DNA of 64,000 nt. It comes from Periplaneta americana. Its lineage: Eukaryota > Arthropoda > Insecta > Blattodea > Blattidae. Where the stretch lies: assembly GCF_040183065.1 (NCBI RefSeq), contig NC_091132.1:164886102-164950101 (forward strand), read 5' to 3'. The translations under genes and the position numbers were made by a program. Numbering within the stretch: the first letter of the stretch is position 1; every line of letters begins with the position of its first letter. Of the stretch, positions 1 through 64,000 are shown piece by piece. The notes beneath the pieces are model-generated. The model was not told the DNA's origin. It worked only from the letters and a program-made list of their open reading frames with translations, and made no database searches.

Positions 1-1
1 A

Positions 2-2305
2 TGGCAGTTCACTGTTATGCCGTTCGGCCTCTGCAACGCCCTGGCTACATACCAGAGACTAATGGAGTCCGTAATGAGAGGCCTAAGATACGACACCTGT
101 TTGCTGTACCTTGATGACGTCATCGTGGTCGGCAAGACTTTCGGCGAACAGCTGTTGAACCTGAGGAAAGTGTTCGAGAGACTGGGACAAGCCAGGCTGA
201 AGTTGAACCCGAAGAAATGTTATCTGTACCAGAAGAAGATCAGCTACCTGGGGCACGTAGTAGGGACCAACGGAGTGGACACGGATCCGGAGAAGCTACA
301 AGCCGTCAGAGGATGGCCGAGACCAAGGGACAAGCAGGAGTTGCGCCGCTTTCTCGGCCTCTGCAATTATTACAGAAGGTTCGTAGCTGGGTGCGCCTAC
401 ATCACTAAGCCTCTAACCCAGCTGACCGAGGAGAAACGACAATTCCAGTGGACGCACGATGCGGAGTCATCCTTCCAGTCGCGGAAAGAGGCGCTCTGCA
501 CTGCTTCTGTACTGGGATATCCCATCCCCGGAAGGAAGTTCACGCTCGACACGGACGCTAGCAACGTAGGAATCGGCGGAGTACTCTCTCAGGAACAGGA
601 CGGGCAAGAGAGGGTGATTGCCTACTTCCGCCGAACTCTATCCAAGGCTGAGAGAAACTACTATGTGACGCGTAGAAAACTTCTTGCTATTGTGGAAGCC
701 CTGAAGCATTTCCACAAATAATTGTATGGCCAGAAATTCCATCTGAGGACAGACCATTCTGCACTCACCTGGCTATTGGGCTTCAAGAATCTGGAGGGGC
801 AGACCGCCCCTTGGGTTCAACGTCTGCAAGAGTACAACTTCACCTCTGAACACTGCACAAGGGAAGAAACATTCCAACGCTGATGCCTTATCACGACGCC
901 CGTGCCCGGATGGCTGCAAACACTGCCTCAAAGTAGAAGAGCGAGATGTCGCCCACGCATTCCGAGCAATTGCCGCCCAGCCGAGCCTAGGATGGGATAA
1001 CGCCGCCATAAGGATGGAGCCGCTGGAGGACCTAAACATTGGACAGCTACTCCGTGATGTGGAGTCCGGCCAGAGACCAGTATGGGCCGATATCGCCAAC
1101 CGCAGCACCACTTACAAGAGCTACTGGGCCCAGTGGGAATCTTTCACTCTCAAGGACGGTATCCTGAAGAAGATTTGTGACTCAGCCGATGGAAGGACCC
1201 GCATAGAACAACTTGTCCTGCCCAGGAGCAAGGTGAAGGAAGCGCTGGAGGAGACTCATGCTTGAGCGACTGGAGGCCACCTGGGAGCAAACAAGACACT
1301 GGACAAGTTAAGGCAGTGATTCTACTGGTTGCATCAGAGAACCGACACGGGACAATGGTGCCGAAAATGCGACACCTGTGCAGCCAGTCGTGGACCAAGG
1401 ACACGCAGCAGGGGAGCCATGCAGCAGTACAACATGGGAGCTCCTTTCGAGAGTATCGCCACCGACGTTGCTGGAACGTTCCCGGTCACGAATCGCGGGA
1501 ACCGGTACCTGCTAGTCGCCATGGATTACTTCACAAAATGGCCAGAAGTGTACGCGATTCCCAACAAAGAGGCTTCGACGGTGGCCGACGCGCTGCTTGA
1601 CAACTTCATCTGCCGATTCTGGGTGCCCCGGGAATTGCATATCGATCAGGGGCGCCACTTTGAATCCAACCTGCTGGGAGAATTACTCGAGCATCTGGGG
1701 GTGCATAAAACCAGGACCACTCCCCTCCACCCACAGTCTGACGGCATTGTGGAACGCTACATCAAAACCGTGGAAGAGCACCTGCGGAAGGTGGTGTCCA
1801 ACCATCAACGAGACTGGGATGCCAGAGTCCCACTGTTCCTCTTGGCCTACAGAGCTTCGGTCCACGATACAACAGGGATGACACCGGCAAACATGGTCTT
1901 CGGGAGAGAGCTGCGCCTGTCCTGTGATCTGCTGTTTGGCACGCCACCCAGCGCTGACCAGCCAGCGACTGACTACGTGGCGGAACTGACCGAGAAGTTG
2001 AATGGAGTCCACCAACTGGCCACAGAGCACCTCAAGATGCCAGCGACAGGATGAAAGTGCGCTACGACAGATTAGCCAACTCTGCAGGATTCCAGGAGGG
2101 CGCCCTGGTGTGGCTGTATCGACCTATCAGTACCAAGGGAAAATCACCAAAGCTGCAGCGTGCCTGAGATGGACCATACCGCGTGGTGACCCGGATCAAA
2201 GACGTGGTGTACCGCATCCAGCGACAACCCCGAGGTAAGATGATGGTGGTGCATCTGGACCGTTTAGCAGCCTACCAAGGGACTGCCCGGCCCGAGCAGC
2301 CCTGA
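2..2305 (+). pseudogene. gypsy pol (RT, RNase H, integrase), inactivated
   Basis: The RT palm shows the YLDD active site at 107-118, followed by the gypsy-typical LGHVV and RFLGLCNYYRRF stretches. RNase H starts with DTDASNVGIGGVL near 550. The integrase has an HHCC zinc region (H and GGHLG near 1258-1285, CRKCDTC near 1359-1380) and a D,D-35-E core with Asp at 1464, Asp at 1644 and Glu at 1752. The copy is dead: TAA at 719-721, a frameshift near 860, TGA near 1263 and 1317, a frameshift near 2045 and TGA near 2166. The final stretch resembles the integrase C-terminal chromatin/DNA-binding tail, ending at TGA 2303-2305, just before the LTR. Confidence 0.88.
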
Positions 2306-2316
2306 GGAGGGAGCAA

Positions 2317-3127
2317 TGTGACAGCTACACCGGAGTTCGAACGTGTGTCCCTTGGTCGCTTAGGTGTGGCGGCGAGGGGAGCGTCTGGATGTTGAGAGGG
2401 TAGAGTGGCGGTGTTCTACGGCGACGCGGCGAAGGGAGGTTGCGCGCGCATCTGGTGCTTGCCGAGAATGGAAGGAAGCAAACTGCTACGTGCGGAGTGA
2501 AGGGTGGGACGGACCCTCCCGAATCGTCCAGAATTCCGTCGAAGTGGGATTTCAGATTATTCGAGAGTGGAATCTTTCGCGAACTCTCCAGAAACTATAG
2601 TTTGGTTATAAAAGAGAAGACGCAAGTGAACGTCAGTCAGTCAGCCAGTAAGCCAGTGTTGTTACAGCCAGTGGACAGCAAACAGCCAGTCTTGTGTAGC
2701 AGTGTAGCCAGCTTCGAGACCAGAGCGCGACTTGAGTTGTGTCCGTAACTGTGGAGCCTGAAGCCCGGAGTTCGAGTGCAGTGGACCGCAGTTGGGGGAC
2801 CTGAGTTCAGAGTTCAGCGGATCGTCTCTGAAGGTCTTGGGTTCGAGATACTGTGAACTTGAGTGACTGAGGTAGAACTGTGAACTGAGAACTGACAGTT
2901 CTGATTTGTAAATAGTGCTTTGTGAACATTCGTTAAAATTAACAGTTAATTGTTGTTCTCAATATTCCAAGTAAATTGTCATTGTCGTCTGTGGAGAGCA
3001 ATAACGAATACCGTGTTACGGTGTGGAGAGCAAATCCCATTGTTGACGGGAGTGGAATTAAATTGTAGAAAGTGAACAGTTGTTGTTGGAAGAATAAACT
3101 ACATTGTTGTCTAGTATAAAACTTACA
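2317..3127 (+). repeat. 3' LTR of the gypsy element
   Basis: It begins TGTGACAGC directly after the purine tract GAGGAGGGAGCAA and ends ACTTACA, giving TG...CA ends and a length of 811 bp. It holds a TATA-like box at 2607-2613 and an AATAAA at 3093-3098. A CAGCCAGT-rich stretch lies at 2630-2700. The 3' boundary is inferred from the CA dinucleotide and from resumption of P-type coding sequence right after it. Confidence 0.75.
2607..2613 (+). promoter_or_regulatory. TATA-like box in the gypsy LTR
   Basis: TATAAAA sits in the middle of the LTR, where U3/R promoters of gypsy elements usually lie. The position and match are visible; activity is inferred. Confidence 0.45.
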
Positions 3128-3960
3128 GTACACTGGAATTTTGTGAATTTCTTTGGAGCAAAGGGTTCCGATATGTGATAACTGCAAAATTACATAAAGA
3201 ACCCCTGGAACGCCATTTCGGAATCATGCGATCATTGAGTTGCGACGACCATCCTTCAATTATTGATTTCCTCCAATTACATATAAAACAGGCCTTGTCA
3301 TCTGGGGGGGGGGGGGAACTGCGAACAAAAATCCGATGCGCCCTTGACATTTTTCGTGAATCATTATGGATTTACTAGCCCGAAATGTAGAAGAACGTTA
3401 TAGCGAAATAAAAAATATCGACGGAAATAAATCTTAAACAAAAAATTGTCCTTCAATAAGACTCCATATTTCAAGGTTGGGAAAGTGCTATTCCAGAATT
3501 TGAAAATGCATCTACTCTCGGAGACGAATGCTTGGTATATCACGTGGCTGGATACGTGGTGAAAAATAGTTCAAAATTTATTCAATGTAAGCAATGCGCC
3601 CGTTCCCTCCATGATCATGGACACAAATCACCGTATTCTGCACTTACAGAAACAAAGGATTACGGATCTGGTCGTGACATCTCCTTCCTGACTCATCCTT
3701 CAAAGAGCGTGTTTCATTTGCTTATGCAAACAGAAAAGACATGAAAAGAAAATTTGAGCGATGGAATGTAGGATGACATATTTCACGAGTGCATAGACAG
3801 TATTAACTCAATTCTATTTCAGCCATCGGGAACAGGATGCTGCTTGGATCATACCATGGATATCATACCGAAACTAATTTTTCACTACATGAAACGTTGG
3901 TTCTTCTTCCGGACGAAACACATCCGACGAGAACTTCAAGCTCCGAGGGCCGCCAAATCA
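3128..3960 (+). pseudogene. P-element/THAP9-type transposase fragment
   Basis: Translation just after the LTR gives LEFCEFLWSKGFRYVITAKL, then EPLERHFGIMRSL and HPSIIDFLQLH, the 'DPLE-FFG-R' block of P-type (THAP9-like) transposases. The next block (3535-3745) reads YHVAGYVV then CKQCARSL, matching the C-terminal region of the same family. Recognisable but broken sequence continues to about 3960. A run of G (about 3305-3316), stops and frame changes disable it. The N-terminal THAP and RNase H-like core are missing, presumably displaced by the gypsy insertion. Confidence 0.7.
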
Positions 3961-4660
3961 TCTCGTAAATTCTCCAAGTGTCGGACAAGTAACTGTTGGT
4001 GAGTACATATTGCACACCTAGAAGTAGGCCTAAATTAAGTTTTACATATAATAAATATTATTTGTTTTACAGTGTGATGTATGTGAATGTTTTTTTCTTT
4101 CAGATAGTCTTAAGATTTTAAGTACAATGTCAATTACGTACGTATATGGAGCGAATGGTAAACAGTGCAAGTTACGTTAAATGTACCTATTTACGTACTT
4201 ACACACGGAACAGACTGGGCGAACTCTGCACTAGCGCCGCATGGTATCTGCCGTTTGAATTAACAGAGTGCGACCACTACATGTTTCTATTCGTCATGGT
4301 ATTGGTTTATTCGAACATAAGGCGTGCCTCACAAAACGATATCTTTTGGTATATTTATTTTGTTCATAGCGTGTTTTCATAATGTCGAGGATCAGTGACA
4401 TGGTAGGTTTCTTTCGTTCAGGTTTTGCTATGCGTTGTATATAGATAGGTAGGTAGTGAGTTTTAATAATTCTAGGATCAGTGACATATTAGGAATGGTT
4501 TCTTCAGAATTTTCGTATGATACACTTTTCTATAGATAGGTACAAAGATTTACCATGGATTGAAAAAAGTATAGGTACCTGCAAAGATTGTAAAAAAAAG
4601 AATGCTTTTCCACGTTGTGCAACATCCTGGTGGCCCCAATATGAAGCTTCGTGACTATGT
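3960..4660. other. No gene recognised (3960-4660)
   Basis: AT-rich sequence with only short random ORFs. It may be the 3' non-coding part of the P-type element, but I see no terminal inverted repeat to prove that. Confidence 0.4.
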
Positions 4661-4666
4661 ACTAGA

Positions 4667-4830
4667 CAGGGCTAGGCATCGGGAGCGAATTCAAACAATA
4701 AACGGGGGCGCTTAATATTCATACGTAATTCATCAACGTTGCGCGGTGTTCGGCGGGGAAGAAAGAGGTTGAAGCGAAGTCATATGGCTCTCCGTGAGAG
4801 AGTAGAATTCACTCTTGGTGCCCAGCCCTG
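4667..4830. mobile_element. Short hAT-type MITE (164 bp)
   Basis: The left end CAGGGCTAGGCATCGGGAGC and the right end form imperfect inverted repeats of about 26 bp, both running into GAATTC. The flanks GTACTAGA and GTATTAGA are near-identical 8-mers if one terminal base is shared with the target. CAGGG ends and an 8-bp target duplication are hAT hallmarks. There is no coding capacity. Confidence 0.65.
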
Positions 4831-4942
4831 TATTAGACTGAGAAAGAACTATGAGGCGAACCTAGCGGTAGAAATTATAATGACGATCGGAGTCCCACTT
4901 TCGATCTAGATATGCGACCGCTTGTATAAATGCTAAAGCAAC

Positions 4943-5663
4943 TAGAGTTGGGTCGATTCGTGAACGAATCGTTCATTCGAACGACTAATAATAAAGAATC
5001 GTAAGAATCGATTCGTGGTATCAACGAATCGTCGTTCAAAAGAATCGTAACGAATCGTCATTGAAAGGAATAGTAACGAATTGACATGGTAACGTAATCC
5101 ATGATTCTATTTACTTGTTTGATGTAACCTGTCAGCGGACATTTCCGAACCGTGCCGAATGCTCCCGAGCGAGAGTGAAATCAAAATACTGCATTTGTTA
5201 AGTACGGAAAATAATGAACACAATCCTCAAATTTGCATAGTTAAATAGCGACGTAATGCAAAAAAAATGTACTTCATAATAAGGTTCAGTTGCTAAATTA
5301 TAATTTAGAAACATTATCTTGGGTAATTTTGTAGACTAATGGAGGTCATGCTGATTGGTTCCAGCCAATGAGAAAGAGACAATCCAATGTCTCGCCTCTT
5401 ATGCCATCTATGCGAGAGATGTACAACGATTTTGTTCTACGCGTGATTTACAAAGGAAATTGTTCTGAGAGTCGTTCTTTGACGATTCAGAAGAATAGTT
5501 GGAATCACAGACTGGGCAGAATCGTGAACTCGTTGACGATTCAAAAGAATAGTTGGAATCGCAGACTGAGAAGAATCGTGAACGAATAGTTAGAATCTAT
5601 TCATAATGTATTATTGAATCGTTGGAATCGACTACTGAAAAAGAATCGTATTGCCCAACTCTA
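4943..5663. mobile_element. Non-autonomous hAT-type element with GAATCG repeats (721 bp)
   Basis: The ends TAGAGTTGGG and CCCAACTCTA are perfect 10-bp inverted repeats, flanked by the exact 8-bp target duplication AAAGCAAC (4935-4942 and 5664-5671). A paralogous repeat at about 39056-39155 keeps the same flanking sequence without the insertion (TAAGCAAC once at 39131-39138). Both subterminal regions are dense in GAATCG/CGATTC motifs in both orientations, as expected of hAT transposase binding sites. No transposase is encoded; the 73-codon ORF inside is a by-product of the repeats. Confidence 0.85.
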
Positions 5664-5689
5664 AAAGCAACGGTCATAGTCAGTCATAG

Positions 5690-6335
5690 GCTCTCATTCA
5701 CAGCCCTTTTGATTCTCGAGCTTAGCCACTGTCTTGGGAAATAACTTTTGGTTAATAGTCTGTAGGCGTTTCGTTTGTTGAAGTGTTACGTTTTTGAAGA
5801 GGTAGGTTGCACTTTTCTACATTTAAGATATAATAAAAATATTAGTGTATAGGTTATAAATAAACACACGATAATCGGTAACCTAACGTGCACTGACTTA
5901 ATCACTATTTTGGATCTCAGTTCATTTGTGGGGGTTGTCTTTTAAATAGTCATAAACTGGTGATATCCAAGTATCACACTTACAGTACACTGCTGATAAT
6001 GTTTTCTCCACATTGAAGCAACATGTCACGAGAACTGAACAATGGTAGAATTATAATAGCAAGTATTTTGAAAACAAATTTTCTCCTGGAGCTAAATACA
6101 ATACAAATGGATAAATATCAACATCTCTGATGACGGAGGTAGTAGGCTTACAGTGTGATTCTTACTGTTATCTATTGTTGGTTAGCCTATCCTCGTATTT
6201 GTACTAAATAGATGAAATATGCATATTTATGTAACAGTTTGCGTATGCTAGTCTCCGCATGAGAGATTATACAAATATAGCCGTTATAGCTTTTACTAGG
6301 TCTGCCTTCGTTTCCCTATCATTGATGACATCTGT
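5690..6335. other. Upstream region of zinc-finger gene A; possible 5' leader
   Basis: No coding sequence is seen. A donor-like GAGGTAGGT at about 5799 could end a non-coding leader exon joined to the acceptor at 6729, but nothing else supports this. The rest is AT-rich. Confidence 0.25.
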
Positions 6336-6340
6336 TTATT

Positions 6341-6565
6341 TTAGTAGGTTATTTCACGATGTTTTATCAACATCTTAGGTTATTTAACGTCTGAATAAGA
6401 TGAAGGTCCAGCACCGAAAGTTACCGAGCATTTGCTCATATTGGATTGAAGGAAAACCCCGGAAAAAATCTGAACCAGGTAACTTTCCCCGAACGAGAAT
6501 CGAACCCGGGCCACCTGGTTTCGCGGCCAGACGCGCTAACCATTACTCGACATGTGTGGACTCTA
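6341..6565 (-). mobile_element. tRNA-derived SINE, family A
   Basis: On the minus strand a tRNA-like head (GGCCCGGGTTCGATTCTCG B-box region, with GCGTCTGGCCGCGAAACCAG before it) is followed by a body with the GAGCAAATGCTCGGTAACTT motif and a tail near ATGTTGATAAAACATCGTG. The same family recurs at 37682, 38108, 51269 and 54377. The right end is placed from those copies. Confidence 0.8.
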
Positions 6566-6729
6566 GTTATCTAGTCTACGAATTATATTATTCATTATAT
6601 AGAAAAGCTCTTGTGTGAAAATGTGTACGAGGAAGTGCGACAAAAATTTGACCGTTGTAACTTGTAACAAGTGTTTGTCAGCAGTTCAGTCGCCGTAATC
6701 ATTGTCAGTTACATAACCTCTTCTTTCAG

Positions 6730-6830
6730 TTGTGATGGATGTGATCAAGATGGAGCCTGAGGAACATCGTTTTGGCTTACTTCCACATGATGATAAATAT
6801 AACATGGAACAAAAGAAGGCTTTGTCAGAG
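6730..6830 (+). CDS. Zinc-finger gene A, first coding exon
   Basis: The acceptor TTCTTTCAG precedes the exon, with ATG at 6735. It encodes a 32-residue N-terminus beginning MDVIKMEPEE and ending KALSE, and the donor GTAAAC follows at 6831. The exon ends in phase 0. It is a clear paralogue of the exons at 21529 and 57431, and the intron upstream (6650-6729) is homologous too. I know this leader from large insect (cockroach) C2H2 zinc-finger families; its function is unknown. The matching finger exon downstream (8027-8760) is broken, so the gene is probably dead. Confidence 0.65.
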
Positions 6831-7244
6831 GTAAACGCATGTCTTTTTATGTATTTTCTTTAGGCATTTGTAAAACAGTGCCAGAAAAGCATACATTTCA
6901 CATTTTATATTCAGTAGGCTAAACTAGAGTACCACGCCATAGCTGTGTAGTATAAGGCGTCGTGATTTTGTCTGGCATGAAATGTGTGTTGATTCTACTC
7001 TAGACAAGGGAAGAAATTGTCAGAGGAGGCTCACCTGGTCAGTGGTTTGGTGCTACCCTGCATGATGATACAATAATACAGAGCCACAGTTATTAGTGTA
7101 ATCCGCCTTGAACTGCTCAGGGGCTCAATGTGATTCCCACACAGAAAGCCGACTTCTTGTTGGAGCATCTTACACCTCTGCTGAGGATATCAACGCTGTA
7201 GGCTGTAGGCTGGTAGCTCTTCGCTCTCTTATTAGCGTCGTATT

Positions 7245-7246
7245 AC

Positions 7247-7293
<47 letters not shown>
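7245..7293. repeat. (ATT)n microsatellite
   Basis: Continuous ATT array at the 3' end of the minus-strand LINE that follows, so it may be the LINE's (AAT)n tail. Confidence 0.9.
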
Positions 7294-7296
<3 letters not shown>

Positions 7297-7908
7297 CGTG
7301 ACAAGTGTTAGGCCACAAGGCCTGTTACAGTCTCACATAAAATTTTCACGCCATCTCTTAGCAGGACGACCCACAGATCTTTGGCCATGTGGTACATAAT
7401 CATAAATTACTTTTGTGAGTCTACTATTACTCATTCTTTCCAAATGATGTCTCCAATTAGACTGATATTGAACAATGTAATCTAAAACTGGTTGAGTTTT
7501 TAGTTCCTTTAAAATTTCACAATTTCTTTTCAGATCCCATTTAGTATAGCCCGCTGTTCTTCACATGAATCACATTTCACAAGCCGTTATTCTCCTTTTA
7601 TCTGCTTTCCTCATTGTCCATGCTTCGTTGCCATAGCTGAGCATCAGTCTTGCCAATGTGTTGTAGAGACTTATGCAGGTGTGTTTCTGAACCAAGGATG
7701 GTTTCATCACACTATTTATAATGCCCATAGCTCTTGTGTATTTATGAATTTTCTGTGATTTGTCCAATTCTTCAAAAATGGAAAATTCTAACCTAAATAT
7801 GGGAAACTGTTAGATATTTATATTTTATTATCGAGACAAATTTTACTTTGTATTGGGTATTTCCCACAGAATGCCATAATTTTTGTTTTATCTGTTGAAA
7901 TTTCCATA
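7294..7908 (-). mobile_element. LINE 3' fragment, RT C-terminal region
   Basis: Minus-strand translation contains KTKIMAFCGKYPIQSKICLD, then SLYNTLARLMLSYGNEAWTM, and further on a NWRHHLERM and GRPAKRW-like segment. This is the thumb and C-terminal region shared by arthropod non-LTR 'endonuclease-reverse transcriptase' proteins. It is 5'-truncated at about 7908, has several frame breaks and ends in a microsatellite tail. Confidence 0.75.
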
Positions 7909-7911
7909 TTA

Positions 7912-8022
7912 TATATTACTATTATTATTTTTATTATTATTATTATTATTATTGTCATTATCATAAAAATCATTATTACCGTTCTTACTATTACTATCAT
8001 TATTATTACCATTACTATTATT
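7912..8022. repeat. Imperfect ATT-rich microsatellite
   Basis: Degenerate ATT/ATC triplets separate the LINE fragment from the finger remnant. ORFs rich in Ile here are artefacts. Confidence 0.75.
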
Positions 8023-8026
8023 AGAC

Positions 8027-8760
8027 CTACGCATTCACACTGGCGAAAAGCAATTCAAATGCTAGTTGTGTGTAAACTGTTTCGCACAAGGCGCAACTTA
8101 AGCACAATATCTACGCACACATATAGGCAAAAGGCCATTCAAATGTGAGATGTGTGGTAAGTGTTTCTCACAATTAGGACATTTAACTCAACATGTAATC
8201 CTTCACACAGGCGAAGGGCAGTTCAAAAGCGAGTTGTGTGGTAAGTGTTTCTCAGTATCGTCCACTTTAGAAAGACATGTACGCGTTCACACAGGCGAAA
8301 AAATCATTAAAATATTAGGTGTGTGTGAAGTTTTTCTCAAAATTCGTACATTTAACTCAACGCATACACATCCACACATTCGAAAGGCCATTCAAATGGG
8401 ATGTATGCGGAAAACGTTTAAAGCTTCTGAAAATTTAAACAAACATGGTTGCATGCACACTGGCAATTCAAATGCGTGATGTGTGAAAAATCTTTCTCAG
8501 AAACGTCAGTTTTAAACAGAGATGCAAGAATATGTCATATACTCGAAAGGCTATTGAAATGCGAGGCTGTGGAAAATATTTTTCACAATCGTTAGTTTTA
8601 AGGTGACATGCACACCTATACATGTAGGTGAACGCCATTGAAATGCGAGGTGAATGGAATTTCTTTCTCAGAATCGTCAGCTTTTAGCTATACGATCACA
8701 TCCGCCTACACAGCTGAGAGAACATTGAAATGCGATGTATGCGGGAAGAATTAACCGTGT
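8027..8760 (+). pseudogene. Zinc-finger gene A, decayed C2H2 finger exon
   Basis: The best piece (8150-8479) reads CGKCFSQLGHLTQHVILH, HTGE linker, CGKCFSVSSTLERHVRVH, then progressively damaged fingers. About eight finger units can be traced from the first HTGE linker near 8038 to a last one near 8740, but stops and frameshifts interrupt most, and two have lost a zinc-binding Cys. Linkers of the HTGEKPF type identify the C2H2 family. It is presumably the 3' exon of the gene whose exon 1 is at 6730; counterparts of exons 2 and 3 were not found between them. Confidence 0.8.
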
Positions 8761-9225
8761 ACTGGAAGTTAAAAAAATTAAGTTCTTTGCACAGGCGAAA
8801 ATTGACATGTGCGGAATTTGTTTCACATATGAGGATATCCCAAATTGGCATCAGTGTGTTTACACTACGCTCAACTAAATATGTATTTATTGATGTAAAT
8901 TTCAAGTGGAAAAATAGAGTGAGGATTTCTGAGTTACGTGCCGTCTAATTGCGGTTGTTGGTTAGGGAAGTGCAGTATGCCATCCGCAAAAGTGAAGATT
9001 GGGTCCCCATGCTTAATCTTCTTGTTTTCAAGTATTATTACTTTTATATTTGCTGAAAGTATATACTGACTTCCTATTTATGGTAATTTCATAGAAGACG
9101 GGCACCTAGTTGGATGTACTAAGTATTACCAACCTTTTTACTTTAGAGTTAAATGTTAGTGATTTTTAGTGACTTTTATATGTTAGTTCTAGGTTTTTAT
9201 ACGAGATGTCGCATTGATGATGTTT

Positions 9226-9536
9226 CAATTTGATTGGTTATAGTTGTCATTTGTTCTAGAATTTTCGTTAATTTTGAATGGGTAATGACGTTGTTAATTG
9301 TTCTTGGTTGTTTGAAGTGAGTGGTGTTATACTGTTTTGCTGGCTAAAGCTATTGCAAGTTTGTCATTTTATGATTTTCCTCGATTTGATTGGTTATAGT
9401 TGTCATCATGTGTTCTAGAATTTTCGTTAATTTTGAATGGATAATGACGTCAGTAAGTTGTTCTTGGTTGTCTGACGTGAGTGGTGTTATATTGTGTTTG
9501 ATGGGTAAACCTATTGAAAGTTTGTAATTTTATGAT
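9226..9536. repeat. Two tandem copies of a ~156-bp unit
   Basis: ATTTGATTGGTTATAGTTGT recurs 156 bp apart (about 9228 and 9384), and the units stay similar to about 9536. They sit inside the TIR element. Confidence 0.85.
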
Positions 9537-9944
9537 ATTTGTGAAAGATGTATGAACATTGAACAGAGCATTAAATTTTATGTCGATTTTGGTTCAGTTC
9601 TTTCGCTGGTGAATAAAAATTGTATCGATTGTTGACGAGAAAACTGTTCCTGTGATTCCAAGGAATTGTTCATTGAATTCTCCGTACAAGTTAAGGTGTA
9701 ATAAGAGTTCAAAGAGAATTTCATTTTGTGTAAATACATGGTTTAGTTATGTGAACTTGACTGTACGACAAAGTGGTGGTTTAGTTCTTGGTTGGCTGCA
9801 TGCTTTAAGTTTAGATTGCCTTGAAGCCTGTGTCATAATGCAAGTGAAGTGGTTGTCTTTGAAGACGTCAATGAGGATTGAATTTTGTTTGATTAGGTGA
9901 TAAATTATTTTTTTCTTTTGTGTTTTAGTGATTTGTAGGGGTAA

Positions 9945-10177
9945 AGTGCGGACAAAAACTGCCAGAAAAGTGCTACCAACTATGAAGTCCAAATGCCACC
10001 AAACACCATAAAAATCAGAGGTGAAAAATTAAACATATTTTCATTTTTTAAACGGCTTTTTCTTCCTTAAAAATATGAATATATGTTTGATTTTCCATGT
10101 TTGATTTTGTAATGTTTGGTGACATTTGAACTTCATAGTTGGCAGAACGTTTTGGTAGTTTTCGTCAGCCATGTTGG
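9945..10177. repeat. Long inverted repeat near the right end of the TIR element
   Basis: Arms of about 105-110 nt (9945-10055 and 10065-10177) are near-complementary, for example CCAACTATGAAGTCCAAATG pairing with a segment at about 10123-10142. As RNA it would fold into a long hairpin. Confidence 0.8.
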
Positions 10178-10212
10178 ATTTTGCCCGTCTTCTAGGAAAT
10201 TACCCTATTTAT

Positions 10213-11417
10213 TACTGGTGATAATAGAACATTTCCTTTAAAATAATACTTCTCAGCTGCTATATATTCCTGGTATGAGCTTCGGAATTTTGTTGTTAAC
10301 GATCATAAGTCCCTAAAAAGAGATTTTAGTAATTTCTTGTGTAATATTTCTTTTAAAAGAAGAACAGAAAAAAGCACAGAATTTACACAACATACGCATC
10401 TGTTAACACATGAATGCACAACCGTATGTTGGTTGACAAATCATTGCTTAAACTAACAAGAAGAAGCTACCTGTACTTGCAGTATATGGCATTGACGTCT
10501 GCCTACTGGTACTCTGACATATTTCCAGGACAAAAACTCAGAGATTGGACATAATGCTTCATTTGTAGCACGTGAAGAAAGAAAATTACTTTCTAGTGTC
10601 CACACTGAAGTCAAATCAAAATGTAAACAAATTATAGGATTAAGTCAAATGATAGAAGTCTCTGATAAATCCAGGAGCAAGATTGTCTTCTATTTAGAAA
10701 AATAATACGAGTAGATGAACTCATTGTGGAAGCAGTTCAATTCAGCAAGTAAAAACATATCGAACAATCAAAACATAAATAAGCAAATAAGAAAGAAAAA
10801 TAAACATTCACAACACAGACGTTCAGCCACAGAAATCCAGTCAATAAGATAGAGTTTCACGGAGCCAAATTCACAAATTCTAAATATTCGTTCCTCCTTA
10901 GATCAATTGTACACTTCGTAGGTGTAAATATTTTCAGTTTTTAATTAACACAACAGAAACAGATTAATGTATTATACGTGTGTTGTATTATTCTTTTTAT
11001 GCATGGCATCCACAGTACTATAACACACTGGAGCTGTAATGGTACACAGTAAGTCCAGAAGCCTAACGCAGGTCATAAAGAGATGAGGGTGTTGGCGGTT
11101 CTTTTGTCTATTCAGAGAGAGCTGCTTCGGTTGCAGCTCTAATGCAGTTTTATGAGATGGTGAAGTAAACCAGTTTTCTGCTGCCGACTACTCTATGTTG
11201 AGCGCCAGGAACTGCTGATCACAGATCCGAAAAGTACACTACAGATAAAATTCTCGTGCAGTTCAAGGCTCCTACAGATATTAAAATCTCGAATTGAAGG
11301 TGAATGAATTGGAAGTATAAATGAATAATGAACTAGATTACATAAAAGCAAGTTTTACATTTTTAATTTTACAGATCCATGTAAATGGTGGTTCTGCAAC
11401 TCTGCAATTCTTATTAT
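10213..11417. other. No gene recognised (10213-11417)
   Basis: AT-rich, with stops in all frames. No clear TIR, SINE head or coding motif was found. Confidence 0.4.
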
Positions 11418-11431
11418 AGATCCGCCCCTGA
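11418..11431 (-). repeat. hAT-like terminal sequence
   Basis: TAGATCCGCCCCTG is the complement of CAGGGGCGGATCTA, a common hAT terminus. No partner end was found to its left, so this is probably a truncated element. Confidence 0.35.
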
Positions 11432-11646
11432 TTCTCATCCTTCTTCATATGAACAGTATACTCACATCAAATCTTTCCGTTTGACTGGCCCACCTTTCTA
11501 TTAGAGTGAACATTTCCGTGGACAGTTACCATTCCTAGATTGTTTACTGTTCATATACCATTATTTATTTAGGAAGCTTGTGCCATTGAATGGACTTTTG
11601 AATATCATGTAAGAGAATTCTGATGAAATATGTAACAATGGACTGG

Positions 11647-11845
11647 CCGTAACTTTATTGCCACCAACTAATCCAACTGATGATAATATTGATGAAGATT
11701 CTTGTGATGAAAGAACCCCCAATATTGATAATGTCCCTGCTAGTCAGATAAATGCACCAACTATGGCCTTTTCATCAGGTGATATTGCAAATCCTAGGAT
11801 CGTTATATCAACATCTGCTGAACCCACATCAACAGAAACATTGTA
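11647..11845 (+). pseudogene. piggyBac-like transposase N-terminal fragment (tentative)
   Basis: A single ORF stretch reads VTLLPPTNPTDDNIDEDSCD followed by an Asn/Ser/Pro-rich low-complexity segment. piggyBac transposases often start with a Leu-Pro-Pro then Asp/Glu-Ser-Asp-Glu acidic block like this. No catalytic domain follows, and a stop comes at 11844-11846. The acidic block alone is weak evidence. Confidence 0.35.
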
Positions 11846-11904
11846 AAAATAGTAAATGAAGTAGTAAGAGCACAAGCTGAACATACATGGAAGAAATGAT
11901 AAGG

Positions 11905-12146
11905 CATTTGCCTTTTGGCTGGGGGAAACCTCGGAAAAACCTCAACCAGGTAATCAAATCAAGGGGGGTAATCAAATCAAAGAGGCTGATGCCAAGGACT
12001 CGCCATAGACCATCCGGCTTCAGTCCCACGGCTGTGGAAAACCTCGGAAGAAATCGAAGACCAAAGGTGGAATCCAATCCAAGCCCGAACGCAGCTCCGG
12101 ATCAGCAGCCCAGCGAGTCTGCCAACTGAGCTACATCGATGGCTCT
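11905..12146 (-). mobile_element. tRNA-derived SINE, family B
   Basis: The minus strand starts AGCCATCGATGTAGCTCAGT, a tRNA-like 5' end with the A-box TAGCTCAGTTGG, followed by a degenerate B-box about 50 nt on. Its body differs from family A. The left boundary is approximate. Confidence 0.65.
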
Positions 12147-12159
12147 ACTAAAAGTATAC

Positions 12160-12720
12160 AATACATAGCCAATCAGATTATTAAATTTACAAACGCAAAC
12201 GATCATTCATCAGTGGAGCTATATGTATAATACAAAACAAGTTAATTAAATTTAAGGCATAAACAATTCAACCAGTTGTAATATACAGAAATTGATAATA
12301 CATATCATGCAAACTACTTCAAATTACAAACACAAACAATTGATCAATAGAGCTATATAGATTACTATTCAATTTAAAGCATATACAATTCATCGGCCAA
12401 AACTATAGACATATATACAATACAAAGTAGCATACTTTCATTAAGCTATTCAAATTTTTGCAATTAATATCAAGCAGATTAATTCAATTTATAATCATAA
12501 ACAATTCATCAGTTGAGCTATACAGACTACTATACAATTTACAGCATATATAATTCATGAATTGAGCTATACAGACTACCATTCAATGCTAGACAAAAAT
12601 ATACAATGCATAGTAAATAGATTAAGTCAATATAAAAACATATTTTAGTTGAGCTATATAAAATTATACATGTCATTTAAGTAGAATAATTCAATTCACA
12701 AGCATAAACAATTCATCAAT
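12160..12720. repeat. Degenerate tandem repeat next to a LINE 3' end
   Basis: The phrase AACAATTCATCAxTTGAGCT followed by ATAxAGACTAC recurs at least five times with drift. The block lies immediately 3' of the minus-strand LINE ORF, so it is likely that LINE's repetitive 3' UTR. Confidence 0.6.
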
Positions 12721-13315
12721 TTTGTAGAAGGTATGAGTACGTAGAAATTTGGTTAATTCTTTTCTGAACATTTTCTCGTGGTTCTTCAAATCTTTAAGAT
12801 AATTAGGCAGTGCATTGAAGACTGTTATACATGAATAGCGAACTCCTTTTTTAAAACAGCTTAGACTAACAGAGGGTAGATGAAGATCTAATTTATGTAT
12901 TAAAATGATGAATGTCTCGATTAGTACTGAATTTATCTTGGTTCTTAATATACAGCATCATTAGAGAAAGAATGTATTCACAAGGTAAAGTCAAGATTTC
13001 TAAGTTTCGGAAAATATTTTTACGTGATGTCCTTTTATGCACACCGGCCATTATTTTTATAGCTTTCTTTTGTAAAACAAAAACGTGTTTAGCTTCAGAC
13101 GTGTTACCCCAGAATATTAATCCATATTTCATTACAGAGTGAAAATATGCAAAGTATGACATTTTAAGTAAGTTTATATCACCAATAGTAGATAAGGATC
13201 TTAATGCATGACAGGCAGAGCTCAATTTACGAGTAATATATTCTATATGCGTTTTTCAGTTCAAGTGATTATCCAATTCTAAACCAAGAAACTTTGTGCT
13301 TATAGATTCTTTGAG
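12720..13315 (-). mobile_element. LINE fragment, RT C-terminal region
   Basis: The minus-strand ORF (12893-13225) reads KMSYFAYFHSVMKYGLIFWG then KKAIKIMAGV and LPCEYILSLMMLYIKN. These are the conserved post-palm blocks of an abundant arthropod non-LTR family (Jockey/CR1-like). Recognisable sequence continues 3' to about 12720 in another frame. It is 5'-truncated and has no endonuclease or catalytic palm. Confidence 0.8.
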
Positions 13316-13326
13316 ATGTGTAGATG

Positions 13327-13332
<6 letters not shown>

Positions 13333-13376
<44 letters not shown>
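13333..13376. repeat. (TA)n microsatellite at the edge of duplication copy 1
   Basis: About 22 TA units. Homology with copy 2 begins only a few bases to the right. Confidence 0.9.
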
Positions 13377-13379
<3 letters not shown>

Positions 13380-14896
13380 AGAATTGAAATGTGCTGTGGA
13401 TGTGATAAAAGTATTGAAAATTGGTTTATAGCGCCACATTGACAGTGATAAAAGTGTGCCTTAAACGTTCATTGGCTGATGGATACCGGTACTCTGTATT
13501 GACCGATTTTTTTTAAACAGTTTACTAGGGCACCGACTATTTCGCATCTTCGAAGTTGTTATAAGTATAATATTAATGTGAGTTACTTACAATGCTGCAC
13601 ATTTTCCCTTTGCAAGAAGGAGCATGATACGAGAATTAAACAGTGATAGAATTAGATTGGCGAGAATTAAAAAAAAAAAAAAGGAAATTATACTGTAACC
13701 CATGAACGAAAAATCCAGTACAAACGGCGCAGATTTTAGCATCCCTGATAAATGAGAAATTACAGTCCTCTTCTCATAGTTATTTCCTGTTGGCAAGCCC
13801 GATTCTGATATTGACTTAATTAGTAATGCAGAAGTCTTTGTGATTATTTTGGAAGTGAACATCGTTGTATTTATAAGTAATTTGTGATATTAGTGCATTC
13901 TGAAGGATTGTGTATATTCTCTACATTGGTATTTATTTGTTATGGAACATACCATTATTGATGCCCGCTATTCAGTGCTGTGACACAGTACAAATAAGTA
14001 TAATACAATTTTTGTCATTCTTGGTTCCTTTACGAGACAGACAATTGTTTTATATGAAACACTTCATAGCGTATTTCGAAAAAGCTATTGAATTAATTCC
14101 CAACGTGCGCAGTCAGTTTAAGAGACCAATGTATTGTGATAATTATTGGTTGAAAGTATTTTAGTTTTGTCCTTAAAATGTGCACAAATTTGATCCGACA
14201 AATTTAAATTTCTTTTTGCAAAGGAATTTTAAAACGTAATGCAGTATGACAAGTTTATAAAGTTTGTTGCATGAATAGAGATAAATATACGGGTTTAAGC
14301 CCAGGTACCCTGGATAGCTGGCGTGTTCGAAACGACGGATGAGAAAACGAGAAATATAAGCGCAACACACACAATTTATTTTAAAGACGTCTCGGGAAAT
14401 TTGATTTCTTGTGTGTGAGTTTACCAGTTACCAGTGGGAGCGAACTATTTCTAATTTCCTGAAGAAAATGCTTCCAGTAGGACAAACGGAGTTTTTTTTC
14501 TTATTATTAAGTTGATTTGTATATCGTAAAAAAAACTTTTATTAATTCCTGTGTTCACAGAATATTTAATTAAAATTAAATCAGAAGAGTTTGAAATTAT
14601 TATTTTTAACTTCGTTTTACCAAAAATATCATATCGTGTTTTTACTTTTGTCTGCGGAGTTTTAAATGTTTTAAATATTTTTAACATGAAATAATCATTA
14701 TTATTTTCGTTCTCCAGAATATTCAGATGAAATGAGAGTGTAGAAATATTTCTTAATCTCTTAATTTCATTTTGAAATAAGCGTATCTTATTGTCTATAT
14801 TCTCTGAACATTTAATTAAGATTAAGTTGCATTTTAATTTTCCAAGTTTGTGTTAACATGGCATGAGCTGTGTTCATTCTCCATTCTTTGAGATTA

Positions 14897-15285
14897 AACT
14901 CAAAAAATTAAACAGTAGCTCAAATATATTTTTTCTTATGTGAATAGAAACTATATAGCCTACATAGTACAATGACTTTCTACAACCCTACTTAGAACTA
15001 GCCATGTGAAGGGGCTATTCAGGAGCACACAACCTGATGTGCACTTGCTACGGGGTATATTATCAGAGAATGTTTTATAATTTGAATTTTTTTTAACTCA
15101 AAAAAATTAAACGGTAGCTCATATGTATTTTTTCTTATGTGAATAGAAACTATATAGCCTACATAGTACAATGACTTTCTACAACCCTACTCAGAACTAG
15201 CCATGTGAAGGGGCTGTTCAGGAGCACAACCTGATGTGCACTCGCTACGGGGTATATTATCTGAGAATGTTTTATAATTTGAATG
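14897..15285. repeat. Tandem duplication of ~198 bp, copy 1 only
   Basis: The segment starting AACTCAAAAAATTAAACxGT occurs at 14897 and again at 15095. Both units include TAGCCATGTGAAGGGGCT and CTACGGGGTATATTATC. Copy 2 has a single unit (about 53130-53320). Confidence 0.85.
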
Positions 15286-16049
15286 TGTACTCTCATCAGA
15301 CTGATTCCAGTGTAATAAGTTTAAATGTTTCAGGAAAATGAATGGCATTCATTGTTATTTAGTTTTTCACATAATTTGGACTAATTTACTTGCCACCAGT
15401 GCTGTCATGGAGGCCATATGTTACCATACGTCGTATGAGAACCTACAATTTTTTTAATTGAATGGGAAAAAGAAAATTTTGTCTGTACAGAGCAATCTGA
15501 CATATGGGTAGCTAAGTTTAGTGCGCGAAGATCTGTACAAATCTTAGATCATCTCTTGCTGTTCCCAATGTATTTTGTTTGATGTTCATAAACAAAAATT
15601 GGCCACCTCTGCAGCACTGGAATCCAGAATTATATATAATAGTGGTTTAAAAACAAGAAGTGCTGCAAATATACCTATACTCCAAGATTCATCGACACAA
15701 GTGTGCATCTACGGTAGTGTTACATGGCGTATTCTTTAAATCAAGCTTGTTGTACAATTAAAATGTAAAGCAAAACAATTTCTTGACTTGTTTGATATAA
15801 AAAAGCATTAAATGTCAGTCGGAGAGATAAAGAGAGGAGAGTAAAATATATTTCAAGGTAGAAAACAAGGGGTGGGGTGTATGGCCAAGAGAAAAATTAC
15901 CACGAGAGCACTGGTTGCCATGATGCACTACCACTATCTCAGTACTACAGCTCAACTAATATTATGACTAGTAACTATAAGTGGTAATGAAAAGCTGGTG
16001 TATTATATGAGAGAACTATATGATATGTAAGCAGTTGTATCCCAACTTG

Positions 16050-16140
16050 TTCTGTTAACTCAGTGGTTATGGTCATGGAGGGATAAAAGAACATCACATT
16101 CGTAGGGGTTCGAATACTGGCCAGATCAAAAATAACTGTA
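16050..16140 (+). repeat. tRNA-like SINE head or tRNA pseudogene
   Basis: An A-box-like TTAACTCAGTGGTTATGG and a B-box-like GGGGTTCGAATACTGG are spaced as in a tRNA. It is shared with copy 2 (54108-54190), so it predates the duplication. The acceptor stem does not pair cleanly, so it is not a working tRNA. Confidence 0.5.
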
Positions 16141-16310
16141 AATTGTAAAATAGAATATGTTAGAACAAGAAGAAGAAGGTAACTTAGAAAGTAATAGCGA
16201 GAAAAAATAGATCTAGAAAATTAAGAAAACTTTATTTTCTACTAATAAAGATGATTTAGGACGTATTTTTTTTTACACTTTGAAACCTCCAATTTTCACA
16301 ATAGCCCAGG

Positions 16311-17642
16311 GCCATTTTCCACAAAAGCACGGTCTAATACTTTGTTAGTTATTAGTAAAAGTTATTGAATAGTAAGTTATTGTAACTTTCTGTTTCACAA
16401 AATAATATACAACTGTTGTATAGTGTTAGTGACGTCATAAAAGTGTATGGCCAAAGAACAGCGGTTTGCCACATGACGTCATACTTTGAATTAGTTATGT
16501 TCACCTCCTTGGTAATAAATTCGTATTTCAGGATGCAAGGAAAGGTTTATCATTATTCTTATAATATTTGTCTGATTTATTTTATGAGGAATAATGAGAA
16601 TTTAAGTATTCTATCATATATTTTTCAATATTTAAACGTGATTTTTCACTCTAAGTTCGCTGTCGTAATTTTCCGTAAGTAATTGCAATGTGCAATTAGT
16701 TAAAATTGCAATCTGGAGATGGTACAAGTATCCATATCCCATATTTGTTTGTTATTGAACTAAATTATTTATTTTTAAGGATTTAGTAACAAGGAAAGAC
16801 ATTGTGTTCGGTACATTTAACTTATTTTGGGAGCAATGATAGGTAGCGAAAACCGGTTACGAGAGCCAGCTATAATGGCTGGGGGAATCATCGTGCTAAC
16901 CACACGATACTTAATTTCTGGTTGGATGATCGTCCACTTCTGCTTCGGCATATGGATGTGAGGCTGTCGGTCATGGTCCTTCATGGGCTGTCGTGCCTCG
17001 GGTTATTACATTCAAACTCAGGTAAAAGAAATACACAATAAGGAGTTGTACTCAAATTGTATGTCATGGTGTAGCTGTTATCACAGAGTACAATATTATC
17101 TAACTCTGAAAACTTTGAAATTGCATGCATATCTGCTATGCTATGATATTGGCTACCATTAATGAATCAGTGAAGTGTATTTACAAACTGATGCTTAGGT
17201 TACTTCGATTGGTTGTATGTTGTAATCTATACCTAATGTTAGTGAAGGGTTCTTTCTGCTTCAACTCCACTTAACCTAAAACGTGCATTATACTGAAGAA
17301 CATTTATTCCTCTTTTGATATACACGAATTTTCTCACTTTTACTACCATTAGACTACATATTTCAGTCAACTAGTTCCTTGAGTTACACAAAAAGTTCAC
17401 TGGTATTTAAAGTTATTAGCATTCCTACAGTTGTAGGTAAATCTGTACAAATTACAACGCTTGACTAATACTAATATTTAGGTGATACAGAACAATGAAA
17501 AGTCGCTTGTACTGTTTTAACTATGGAGTAATTAAGTACAAAAGTACACGAAAACCTTTGTAGAACACAATTCTATGAATAACTATTAGTTACAACAGAA
17601 TATACTTGTAATATATTAGACGATACTTTTGTGGAATAGGGC
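16311..17642. mobile_element. Candidate TIR element, copy 1 only (~1.3 kb)
   Basis: The left GGGCCATTTTCCACAAAAGC and the right end, read on the other strand as GGGCCCTATTCCACAAAAGT, are inverted repeats of about 30 bp that continue weakly inward. No clear target duplication was found. The inside has no transposase but includes another dispersed repeat at 16845-17010. The superfamily is unknown. Confidence 0.5.
16845..17010 (+). repeat. Dispersed insect repeat
   Basis: The stretch from CCAGCTATAATGGCTGGG through GTGCTAACCACACGATAC to GATCGTCCACTTCTGCTTCG resembles a short interspersed sequence I have seen in several insect genomes. The class (SINE or LINE tail) is not certain. Confidence 0.45.
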
Positions 17643-18069
17643 CCACGTAGCTGAGATAAAATGCATTATATCCTATATCCCTGGCAAATATTCTGTTGTG
17701 TGTTGAGGATACACGGACAGAAGGTCTACAGAAAATATGTCCAATGACATTATGTCTACTTTTTTGCGTAGCTCTATAATATAATAGTAGCTCTACAGCA
17801 ACTTATCTACATGAAGTAGGTCTACTCTGTATTTTAGTCTACCTGAAAAAATGTCTAAAAATGAAAAAGCCTACTAGAAAAAGTCTACTAATGAATTAAT
17901 TGTTATATAACACTTATTTAATTATGTTACTGAAGTTTTAAGGAACAAATTTATAGCACTTTATTAAGGAGAAATAACAGAAATTTATAATTACATCCCA
18001 TCTTCATTCCCATGTATAGGTTGACGTAATTCCAACCTATAGCTTAGACTCCTCAGATAAATTTTCACT

Positions 18070-18640
18070 TCACCCCTGTCTTCACGTGCTTGATAATTGT
18101 CCACCATTCTTTCTACTTGCTGTTGATTTATTTGGTATGACTTCTTTATTGGGTGTTTACATTTCCGTGGCCAGCCAAAATTTGAGTGAGAAGAATTTCA
18201 TTGTCTCTTTGATCTTCCCTGATGTGATGGAGGAACTTCCAAATTCACGCATGGTGCGTCACAAGCATTTTGTGAAATTTACAGTGCCATCCCTCGATAA
18301 TATTGATCGTGCATTGTGGTCTATCTTGCACTTAATCATATACATTTCACACATTTGTTGGATAGCGTGATGGTACCGCTTGGCATCTTGCGCCCCTTGG
18401 TGTCCCTCTAACATAGATTTTTTCAGTGTAACTGGCTGTTGGTTCAACTCCAGCACATACATCCTCATGTAATAAACCAAACACTTCTTCTACGTCGTCT
18501 GAGTCAATGAACGGCATAGCAATGAGCTTCCTAATTTCATTTCGAACTGTTAAATCATCATCGTTACGGTAGGCTTCTTTAAGTCCTTCGTTTACAACTC
18601 TCTTCCAAATCGACTGGCCGAAGTGGAAGAGGCAGCCTTG
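18070..18640 (-). pseudogene. MULE (Mutator-like) transposase fragment
   Basis: The minus strand, read through frame breaks, gives FGQSIWKRVVNEGLKEAYRN, RKLIAMPFI, then NIIEGWHCKFHKMLV and IWKFLHHIREDQ. These are the post-catalytic blocks of MULE-type transposases (C/H-FCQALWRKVQ..., 'N-S-EGWH' and 'W-FL--L'). The catalytic N-terminal half is missing. It lies in the block absent from copy 2. Confidence 0.7.
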
Positions 18641-18859
18641 ATCACAGTTCTTGGAGAAGCTCTATTTAATACAATTAAAGTTACAATTACAATATAATGT
18701 AAGTAGCAAACACTATCTGGTTGATAAAGACTAATCAGTATTTTGTAGAAGTTAAAAACAAGCAAGGAAGTAGTTGCTGAATTAGACATTAAAACTAGAA
18801 TAATTGTGTAGAGATGAAATTATTGGAGATTGAATTAGTTTATGCTACAATAAGATTTA

Positions 18860-19265
18860 TTTACTTATTTATTTTAATTTAATTAATTTATTTCATTTAT
18901 TATTTTAATTTAATTAATTAATTTATTTAATTTTATTTTATATATATATATATATATTTATTTTATTTATTTAATTAATTAATTGATTTATTTACTTAGT
19001 TACTTATTTAGTTATTTATTTATTTTATTTTACTAATTTATTTATTTATTTAATTCGTTAATTTAAATTCATTTATTTATTTAATTTAATTAATTTAATT
19101 ATTTAATTTTATTTCATTTATATATTTATTTTATTTATTTAATTAATTTATTTATTTACTTAGTAATTTATTTATTTTAATCTATTTATTTATTTATTTA
19201 TTTAATTCGTTTATTTAAATTTATTTATGTATTTAATTAATTAATTTATTTATTTAATTTTATTT
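18860..19265. repeat. TTTA/TTAA-rich low-complexity block
   Basis: About 400 bp of imperfect TTTA and TTAA units, present only in copy 1. Confidence 0.9.
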
Positions 19266-19269
19266 ATAT

Positions 19270-19810
19270 AAGGCAAATCACAATCACAAGTGCTATGGAA
19301 TTCTTTGATGCTGCACTGGCAGTGTCTGAGAAAATCAAAGTTATTTTTGTACCAAATGAGAAAATAGATTTATGCAGACAGCAGAAGCAACATGATTGGT
19401 CGAAGACTAACTGTCCCCATTCCTGGTCTTAAGAATTTCCACTATTTTCTACATGATTCTACAAGAAATGTGTTCCAAGCTTGTGAAATCAATACTGAAG
19501 AATACCAGAGACTATTTAAGGATATGTACGTCTTTCGCCACCAGATACAGAACAGAATATAGGCTTGAATACCATATTTAAAAGAAATGATTTTGTTGTT
19601 GTAATTAATGAAAATAATGAATTTTATGAGATTGTGACTGATATCAATGGGAATGGAGAGTTCCGTGTACGGGTTATGCATCCAGCCGGATGTGGATGGG
19701 TATGGCCACAAATGGAAGATGAAATATGGTACTCACCTGATGACATTGTTAGAAAGATAATTGCACCTGTACCTGGCAATACAAGAGGACTCTTTTCATT
19801 TTCAATTTAA
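19270..19810 (+). pseudogene. Transposon-derived ORF fragment, family not identified
   Basis: An upstream frame reads SAMEFFDAALAVSEKIKVIF. The next ORF (19565-19810) reads FKRNDFVVVINENNEFYEIV, then GCGWVWPQMEDEIWYSPDDI and ends NTRGLFSFSI. This SH3-like tail with W-WP-ED---Y---DI resembles C-terminal tails of uncharacterised transposon proteins in many invertebrates. Frame breaks separate the pieces. It is absent from copy 2. Confidence 0.5.
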
Positions 19811-20699
19811 ATATTCATTTGTTACGTCCGTTACAATCGTTGAGTTACGTCCGTTACGCTTATATTTCTTTGAAGAATGCCAAGGTAATCAGAGTGGTAT
19901 ACTTTTAAAATAGTACCACCATAACATGTATGATGTCTACTTTAAAGTAAAAAAAAATTGGAATAAATATCTGCTGTACTTTCAGAGAAATCAGACACTT
20001 CATTTAGTGTAGAAATTACCTTGTCCTTTCTTTGTTACATCCGTTACGTTTCAACTATAAATTATTATATAAAGACAACAATGGTTAGGTTCATTCACAC
20101 TTCATACATTGATGCACTGGTATTAGATACATCTGTGGTAAAATTTGTTTTTATAGATGTGTATTAAGTTTAACGGTGTGGCAAATAGATCCCTCGTCTG
20201 GTAGCTCGGCAAGAACAAAAATGGCGAACTATACTACCTACCTAGACTTTATAGAGCCTGGACTTCCTAAGACGTAAGCAAAGAGGAGGAGTCAGGCCGG
20301 GAATAACAGCATCGCGACTATAGTCACGGATTAATAACAATAATATAATAACTTACGAGGGACTAGACCTACGTTAAGTCAGCAATATTAACAGAATAAG
20401 GAGTGAGTTAGTAATGATAAATAATTGATATGAAATAACTTAAGAAAGAAGACGAAAAATTCAATCTGTAAACCAGTTAAGACCTATTTATTAGCAAAAT
20501 ACTTATAGAGTGTTTTGAAAGTTACCGGTATTTATTTCTTTCAAGAGTGTAGTTCTATCCTGAAAGATGTCAATATTGCTCAATTTATTATAGGAGGAAC
20601 AGATTCTAAGAAGTTGGAGAGTAATTGTAACAACATGTCCTAGCATAGTTTATATTAAATGTTTTACTTGGTACATGTATTGCTATCCTAGACAGTAGA

Positions 20700-21235
20700 T
20701 GACTATTTACAGAACTAGTTAATAAATTATGAAGGCATTTTATATCAATATTATTTCTTCTGTGTTGCAAACTTTCAAAATTAAAGAGAGACAAAATAGA
20801 TAAGTACAAAATACTACTTTCATTATTTCAGAAGGGATAGTAGCCAATTGATTTAACAAACAAAAATCTAATGACTCTGTTTTGAACACTCTCAATTTTG
20901 TTAATGTATTTAATTTGATAGGGGTTCCATACAGTACTGCAATATTCAAGTTTTGATATAACTAATGAAAAAAACAGAATTTTTAAATTATCTTGAGAAG
21001 AGAATTTTGTGAGAGATAAATCCTAGAAGTTTAAGAGACTGAGACACAAGTTCAAGTATATGGCCTAAATCTTTTACCGTGTCAGTCATTTCCAATAATT
21101 TTCCACCCATTGAGTATCTGTAAGTAACATAAATTTTTTTCCTAGCATATATCACATAATGACATTTATTTAAGTTGAAATATAGTTTATTCTTCAGTGA
21201 CCACTTCTATAACTCGTTTAGATCTCTCTGAAGGA
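20700..21235 (-). mobile_element. LINE fragment in copy 1
   Basis: The minus strand carries the broken segment with VLYGTPIKLNTLTKLRVFKT and SLILKVCN. The better copy at 56590-57115 shows VKDLGIRF, FSSHI and FIYRHTTKFSS, non-LTR reverse-transcriptase thumb motifs. Both duplication copies share it. Confidence 0.7.
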
Positions 21236-21528
21236 AGTGACCGTCATTAGGTGTCATAGATAATTGTTTACGAGAAGGCGTGTCTAAACTAGTCTTAGTT
21301 ACTGGGCAAGTGTCTAGTAAGTTAGTGTGCGATGCGCATTTGAGATTATTTTGACAGTCCCTGATACTAGCACGTAGCGAATTGAGGGATCTTTGCAGGG
21401 AATTGTGAAAGAAAATTGAGTACGAGGTAATGAATGCGATGTGAATTACTTCCTAGCATCTTGTTATAACTGTTTCTCAACAGCACAGTTTCTGTAATCA
21501 CTGACAGTTACATAACCTTTTATTTCAG

Positions 21529-21629
21529 TTGTAATGGATGTGATCAAAATGGAACCTGCACTTGATCTGCTGGGCTTACAACTACATGATAACACATACG
21601 AAATGGAAGGAAATGATCCTTTATCTGAG
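21529..21629 (+). CDS. Zinc-finger gene B, exon 1
   Basis: The acceptor TTTATTTCAG is followed by five leader bases and ATG at 21534. The exon encodes 32 residues (start MDVIKMEPALDLLG, end NDPLSE) and the donor GTAAAG follows at 21630, phase 0. It joins in frame to either exon 2. The acceptor before the ATG implies an upstream non-coding exon, not located. The acidic leader with an IKMEP motif is typical of insect multi-exon zinc-finger proteins; a role in transcription control is inferred from the fingers. Confidence 0.8.
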
Positions 21630-21714
21630 GTAAAGTGAAATATCTTACTATGTGTTTTGTTTATATGTTTCTGTAACAGTGACAGAAAAGCACTCATTTC
21701 TACATTTCACACTT

Positions 21715-22305
21715 TATGTCCTTACTTACTTATGGCTTTTAAGGAACCCAGAGGTTCATTACCTCCTCACATAACTCCGCCTTCGGTCCCTATCCTGAGC
21801 AAGATTAATCTGTCCCTACCACCTTCCTCATATCTGTTTGAATATTACCCTCCCGTCTACGTGTCGGTCTCCCAAAAGTTCTTATTCCTTCTAACACTCT
21901 ATATGATATTTGAATTCGCTCATACGTGCTACATGCCCTGCCCATCTCAAACGTCTGGATTTAATGTTGCTTATTATGTCAGGTGAAGAATACAACGCAT
22001 ACAGTTCTGCGTTGTGTAACTTCCTCCATTCTCCTGTAACTTCATCCCTCTTAGCCCCAAATATATTCCAAAGAACCTTATTCTCAAACACCCTTAATCT
22101 CTGTTCCTCAAAGTGAGAATCCAAGTTTCACAACCATTCAAAACAACCGGGAGTATAACTGTTGTATAAATTCTAACTTTCACATTTTTTGACAGCAGAC
22201 TAGATGACAAAAGCTTCTCAACCGAATAATAACAGCCATTTCCCATATTTATTCTGCGTTTAATTTCCTCCCAAGTGACATTTATATTTGACACTTTATA
22301 TCCAG
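21715..22305 (-). mobile_element. LINE fragment in intron 1 of gene B
   Basis: Minus-strand pieces read ILPVVLNGCETWILTLRNRD, then RLRVFENKVLWNIFGAKRDE and RRLRWAGHVARM. These are the C-terminal blocks of the common arthropod endonuclease-reverse transcriptase family. The same insertion is at 57630-58240 in copy 2. Confidence 0.85.
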
Positions 22306-23762
22306 TGGACTAAATTAGAACCCTTTGGTCTTGCTGTTTGGTATAAGGCGTCATGAATTGGTGTGGCATTATGAAGTACTCGTTGGTTCTACTCTCTCCA
22401 TGAGAAGAAATTTTTACAGTAAGATCAGCTGTTCAGTGTGACCGCTACTCACCCTGCATCACGATCCACAGTTATTCATGTAATCCGGTCCACAGCTCCA
22501 CTTTGGTTGTGTTTGGTCCCTCTGTGTGAAACTTAAATGAATATTGGATTTCATAATTATGATCGAGATTTGGCTCCATGCCCCATAACAGTTTGTTCTG
22601 TATTATAACTTCTAAGGCATAATTATATTCAGCCGAGGTACTTTCTCATGTTCTACAACAACAACCTTCTTTCACTCACTTGATCAGTATTTATGGAGTA
22701 CATGCTACCACTTATTGACCTTAACTACATTAAATATGTGGAAAGCTTACAAGAACATTGATTTGAGATCTGCTTCTGTTATTGATGTGCTTTTTACAGG
22801 GTTGTCAGATGTCCCGATTTGGCGGGACATATCCCGATTTTCATATAAAAGTCCCGGGTCCTGCTTCGAGGCGGGACACAAAAAGTCCCGCTTTTAGAGA
22901 ATTAACATCACTTGAATAATTGATTCTAGGCCTAAATAAGTACATTAAATTACAATTAATATTCTTAGCGATGTAGATTTGCACATTGAAAAAAAAATAA
23001 ACGATTATTTTGGCGAGTGTATGATTTGTAACAGGGAATTCAGTGGTGAACATATTTCTAAACATTAAAAAAGATACTGTTCATCAGAAATGCATGGCAC
23101 AGAGAATGGACAGAAGCTTGTTGAAAATGCTAAAGTGCAGTGATAATTATTTAGGAAGCTCTAAAAATGTATTTATGTACTATATGCTAAATGATGGGTT
23201 TGGAGCAGTAATATGCTATGGCACAAATTAAATGAGAATTTAGGTATAAATAAATTTTATCGTTGTTATCAATTAATAAACATTGAAATATAAATATTTT
23301 GTCACATCTGATGCCAGACAGAGCTATTATTAAGTCATTTAAGTTAATAATTTGGCGTAACATATTATTGCCACAAGCCCTTCAGAAGGACGCCAGAGAA
23401 ACGTGACGTAACTCATAGTCACTTGGATAGCTGTATCTATAAAATGAATTTTATTCAAATTGCAATAATTTTGAGATTCATATTATTTTTTTCAGCTGCG
23501 GGATAATTTTTATTTATTAATTTTTTTATTTATTTCGTATAGTCATGAAAATATCAACTCTGCCCAAATTCATATCACTCTTTTTTTAAGACAAAACTTA
23601 AGTACTACGTATGGTGAAAAAGGATGACACTATAAGAAACATACAATATATATAACACAGTTGTATGAACACTAAAAATGATGATAATTAAGATTGGAAT
23701 CTATTCAAATATATAAAGACAAATTTTTAACCCTCAAAATTTAAATGACAAAGCAATTCATG

Positions 23763-23763
<1 letters not shown>

Positions 23764-23793
<30 letters not shown>
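23764..23793. repeat. Poly(A) run
   Basis: About 30 A inside the foldback insertion; could be a retrotransposition tail or simple repeat. Confidence 0.8.
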
Positions 23794-24224
23794 ATTCTCT
23801 TTGATCTTTATATTACTTCCGATTTGAACAGGAAAAGATTAACGTAGTATCAATGAACGCAATTTCTGTCCCTTCCTTCATCGTATTCAGTCTCCTTTAA
23901 GCCATGCTACATCGTGGTCGAACACCTGAACCAGCGGTGAGTCTTGCGTCCAGATTATAATTCTGTCCATTCTTCTTTTTCATTTACTCTTTGTATTTTT
24001 TAAATGTGATACATGTTTTTTACAATTTGATAGTTCTTACTTCTTATGATGTTAATTTATTTTAAAACCAGTTTTACCTATTTTATAATTTTTATATTTT
24101 TGTATAGGAGACACATTGGTCATTAAGCTGTTAACTTTTTCTAGCCTTATAAGAATTAAATATTATTATTCTGACATCGTATATTTTTTGTACCTTATTT
24201 TTAAACATAACCATCCACGAATCT

Positions 24225-24226
<2 letters not shown>

Positions 24227-24279
<53 letters not shown>
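24227..24279. repeat. (TA)n microsatellite
   Basis: About 26 TA units inside the foldback insertion. Confidence 0.9.
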
Positions 24280-24283
<4 letters not shown>

Positions 24284-24676
24284 TTTCCTTTTGCACTCGT
24301 GGTTATGTCACTGAGGATGGAGGGGCACACTCCGAAACATGTCTGAATTTTACCAATCTTAATTATCATAATTTTTAAAGTGTTTCTACAACTGTGTTAT
24401 ATATGTTGTATGTTTCTTATCTAACCCATGAACACTGTTTAATTGACATTACATGTGAGATTTAAAGGATGTCCCTCCTTGGTAGATCTAAAATCTGGCA
24501 ACCCTGGCTTATTATGATACACATTAGTTCATAAACGTATTCGAGAGGGATGTTTGGAACCTTAAATCGATTTTGAAATTATTAAATATGCTCTAGCATA
24601 AAAAATAGCCAAGCAGGATACATGTAGGTAAGAAATAAGATACAGTTTAATAACATTGTAGGTCTAAATGCAGATA

Positions 24677-25414
24677 CAGTGAAACTTCACTTAACGGACA
24701 CTTCACAATAGCGGACTCCTCTCAGTAGCGGTCATTTTAATATTCCCCTGCAAAATAACATTGACCTTTATGATAAAATTCTTCCAAATGGCGGACATTC
24801 TCAATAACGGACGCGGACACTGAAATGTATCCCCAACAACAATTAAAACTTCCAAATAACGGACAGCGTGAAAGAAAAAAAAAAAAGAAAAGTCGGTTGT
24901 AAATTAAACGGAATTCTAACAGAATTCTTTGCAACAATAATTATCGTGCATTTGAACGTTCTTGTACTTTATTGAAGGTAAGCAGCACAGTTGTTAGTTG
25001 TGATACTGTATGTGAGCAGTCCGTACTCTCTTAGTTTGTCAAGTTGAGTGTTCGGAATTACAGTCACATTAAAAATGTCACAAAAACGTAAACGTTTGTG
25101 AACTGAAAGAGAAAGTGTATGTTGTAAAGCATAGTGAGAAGAAAAAATTAGTGTTCGTGAGCTGGCCACAAAGTTTAAAGTGGGTAAAACTCAGGTTAGT
25201 GATGTTTATTTCATTTACAAACATTTACTGGTACGATTTCTCTCTGGATGAGTACTATAAACAGTCTCACTGTCTACTGTACTGTACTGTTGAATATATA
25301 TGGGGAATTTTAATGTACTGTATACATACTAACGATTTTCTAAATAGCGGACACTTCTCAGTAATGGACATTTAATTTTTCCCTGGTGATGTCTGCTATT
25401 GGTAAGTTTCACTG
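24677..25414 (+). mobile_element. Tigger/pogo-type element, copy 1 (738 bp)
   Basis: The ends CAGTGAAACTTCACTT and (complement) CAGTGAAACTTACC are flanked by TA duplications (24675-24676 and 25415-25416). The interior starts with an ORF reading MSQKRKRL, stop, then KHSEKK, the centromere-protein-B-like helix-turn-helix start of Tigger transposases. The rest of the transposase is deleted. It is shared with copy 2 and absent from unit b. Confidence 0.85.
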
Positions 25415-26024
25415 TATTTATAAATAAGTGTATTCGAATTTTTTAAATAATCCCCTTTATTATACAAGAAATATCTATTTATTTATACTATACTGTTGTA
25501 TTATGCATATTTCTATTACAGGAGATATTATTCCATTTTTATTCATTAACCAAAATTACTTTGTTAATTTTGATTGGAAGAAGCTTGCCGTGTTAAATTT
25601 GAGATGAATTACAATATTGTCACGAGCTTTCTGAAAACCAAATCAAATGTACACGGTATGATGGGCATCATTGGGATCGGATATTTACTTTGTGTCGTTC
25701 TATTGATGTGTTGTATAATCCTACTTGTGAGTAATAAAATATTATATTCGAAAAGACATTTGCAGGCATTTTCTAGAATATCAACTAATAATTTGTTCTA
25801 CACATATTACACCGTGTAAATTATTTTTGAGTAATACTTGTGCTATTGTTAATCATTGCCTGTGTCCTTGTTTCTATTTTGTCTTCAATTTTCTTCTCTA
25901 ATTTGTCGCATGTGTTGAAAGTTAGTCAGTGACTGCCATATTGAACCAGATTTGTGGCTGTTTCACATCAAGTCATCTTTAAAATAGCTAATTAAATTAT
26001 TCACGATGTGTTTTTGTCCTGTAG

Positions 26025-26165
26025 GAAGGGAATTTATCGCATCTGCATGTGATGGGCATGAAGACTGAATGCGTGGCCCAGAGTTACGATATCAAATCAG
26101 AGATAAAGGTTGAAGACACCACACCAGTGCCCATGAGTTCTCCTGACGTGAAAACTGAAGTTGAT
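26025..26165 (+). CDS. Zinc-finger gene B, exon 2a
   Basis: Acceptor TTGTCCTGTAG, 141 nt, donor GTAAGT, phases 0 and 0. It encodes 47 residues with KTEC, IKSEIKVED and VKTEVD, an acidic linker with lysine-flanked EVE/EIKVE motifs seen in insect zinc-finger leaders (some such IKVE motifs are SUMO sites; inferred). A near-copy lies at 29380. Because 141 is divisible by three, use of one or both keeps the frame. Confidence 0.72.
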
Positions 26166-26235
26166 GTAAGTGGTGCACTGTCAATATTCATAGACCGTGT
26201 GTATTTCAAACTATAGTATATAGGAAATTAACATT

Positions 26236-27350
26236 CATAATCATATTCCAGGCACGAAATTAGGCCATTGTTGGCCTGTTTCGGTTCCAGCTATACAGGA
26301 TCCAATAGACGTTTCTGTGGACGTCCACGTCGTCGTCGTCGATCTTGAGGGTGGTATTTTAGCATTTCTTGGGGTGTTGGGCCAGCTTCCATACGGGAAA
26401 TGTGTTCAAGCTATCTGTTTCTGTATTCTGTAATTTTTTCTTCTAATGGTTGGATGTTGAGTTCCTGCAGTATATCCTCGTTCCTCTTGTGGTCCAGAAG
26501 TGTGTATCCTGCAGTTCGTCCCAGATATTTCATTTCAGCTGCTCTTAATCTGCTGATATGTCTTTGTTTTAGAACCCAGATTTCGATTCCATAGAGGAGA
26601 GTTGGTAGTGCAAGGCTTTTATATAGCTTTATTCTGGAATGTTTCTCTACTAAACTTGGTTTTAAGGATGGTTTAGCAGTCCTAATATTTGTTAATTTTT
26701 CTACTTGCATCATTCTCTCCTTCATATGATATATTACATCCTAAATATGAAAAGGAATTTATCTCTTCTAAAATCACATTTTCAACAACAATTTTTCTTC
26801 GGATTGGGTTTGTACCTTCAAATGCCATTATTTAGGTTTTTTTTCTGGTGAAATCTTCATGGCATGTACATCTATGATTTTATTTAGTTCAAATATACCC
26901 GTCTGTAAATTGTCTTCGGAGTTTGCAACTAATACTTGGTCGTCCGCGAAAAGAACTGTGTTTAAACTTATAGAACTTGAAATTTGAAATCCTAATTTGT
27001 ACTCCTCATACCAAAGGCGTATTATTTCATCCATGTATATATTGAAGAGACTTGGTGATATGGGCAACCTTGTCATACTCCTTGATTTATGGATCTATAG
27101 TTAGAAGTAAAATTATTAAATTTTATATTTATTTTATTTTTAGTGTAAATATTCCAAATGTTTTGAAGTGGGATATTTGTTATATTTCATTTTTGGAAAA
27201 TTTTCATAAATTTAGGTCTTTGGTCATATCAAAAGCTTTGATATAATAAATAAAGGCTAAATACGTTTCTAAATTAAACGCTCGTCTTTTTTCAATTAAC
27301 AGTTTTATCGAGAAGGCAGCATCCATGCAAGATCTGCCCTTTCTGAACCC
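26236..27350 (-). mobile_element. 5'-truncated LINE in gene B intron
   Basis: Flanked by the exact 9-bp target duplication ATTAACATT (26227-26235 and 27351-27359). Unit b has the empty site. On the minus strand an RT palm with FADDQVLVANSEDN (ORF 26828-27076) is followed by LYKSLALPTLLYGIEIWVL and RTAGYTLLDHKRNEDIL (26411-26725). These are non-LTR retrotransposon RT and post-RT blocks. Frame breaks separate the ORFs. The 5' end is lost. Confidence 0.9.
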
Positions 27351-28017
27351 ATTAACATTGCTGTATGAAAACCATGTATAAAAAATTGAATGTTTAATTT
27401 CCTGTAGCTGGTCATGTGTAATAAATTAGTTGGCCTTGTAGAAAAGAAGACTATATATGATTACTGCGACCTAAAATTCTGTTTTATATGGCATTAATAA
27501 ATTTAATTGGATTTCATATGATCGAGATTTTGTTCTGTACCCCATAACATTTTGTTCTGTATTATAACTTCTAAGGCATAATTATATTCAGCCGAGGTAC
27601 TTTCTCATGTTCTACAACAGCAACCTTCTTTCACTCACTTGATCAGTATTTATGGAGTACATGCTACCACTTATTGACAAGTAAAACTGTGACCTTCATT
27701 AAATTAAATTAAGTGGAAAGCTTACAAGCACATTGATTAGATATCTGCTTCTTTTATTGACGTGCACATTATGATGCACATTACTTTATAATTGTATTCG
27801 TTAGTGAAGTTTGAAAGCTTAAATCGATTTGGAAATTATTAAATATGCGCTAGCATCAGAAAATAACCAAGCAGGATATTTATGGATATGAAATAATGTA
27901 TAATTTAATAACATTGTAAAAGCAGATATTTAAAAATAAGTGTATCCGAATTTTTTAACTAATCCCCTTTAATATACAAGAAATACATATTTATTTATAC
28001 TATTCTCTTGCATTGTA

Positions 28018-28865
28018 CAGAGTGTATACAAATGATTCATCGGGTTTTGACATATATATTCAAATGTATAATGTCCACCCATTTGTACTAATAGCCAATC
28101 GAAAGAACACATTTTCAAGTTCTGTGCATATCATTACAAATGTTCTATGTGCCCTCCTCGTGTTACCCGACACACATCTATGTGGTAGTCCAGTTCCACC
28201 CATACACATTGGAGCATGTTATTGTCCATGTTCCTCAGTACAGCAGTGATGCGATCCAGGGGTTCAGCCAATGTTGTCAGCATAGGGGGCATGTAAACAT
28301 TCTCTTTCACGTACCCCCAAAGAAAAAAAAAATCACAAACGGTGAGGCCAGGAGACCGTGGGGGCCCACGCTTTCTGGCGTAATCGCTTTTGCAGAATCT
28401 TCCACATATGAGGAATGTCCAGTTTGCGACTTGCTCGACGTGTTGATTTTTGTGGACTACGAGCGAATGCCTCTCGGATTCTCTCCACCTTTTCAGTTTA
28501 AACACCTGGTGATCTTGGGCTTTTTCCTTTACACAAGCACTCTTTGTCTTTCAACTGTCGATACCACCGCAGAATGCTTTGGTGGGTTGGTGGGTCTCCT
28601 CTGTACTGTCTCCGGAATGCACGCTGCACAGTGTTGATGGATTGAGTACTTTGATATTCCAAAACACAAAATGCTTTCTGTTGATCAGTCACTATTATAC
28701 CAACCGCCACTAGTTAGTCACTGAAGAGTCAGAATGAAATCTGAAATGAGAGATGCTAAATTTAAGAATATCCTCTTTCTATCGGCTGTGAGTACAAAGG
28801 GGTGGACATTATAAATTTTAAGCTACACGATGTCAAAACCTGATGAATCACTTGTATACACTCTG
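28018..28865 (-). mobile_element. Internally deleted mariner-type element (848 bp)
   Basis: The ends CAGAGTGTATACAAATGATT and (complement) CAGAGTGTATACAAGTGATT sit between TA duplications, within inverted repeats that continue for tens of bases. Unit a has no insertion here. Terminal form, TA target and protein match Tc1/mariner. Confidence 0.92.
28134..28710 (-). pseudogene. Mariner transposase, catalytic region deleted
   Basis: The N-terminus (28498-28710) reads QQKAFCVLEYQSTQSINTVQ then RRQYRGDPPTHQSI, the mariner helix-turn-helix. Further on (28134-28505) come GPPRSPGLTVCDFFFLWGYV and ELDYHIDVCRVTRGGHIEHL, the C-terminal end with the last catalytic Asp neighbourhood. The segment between, holding the first catalytic Asp residues, is missing and the frame shifts. 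It cannot be active. Confidence 0.9.
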
Positions 28866-29379
28866 TATAAATTTCTATTACAGGAGAATTATTCCATTGA
28901 TATTTTTAACCAAAATTACTCTGTGAATTTTGAGGTGAAGAAGGTTGCAGTGTTAAATTTGAGATGAATCATAATATTGTCACGAGCCTTCTGAAAACCA
29001 AATCAGATGTACACGGTATGATGGGCATCAGTGGGATTGGATATTAACTATGTTTCGTTTCATTGATGCGTTATATAATCATATATTTTAGTAATAAAAT
29101 GTTATATTCGTAAAAACATTTGCACACATTTTCTATAATATCAATAACTTTTTTAAACATATTACACCGTGTAAATTATTTTTGAGTAATTCCTGCCCTA
29201 TTGTTCCTCTTTGTCAGTGTCCTTGTTCCAATTTTGTCTTCAATTTTCTTCTCTGATTTGTCGCCTGTGTTGAAAGTTGGTCAATGACTGCCACGTAGAA
29301 CCAGATTTGTGGCTGTTTCACATCAAGTAATCTTTAAAATACCTAATAAAATAATTCACGATGTATTTTTTTTCTGCAG

Positions 29380-29520
29380 GAAGGGAATTTATCGCATCTG
29401 GATGTGACGAGCATGAAGACTGAATGCATGGACCAGAGTTACGATATCAAATCAGAGATAAAGTTTGAAGACATCACACAAGAGCCTATTAGCTTTCCTG
29501 TCGAGAAAACTGAAGTTGAA
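29380..29520 (+). CDS. Zinc-finger gene B, exon 2b
   Basis: Acceptor TTTTTTCTGCAG, 141 nt, donor GTAAGT, phases 0 and 0, like exon 2a. It encodes 47 residues with KTECMDQSYD, IKSEIKFED and EKTEVE. The duplicated exon keeps its frame and splice sites and shows amino-acid differences clustered in its middle and end. It could be an alternative or additional exon. Confidence 0.72.
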
Positions 29521-29725
29521 GTAAGTGGTTCACTGTCAATATCCATAGACCGTGTATTTCAAACAACATTATATAGGGAATTAAAATTGCCGTATGAAAT
29601 CCATGGAGGCCTATATAAATTGAAAGTATAATTTCATGTAGATTGCCATGTGTAATAAATCAGTTGGCCTTGTAGAAAAGAAGACAATATACTGATCACT
29701 GCGACCTAAAATTCTGCTTTATGTA

Positions 29726-30738
29726 GAGCCTTCTTCAGTTACAATCTGGAACATGTATAGGCTTGGCAACTCAGAGTGGAGGCGGGAGATTCTAAAGTGA
29801 TATTGATGTAATTGTTCTTGCTCATTGCTTTCGTTGTACGTAACGTGTAATTTTTCAATATTACTTTATGCACAAAGGTAAGATCAAGATTCTGATTAGT
29901 AATGTAAATTATTACGGATTCGAAAATAGTGTTTTATTGCAATCAATTAGCTATACTTCAGAATACTGCGTAAGTAGGCTACTAACATATAAAGGCTGCC
30001 GCTTAAAATAATTACAAAAAACATGTTTATATTGATAGTATAAAGGTAAATAAATAAGATATTCCTTGGACCGAAAATAATAAAATCAATAATACAATAA
30101 AGAAATAAGTCCCTGCGCAGTATTCTTAATTTCATTCAATTAAAAAATTTGTGGTTAGCAAATTGACAATGTTTTGCGAATTATGGTGTTTCACCTGTAA
30201 CTTGAAAGATCTAGGATACATTATAATATTATTTTATGCGATTATCTATCTTGCTTTTCTATATATTTCAGATGCCCTGGAAGCCAGTTTTAGATTGGAC
30301 CTGGCAGTCATCATAATAATACTGTTATCATAAATCATTTGTTATAACTTTTTAAAATATAATTTTAAAGATATATAACTACAGAAAACCAGCTAAGAAT
30401 GTAAATTACACAAACAAAATAAAAATGTAAAGAGAGGAAACTACTGACATATTAATAATAAAAGTATGAGGATGTAAATACAGTTACACGAAGTATAAAG
30501 ATCTATGAAAAAATGCGGAAACATACCTTTAACATAATATGTAACAAAACACACACATTGTCGTTTAAGTTTGTGCCAATTAGCGTAAACTCAATGGAAT
30601 TTAAATCCTGTAAATACGAAGTGAAAATAAATATGTTTATAACTAATTTATTACTTAAAAAATAATATTAATAAACAAACCTTGAAAACCAGCAAAGTGA
30701 GTGTCTACAAATTATACGTAGTTCGGACGTATAGCAGG
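29726..30738. other. Intron of gene B, nothing recognised
   Basis: AT-rich with random short ORFs. A hydrophobic 62-codon minus ORF at 29947-30135 has no supporting context. Confidence 0.4.
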
Positions 30739-30927
30739 TGTTGGTGCCCTGGTAGCTCGATTGATGAATAAAACACAAGAGGACTGTAGAAAATGTATGT
30801 TTTATTGTCCGTGGTCTCTAGTTGCAACAGTACTCCATCGTGATACTTACAGACGCCCTGCTATTGCATAATTAGCAACCTTGAAGTCCCAAACTATACC
30901 AGAGTGCCAACCTTGAAGTCCCAAACA
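30739..30927 (-). repeat. 3' LTR of the BEL/Pao element
   Basis: On the minus strand it runs from TGTTTGGGACTTCAAGGTTG, preceded by AAGGTGGGCGGTA, to GGGCACCAACA. It contains AATAAA near its end and a short internal repeat GTTTGGGACTTCAAGGTTG (twice). Confidence 0.65.
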
Positions 30928-31028
30928 TACCGCCCACCTTAAGTGTATAACATCTAACACAAGAATAGAACAGAAATTGTTACTAAAATGCACTGAGAAT
31001 ACTGACGGCCTTTGAAAACATTGCAAAA

Positions 31029-32239
31029 TTAACATGCATTAACATTTGGCAACAAACATAATTTACTGATAGGCCGTTTGAATGTTCCATCTTTAGTTGG
31101 AATGACTGCTACCCTAATTAGTCCATCTTTTCCTGGAATCACTTCTTGAATCACAGCTAGCTTCCACTGCATAGGCGGAAGGTTGTCTTCTTTCAGCAAC
31201 ACTATTGCACCCGGCTGAATGTTGCCTTCCTTCGTACACCACTTGGATTGCTGCTGAAAGCCATTTAGATAGTGACATGACCATCTCCTCCAGAAGTCTT
31301 GATGCATCTTCTGGATGTGTTCCCAACGAGGCAGGTAATTAATTGGTGAGGAGGATAAGTCTGATTCAGGATAGGACTTTAAAGGAGCACCTATAAGAAA
31401 ATGACCTGGACTCAGATCATTGGATATGGACGTGATGGGTCTGGAATTGAGAACTGCTTCAGCTAGACATATTAAGGTATGCAACTCGTCGTATGTCAAG
31501 TAGTTGGCTCCAATGACACGTCTTAGGTGATGTTTCATGAATTTGACTCCGGCCTCCCAGAGTCCCCCGAAATGTGGAGAGTTCGGTGGAATGAAGTGCC
31601 AGTTGAATTCTTCCTTCGCAGCAAATTCTTCCCTTCTGTAGACTTCAGCAATTGTTGCAATTCTCGTAGTTCGTTCTTGGCTCCTACGAAGTTTGTACCA
31701 TTGTCACTGTATATATTTGCACATTTCCCTCGTCTAGCTATGAATCGTCGTAAGGCGGCGATAAATGCTTCAGACGTCAAGTCTCTGACGAGCTCCAAAT
31801 GTATTGCCTTGGTACTAAGGCATATGAATAATGCTATATAGCATTTGACCTTGACCTTGCTTCTTGTTGAACCATGTTTTATAAAATAAGGTCCGGCATA
31901 ATTGACTTCAGAATTTATGAACGGTTGAGAAGCTGTCACCCGTGTAATAGGTAGCTGTCCCATAAGTTGTTTGGATGTGCTGGCCCTTTGTTTGAAGCAT
32001 GGTAGACATTTATGAATAATGGGTCTTATCACACGTCGAATGTTTACAATCCAATATTTTTGCCTTAAAGATGCTGTTAAAAGCTGTGAACCCAGTAGTA
32101 GTAGTGTTAAATGTCCAGCTTCTACTATCAGCCTTGTTATATTTTGCTTCGGTGGAGGGATAATTTGAAACTTATGTTCATAAGATTTAGAAGAGTTATT
32201 CAGTCTTCCGCCCACCCTGAGAAAGTTTTCAGAATCCAA
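31029..32239 (-). pseudogene. BEL/Pao integrase
   Basis: The upstream frame (31535-32239) begins FLRVGGRL then HKCLPCFKQRA zinc-type region. The core has SEVNYAGPY, where family members have Asp in place of Asn, and IYSDNGTNF for the second Asp. The Glu block GLWEAGVKFM lies near 31550 across a frameshift. The next frame (31029-31538) holds LTYDELHTLICLAEAVLNSR, LSPGHFLIG and the C-terminal tail WKLAVIQEVIPG. The lost first Asp and the frameshift make it non-functional. Confidence 0.88.
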
Positions 32240-32913
32240 GAACGAATTAGATCCTTCAGTTTACTCCTCATTGATACTGTGGAAAGAGAATTTAAATCCT
32301 TGATTTCCGTCGAGTATTCTTGAAGCTGTGCTTGTTTGATACATAACACCAGTGTGAACTGCAATCCTTCCTTTGTCACTGTACCACTTCTCTTCTTTGC
32401 TCCTCTTCTACCATTGTGAACAAATCTGAGACAAAACGAGAGTACCCTTAGTAGTCTGTGTAGTGAGGAGAATCTGAGTGTAACATCCTCTTGCTCTGTG
32501 ATGTCCCTTTCACAGCTTAGTATAGTTCGTTGTTCAGGTTGAGTTGTGAGGTCTGTTTGCAGGTCACTGCAACCACTAAGAAGATCATCCATGTAGAAAT
32601 CTCTTTCCAGAGCTCTCGAAGCTAATGGGTATCTTCGTGATACTTCTTCAGCTGGCATTTGTAAGCATTGTGTAGCTTGAAATGGTGCTGATGATGTGAC
32701 CTCCGTTGTCTTACTTGATGCGTCAACCACTCTAATTTCTCGCTCTTCTTCTGAGTTCTTAAAAACTACGTAATGTGGAAGGTAACAACTTGCCTTGTCT
32801 TCTTCCTCTTTCTTTGTATCTATATCTCTCATGTGTTCTAACTGCTTATAGTCTGTCATGAACTTACAGTATTCTTGTTGAAGTAACTGTTGCCCCTGGA
32901 AACGTCGCTCCAT
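32200..32913 (-). pseudogene. BEL/Pao RT remnant
   Basis: It starts near YLPHYVVFKNSEEEREIRVV, the family's 'LPHH-V-K' and '-RVVFDAS' blocks. It then jumps to FQATQCLQMPAEE and DFYMDDLLSG, skipping most of the palm, including the region preceding the YVDD-like loop. At least one large deletion is implied, with more rearranged sequence downstream. The frame then shifts into the integrase. Confidence 0.75.
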
Positions 32914-32916
32914 CTG

Positions 32917-33888
32917 TTACAATCTATTGTGTGCCTCTTGGAAAGATTCTCCTAACTGCAGATGATTTAGACGTCGAGGAAGTCGTAATACCACAAATCT
33001 TCCAGTTTGATTTCCTGTTGTCGTTGCTAGAAAATGTTTTTCACATTCTTCTTCTTCTGTTCTTGTTCTTTCTGGAATATCTTCTGATTCCCAGAAACGC
33101 TGTGGTTTTTCTAAGTTGTCCCTGTTATAAGTAAGAAGTGATGTTACTGCGATGGTCGAAATAACCTCTGCTGTTGTTGCTTGAATCCTACCAGATAATA
33201 TCCACCCTAGTTTTGTGTTGTACATCGATAGCAAGTCGTTTACGACCACCCTTGCCTCTGGTCGCAATATTCGGAAGAATAGTTCAGCTCCTATCAGTAG
33301 ATCAATCTTCCCTGGTTTGTTGAAAGTAGGATCCCCTAGTTCCATTCCAAATGGGATATCTTCCTTCTTGTATTTTACATAGACTGCAGGCATATTCCCG
33401 GTAATCTTAGAAAGCACTGAGAACTTTGTATCAGCTGTGAACTTTCCATCTGTTGGTGATAACTGAGTATACACGCAATGCGTAGTTCTTAATGGTGTTC
33501 CATTTATTCCTTGCATAGGAATTCTTTTCACTGACCTTCGTTATCTCAATCTCTGTGATAATTCTTCAGTCATAAAATTGCATTGTGAACCACTATCAAG
33601 AACACATCTACACTGTTGTAAGTCTCCTTGCGCATTCTCCACCATTACTATGGCTGTCGACAATAATACTTGTGACTTTATTTCATTCTTAATGCTGTGA
33701 CATGTTTGTTGTGGAGTCATGGAATCCTTCTGTTGTGTCTCTGCAGTCTGGTTTGGATGTAGGAGTGTACCGTGCTTCGCTCCACACTGTTTGCAGGTCC
33801 CGGCTCGACAATCTTTCACCAAATGGTGACTTCGCAAACAGTTCCAACAGAGTCTGTGCTTACGGACGCAGTTCTTCCTCTCCTGCAT
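32917..33888 (-). pseudogene. BEL/Pao zinc knuckle, protease and pre-RT region
   Basis: 33541-33888 reads HRLCWNCLRSHHLVKDC and CKQCGAKHGTLLHP, then an aspartic-protease start VLDSGSQCNFM. After a break, 32917-33531 continues with GKIDLLIGAELFF and KLGWILSGR, the protease C-terminal part (DUF1758-type). Zinc knuckle followed by DSGS protease is the usual Pao order. Confidence 0.85.
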
Positions 33889-34001
33889 ACTGCTACATGA
33901 AAAAGCTTGGCAATTGTCAGAGAATGTGACTTATTGCAATAATATCTAGGTTGCGTCATTATCAATGCTTTACTCGCTTGCTTTCCTCTATCAAACCTTA
34001 C

Positions 34002-34815
34002 TCAGAACTGAGGTATAGGAGTCGTGACCTTTATGGTTTCTAATGCCTGAGATTTATGTTCAAGAAAATCCAATAATTTCTTGAGTGTTGACATGTTTCG
34101 ATCTGCGCAGCTTAATTCCCATTCGCGCCTAATCTGAGTGTCTATATTTTCCAGTATCAATTGTAACAATAGTATTTCATGTAATGGAACCTCTAAAGAT
34201 AGCGCTTCTAACGCATTCATATTGCTCTTTACTTGACTCACTAATGACCGTAAATGTCCATGTGATTCCTTGCTGATTGTTGGAATTGACAAGATTGCTA
34301 TCGCATGTTTCGACGCAATAAGTTTTTGATTGTTGTATCTCTGATAAACCATGTCCCAAGCGATTCTAAAATTTGCATCACATATTGTTAGATTTTCTAC
34401 TAGTTTATGTGCTTCTCCCTTTAGTGAAGGTAATAAATAATGCATTTCTTGAGCTTCTGCTAAATCACTATTTTTTACTATTAGACTGCTAAACATATCC
34501 CTAAAGTTGAGCCAAGTGCTATAGTCTCCATTGAAACTAGGCAGACTGATAATCGGCAACTTTATTTCCCCTTCAACTGTGAGCTGATTACTATCTTGGA
34601 CAACATTATTTCTGCTCTCCATTATTATTAAGAATCTTGATTTTACTCTATCATACCACTCTTCAAGTTCTACCCTGTCCTCTGAATGTTCTTCATCTCC
34701 TATCTTTTCTAATTGATCTTGACTATCTTCACCTCGATCAAACCCGGTTCTGTTACTTCATCAACCCTTCCAAGAAATGTTTCAAGTCTGGTTAAACTAT
34801 CCTTGGCAACATTTA
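34002..34815 (-). pseudogene. BEL/Pao gag
   Basis: The ORF 34002-34622 includes LPSFNGDYSTWLNFRDMFSS and LPSLKGEAHKLVENL, diagnostic of Pao gag (DUF1759-type). The same frame continues upstream to about 34745 (EEWYDRVKSRFL). After a frame change, TRLETFLGRVDEV marks the N-terminus near 34790. Confidence 0.85.
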
Positions 34816-35004
34816 ATTATCAGTAGAATATGTTTTTTAACTGCTGGTATTATGAGCACAGAGTTATTATCGTAAGCGAACTGAAACATCCGTTATATAT
34901 CTGGTAATGTACAATTTTGTGGCCATACAATGATATACTATTAGATATTATCAGTGAAAGGGAATTGCACCAATTTCGTCGAAAGCTGTGCTGTTACAAT
35001 TAAT

Positions 35005-35205
35005 TAGCATGTCTGACCATCAAACTAGGAAACCAGGACAAGGTACCTGGTTGAAGTTTTTTGTGGGATTATCCCTGAATCCATTGAGAGCAAATAGTGG
35101 TTCACTTTCGGCACTGGACCCTGCACTCATTTCACTGGCATTATCATCTTCATTTCACTCAGACACTACATGAACATTGCAGTTGATAAAGTGTCGTAAA
35201 ATAAA
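35005..35205 (+). mobile_element. Degenerate SINE, family A
   Basis: Body motifs GGTACCTGGTTGAAG, CACTTTCGGCACTGGACC, TCATTTCACTGGCATTATCA and GTGTCGTAAAATAA align in order with other family A copies. The tRNA-like head is badly eroded. Confidence 0.7.
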
Positions 35206-35297
35206 CAATTTACAAAATTCACCAATTTTGTGACCAGTAATCGAATTATTCGTTCATAGATGATTTCTGCTATTATACAGTAGTTAAAAAGTTATTC

Positions 35298-35870
35298 AGT
35301 AACAGCTACTTTCCACCAGTTTGCCACGGCACACTCGAATGATCTGCTGGTGTGCGGCAGAATACCAAGTCAACCTTCAGTAGGGTAGCCAGATCAGTAA
35401 AATTAGAATATTGTTCCAACCTTAAAAGGTATCTTATTTTACTTGGATTTATGAAAGAAAATAGTTCGTGCATTAAATACCTTAGCAAACATGTATGCTT
35501 TCATATTTCCTCAGTAAGAAATTAGGAAGACATGCTTAAATATCAGACTAATATTGCTGTGGAATAATTTTCTGTCATTAAATTTAAAATTTCTATCATA
35601 ACTTCAAATAAAAATACAAAAATTGTTTAAAATTTCTTTTAATAATATGTATTTTGGTTCTCTTCTCAACCTTCCTTTCAACATGCGCCTTTTCGCCATT
35701 CTTGCATATACATTTATCTCATTCATTTGTATTTTATAGTACTCATTTCCTCCTAACCCCTCAAATTTCTCCTCCTGCTTGGAAACATCAGCTTTAGGTT
35801 ATATGAGTGTATTGTAGAATTTTGAATTACACTTTTAGTGTGCCACCTGTTGTAAAAGGTTGAAAAACGC
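35298..35870. mobile_element. Probable hAT-type MITE, eroded
   Basis: The right end GGTTGAAAAACGCTG and the left GCCACGGCACAC/right GTGCCACC motifs recall a common hAT terminus. The left tip is poorly conserved and no target duplication was seen. Confidence 0.3.
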
Positions 35871-36039
35871 TGTGCCATAAGCAAAAGAAGTACACTGTCA
35901 AAAATCTGCCACAACAATTGTCTTGTGTTAGCTAAAATTGTACTAGGCCCAGTACTCTTTAAATGGAGTTCTGTGGCATCTAAAATGGACGCGCCTTTGT
36001 TAATGTAAAATGTGCTATCTCTTTGTTCTGTATTTTTAG

Positions 36040-36122
36040 GAAGAGCAGAATGACTTGCACACAGTAAATGAGGAGTCAAGGGTGGAGGTAATGGGAGAGG
36101 GAAACGAGGTTTTCGCCGAAAG
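36040..36122 (+). CDS. Zinc-finger gene B, exon 3
   Basis: Acceptor CTGTATTTTTAG, 83 nt, donor GTGAGT. It encodes EEQNDLHTVNEESRVEVMGE and then GNEVFAE plus two bases. It enters in phase 0 from either exon 2 and leaves in phase 2, exactly the phase the finger exon at 39425 needs. It is acidic, of unknown role. The phase match on both sides is the main evidence. Confidence 0.65.
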
Positions 36123-36624
36123 GTGAGTGTGGTGTGTGAGTCTTCACACAGGAGTTCATTGTGTTTGAAATTTCTGTTTCCTTGAACTGTGTAAAAACAC
36201 CTTCCGAATAACTGTCCTTTTTCCTCTTTTTTTCCTATTTTTCAATATAATTCTTTGCTCCTGTCTCATATTCAGGAGAACTATCCATCTGAATCAACCA
36301 GCAGTAATCTGTCATCACAACCACATCCCACTTCTCTTGGTATCCGGTTTCCATAATGTACTGTTAAATCATTTCTTAATGTCCTTCACTAAAAGTGCCT
36401 AGATTTTCAAGAAAGTAATGTAGATGGACGTGCAAGAAGTGGGCCTTTACACAGTATTGCAGTCCAGGACTTGAATCTCTCCAACATAATTTCTACAATT
36501 TCTTTATAATAGAAGTCTTCATATTTCCTTAGAAAATTATGAACTAACATTTTGAGTCCATTACAAGCGTTTTTATGCTAATAGTTCATTACATATACAA
36601 AGTCACTGTGTAACATTAATTTGC

Positions 36625-36840
36625 TTATTTTATTTATTCATTTGATTATTTATTCTTTTATTATTTGTTTGTTTATTAGTTTATTTATTTATTTATTCAT
36701 TAAATAATTGATTGGTTAATTATTCATTTGTTCATTTAATTATTTATTTAATTATTTGTTTATTTATTCTTTTCTTTATTTGTTTATTTATTTCTTTATT
36801 CACTTATTGATTTATTCATTTATTTATCTGTTCCATCATT
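36625..36840. repeat. TTTA-rich low-complexity block
   Basis: Imperfect TTTA/TTCA units. It lies in the last intron of gene B. Confidence 0.85.
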
Positions 36841-37136
36841 CATGCATTCTGACACAGTCTTTCACTTTCACACCACCAGAATTACAACTACAATAATACT
36901 TACAGTGGTTCTGGAACAGTGTTGTTTCACCATTTTCTGATTTCTTTCTGTTTGGTCACTGTTTCCCCTTCCACTGCTTCCACTTCAGAGTCCCACTCAC
37001 ACCACTATGTTATTATTCTATTCTTTAACTTTTTGTTAAATTTCACTCCTTGTATATTTTGTGACCTGGTAGAGTGTGAGAGAAGGTCCTATAGCCTTAA
37101 CTCTGTCAATGTAAATAATTAAATTATTAATATTGG

Positions 37137-37160
37137 TATTATTATTATTATTATTGTTAC

Positions 37161-37193
<33 letters not shown>
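37137..37193. repeat. (ATT)n microsatellite
   Basis: ATT array with two interruptions. Confidence 0.85.
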
Positions 37194-37197
<4 letters not shown>

Positions 37198-37681
37198 TTC
37201 CAAGTGAATTAAGTTACTGTATTATCTTCCATATCCCTGAGTTCATAATTTCATGATTTGTAAATGAGCCTAACTTTTCCCTTTCTTTTCTAAATACATA
37301 GTGGCATTGAAGTGTTGTGATGGAAACTGTAGTCACAATGCGTGATAACTACAATTTTGCGATTTTTCTTGCACACCTATGTGATGAAATATGTAATAGG
37401 CCTGCAGATTATTCAATGGTGGATAATAATAGCAAATGTTGTAATATCTTAGTGTGTGTAAATATTTTTTAAATTTGAAGTTATAATTAAATCAAATTAA
37501 ATCAAGAAGTTAGTCTGCAACATGTGTGATTAGAAATGAATTCCACATTTGTCGATATTCCAAAACATAAGCAAATATCTCAGGAAGTTTTTTTAGAATG
37601 TTGCTGCACATAGGCATCTGCTCTCCCCGGTCCACATTTCTGTTTTAGTAATATCTGCTTCTCGGTGCCCTTAGGGGTTTT

Positions 37682-37926
37682 TAGTAAGTTATTTTACGAC
37701 GCTTTATCAACATATTCGCTTATTTAGCATCTGAATTAAATCAGTGTGATAATGCCAGTGAAATGAGTCCGGGGTCCAACACCGAAAGTTATCCAGCATT
37801 TGCTCATATTGGGTTGAGGGAAAATCCCGGAAAAAACCTCAACCAAGTAACTTGCCCCTACCGCTAATTGAACCTGGGCCATCTGGTTCCATGACCAGAC
37901 GCGCTGACGGTTACTCCACAGGTGTG
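37682..37926 (-). mobile_element. SINE, family A, with target duplication
   Basis: Full-length minus-strand copy with B-box region, body and tail. It is flanked by a 15-bp target duplication with 13 matches (37667-37681 and 37927-37941, both containing CCTTAGG). Confidence 0.88.
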
Positions 37927-38107
37927 GGCCTTAGGTGTTTTCTGTCGTCACTCATGACATGTCAACTTAATGAAAACATAAAGAAAAATCTTTGGTACAC
38001 CATAGAGTGATAGTTGTCCTTATCACAACCAATAATTGTAATTATTATTTATTTTTTACTCGTAATGTCGTAATAATATTTGATTTGGCTTGGAGTATGA
38101 GGGAACT

Positions 38108-38365
38108 AGCCCACACCTGTGTAGTAATGATCAGTGCGTCTGGCCGCGAATCCCGGTGGCCCGGGTACGAATCCCAGTCGTAGCAAGTAACCTGATTGTG
38201 GTTTTTTCCTGGATGTTCCCTCAACCCAATACGAGCAAATGCTAGATAACTTTCGGTGCTCGTCCCCGATTCATTTCACCGTCATTATCACCTTCATTTC
38301 ATTCAGAAGCTAAATAACCAGAGATGTTGATACAGCGTCGTAAAATAACCCAATAAAATAAAAAA
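38108..38365 (+). mobile_element. SINE, family A, with target duplication
   Basis: Head CCACACCTGTGTAGTAATG, B-box GGGTACGAATCC, shared body, and A-rich end AATAAAATAAAAAA. Flanks ATGAGGGAACT and ATGAGGCGACT (38097-38107, 38366-38376) match at 9 of 11. Confidence 0.9.
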
Positions 38366-38608
38366 ATGAGGCGACTATGTTACACTAAACTCGGCATGCA
38401 CAACATTAAAATTGCATAGCTGCGTGTCTTGTATCTTAAATAATGTAAATCGTATATGTGTCAATATTCTGCAGTAACAATTAACCATTGCCCTAGTATA
38501 TTTCGCTATTACGAATGATTTTTAAACAAACTCTTTTCCTCGAAAGTATTGAATAACGCTACTGATTGTCCTAAGGCAAGACAAACTAAGAAGTACAGTG
38601 GTTTAGTG

Positions 38609-38609
<1 letters not shown>

Positions 38610-38668
<59 letters not shown>
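38610..38668. repeat. (AAT)n microsatellite
   Basis: About 19 AAT units followed by a short GAT run. Confidence 0.9.
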
Positions 38669-38947
38669 GATGATGATGATGATATCTGAAAGTAGAAGGC
38701 ACTGGAACTTCACTATAAGCAGTTTAAACGTATTAGAGGGAAATCTAAAGGAAAAACACGGAACTGAAAACCGTCAACTTGCCAGAGTAATTTAACCAGA
38801 TGAAGAACGTAGGTCGAAAGGAAATATTTTAATTGAAGAAATCCAGACTTTCGGGAAACAAAATTATAAATTCCATTAAATCACAATGAAAATCCGCATA
38901 CTGATATTTAAAAAGTCATAAATAAATCTCAAATAAGACTGTAATAT

Positions 38948-39190
38948 GCTTGAGATGATTATAATCGTCGTACTCGAACAGTAATGCAAAATTAATGAAA
39001 TAATTATCACCATAAACAATGATTAATAATGAAACTATTTATCATTTTGTAGAACTGCGAGGCGAACCTAGCAGCAGAAATTGTAATGAAGCTCCGAGTC
39101 CCACTGTTGACCATGCTATTTGCCAGCTTGTATAATCTCGTAAGCAACGCTTTAGACAGAGGTTTATTAAAAGGAAAAGTCAACATTGTG
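38948..39190. repeat. Dispersed repeat shared with 4847-4942 and 54285-54370
   Basis: 38948-39050 matches 54285-54370 (AATCGTCGTxxTCGAxCAGT, then CAAAATTAATxAAATxATTA). 39056-39155 matches 4847-4942 (GAGGCGAACCTAGC onward). The two halves appear to be parts of one unnamed repeat. The copy here lacks the 721-bp hAT insertion. Confidence 0.65.
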
Positions 39191-39424
39191 TTAACAACGT
39201 GGTGTAATCCTTGTAAAACTTGATTCACAGGTGAAGACCAATATGCCGAGACAATTTTGATACTTCCAACATTAATCATAAATTAATTATACAAGAATGT
39301 ACCTCTATGTTTCTCTAATAGTGATATACCTCCTCATGTTATAGGTTTGCTTGGATTTGAATATTCAACAATTCAGTATTTGTTTACTGCAGCAATTCTA
39401 TAGACTGATAAATATTTGCTTTAG

Positions 39425-40544
39425 GATTGCAGCTACCTTTGAGAGGACTTTGTCGGAGTCGTGTAACCTGAAGAAACACAAATTATTGCACACTGGTGAG
39501 AAACTTTTCAAGTGTGATGTTTGTGACAAGTGTTTCTCGCAGTCGGATAGCCTGAAGGAACACAAATTATTGCACACTGGAGACAAACATTACAAGTGTG
39601 ATGTTTGTGACAAGTATTTCTCGCGTTCGTATAATCTGAAGACACACAAATTATTGCACACTGGAGAGAAACGTTTCAAGTGTGATGTTTGTGACAAGTG
39701 TTTCTCGCATTCGCGTAACCTGAAGGAACACAAAATTTTCCATACTGGTGAGAAACGTTTCAAGTGTGATGTTTGTGATAAGTGTTTCTCGCAGTCTGGT
39801 AGCGTGAAGAAACATAAATTATTGCACACTGGAGAGAAACCTTTCAAGTGTGGTGATTGTGACAAGTGTTTCTCGCAGTCTGTTAGCCTGAAGAAACACA
39901 AATTATTGCACACTGGAGTGAAACTTCACAAGTGTGATGTTTGTGACAAGTGTTTCTCGCACTCTTGTAACTTGAAGAAACACAAATTATTATTGCACAC
40001 TGGAGAGAAACCGTTCAATTGTGGTGTTTGTGATGTCTCTTTCTCGCTATTGAGTCAGTTAAGATCCCATTTACGGCGGCACACAGGCGATAAACCTTTC
40101 AAATGTGATGTTTGTGGGAAGTTGTTCTCGCATTTGAGTTCCATGGGATATCATAAACGCTGTCACACAGGCGAAAGACCTTTTAAATGCAATGTTTGTT
40201 GTAAGTTTTATACAAGTTCTAGTAACCTAAAACGTCATGAACGCGTGCATACCGGCGAGAAGCCTTTCAAATGTGATGTTTGTGGCATTTCATTCTCTCA
40301 GTTTGGTGGTGTAAGATATCATAAACGCCTTCACTCAGGCGAGAAACCTTTCAAATGTGATTGTTGTGGTATTTCTTTTACAAGTTCTAGTAACCTAAAG
40401 AGTCATGAACGCCTGCATAAAGGCGAGAAACACTTCAAATGTGATGCTTGTGGTAAGTATTTCTCTCAGTTGGGTGGCCTAAAAGTTCATGAACGCCGGC
40501 ATGGAGACGAAAAATCTTTCAAATGCGGTGTTCGTATTCAGTGA
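39425..40544 (+). CDS. Zinc-finger gene B, C2H2 finger exon
   Basis: The acceptor TTTGCTTTAG at 39415-39424 joins exon 3 in phase 2. It encodes a finger lacking its Cys pair, then 12 complete C2H2 fingers with HTGEKxF linkers. Fingers 1-6 are near-identical and carry an unusual extra Cys (CDVCDKCFS); finger 6 has HX4H spacing. Fingers 7-12 are more diverse (CGK, CGI types). The array stops at TGA 40542-40544, inside what was a 13th finger. It probably acts as a sequence-specific DNA-binding nuclear protein (family knowledge). An open frame continues upstream of the acceptor, but those residues show no fingers. Confidence 0.88.
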
Positions 40545-40885
40545 TTACCTCATTCAAGGAGTTTAAAAAGCCATAAACTGGCTAGAAAATTTCTAATTGT
40601 AATGACGGAAATGAGTTTCGCTATCACATATAGTTTAAGTTTTCATGAACTTAAACATATTGTTAAAAACCCTTATGTAATTTTTATGTTTAGAATTTCT
40701 GTCGGTAGGGTAACCTAAAAAGACATGAACGCCTATAGGCGAAAATTTTTCTTTCTTTTGCAAGATTACTTTAAGTATGTTTTCAAACATACTAACGAAA
40801 AGATTTGGTAATGCGATGTCTGTTAAATGTGTATTTCTCAATCCTAAGAACGTCATGGACTCTTTCACGTGCGAGAAGTTTTAGG
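40545..40885 (+). pseudogene. Decayed former fingers after the stop of gene B
   Basis: After the stop the frame goes on as LPHSRSLKSHKLA. Near 40715 comes NLKRHERL-like sequence in another frame, and near 40815 CDVC, then ISQS and RHG. At least three more fingers once extended the array; this sequence is probably 3' UTR now. Confidence 0.6.
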
Positions 40886-43050
40886 CCTGGTCCACAATAA
40901 ACCTGGAACGGAAACGACAACCAGAACGGAAATACCGTTAAATATATAGATTGAAAGTGGACATTTGCAATTAAAGAGAAACTTATATCACTCTGTTCTC
41001 AGATAAGTATTTTCTAATCATATTTGTTGTAGCAAGGAGTGCTTAACTTGATATCTTCATACGTGGTGTCTAACTCAGGAATTCAGTAGAATCATTTTTA
41101 GTATTATTCTACGTTTATCTGAACAGATTACCACGTGATTTCAATTCTTAAATACTTTGTCATATATTTTGAAGTATGTTAACCTATGTTTATGTTAACT
41201 GGTTTGTACTCATGTGAGAACGCCATTAGTAATTTATACTCCAATTATCTCTAAATCCGTAATGTCGACTTTACATATCGTTATTCACATACTTATTGAT
41301 ATGCATTGTCGTTTCAGTTCTTGGTTTATTGGGAATCATAAAATACTTGTAGTCATATAATGTAGGTAAACCTAGAAATTTTATTAAAAGTAACGCTAAT
41401 TTTACAAATTGATCAAGTTATTTTTGCAGAAATAAATTGTTGAGTTCCGAAGTTTATGCTCCTATGCAAGATTGTGTCAGCAAAATAGCAGAACCCATTT
41501 GTAGTGGCAGTAATGTGTAACCCTGAAGTAGTGTCGAGTGTGACATTGAATTTACCGAAATGGAGAACAATTAATTTATTATACATTTGAACGAAACATT
41601 AAAAAATATTGGGGACAGAGGTAGGCCATTGAAGAAGAAAAAAATTGTTCACAAAAATATTCGCAGAGGGAATTGCAAAATATAAGCAGAACATTGGGAT
41701 ATAAAAATTTTGAATGGAAGAAAAATACATAATCGTAACAAGATAACGGGGAAGAAGTTTTGGACAACATGGAGAAGAATGTTTCTAATACGACAGATAG
41801 ATGTTATGGAATTCGAATTTCAACATTGCACCCTTTGTCTCGGATGATAATGCAAATCGAAGAACTTTAAATACAGGAAACATATGTTGCAAACCGCCAA
41901 AGGGCTGTTATCTGTGCATTTCGAATTGGCGGCTCAAGGTCAAGCAACGGACTGCATTTGCTACGTGTGATCACCCCAATTCTGATCCATTCTCGTCAAC
42001 TAAATTCAGCTGGGAGAGCCGGAATTATCAGTGCTTCAGTTCACAGTTTTGACTTCAGTGACTCGTGCGTGATTTGTACGTGACCTTGATCCGCCAGATC
42101 GATAGTAGCAACAGAAGGAGTAGTATTGAGTACTCCACACAGGGAGAAACAGAAATTCTGCTACAGACCATTATGAAACTAGTGAGATATTTCTACAGGT
42201 CACAGGATATCAGTCAAGCTATGCCTGGGGGGAAGGATTTTGTCCCAGTTAGAAAGGTTGATTAGAAAATGAAAGTAACACAGTACTGTTTAATCTGACG
42301 AATATGAGCCACCATAACACAACGTGCAGTATACGCCATATGTTTGTAACGGTATGTATGGAAAGACTGTATTAGAGTATTAAGGGTACAGTAAATTATT
42401 TGTGTACTTGTTTGTGTTATTGAGTTTTGTAATTACGTGTGAGTTTCTCAATGTCTGTTATCCTTAGAATGCTATCGTCATTGAGTGGTACTGAATTTGC
42501 TACTATTATTACTAATTGTGTAATAGGTGAAAAAATTGTTTTTGAGCTCTATGTCAGTTTCAGAATGTAATATTTCTTTCCTTCTCTCTTTGTAATTTTA
42601 TTTGTTTAGGTTGCCTTTTTGCTTCAAATCTTTATTTGAAGAAAATAAGCGAAGGTGAAATATAAAATCATTTAGTCCTAAGTAGAAGAACATTTTTCTC
42701 ATTATAATTACCTTTGGTTTCTTTACTTTTTTTGTTACTGTTTCTAATTTCCATTCATATCGAGTAAATTGACAGGGAAAGAAAAGCAATAAATCTACCT
42801 ACAAGAAAATATTTGTGAATATAATTTAAATGCTTTCCTTATTTTATTTACTTGGTTCCTTTGTTTGTTGGTTAATTTTACTTAAATGTAAAGCAACGGA
42901 TTGTTATGAATCTTGGTATTAGTGGCAGGCCTAGAATGCACCAACCAATCTGCAAATATGTTTGACACAACATATTGTGCTGAACAATATCGTGCTACTG
43001 TGTTTAACTAATCAGCAACATTTCAATTGATGGTAAAGATAGCGCGAGAA
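40886..43050. other. No gene recognised (40886-43050)
   Basis: The left edge reads GGCCTGGTCCACAATAAACC with GGAACGGAAAC following, which looks like one end of a TIR element, but no matching right end was found. The rest has only short ORFs, none with family motifs. Confidence 0.4.
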
Positions 43051-43059
43051 CAGCTCAGG

Positions 43060-43450
43060 CAGGAAGGAAAACTTTCTCTAATAAGAAAAGTCTTTGAAAT
43101 TTGGCTTCAAAAGTCGATTGGAAATTTATTACTGGATTTTCAGAGTAAGAATTCTCTCCAGCTGCAACTGGAGGTGTTTTGGTCGAATTTCGTACAGTTT
43201 CTTTCCTGAATATGAGGTGAGTTCCCCGTTTTCTTGCTTCTTTCTCCATTCGTTCGTTTACTACAATTTAATCTTCATCTCTCGTACTGGGTCTTCCTTT
43301 GATATTTGACCTTCAGCTTCAACTTCGTCCTTATATGTATTCTGGATCCTTGTCACTGTCACAGATTTCATCATCAAACTCTACATTGTCTTCAGCAGTA
43401 TCATCTGAATTTTCATCTATAATTCGCATAACATTGTCAGCATCATCACG
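43060..43450 (-). pseudogene. Coding-like acidic fragment, unidentified
   Basis: The minus strand gives DDTAEDNVEFDDEICDSDKD, a stop, then ARKRGELTSYSGKKLYEIRP after frame changes. An acidic block followed by a basic Y-S-GK---R-P stretch is reminiscent of leader regions in arthropod transposon proteins. I do not recognise the family. Confidence 0.25.
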
Positions 43451-43970
43451 TAAGTTTTTATCCTTTGTTACTGTGTTAGATAAAATACATTTACAAGAAA
43501 TAAATAGACTGCACTGACAGAAAATTTTATATTAATATAATTGGTACGTAAATTTGAGGTATACATCCAAATACATCTTATAATAACTTGGCTAAGTGTG
43601 TAAGTTGTAACCTCCTGTCAGCAACTGACAGATGGAGGCATAGCTAGAAGGAGGAGGGGCTCGTTTGGTGTAAAATGTAGTGAGGATGAATTGATGACCC
43701 ATTTGTACGTCAAAATTACGTTTGATAACATTCTAGGGTTAATGTAGGCATATATCGAAGGAATTAAATAGTTACAAAATGCTTAACACGTGTTTTTTTA
43801 CGAAATGACCTCCATCAATATTCCTTTGTAAGGACATTATATAATCGGAAGATGAGATAACTGGTTTGAAGAATGTATATAAAATTTATATTCTTCTTCG
43901 CATTATAAAGACAAAAAATATATATTTAATTTCCGTTACGTCTAGCCTCGTAATGAGTATGGGTTGTAGC

Positions 43971-45390
43971 CAGGGCTGGGAAAAATACTGACATCCAAGT
44001 ATTTCAAATACAAATACAAAATACTTAAAGAAATTGTATTTGAAAAACAAACACAAAATACTTTTAAAAAATTAACCAAAATACACTTGTATTTCAAATA
44101 CTCGATACAATATATAGGCCTAAAAAATAAAAATATTACTGAAAATCTAAAATATCATACTAACATTAAAAGTATTTTTATCTCGACGTTTTATATTAAC
44201 ATTGTAACTGAACATTCTTCCTTTACCCAGTCACCAATGAAATTATGCTACGTATGAATAATTACTGCTTCCTTTCAAAAAAACCAGTTTCTCAAAATGT
44301 TTATCAGATAAGAATCCCCTTGCTTGGAAATGAATAAATCCTGCAAAACAGAACAGTGTTTCTACAGGCGCAGAGCAACACAAAGTTGTATTATACTTTA
44401 TAAAAGCTTGTTTCACTGTTGGGTAATTCTCTGGAGTGCACATGGTTGTCCCTTTGCCATTGAAGAATTGTATGAGCTCATACTCCGCAGTAGACAAGTT
44501 CTTTTCTTTTCCAAGTCTGTTGTACTTGAGTTGAAGACATAAAAATTGTTTCGTCTGAACTGACCAAAGATGTAGCAGAGAAATGCTCAGCTGATTTCAC
44601 GCACATATTCTGTATTCTCTTCTTATCATTTGATGAGGCAGTGTCAGGTAGCAATCTCATCTTCAATGATGGGTGGAAGCAAGCTGTCAAAATAGCTCAA
44701 TTTGCTTCTGGGGTCAGATCAAACATCGCTTTAAATCTTGACGGAAGCAAACTTATTAGGATTAGAGTTACTTGGAATAGATGGCGTAGACTGCTAGATA
44801 ACAGAATATGTAATCTGTTTTTGAGGGAAATTAATGTGGACAAAAGTTGGCCGTAATAGCACGTCTTCTCATTTTGCATTAAATCAAGGGCTACGGCAGT
44901 GGGTTTCAGAACTGTACAATACTCTTAAAGATACTGAAACTCAATATCTTTGAAGATTGGCAATCCCAGTTTTTCACATATACTGTTTATATCATGTTTG
45001 AATTGCAGTATTTGAGAGATTGGGTCATAAAGAGAATTCCATCGAGTTGGGCAAGGAAACTTTAATGAATATTTCAAGACATCTGATCTAATTTCTGAGG
45101 ATTTGGGTCTCCTAGATGCATTCCATAATGCTGAACATTTAGCGAGTGTTGGGTGATGGATCCTTGATGCTGTTGGAGATTTCTTTATGGCATTAAGGAA
45201 ATCAGTTGTGGCACGAAAACTAAGTGTATGGCTAGCACATCTGAAATGGGTAGGCAAATAAGACAAAAGTTCATTCTTCAAATCCAAATCCAAAACTTGA
45301 AGGACAAGAAGAAGAAAAAAGTATTTTGAGTATTTGAAATAGAAAAGTACATCAATTTTATGTATTTAAATACAAAATATATTACAAACT
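43971..45390 (-). mobile_element. hAT transposon remnant with transposase
   Basis: The left end is CAGGGCTGGGAAAAATACT, a hAT terminus, with many AAATAC/GTATTT subterminal repeats. A hAT transposase lies inside. The right terminus is missing; AAATAC-rich sequence fades near 45390, about 50 bp before the Harbinger-type element begins. Confidence 0.75.
44243..45293 (-). pseudogene. hAT transposase C-terminal half
   Basis: 44925-45293 reads LPTHFRCASHTLSFRATTDF, KCSALWNASRRPKSSE and CPTRWNSLYDPI. These are hAT core blocks around the catalytic 'CP-TRWNS' Trp region. 44478-44690 is a middle piece. 44243-44497 reads YPTVKQAFIKYNTTLCCSAP then VETLFCFAG and LSDKHFEKLVFLK, the hAT C-terminal dimerisation domain. 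Frames are broken between the pieces, and the N-terminal BED finger and first catalytic residues are absent. Confidence 0.85.
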
Positions 45391-46061
45391 CTTTGGTTTG
45401 AAGGGTATGTTTCGCAAGTGTTCTTGTAGCCTAATGGTTAAGGGTATGGCCACACGAGCTACATTTGTCGCAAGTTTTCTGCTACAAATGAAGCTGCTGT
45501 AATTGTCGCAAAATGGGTGGCCACACGGGCGCTACAATTACTGCCAGTTTCTGCGATAAATGTCGCTACGTGTGGCCACATGTAATGCCACACAGAGCGA
45601 CATTTGTAGCTAGTTCTTTTGCGTTTTGCAGCATTCAGCAGTAGCGTAGTGGAAGGTTTCTTCCGAGATGGATTATGAAGCCAAAGTCGCTTTTCTGTGT
45701 GTTGTTAGTGTACGTTATTACGGTCACACACAACTGAAATGCGCATGAGAAGAAAATTTATAGCAGTGCCATAAAGTTAACTTTTATTCCTGCGTCGATT
45801 TTACAACAGGCAATATTGTTCGTCAGTAACAATCGGAAGTACGGTGTGGGCGAAGGGTTTGCTGAAAGGCTGTATGAAGATCTAATTTCTCGTGGTTCTG
45901 TAGAAGGGTCATTGGGATTGTACGACAGATTAGACATGCTCTTCCCTTGTCAATACACGAATTTCTGAAGCATCTCCAAGTAAAAAGGAGTTTTAAACAT
46001 GACCCAAAACACAACTCAAAGAGGCAATCTGTTTGTAACATATTTGAGATATCTGTCTTGT

Positions 46062-46095
<34 letters not shown>
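46062..46095. repeat. Poly(T) run
   Basis: About 34 T in a row. It may be the tail of a minus-strand retroposed piece, but no adjacent family was identified. Confidence 0.8.
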
Positions 46096-46099
<4 letters not shown>

Positions 46100-46639
46100 C
46101 AAATGAAGTCGCTGTGAAGGGTTTACTGGAACGCTATTGTATAGACTTTATTATTGAAGGAAACCTTTGGTCGAAAATGAAAGAAAAAAAATGTGTACTC
46201 TCAAAGAACGGTATTTTGAAAAGAATTGCGGCAATTTAAACTTGACCCTTATATCCCAAAATACTACTCAAAGTGGAAATGTCTTTATAAACAATACTGA
46301 CTTGTGAGGTGTGTCCTGCAAAAGAATTGTACTTTTTTTTACCAAACAAAATTGCTGTGAAGGGTTTGCTAGAACAATTTTGTATATAGTAGGATCGCTC
46401 TTTGGATCCCCAGTTAATGACAGAGGCTACCGCACGCTGAGCGGTTGTCTTTTGAAGTAAGACGGTCCCCCCAACCTTTTCTGTCCACTCGGGGGATGGG
46501 GTAGTCTCTGTTTCCGCTTTCTGAGGCAAACATAAATGTTGCCAATTCTCCCCTGAATGCTAAAACTAACTGCAGTCTTTCTTAATATGTTCAGACAATT
46601 CACAAGTGCTTTTGTTCGCTGTTTGAAAGTCTTCTGCAA

Positions 46640-46694
<55 letters not shown>
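46640..46694. repeat. (ATT)n microsatellite
   Basis: ATT array inside the Harbinger-type element. Confidence 0.9.
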
Positions 46695-46964
46695 TCGTGG
46701 AGTATATTGTAAATTACTTAGTTTTTTACAACCCCAAGATAGCAATGATAGATAAACAGCAATTTTAAAGACATAATTAACTTTATTAGGACAATAATAT
46801 AACCCTGCCCAACCCCATACCCATCAAGGGAGTTATGTTGCAGGATATCAAATCAGCCATGCAGTAAGAAACATGCAGTGGAGGAGCTCGCAGGCTCATA
46901 TGGACACGTTGTGTTACGATTTCCTCCGTATCACTGTGTTCTAAATCCTTTGGGAATGTTAATG

Positions 46965-47166
46965 CTCGCAACTGCGAGGTTATATCAGCGTCACCGGTGT
47001 GCCGGAATTTTATCCCGCGGGAGTTCTTTTACATGTCAGTAAATATACTAACATGAGCCTGTCGCATTTAAGCATACAAACGCCATCGACCTAGCCCGGG
47101 ATCGAACCCGCAATCTCGGGCATAGAAGGTCATCGCTATACCAACTGCGCCAACCAGGTCTACCTT
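46965..47166 (-). mobile_element. tRNA-derived SINE, family D
   Basis: On the minus strand: GACCTGGTTGGCGCAGTTGG (A-box), GCGGGTTCGATCCCGGGC (B-box), then ATGCTTAAATGCGACAGGCT, AAAAGAACTCCCGCGGGA and CGCTGATATAACCTCGCAG. I recognise this SINE body from several insects. The tail end is approximate. Confidence 0.8.
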
Positions 47167-47490
47167 CGGAAATGATCTGGCATCAACTGAAGTCTTATGT
47201 TAGGAAAAACAATATTATCCCGACTTGAGTTTAGTGTGTTAACTTCTGCGTGATGGAGCTCCAACAATCGGTCCTCATAATTGGTCCTCCTGTATTCAAC
47301 ATGCAATTAAAACGGAAGGGAATTATATGAAGCACGACAGGGACAGTAACCAAGAGAGATTTGTGATTCCTTTAGGAGAGAGTGACGACGAATAGAGGTA
47401 AGAGAAGAAAAATGCCATGTTTTATTACATAACATTTCAGATTTCGCTGCGAATTTAGACACGAAACACAAATTGACGATATTCTTTCTG

Positions 47491-47491
<1 letters not shown>

Positions 47492-47523
<32 letters not shown>

Positions 47524-47550
47524 CATTATTATTATTATTATTATTATTAT
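47492..47550. repeat. (ATT)n microsatellite
   Basis: ATT array with one ATC interruption. The Asn-rich minus-strand ORF over it is an artefact. Confidence 0.9.
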
Positions 47551-48532
47551 TGATATAGTCTAAGTATGGAAATATATTAGTTTGAAGAAGTTGACCGTAC
47601 AATTATTCTACAAGGATCTTTATACACACAGTAACTCAAAATTAACCATTCATTAATTCGTGATTGATTGCATGAAAGTACAATTTGTTGTATAGAAATA
47701 AATATACCGTACGATTGTTTCATACCCAAGTGGCGAAGTCAATGTAAAACGTGACAACTGCGCGCCTAGAAATTTCCGCACGCGTCCCTTAATGACCGGG
47801 GTGAACCGTGCGGCTAAGTTCTTCTAGCAGCAAAAGAGACCGACTGGGGATCCTTTGAAAAATCCTACTATACATTTTATTATTGAAGAATTCTTTAGAT
47901 CGAAATTTAAAGAAGAAAAATGTATGTACTTTTTAAAGAAAGATATTTTGAAGAGAGTTAAAAAAATAGGGCAACACAGCTGGACTATACATAAGCAAAG
48001 CAATATTTATTGGCACCGTATTGTTAGTAACAAAATATGTTATATATATTGGCATCGTATTGTTATAAATCTGTCATGATAATAATTTCTCGTCTAAATG
48101 TCAATCTCCCTCTCTACTTCACTCCCTCATAAACACAAGTTAATTCTGTTGTTATGATTACATATACATACTGAGAATTTCAACCATTAGAAAAACGGGT
48201 TTTCCTTCAAATTTGAGAATGCCTTTCTCCCATTGTAGGCCTACATCTTATCCAATAGAAAACAGAGTTTACGATCTCTTAAACATGATAGATCACGTTT
48301 CTCAGATTATTAAATTTCGGGGGAGGGGGAAACTGAAAGGTGAATCTTAGGGTATGTTACAGTTTCATGTCTCATAAAGTTTTTTTTTACCAACAAAAGA
48401 AAATTTTAACGCTAAAAGATAAGCGGGGTGGTACAAATTTCGATATCTTATAGCTAATTCGAGAGACAAATTTCACTGCACTCATCAATGTCACTTGTTT
48501 TATTTTTTAAATACATTAGGCCTGAATAAAAT

Positions 48533-48660
48533 GCCAAGGTGTTGTATGGCTGGCTGCAAATTCAATTACCAGAAAGGAACTTAGTGGCGATATTTAGTTT
48601 TCCTTGTGGTGAAATAACAAAAAACAGGAGTAAGATTAAGAAAATAGTATTTAAAATTAA
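48533..48660 (+). pseudogene. THAP-domain N-terminal fragment
   Basis: MPRCCMAGCKFNYQKGT, a stop, then VFPCGEITKNRSKIKKIV. M-P-x-C-C-x-x-G-C-x-x-N and a following F-P are the start of the C2CH THAP zinc domain. The stop after 17 residues, and no continuation with the HF and AVPTLF blocks, show it is dead. Possibly the first exon of a P-type or THAP host-derived gene carried in the element. Confidence 0.6.
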
Positions 48661-49469
48661 CTTACGCGTATATCCATACGCATTTGTTAATTTACATTGC
48701 GCTAAATTATTGTAATACTCTACTGTAAAATGAATAACTTTGATTTGTTATTTCACTCTTTTTAAAGTCTTAATCTGTGTGTCCTTTACATGACATTTGA
48801 TTTTCGCTTTCTATCCCATTCATAAAAAATTAAAGTATAACCATTAATTTTACACGGTTGTTTGTACTTTTATTACATTTTTTTTTGTTTTCTTTTGCAT
48901 GATATTTATTCTTTATTTATTGTCAGTTAGTAGATAAAAGTCTTTTGACATGTATATTCTTTGACTCGCTGAGTCTCCTCTGGGAATTAGTAAAGCGGAA
49001 ATAAATATTAATATAAATTTAAAGTTTAAAAATATGGATTTCATAATAAGAAATTCCCAGTAACTAACAACAATGTTAATTCGTTTAAGGTGGAAAATTA
49101 TTGGTCACGAATAGACCTAACATGTCAGACGGCGCCAAACTTGCTACACTTACTGCTCCATGTGGCCACTTCCATTTAACTCAATGCTGTCTATAATTCC
49201 AGCTACATTTGTCGCAGAAAGTTGCTACAAATGTAGCTGCACGTGTAGCCACCCATGTCGGTAGGTGTGGCCACCCAACAGCAGTCAATGTCGCAGAAAA
49301 AATGGACCCGGACCCATTCGAGTTGCGACACGACCTTGGGATGCGCCAAACTTGCTACATTTACTGCTCCGTGTGGCCGCTTCCATTTAACTCAATGCTG
49401 CCTATAATTCCAGCTACATTTGTCGCAGAAAACTTGCTACAAATGTAGCTCGTGTGGCCGTACCCTAAG

Positions 49470-50690
49470 GCTATGGAGGACAGAAATGAACGTCGGTGGT
49501 TCGAGTCTCGTCACTGGCAAGGTAAGTAAAAATGTGTGTTAATGATAAGGTATGTAATGTAGATATAAAATTAGGTAGTAGAAATAAAGTAGTTGTGTGC
49601 GGTGAGAGGGGGAAAAGGATGGAGGAATGAGAGTGTAGAAGAGTCTGCGAGGGAGGTAGAGGGAGTGGAAAGAGAGGATACGAGATAAATGATAATTTTT
49701 CTTTTTTGTTTCTCCTTATAGCGTTTTATAAAGTGTTGTGATTTTAGATTTTTTTTCTCGCAAATGGTGCGTTTGTCTTCAGTATGGTTCAGGATATTTT
49801 ATTGCTTTGTTTGTAGTTTTTTTCTCTTTTTTTTTGGCGCTGCTCCTGTACGGAAGCGCGCTCGAGTTAAAAATGACAGCAGCTTAAACACGTCAAAATA
49901 CGATGTAACTCGTAATTTCCGCCAGAAAATTCGTCACCCGTCCAAGACTTTACCCTTTCGCTACATTGAAATTCCATCAATTTTGACGGAATTTCCGTCC
50001 AGTTGGCAACCCTGGTGTCTAGTTGCTACATTCACGGCAGCTTTGATTTCTTTCGATGACTAGATGTCCAAGCAAACGACGTTCTCTCGTGAATGTCGTG
50101 GTTATATACTTATGCAATTCCGCACGTATTTGTTTCGTAGGATTACAATTGCTTAAGAGGTAAGCTGCAAAATTTCATCTCCCATGTATATAACACAACA
50201 TAAACTTCAGACTACAATATAACCGTCATTTTGTTTTCAATATATCTGTGTTACTATTACCACTGTATCGTGGCACGTTCTTGTTTGACAAATTATAATA
50301 TTAAATAAGGGGGAAAAGAACTCGCCACTTTACCCCATTATCTCCTTCCTTACTTACCTCATGACTGATGGCTTATATATGTTATTTATGATATTCCAAC
50401 CTGACTAAGGACAGTTGGTTAAACAACAATCATACGATGTTTAAACTGATATTTACACTGATTTTTGGTGAATATTACTTATGTCCCAGACACTATAGGA
50501 ACTTCATAGAATACCTTGAAAATGCCTTGGATTTATAGTACTGATCAATAGAAATTAATGTGATCACTGGGATAGCTGTACGCCCACCCAAAGCGCCCTA
50601 AATGCATACCTTATAAACGATAATAGTCGCGAGTGAATGAAGAATACGGCCATATTCCTTTAATGTAACAGTCGCTTCCAGTGTCGCCAA
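49470..50690. other. No gene recognised (49470-50690)
   Basis: A 99-codon ORF at 49764-50063 begins with hydrophobic residues, but its frame, codon content and context give no support. The rest is AT-rich. Confidence 0.4.
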
Positions 50691-50692
50691 CA

Positions 50693-50830
50693 TAGTAATA
50701 ATACTACACACCTAATCAAACCTGACCTAAGCTCTCTCGTAATACTACACATTTGATCTAACCTAACCTGTCACACAATACACACCTAATCTAACATACT
50801 CTATCCTGTCACATAATACTATGCACCTGT
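50693..50830. repeat. Degenerate tandem repeat with CTAACCTAACCTG
   Basis: TAATACTACACACCTAATC and TCTAACCTxACCTGTCAC-like units repeat about three times with period near 50-60 bp. The CTAACC pieces are too few to be telomeric. Confidence 0.5.
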
Positions 50831-51024
50831 AGTAACATTGCTCACATTTAATATAATTTCGTTTGTTTGTATTGCTGGCTCTGCTTCTCGTGTCAGCACC
50901 ATCTAGTGTAAGTGGATCACAATTCGAGAAAGGAAATATTCTGACGACTTTCATAATAATTACATTTATTTCGTCCAGTATACATTTTGTGATAAATGTG
51001 TTGATGTAATAATAAATTATATAT

Positions 51025-51026
<2 letters not shown>

Positions 51027-51067
<41 letters not shown>
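51027..51067. repeat. (CA)n microsatellite at the edge of duplication copy 2
   Basis: About 20 CA units. Homology with copy 1 starts some 10 bases to the right, just as copy 1 starts after a (TA)n array. Confidence 0.9.
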
Positions 51068-51073
<6 letters not shown>

Positions 51074-51268
51074 AAGATTTAAAATGTGCTGTGGATGTGA
51101 TAAAAGTATTGTAAATTGGTTTATAGCGGCACATTGACAGTGATAATAGTGTGAATTATTCGTTCATTGGTTGGTGGATACTCTGTATTGACCGATATTT
51201 TTTTAAACACTTTACTAGCGCACGGACTATTTCGCATCTTCGAAGTTGCTATAATATGTATGAGTTTT

Positions 51269-51527
51269 GTCCACACCTGTGTAGTAATGGTCAGCGCGTC
51301 TGGCTGCGAAACCAGGTGGCCCGGGTTCGAATCCCGGTCGGGGCAAGTTATCTGGTTGAGGTTTTTTCCGGGGTTTTCCCTCAACCCAATACGAGCAAAT
51401 GCTGGGTAACTTTCGGTGCTGGACCCCGGACTCATTTCACCGGCATTATCACCTTCATATCATTCAGACGCTAAATAACCTAGATGTTGATACAGCGTCG
51501 TAAAATAACCCAATAAAATAAAAAAAA
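51269..51527 (+). mobile_element. SINE, family A, full length
   Basis: The clearest copy: head CCACACCTGTGTAGTAATGG, B-box GGGTTCGAATCCCGG, body GTTTTTTCCGGGGTTTTCCC and GCAAATGCTGGGTAACTTTC, A-rich end. Flanking 13-mers ATGTATGAGTTTT and ATGTACGTGTTTT match at 11 positions. Copy 1 has no SINE here. Confidence 0.93.
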
Positions 51528-52148
51528 ATGTACGTGTTTTACTTACGAAGTTCCACATTTTCCCTTTGCAAGAAGGAGCGTGATACCAGAATTAAACAGT
51601 AATAGAATTAGATTGGCGAGAATAAAAAAAAAATTAAAAAAAAAAACGAAAGGGAATTATACTGTAATCCATGAACGAAAAATCCATCCAATACAAACAG
51701 CGCAAATTTTAGCATCCCTGATAAGTGAGAAATTACAGTCCTCTTCTCATAGTTGTTTCCTGTTGGCAAGCCCGATTCTGATATTGACATAATTAGTAAT
51801 GCAGAAGTCTTTGTGATTATTTTGGAAATGAAAATCGTTGTATTTGCAAGTAAATTGTGGTACTAGTGCAGTCTGAAGGATTGTGTATATTCTCTACATT
51901 GGTATTTATTTGTTATGGAACATACCATTATTGATGCCCGCTATTCAGTGCTGTGACATGGTGCAAATAAGTGTAATACAATTTTTGTCATTCTTGCTTC
52001 CTTTTCGAGAAAGAAAATTGTTTTACATGAAACACTTCATAGCGTATTTTGAGAAAGCTATTGAATTAATTCCCAACGTGCGCAGTCAGTTTAAGAGACC
52101 AACGTATTGTGATAATTATTGGTTGAAAGTATTTTACTTTTGTCCTTA

Positions 52149-52412
52149 GAGCAGCTGGCTACGGACTGGAAGGTCCGGGGTTCGATCCCAGGTGGTGACA
52201 GGATTTTTTCTCGTTGCCAAACTTTCAGAACGGCCTCGAGGTTCACTAAGCCTCCTACAAAACTGAGTACCGGGTCTTTCCCGGGGGTAAAAGGCGGCCA
52301 GAGCGTGGTGCCGACCACACCACCTCATTCTAGTGCCGAGGTCATGGAAAGCATGGGGCTCTACCTCCATGCCCCCCAAATGTCTTCATGGCATGTTACG
52401 GGGATACCTTTA
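52149..52412 (+). mobile_element. tRNA-like SINE, family C
   Basis: B-box GGGGTTCGATCCCAGG, then TACCGGGTCTTTCCCGGGGG and GGAAAGCATGGGGCTCTACC. Copy 1 reads TTTGTCCTTAAAATGTGC without interruption, and the insertion is bracketed by CCTTA. This defines its ends by presence/absence. Confidence 0.88.
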
Positions 52413-54107
52413 CCTTAAAATGTGCACAAATTTGATCCGACAAATTTAAATTTCGTTTTGCAAACGAATTTTAAAACGTAATGCAATGTGACAAGTTTAT
52501 AAAGGTTATTGCATGAAGAGAGACAAATATAGGGGTCTTAAGCCCAGGTACCCTGGATAGTTGACATGTTCGAAACGACGGATGAGAAAACGAGAAATGT
52601 AAGCGTAACCCACATCATTGATTTTAAAGTCGTCTCGGGAAATTTGATTTCTTGTGTGTAGGTTTACTGGTTACCACTTTAAAAATGAAAGTGGGAGCGA
52701 ACTATTCCTAATTTCCTGAAGAAAATGCTTCCAGTAGGACAAACGGAGTTTTTTTTATTTCTAATAAGTTGATTTGTATATCGTAAAATAAGCTTTTCTT
52801 AATTCCTGTGTTCACCGAATATTTAATTAAAATTAAATCAGAAGAGTTTAAAATTATTATTTTTAACTTCGTTTTACCTAAAATAGCATAGCGGAGTTTT
52901 AAATGTTTTAAATATTTTTAACGTGAAATAATCATTATTATTTTCGTTCTCCAGAATATTCAGATGAAATGAGAGAGTAGCAATATTTCTTAATCTCTTA
53001 ATTTCATTTTGAAATAAGCGTATCTTATTGTCTGTATTCTCTGAACATTTAATTAAAATTAAGTTGTATTTTAATTTCACAAGATTGTGTTAGCGTGATA
53101 TTAGCTGTGTTCATTCTCTGTTCTTTGAGTTTAAACTCAAACAATTAAACGGTAGCTCATATGTATTTCTTCTTACGTGAATAGAAACTATATACATACA
53201 ATGACTTTCTACAACCCTACTCAGAACTAGCCATGTGAAGGGGCTGTTGAGGAGCACACAATCTGATGTGCACTCACTACGGGTTACATTATCTGACAAT
53301 GTTTTATGATTCGAATTTTTTATACACTGTAATCGGTAATCTCATCAGACTCATTCCAATGTAATAAGTTGAAATGTTTCGGAAAAATGAATGGCTTTCA
53401 TTGTTATTTAATTTTACACATAATTTGGACGAAGTTACTTGCCATCAGTGCTGTTATGGAGGCCATACGGGACCATACATCGTATGAGAACCTACAATTT
53501 TTTTAATTGTATGGGAAAAAGAAAATTTTGTCTGTACAGAGCGATCTGACATATGGGTGGCTAAGTTTAGTGTGCGGACATCTGTACAAATCTTAGATCT
53601 TCTCTTGTTGTTCTAATGTATTTTGTTTGATGTTCATAAACAAAAATTGACCACCTCTGCAGCACTGGAATCCAGAATTATATAAAATAATGGTTGAAAA
53701 ACAAGAAGTGCTGCAAATATACCTATACTCCAAATTCATCGAGACAAATGTGCATCTATGCTTGTGTTATATGGTGTATTCTTTAAAGCAAGCTTGTTAT
53801 ACAATTAAAATGTAAAGCAAAACAATTTCTTGACTTGTTTGATATAAAAAAGCATTAAATGTCAGTCGGAGAGATAGAGAGAAGAGAGTAAAATATATTT
53901 CAAGGTAGAAAACAAAGGGGTGGGGTGTATGGCCAAGAGAAAAATTACCACGAGAGCACTGGTTGCCATGATACACTACCACTATCTCAGTACTACAGCT
54001 GAACTGATATTATGACTAGTAACTATAAGTGGTAGTGAGGAGCTGCTATAATATATGAAAGAACTATATGATATGTAAGCAGTTGTATCCCAACTTGTTC
54101 TGTTAAC

Positions 54108-54190
54108 TCAGTGGTTATGGTCATGGAAGGATAAGAAGAACTTCACATTCGTAGGGGTTCGAATACTGGCCAGATCAAAAATAACTGTAA
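54108..54190 (+). repeat. tRNA-like SINE head, copy 2
   Basis: Counterpart of 16050-16140, with TTAACTCAGTGGTTATGG and GGGGTTCGAATACTGG retained. Confidence 0.5.
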
Positions 54191-54284
54191 ATTGTAAAAT
54201 AGAATAAGTTAGAACAAGGAGAAGAAGGTAACTTAGATAGTAATAGGACGTATTATGTTATATCATATTACGTAAATATGCTTG

Positions 54285-54370
54285 ACATGTTTGCAATCGT
54301 CGTGTTCGATCAGTAATGCAAAATTAATCAAATCATTATCACCATGCACCATGCTTAGTAATGCAACTAT
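54285..54370. repeat. Fragment of the repeat at 38948-39050
   Basis: Matches 38948-39050 in the same orientation and is not present at the equivalent place in copy 1. Confidence 0.6.
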
Positions 54371-54376
54371 TCATAT

Positions 54377-54628
54377 CCACAGCTCTGGAGTAACGGTCAC
54401 CGCGTCTGGCCGCGAAACCAGGTGGCCCGGGTTCGAATCCCTGTCGGGGCAAGTTACCTGGTTGAGGTTTTTCTGGGGTTTTCCCTCAACCCAATACGAG
54501 CAAATGCTAGGTAACTTTCGGTGCTGGACCCGGACTCATTTCACCGGCATTATCACCTTCATTTCATTCAGGCGCTGAATAACCTAGATGTTGATACAGC
54601 GTCGTAAAATAACCCAATGAAAAAAAGA
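54377..54628 (+). mobile_element. SINE, family A
   Basis: Head with GGAGTAACGGTCACCGCGTC, B-box GGGTTCGAATCC, full body and GTCGTAAAATAACCC tail. No clear target duplication, perhaps because flanking repeats were rearranged. Confidence 0.9.
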
Positions 54629-54639
54629 TAAAGACTAGT

Positions 54640-55018
54640 CAGTATTTTGTAGAAGTTAAAAACAGAGCAGGAAGTAGTTGCTGAATTAGACATTAAGCCT
54701 AGAATAATTATGTAGAGATGAAATTACTGTAGATTGAATTATTTTATGCTACAGTAAGATTTATTTATTTAATTCACTCAACAATGTAATTACAGAGTAG
54801 AGAAAGGTGAAAATAACAGTAGTAATACATATAATAATGGTAATTTAAACTTAAACTGTTACAATCCGATACTACTCAACAATAGATATCAAGCAAATAT
54901 TACATGTAAATCTCGGTAAACAAAAACAAAAGTATTTACAGTATAAAGAAAACTTAGATTATATTAAAGTAATAGAGCAAGTGATGAACTGCAAATAACT
55001 AGTCACAGATTAATAACA
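54640..55018. other. Copy 2 spacer, no gene recognised
   Basis: 54625-54775 matches 18722-18870. The remainder to 55005 has no counterpart in copy 1 and shows no coding or repeat motif. Confidence 0.4.
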
Positions 55019-55025
55019 ATAATAC

Positions 55026-56184
55026 CACAGTCTACTATATACAGTCGCGAAGCTCAATATATAGTAAAAATGCAAACATGGGTAGTTGCCCACCACTAGG
55101 ATCGCTAGTATCGCCTCATCATCATCATCACAGATCTCTCCTAGCAGATTGCAAAATATGTTACAGTTTCGTTGTGTTCTTTTGGAAAAGTTAACACCTT
55201 CCTTCCATTATTGAAATATATAATGGATAAAGTTCATTTATTATTTAATGAAGTATATTAAATTCCACCATAAACTCGAAAATACCTGCAAGAAATAAGT
55301 TAATATTATTTTTGTTTGTGCAAAACGAACTGAAATTTGCTATAATCGCTTCACTCATTCAAGATTATAGCGATAATGAACTATGTAACCAATAAATATT
55401 AATTTGCATTTCCCTTTACAACAATAATATAATAACAATAATAATGGAAATATGAATTAATGGGAGTAACTTGCGTGTACCGGTACTTGTAGTGTAGGCT
55501 TACGTAGTTAGCATAGTGGGATGAGGTTACGCAATAATAATCACACCAGAATTGGAAATAAAACGTATCAATAAATTTTATTGTAACAAACTTACTTTTT
55601 CTACGTCTCTAGTAAAGTAACAAATAAAAATAACAACAAAATTAACAGCTATAATTAAAAATATATCCTTTGAAAAAAGTAGGCCTAAGTTGTCTGAAAA
55701 TGTACAATTATTCAAGGAATCAGCTGATACAGACGTAGAATTAGTGCAAAGCTTGTGTTTCTCAGCAGGTAATAACAGAACAGGTTTATTTGAAACATCA
55801 AATAAAGTTAGAACTGCATTCCAGATTAATTTATTTTTGTTTTCATTCATAAATTTCGTGTTTTCGAAATGAAGAGAGCAAAACTTTATATTTTTATAAA
55901 GATATGCTTCATTCTTTGTCATTAAATCTTCCCTCCTGCTGTTTATTAACCACTTTTTGCATCTACAAGTAAAATAAGAAATAGATGTTAGGATTTTTCT
56001 TCACGAGCATCAATGCGAAATGCACAACGACCTAGCACTCGATGGAAATACGACTCAGTCAACTCTAAATCCAAAGTCGACCATGGACAGTCTATTGTTT
56101 CTAGTTGCTAACCGCTTGGTGCGCTTTATCTGGAGATTTGCAAAAAATCACCTGAAGCTTCGCGACTGTATGTAGTAGACTGTG
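55026..56184 (-). mobile_element. P-type (THAP) non-autonomous element, 1159 bp
   Basis: Inverted ends CACAGTCTACTATATACAGT (left) and CACAGTCTACTACATACAGT (right, other strand), about 30 bp with GCGAAGCT following. Flanked by the exact 7-bp duplication ATAATAC (55019-55025, 56185-56191). The empty site is in copy 1 near 20337-20347. It contains a THAP-domain exon, which points to the P superfamily. Confidence 0.82.
55578..55960 (-). pseudogene. THAP-domain exon of the P-type element
   Basis: After an acceptor-like TTTTACTTGTAG, the frame reads KKWLINSRREDL, then NIKFCSLHFENTKFMN and LIWNAVLTLFD. The pattern CS-HFE----F-N and the AVPTLF-type ending (here AVLTLF) is the second half of a C2CH THAP zinc domain. 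The frame runs on for about 60 more residues with a hydrophobic end. No transposase catalytic domain follows. The N-terminal Cys pair should be in an upstream exon, not found. Confidence 0.75.
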
Positions 56185-56589
56185 ATAATACAATAACTGA
56201 TGAGGGACTAGACCTACTTTAAGTCAACAATGTTAACAGAATTAGGAGTGAGGTAGTAATGATAATAAAATTGATATGAAATAATTTAAGAAAGAAGACC
56301 AAAAATACAATATTCAAACCAGTTAAGACCTATTTATTAGCAAAATACTTATGGAGTGTTTTGAAAGCTACCGGTATTTATTTCTCTCAAGAGTGTGGCT
56401 CTATCCTGAAAAATATCGATATTGCTCAGTTTATTATAGAAGGAACAGATTCTAAGAAGTGGAGAGTGCTTGTAACAACATGTCCTAGCATAGTTTATAT
56501 TAAATGTTTTACTTGTCCTACAGTTCTCTCTGGGTACATGTATTGCTATCCTAGACGTAGATGACTATTTACAGAACTTGTTAATAAAT

Positions 56590-57115
56590 TATGAAAACAT
56601 TTTATATCAATATTATTCCTTCTGTGTTGCAAACTTTCAAAATTAAAGAGAGACAAAAGAGATGAGTACGAAATACTACTTTCATTATTCCAGGAGGGAT
56701 AGTAACCAAATGATTTAAGGAACAAAAATCTAATGAATCTTTTTTCAACACTTTCAATTTTGTTATATTTAATTTGATAGGGGTTCCGTACAGTACTACA
56801 ATATTCAAGTTTTGATCTAACTAATGAAAAAATATATAATTTTTAAACTATTTCGAGATGAGAATTTTGTGGTATGTCTATAGATAAATCCTAGAAGTTT
56901 AAGAGACTGAGACACAAGTTCAAATATATGGCTGGAAAAATCCATATTATAAGTGAATCGTATGCCTAAATCTTTTACCATGTCAGTGGTTTCCAGTAAC
57001 TCTCCACCCATTGAGTATCTGTAAGTAAAATAAGTTTTTTTTCCTAGCATATATCACATAATGACATTTATTTAAGTTAAACCACAGTTTATTCTTCAGT
57101 GACCACTTTTATAAC
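56590..57115 (-). mobile_element. LINE fragment in copy 2
   Basis: 56817-57050 reads YSMGGELLETTDMVKDLGIR, then FSSHIFELVSQSLKLLGFIY and SSRNSLKIIYF, the RT thumb region of a non-LTR element. 56602-56808 holds the following, frameshifted part. Copy 1 counterpart: 20700-21235. Confidence 0.82.
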
Positions 57116-57430
57116 TCGTGTAAATCTCTCTGAAGCAAGTGACAGTCATTAGGTGTCATAGATAATTGTTTACGAGAAGGCGTGTCTAAACTAGTCTTAG
57201 TTACTGGGCAAGTGTCTAGTAAGTTAGTGTGCGATGCGCATTTAAGATTATTTTCACAGTCCCTGATACTATCACGTAGCGAATTGAGGGATCTTTGCAG
57301 GGAATTGTGAAAGAAGATTGAGTACGAGGTAATGAATGTGATGTGAATTACTTCCTAGCATCTTGTTATAACTTTTTCTCAACAGCACAGTTTCTGTAAT
57401 CACTGACAGTTACATAACCTTTTATTTCAG

Positions 57431-57531
57431 TTGTGATGGATGTGATCAAAATGGAACCTGCACTTGATCTGCTGGGCTTACAACTACATGATAACACATA
57501 CGAAATGGAAGGAAATGATCCTTTATCAGAG
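57431..57531 (+). CDS. Zinc-finger gene C, exon 1
   Basis: Acceptor TTTATTTCAG, ATG at 57436, 32 codons, donor GTAAAG at 57532. The protein is identical to that of exon 1 of gene B (one synonymous TCT/TCA change). Its later exons should lie past the window end. It shares intron LINE, hAT and Tigger insertions with gene B, so it came with the large duplication. Whether it has a working finger exon cannot be seen. Confidence 0.75.
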
Positions 57532-57629
57532 GTAAAGTGAAATATCTCACTATGTGTTTTGTTTATATGTTTCTGTAACAGTGACAGAAAAACAATCATT
57601 TCGACATTTCACACTTTATATCCTTACTT

Positions 57630-58240
57630 ACTTATGGCTTTTAAGGAACCCAGAGGTTCATTGCCGTCCTCACATAAGTCCGCCATCAGTCCCTATCCTG
57701 AGCAACATTAATCTGTCCCTACCATCATATCCCACCTTCCTCAAATCCATTTGAATATTACCCTCCCGTCTACGTGTTGGCCTCCCCAAAGGTCTTATTC
57801 ACTCCAGCCTCCCCACTAACACTCTATATGCATTTCTGGATTCTCCCATACGTGCTACATACCCTGCTCATCTCAAACGTCTGGATTTAATGTTACTATA
57901 TTATGTCAGGTGAAGAATACAATGCATGCAGTTCTGCGTTGTGTAACTTTCTCAATTCTCCTGTAACTTCATCCCTCTTAGCCCCAACTATTTTCCTATG
58001 AACCTTGTTCTCAAACACACTTAATCTCTGTCCCTCAAAGTGAGAGTCCATGTTTTACAGCCATTCAAAACAACCGGAAGTATAACTGTTGTATAAATTC
58101 TAACTTTCACATTTTTTGAGAGCAGACTAGATGACAAAAGCTTCTCAACCGAATAATAACAGCCATTTCCCATATTTATTCTGTATTTAATTTTCTCCCG
58201 AGTCCCATTTATATTTGACACTTTATATCCAGTAGACTAA
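57630..58240 (-). mobile_element. LINE fragment in intron 1 of gene C
   Basis: Counterpart of 21715-22305, with ILPVVLNGCKTWTLTLRDRD on the minus strand. A little longer in the middle than copy 1. Confidence 0.85.
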
Positions 58241-59132
58241 ATTAGAACCCTTTGCTCTTGCTGTTTGGTATAAGGCGTCATGAATTGGTCTGGCATTATG
58301 AAGTATGCGTTGGTTCTACTTTCCCCATGAGAAGAAATTTTCACAGTAAGATCAGCTGTTCAGTGTGACCACTACTCACCCTGCATCACTATCCACAGTT
58401 ATTCATGTAATCCGGTCCACAGCTCCACTTTGGTTGTGTTTGGTCTCTCTGTATGAAACTTAAATGAATATTGGATTTCATAATTATGATCGAGATTTGG
58501 CTCCGTACCCCATAACAGTTTGTTCTGTATTATAACTTCTAAGGCATAATAATATTCAGCCGAAGTACTTTCTCATGTTCTACAACAGCAACCTTCTTTC
58601 ACTCACTTGATCAGTATTTATGGAGTACATTACCACTTATTGACCGTACCTACATTAAATATGTGGAAAGCTTACAAGAACATTGATTTGAGATCTGTTT
58701 CTGTTATTGACGTGCTTATTACAGGGTTGTCAGATGTCCCGATTTGGCGGGACATATCCCGATTTTCATATAAAAGTCCCGGGTCCTGCTTTGAGGCGGG
58801 ATGCAAAAAGCCCCTCTTTTAGAGAATTAACATCACTTGATTAGTTCATTCTAGGCCTAAATAATTGCACTACATTTCCATTAATTTTCTTAGCGATGTA
58901 GGTTTGCACATTGAAAAAAAAAAAAAAAACGAATATTTTGGCAAGTGTAAGGTTTATAACAGGGAATTCAGTGTTGAATATATTTCTAAACATTTAAAAA
59001 GATACTGTTCATCAGAACTGCATGGCACAGAGAATGGACAGAAGCTTGTTGAAAATGCTAAAGTGCAGTGATAATTATTTAGGAAGCTGTAAAAATGTAG
59101 ATATGTACTATATGCTAAATGATGGGTTTGGA

Positions 59133-60952
59133 CACTGCCATCGTGATCTAATACAGGCCGTAAGGCAGACCACGTGACTCGCTTAACAGCTGATCGCGAA
59201 AGGCGGTCTTTCAACCATATGAATTAATTGCAGTGCATAAAGAATAACATATATTTCTCTGAAATGCAGTGTAATTGCGTCAGTAAAATTTTAAACAGTG
59301 ATTGTGAGACACTTGAGACACAATTTACTTGCAATTTAAGGTATAATATTATTTTTGGTGTGAAAATTACGTTGTTGCAGACAAAGTTCGTATGTGTAAT
59401 ACCTGCCTTTATTTCGATTAAATATTGCGTCCTTATGTGGTTAAGTGAAATTTTGGTCTTATAAACAGTAGGCTAAATATGCGTGATAATATATACGTGA
59501 AAGTGAAACATTGACTGGCATGTGAAGTAAGTTGTGATTAGGCCTAAGTGCAGCGTTACCGATGTTACTCTTGTCTAATCCATCATTGCTAGTTTACCGT
59601 ATTTGTCTTATTAAATTTAAATTATTGCGCCCTTTTTATTTGTGAATAACCTACATTATACGAGTAAATAATACGACTGATAATATACACAATTTGAACT
59701 AAAAACGAGATACATATAGTATATTACGAAAAATTATACCCTATAGTTTTCATTACTGTTACAGTATCTAGAATTGTAATTAGTTGAAATAAAGCACTCA
59801 TGCTTCATTACGAAATTCTTGCACATTCATTTATGCACGTTTCAACAATTTTTAGTTGCATCGCACGCATATTTTAATGTGTTGAAGTTATAGGTTATGT
59901 TTATACTATCAGTAATATTCGCAATTATGCATTATAATTAAGCATAACGCTACGTATAACTTATAAATGCAATTTGTCTACACTTCAATTGTATTTATTC
60001 GTTTCAGACGGTACTCCAGTCTGAAGTCTGATTAGTTTAATATGTTACAAGGGCTAATCTAGCGCTGAGGTAGTTCCCTTCGTATTCATACATCTTGCAT
60101 ATACAAATTAGTTCGGTTCGTTCAGGATTTTAATATGCCTTGCTTATAGGATCAAATGCATCTCCACAAAAAAATAAATTCAACTGTTTTCAGTTCAGAA
60201 ATTACCGGAACTATACCTCAGCGCTACTAAGTAATATAACGTATGTACATTTCATAGGAGGGACTGTGGTGAATTTTCTACCTATAAGTAAGGACGGTAA
60301 CCGTGTTCTGAAGTTTATCCTAAAATATATTCTTCTTTATTAAATCTCAAAACAGTTTTCGTTCTCAACTTTAGCCTAAAATGTTGACGCAGATAGGTTA
60401 TGTTAACATGGTAAATTCTCTTCACATAAAAATAACACAGTTTTATTTATTATTCCTGCCACATTATGCAACACATAAATGGAACTTATGCACATATTAC
60501 ATTGAATAAAAATTTAATTGTATTATTTATTTGTTCCCTACTATACTGGGTTGTAATGAAATTTCATAGGAGGGACTGTGGTAAATTTTGTACCTACAAG
60601 TAAGGAAGGTAGATGTGCTAAATTAAAATCACAATATAAATAATTCTTCTTTATTAAATCTCAAAATATCTTCCATTCCAAACTTAAAATGTTGATGCAA
60701 CCAGGTTATGTTAACATGTAAAACTCCGTTCACATTAAAATAACACAGTTTTGTAATTATTTCTGCAACATATTATGCAATAAGAAGTGTGAAGGGGTCT
60801 TATACACACATTACACTAAATAAAATTGAGCGCCGACACGCTATAAAGTAATAGATTTCACTCAGCTCCGTATACTCAAATAGAAAAGCCCGACTCATCG
60901 AGTGACGTCACACAACCTGCATTACGGCCTGGTCTAGATCACGATGGCAGTG
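59133..60952. mobile_element. Nested TIR element, 1820 bp, copy 2 only
   Basis: The ends CACTGCCATCGTGATCTAAT and (other strand) CACTGCCATCGTGATCTAGA are inverted repeats of about 31 bp (then CAGGCCGTAA). Flanked by the 7-bp duplication GTTTGGA (59126-59132, 60953-60959); copy 1 has GTTTGGA once. No transposase was recognised. The CAC start and 7-bp duplication resemble the P-type element at 55026. Confidence 0.85.
60250..60800. repeat. Two tandem ~320-bp units in the nested element
   Basis: TTTCATAGGAGGGACTGTGG occurs at about 60250 and 60569, followed in both by CTTCTTTATTAAATCTCAAA and GGTTATGTTAACATG. Confidence 0.8.
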
Positions 60953-62163
60953 GTTTGGAGCAGTAAAATTCTAAGGCACAAATTAATGAGAATTTAGGTA
61001 TAAATTAATTTTATCATTGTTATCAATTAATAAACATTGAAATTTAAATATTTTGTCACATGTGATGCCAGACAGAGCTATTATTAAGTCATATAAGTTA
61101 ATAATTTGGCGTAACATATTATTGCCACAAGCCCTTCAGAAAGACGTCAGAAAAACGTGACGTAACTCACAGTCTCTTGGATACCTGAATCTATAAAATG
61201 TCTTTTATTCAAATTACAATTTTGAGATTCATATTATTTTTTTCAGCTGCGTGATACTTTTTATTTATTAATTTTTTTTTATTATTTTTTTTGTATAATC
61301 ATAAAATTACCAACTCTGCCCAAATTCATATCACTCTTTCTTTAAGACAAACCGTAAGTACTACGTACGGTGAAAAAGGATGTCCCTCCTTGGTAGATGT
61401 AAAATCTGGCAACCCTGGCTTATTATAATATACATTAGTTCATAATCGTATTCGAGAGGGATGTTTGGTACCTTAAATCGATTTTGAAATTATTAAATAT
61501 GCTCTAGCGTAAAAAAATAGCCAAGCAGGATACAAGTAGGTATGAAGTAAGATACAACTTAATAACACTGTAGGCCTAAATGCAGATACAGTGAAACTTC
61601 ACTTAACGGACACTTCCCAATAGCGGACTCCTCTCAGTATCGGACATTTTAATATTCCCCTGCAAAATAACATTGGCCCTTATGATAAAATTTTTCCAAA
61701 TAGCGGACATTCTCAATAACGGACGCGAACACTGAAATGTATCTCCCAACAACAATTAAAACTTCCAAATAACGGACAGCGTGAAAGAAAAAAAAAAGAC
61801 GGTTGTAAATTAAATCGAATTCTAACGGAATTGTTTGCAACAATAATTATCGTGCATTTGAACGTTCTTGTAGTTTATTGAAGGTAAGCAGCACAGTTGT
61901 TAGTTGTGATACTGTACGTGAGCAGTCCGTACTTTCTTAGTTTGTCAAGTTGTGTGTTCGGAATTACAGTCACATTAAAAATGTCACAAAAACGTAAACG
62001 TTTGTGACTAAAAGAGAAAGTGGATGTTGTAAAGCATAGTGAGAAGAAGAAATTAAGTGTTCGTGAGCTGGTCACAAAGTTTAATATGGGTAAAACTCAG
62101 GTTAGTGTTGTTTATTTTATTTACAAATATTTGCTAGTACGATTTCTCTCTGGTTGAGTACTA

Positions 62164-63799
62164 CAGTGAAACCTGCCTTTGCGGTCACTTCATTTAAACG
62201 GCCACCTCTCCAAAAGGCCAATTTTTCTGGAACCAAATGTATTTTCCATAAGATCAATACAATTTCTCTCTTTATTTAGTGGCCACCTCATGCTCCAGTC
62301 AGCGGCCGGCAGGTATATTTGCATTGGAACCTGACTATAATAGTCACTGTCCAACAAAAAATCTTTTCACGAATACTGTCTGACCTATTTTTTCGATGGT
62401 TAAAGGTCAGGAAGCAATATCACATTTAGGACAATACCTAAGTTTACAACAGTACACCCTACATATCTTGGGCTTATTTGGTTACTGTTTTATGACTCTT
62501 TTGTCACTTTCCACTCCGACCCTGCACAGCTATAAATTCTTACTAGTTTTTAAAGGATTAAAACATTGACTTTTTCTATGGAAAATGTCACAGTATGTTT
62601 TAAGTCAGTAGTTAACCATTCAATTTTTTTTTCGCCTCTTTCTATCTTACTCTGTTGGGACCAGCTTTTACGAATTTTTCTTCTTTTCATTCAGTTGATT
62701 CAGAGGAACTGTGAAGTTAGTTTGAGACAGAAATCAAGAACAATAAATCTAGAGTGGTATTAAGTTTAGAGGTGAGACGAAAAATGATTGATGAAAGTGA
62801 GAAGGGAACATCTGCGAGAAAAATTGCAGAAATATTCAAATGTGAAAGGACATAAATGAACGGTATAATTAAGAATAAAGATGAAATATTAAAAGAGTGC
62901 GAGAAAAATATGTGTAGTGGCAAAAAAAGGAAAAATCTGTGTTTAGTAATGTGAATGATTTCATTTACGAATGGTTCAAGTGTCCGAGGACGACGAAATT
63001 GCCGGTAAGTGGGCCTATGATTCAAGAGAAAGCTCTTGAAATTGCCAAAGAACTCAATGTAAGCAATTTTGTTGCTAGTAATGGGTGGTTAGAGTGCTTT
63101 ACAAAACGGCATAACATCGCATTTCGTTCTGTGTCTGGTGAAGGAGGTGACATTGCAACCAATGTTACTGAAGAATGGAAAATATAGACTGCCTTCAATT
63201 CTTGCGGAATATGAACTCAGAGACATTTACAATGTTGACGAAACGGGTTTTTTTTTCAGAGCCCTCCCTAACAAAACTTTAAGTTTTAAGAAAAAAAAAA
63301 GTGTGTGAAAGGGGGAAGTTGGCAAAATACAGAATAACCCTGCTCATTTGTTGTAATGCTGTAGGAGAAAAAGAACCATTCTTAATGATAGGGAAATCTT
63401 TGAAACAGAGATGTTTGGAGAATGTTGACATGGGCTTATTGGGGTGAACTGGACTGCCAACAATAAAGCTTCGATGACATCATCATTGTTTGAGAATTAG
63501 CTATGCGATTTAAATTCCAAGATTAAACGACAAAATCGCTATGTGATCCGTGAAATTGGTGTTTCTTCCCCCAAATACGACATCACACCTTGATCAAGGT
63601 ATTATCCAGTCATTTAAACTGAGGTACCGCAAGCTAGTTGCAAGAATGGAATAGGGTGACGATTGTTGTACGCGCACAGTATTGAAAAGTCAATGAAATT
63701 CAGTATTTTCATGCTGATTCATAAAAAACCGCAACCTTAATCAAGCAGCCACCTGATAAAACGGCCATTTTACAAGGTAACTTCAGACAGGTTTCACTG
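62164..63799 (+). mobile_element. Second Tigger element nested in the first (1636 bp)
   Basis: The ends CAGTGAAACCTGCCTT and (other strand) CAGTGAAACCTGTCTGAA lie between TA duplications (62162-62163, 63800-63801). Absent from copy 1. It carries most of a Tigger transposase. Confidence 0.9.
62765..63600 (+). pseudogene. Tigger transposase, broken
   Basis: DESEKGTSARKIAEIFKCER gives the N-terminal helix-turn-helix. 62939-63187 reads NDFIYEWFKC, LPVSGPMIQEKALEIAKELN and SNGWLECFTKRHNIAFRSVS, the CENP-B-type second DNA-binding half. Near 63229 NVDETGFFFRALP marks the first catalytic Asp. The following DDE core (GEKEPFLMIGKS, WTANNKASMTS) is split by frameshifts, including poly-T and poly-A slips. 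Length is typical of the family, but it is not translatable as one frame. Confidence 0.9.
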
Positions 63800-64000
63800 T
63801 ATAAACAATCTCACTGTCTACTGTACTGTACTGTAAAATATAGTGTTGAATATGTATGAGGAATTTTAATGTACTGTATACATACTAACGATTTTCTAAA
63901 TAGCGGACACATCTCATTAACGGACATTTAATTTTTCCCCGGTGGTGTCTGCTATTGGGAAGTTACACTGTATTTATAAATAAGTGTATTCGAATTTTTT

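Follow-up and report, generated by a model that had tools for sequence, protein, structure and literature searches.

Two Copies of a Zinc-Finger Gene in One Window

The window analyzed here, the whole stretch of 64,000 nucleotides from Periplaneta americana, harbors two very similar zinc-finger first exons. This raises the question of whether a fragment or a whole gene was duplicated. The sequence-only reading had proposed a collinear direct duplication of 13380-25440 in 51070-64000, with a size of 12-13 kb and a copied first exon. Self-BLAST of the window, sensitive BLAST and pairwise alignment recovered this collinear duplication as nine blocks on the plus strand (13377-25444 versus 51070-64000). 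The blocks comprised 7,199 aligned columns with 93.2% identity (K2P 0.071), and about 195 bases of copy 2 enter this total twice due to a small private tandem repeat in copy 1. The proposed size was set by the end of the window: the homology touches its final base, 64000, and comparison with the genome extended it to about 43930 in copy 1 and about 85876 in copy 2 (window-equivalent numbering). Past 64000 we found exons 2, 2b and 3 and the fingers of gene C, so that the idea of a copied first exon only had to be given up.

The duplicated unit is at least 30.5 kb long and is repeated head-to-tail with a period of 37.7 kb, the two collinear copies lying adjacent and in the same orientation on one chromosome. 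Both contain a complete predicted gene, consisting of exon 1, exon 2, a duplicated exon 2 (2b), exon 3 and the finger exon (Table 1). The approximately 26 kb separating the matches within the window are mostly the rest of unit 1 and no spacer. The two neighboring stretches are old duplicates of an entire zinc-finger gene and comprise more than its first exon. Neither the Rfam nor the tRNA scan found anything in the window.

Table 1. Features of the duplicated units and of their surroundings (window positions)
Feature	Position	Strand	Remarks
Gene A exon 1, older paralog	6735-6830	+	56% amino-acid identity
Gene A finger array	8033-8870	+	stops and frameshifts, pseudogene
(TA)24, left edge of unit 1	13329-13376		self-BLAST/sensitive BLAST
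Unit 1 (gene B), homologous to copy 2	13377-43930	+	alignment to copy 2 spanning 51070 to ~85876
Short tandem duplicate of 14894-15087, in copy 1 only	15092-15284	+	self-BLAST
Gene B exon 1, coding part	21534-21629	+	MDVIKMEPALDLLGLQLHDNTYEMEGNDPLSE; acceptor tttcag, donor gtaaag, phase 0
Insertion of ~830 bases, private to copy 1	23632-24463		missing from copy 2 and distant copy D
Gene B exon 2	26025-26165	+	47 codons in phase 0 with four psi-K-x-E motifs
LINE	26236-27350	-	RVT_1 match in one ORF piece; 9-bp target duplication ATTAACATT; same site in B and C
Older internal partial duplication of 22534-26235	27498-29588	+	three blocks with 85.7, 82.8 and 86.9% identity; yields second exon 2
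Gene B exon 2b	29380-29520	+	predicted, from internal duplication
Gene B exon 3	36040-36122	+	located via a cockroach peptide; splice sites present; paralogs in neighboring genes
Gene B finger exon	39425-40544	+	12 C2H2 fingers; starts within truncated first finger
(CA)21 immediately left of unit 2, where the two units join	51028-51069		self-BLAST/sensitive BLAST
Unit 2 (gene C), part in window	51070-64000	+	~21.9 kb more outside window
Probable SINE-like insertion, private to copy 2	51269-51524	+	self-BLAST, sensitive BLAST
Insertion private to copy 2	52149-52412		CCTTA target duplication
Gene C exon 1, coding part	57436-57531	+	peptide identical to that of gene B, MDVIKMEPALDLLGLQLHDNTYEMEGNDPLSE; one synonymous difference
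DNA transposon (judged by ends), private to copy 2	59133-60952		inverted ends CACTGCCATCG; 7-bp target duplication GTTTGGA
Tigger-type transposon, private to copy 2	62164-63799	+	TA duplication, CAGTGAAACC ends, HTH_Tnp_Tc5 match

The single difference in the 96 nt of exon 1 between genes B and C, already seen in the sequence-only reading, is a T/A exchange at position 93 that leaves the amino acids unchanged. Cockroach zinc-finger proteins start with MDVIKMEP-like peptides, and such starts were also found in this genome. The fingers of gene B matched zf-C2H2 and zf-H2C2_2 and have TGEKP-type linkers, as in the C2H2 family. The finger exon of gene C is interrupted by an in-frame stop behind the ninth finger, and the finger array of gene A is disrupted, so that not every copy would work.

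Edges of the Units and Inserted Elements

The duplication event had been described as visible with its breakpoints. This holds for the left edge, where homology begins directly after the (TA)n and the (CA)n tract; the right breakpoint cannot be seen. A comparison of 9-13.3 kb with 44-51 kb by sensitive BLAST revealed no continuation of the copy and two weak repeat-like matches, and 1-13376 versus 25445-51069 gave merely short repeat-like matches and fingers. At the right edges, homology ends at a transposon-like repeat in C, beside one in B. In the 18 kb compared past 85876, up to position 104000, no counterpart of 43931-51069 was detected, so that the two units need not stem from a single simple tandem event.

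The same LINE, hAT and Tigger insertions had been assigned to both copies, together with private insertions in each. The shared LINE was borne out by the RVT_1 match and by a 9-bp target duplication that is identical in B and C; it is missing from a distant copy, D, at C16:157.76 Mb. For Tigger, we read an older Tigger-like sequence, without a family match, in both copies, and the element listed in Table 1, which occurs in copy 2 only, would sit inside it. A shared hAT element was not supported, as the candidate fragment tested gave no Pfam match; the same was true for several transposon fragments from the window in the Pfam scan. The private insertions are real, and some have target-site duplications.

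The Zinc-Finger Array across the Genome

Two genome-wide searches detected 197 exon-1-like sites, 137 of them at 149.9-189.7 Mb of C16, the chromosome-sized contig holding the window, and 43 at 0-14.9 Mb of C17. Neighboring sites at most 45 kb apart were on one strand in 53 of 54 cases, with a median spacing of 28.5 kb. Around the window, this exon type occurs nine times on the plus strand within 309 kb (164.63-164.94 Mb), B and C included. Such an array of same-strand paralogs is the arrangement of clustered C2H2 zinc-finger families. The ages of the copies vary widely: some are separated by just 0-2 differences over about 220 bp, and in exon 1 others share only 56% of their amino acids.

The B/C duplication is ordinary growth of a zinc-finger gene cluster. 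On this point the earlier view of tandem segmental duplication stood, and its 12-13 kb segment, single exon and visible breakpoints did not. While duplication by itself is the usual way in which clusters grow, the setting adds interest, as it is a megabase-scale array with comparable copies of differing ages. The genome has 3.2 Gb with 65.9% repeats (PMC12774602, Table 1). We found no description of the P. americana array in the titles and abstract starts searched, and "zinc finger" occurs 0 times in the main text of PMC12774602.

Divergence and Origin of the Copies

With the upstream paralog Z as outgroup, the divergence of B and C in three-way columns was K of about 0.065, and it was near this value in both halves of the unit. 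Single blocks gave 0.054-0.094, excepting the block that holds a microsatellite. At 34.8 kb raw BLAST identities fall from roughly 92% to 85%, and a 3' half of separate derivation was therefore considered, but the three-way columns erased this step and left local patches. At approximately 35.25-36.1 kb B is closer to Z than to C, and at 36.9-39.2 kb B and C are unusually alike. Because of this uneven divergence, the sequences suggest gene conversion at 35-39 kb. Copy D, which is inverted and located 7.1 Mb away, shares 15631-27498 of B; substitution distances were 0.059 (B-D), 0.065 (B-C) and 0.0705 (C-D). For matched fingers of B and C, dS was 0.205, about three times the value of the flank.

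We consider it highly probable that one whole C2H2 gene unit was duplicated head-to-tail inside a large tandem array on C16. Copies B and C would have arisen by unequal crossing-over or replication-based tandem duplication, transposons would then have scarred both, and the finger arrays may have turned over by whole 84-nt fingers. The proximity of the copies on one contig would also be expected if copy 2 were an allelic haplotig that the assembly had placed beside copy 1. This is extremely unlikely because of the private insertions with target-site duplications and the LINE that B and C have in common and D lacks. The divergence of about 6.5%, the separation of the in-window matches by 26 kb of other sequence, and the position of B and C among nine same-strand copies also speak against an artifact, as does the assembly itself, for which PMC12774602 gives HiFi and Hi-C data, a pre-scaffold contig N50 of 42.4 Mb and 1.5% duplicated BUSCOs.

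It is also improbable, if less so, that segments were copied independently by dispersed duplication and gene conversion instead of in one tandem event. The equal divergence of D, the patches at 35-39 kb, the elevated finger dS and the end of homology at or beside transposon-like repeats are consistent with such a course. The similar K in both halves of the unit, the LINE uniting B and C, and the gene order and orientation kept over 30 kb argue for duplication of the whole unit.

Selection on the Exons

For exon 1, 18 of the 23 copies were compared in 153 pairs, 146 of which were usable; their median dN/dS was 0.47, and 24 pairs reached or exceeded 1. Judged by these ratios, exon 1 is under no more than moderate purifying selection. 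All 23 exon-1 copies have kept the gt donor and 22 the acceptor, while 3 lack the usual ATG. Between B and C, exon 1 (1/96, binomial P 0.017) and exon 2b (2/141, P 0.007) changed less than the flank, and exon 2 (16/141, P 0.013) and exon 3 (12/81, P 0.004) changed more, in four uncorrected tests against a background of 6.15% that we chose from the block alignments. The dN/dS of matched fingers was 0.27. A test for faster evolution of the DNA-contact residues in the fingers of B versus C gave no sign of it (6/36 versus 21/210, P 0.25).

The units could be mostly decaying pseudogenes carried along by recombination, with B and C functionless. The broken gene A, the premature stop in C, the change above that of the flank in exons 2 and 3, the copies without ATG, and the lack in B and C of a spacer that neighboring genes keep before the fingers would all agree with this. 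We nevertheless regard it as doubtful: the low change in exons 1 and 2b, the dN/dS of the fingers and the preserved splice sites speak against it.

N-Terminal Motifs and Comparison with Known Systems

The consensus psi-K-x-E is that of SUMO. The N-terminus has eight such motifs versus 0.4 expected, and they are enriched and conserved. Among ten other exon-2 copies tested, one was without enrichment (P 0.085); the exon-2 alignment omits five partial matches out of 19 places. Exon 3 had no psi-K-x-E motif in B, C and the five other copies tested. The 107-aa peptide of exons 1-2-3 matched no Pfam family, neither KRAB nor ZAD (Pfam scan, E up to 1), and the genes do not qualify by it as ZAD-ZNF or KRAB-ZNF genes.

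The N-terminus suggests a domain-free, SUMO-based effector, which is less ordinary than the duplication. At somewhat less than even chances, the proteins may be sequence-specific chromatin repressors, whose psi-K-x-E-rich N-terminus would be SUMO-conjugated and recruit silencing complexes in a KRAB- or ZAD-like manner without either domain. Still more tentatively, the motif pattern and the array could represent an independent cockroach counterpart of the KRAB system. It would comprise at least about 200 genes, mostly in blocks of 40 Mb and 15 Mb on two chromosomes, with tandem growth at about 28 kb; the effector would be a SUMO-acceptor tract in duplicable phase-0 exons (2 and 2b) with no folded domain, and the target would be abundant transposons. 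If true, an insect's own KRAB-like transposon defense would be directly testable by RNAi in the cockroach.

In tetrapod KRAB clusters, an N-terminal module lies in exons preceding one finger exon; the N-terminus of the zebrafish FZNF (FINZ) proteins differs from that of the cockroach array. The tetrapod clusters have the KRAB domain (PMC10547256), while the cockroach array belongs to an insect and gave no KRAB match. Like the array, the FZNF (FINZ) genes are transposon-rich in their setting, with almost all members on one arm, chromosome 4q; their silencing of transposable elements was demonstrated by knockdown (PMC10547256), whereas for the cockroach array it is only inferred. Insect ZAD genes resemble the array in being clustered and in their lineage-specific expansion, and Drosophila has 91 of them, 37 in 13 clusters (PMC7655104). 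The array differs from them by the missing ZAD match and by its concentration in two large blocks. SUMO-dependent transposon repression in insects by Su(var)2-10 and Panoramix (PMC9406493) uses the same effector route as proposed here, although those factors are not arrays of zinc-finger genes.

Extent of the duplicated unit

Genes B and C are a true whole-gene tandem duplication within a large zinc-finger array. The collinearity proposed by the sequence-only reading was recovered by self-BLAST, a sensitive search and pairwise alignment, in nine blocks from 13377/51070 to 25444/64000 (copy 1, gene B/copy 2, gene C). In-window pairwise alignment gave 7,199 aligned columns with 93.2% identity (K2P 0.071), and exon 1 indeed differed by a single synonymous change in 96 nt. 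Homology started immediately 3' of a (TA)n tract in copy 1 (13329-13376) and of a (CA)n tract in copy 2 (51028-51069). To the left, the sensitive search and comparison of the flanks revealed no continuing match; the matches there were short repeat-like sequence, finger arrays, and exon 1 of gene A (an older upstream paralogue) with its upstream sequence. Sequence upstream of gene A, 5986-6199, also gave a 61% match to 13588-13812. Between copies 1 and 2, conservation in the pairwise alignment was highest over 21222-21677, a stretch that extended past exon 1 on both sides and perhaps represents a promoter or 5' noncoding exon.

The proposed size of 12-13 kb was not upheld: it is an effect of the window, because the alignment reaches base 64000 and continues outside. 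A search of the genome (3,231,669,367 bases, 91 sequences) placed the window at C16:164886102-164950101; the PAMFEO1 assembly of Periplaneta americana is described as 3.23 Gb in 91 scaffolds, including 17 of chromosome size (PMC12774602). We extended the comparison by 80 kb to the left of the window and 120 kb to its right. The chained alignment of both units comprised 11 blocks and left out 14171-15095 and the last block. The matches past 64000 make the copied unit at least 30.5 kb long, with a whole predicted gene inside it.

The structures of genes A, B and C are predictions from sequence. Exons 2, 2b (a second exon 2), 3 and fingers of gene C are predicted past 64000, and the two genes have the same set of exons. 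Exons 1 and 2 of gene B are in phase 0, and exon 3 ends in phase 2 with an in-frame junction to the finger exon. Exon 2b derives from an earlier, partial duplication that copied 22534-26235 to 27498-29588 and that predates the B/C split, because gene C also has exon 2b. The finger region of gene A was full of stops.

Predicted exons, copy 1/copy 2 matches and private insertions (positions above 64000 are window-equivalent positions past its right end)
Feature	Copy 1 or upstream	Copy 2	Remarks
Gene A exon 1	6735-6830		56% amino-acid identity
Exon 1	21534-21629	57436 (start)	predicted; gene B MDVIKMEPALDLLGLQLHDNTYEMEGNDPLSE
Exon 2	26025-26165	64579 (start)	predicted
Exon 2b	29380-29520	69263 (start)	predicted
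Exon 3	36040-36122	78014 (start)	predicted
Finger exon	39425-40544	~81471 (start)	predicted; 12 fingers in gene B
Match	25256-27498	63800-65982	extended comparison
Match	27506-30227	67405-70114	extended comparison
Match	31887-34807	70099-73038	extended comparison
Match	34847-40578	76739-82611	extended comparison
Match	39608-43930	81486-85876	extended comparison
Private insertion		52149-52412	CCTTA target duplication
Private insertion		59133-60952	inverted ends, GTTTGGA target duplication
Private Tigger-type element		62164-63799	TA target duplication
Private SINE-like piece		51269-51524	

Two loci or an allelic pair

Copies 1 and 2 are unlikely to be an allelic pair in the assembly (haplotig), which would require about 6.5% allelic divergence and allelic copies set tens of kb apart within one contig. 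The private insertions claimed for each copy were borne out: those of copy 2 have empty sites in copy 1, and copy 1 has a private insertion of its own, of ~830 bases, besides a short tandem repeat that is also private. The common LINE (26236-27350, target duplication ATTAACATT) occupies the identical site in both copies, and a dispersed third copy, D, has an empty site at this position.

D lies 7.1 Mb away in inverted orientation (C16:157757001-157777000) and corresponds to the unit's 5' half, with exons 1 and 2; exon 2b was absent within the 20 kb read. Copy 2 also harbors a THAP domain fragment (55581-56000; Pfam PF05485, E 5e-7), which we take to be possibly derived from a P-type transposon. 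Minus-strand retroelement ORFs at 31029-34757, inside a gene B intron, are presumably Bel-Pao-like, with no family call; copy 2 shares the stretch 31887-34807.

Divergence of the finger arrays

The gene C array is shortened by an in-frame stop after nine fingers. When fingers were paired one by one by best match, B fingers 2-9 and 12 were the best partners of nine of the ten finger units of C, the tenth being located downstream of the stop. B fingers 1, 10 and 11 had no partner, the latter two lying within one 168-nt gap, and one C finger was also unpaired. The arrays therefore differ by whole 84-nt units. The nine matched pairs had dN 0.055 and dS 0.205 (ratio 0.27). Faster change at contact residues was not significant in these pairs (6/36 versus 21/210, P 0.25), which argues against a simple arms-race signature in the B/C pair. 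The finger exon common to B (39425-39500) and C (~81471) begins inside finger 1, where a spacer some tens of residues long is retained in neighbouring genes.

Genome-wide array

Of 326 candidates in the search with the exon-1 peptide, 150 were scored; all 150 are counted here, weak matches up to E 2.7 included, and 77 reached E 0.01. The 150 matches lay on C16 (112, all beyond 149.8 Mb), C17 (31, in the first 15 Mb), C9 (4) and C12 (3). An exact DNA pattern for MDVIKMEP occurred at 89 places (one of them MDVMKMEP), and the reversed control pattern had no match in the genome. Merging both searches gave 197 places: 137 on C16, 43 on C17 and 17 elsewhere.

Within the 150-match list, neighbours at most 45 kb apart were on the same strand in 53 of 54 cases (median 28.5 kb), those more than 100 kb apart in 52 of 73. 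Nine plus-strand copies span 164.634-164.944 Mb, A, B and C being the last three; the first five are spaced by 28.3-30.7 kb, the others by 14.8-77.1 kb. The 122 intact finger motifs found across the 264 kb of window and flanking sequence were all on the plus strand.

Five copies of exon 1 at C16:167197832-167323562, spaced by about 30 kb, form a very young tandem array: they showed 0-2 differences in 216-221 bases, and the duplication process therefore looks recent elsewhere. Exon-1 and exon-3 copies had similar order and spacing in C16:180.05-181.08 Mb and C17:0-0.75 Mb (for example, C16:180696764 to 180727080 and C17:391495 to 420073), which would fit a block of several hundred kb common to the two chromosomes.

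This mechanism of array growth is already well known. What is worth following is how large the array is and the N-terminus of its genes; we saw no account of either in the titles and opening abstract lines of the open-access papers searched.

The N-terminus

The 107-residue peptide of exons 1-2-3 had no hit at E ≤1 to any Pfam family, ZAD and KRAB included. Including exon 2b, the N-termini of B and C each contain eight psi-K-x-E motifs (shuffle means 0.42 and 0.41), a count equalled by 0 of 20,000 shuffles; exon 3 and the B fingers contained none. Enrichment at P <0.01 was also seen in nine of ten further exon-2 copies, but not in the remaining one (P 0.085). Across 14 exon-2 copies, the eight K/E columns of the gene B motifs averaged 0.85 and the other 39 columns 0.66 (P 0.006).

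A set of 23 exon-1 sequences comprised A, B and C together with 20 of the 150 matches. I-K-x-E-P and the gt donor were present in all of them, the tttcag acceptor in 22 and the ATG in its usual place in 20, a conservation partly built in because the copies were chosen by similarity. For 18 of the 23 copies, the median dN/dS of 0.47 (146 of 153 pairs; 24 at ≥1) shows moderate constraint.

Psi-K-x-E is the SUMO consensus. In these proteins the motifs are candidate SUMO sites, a motif not being proof of modification. In flies, according to PMC9406493, transposon repression needs components of the SUMO pathway.
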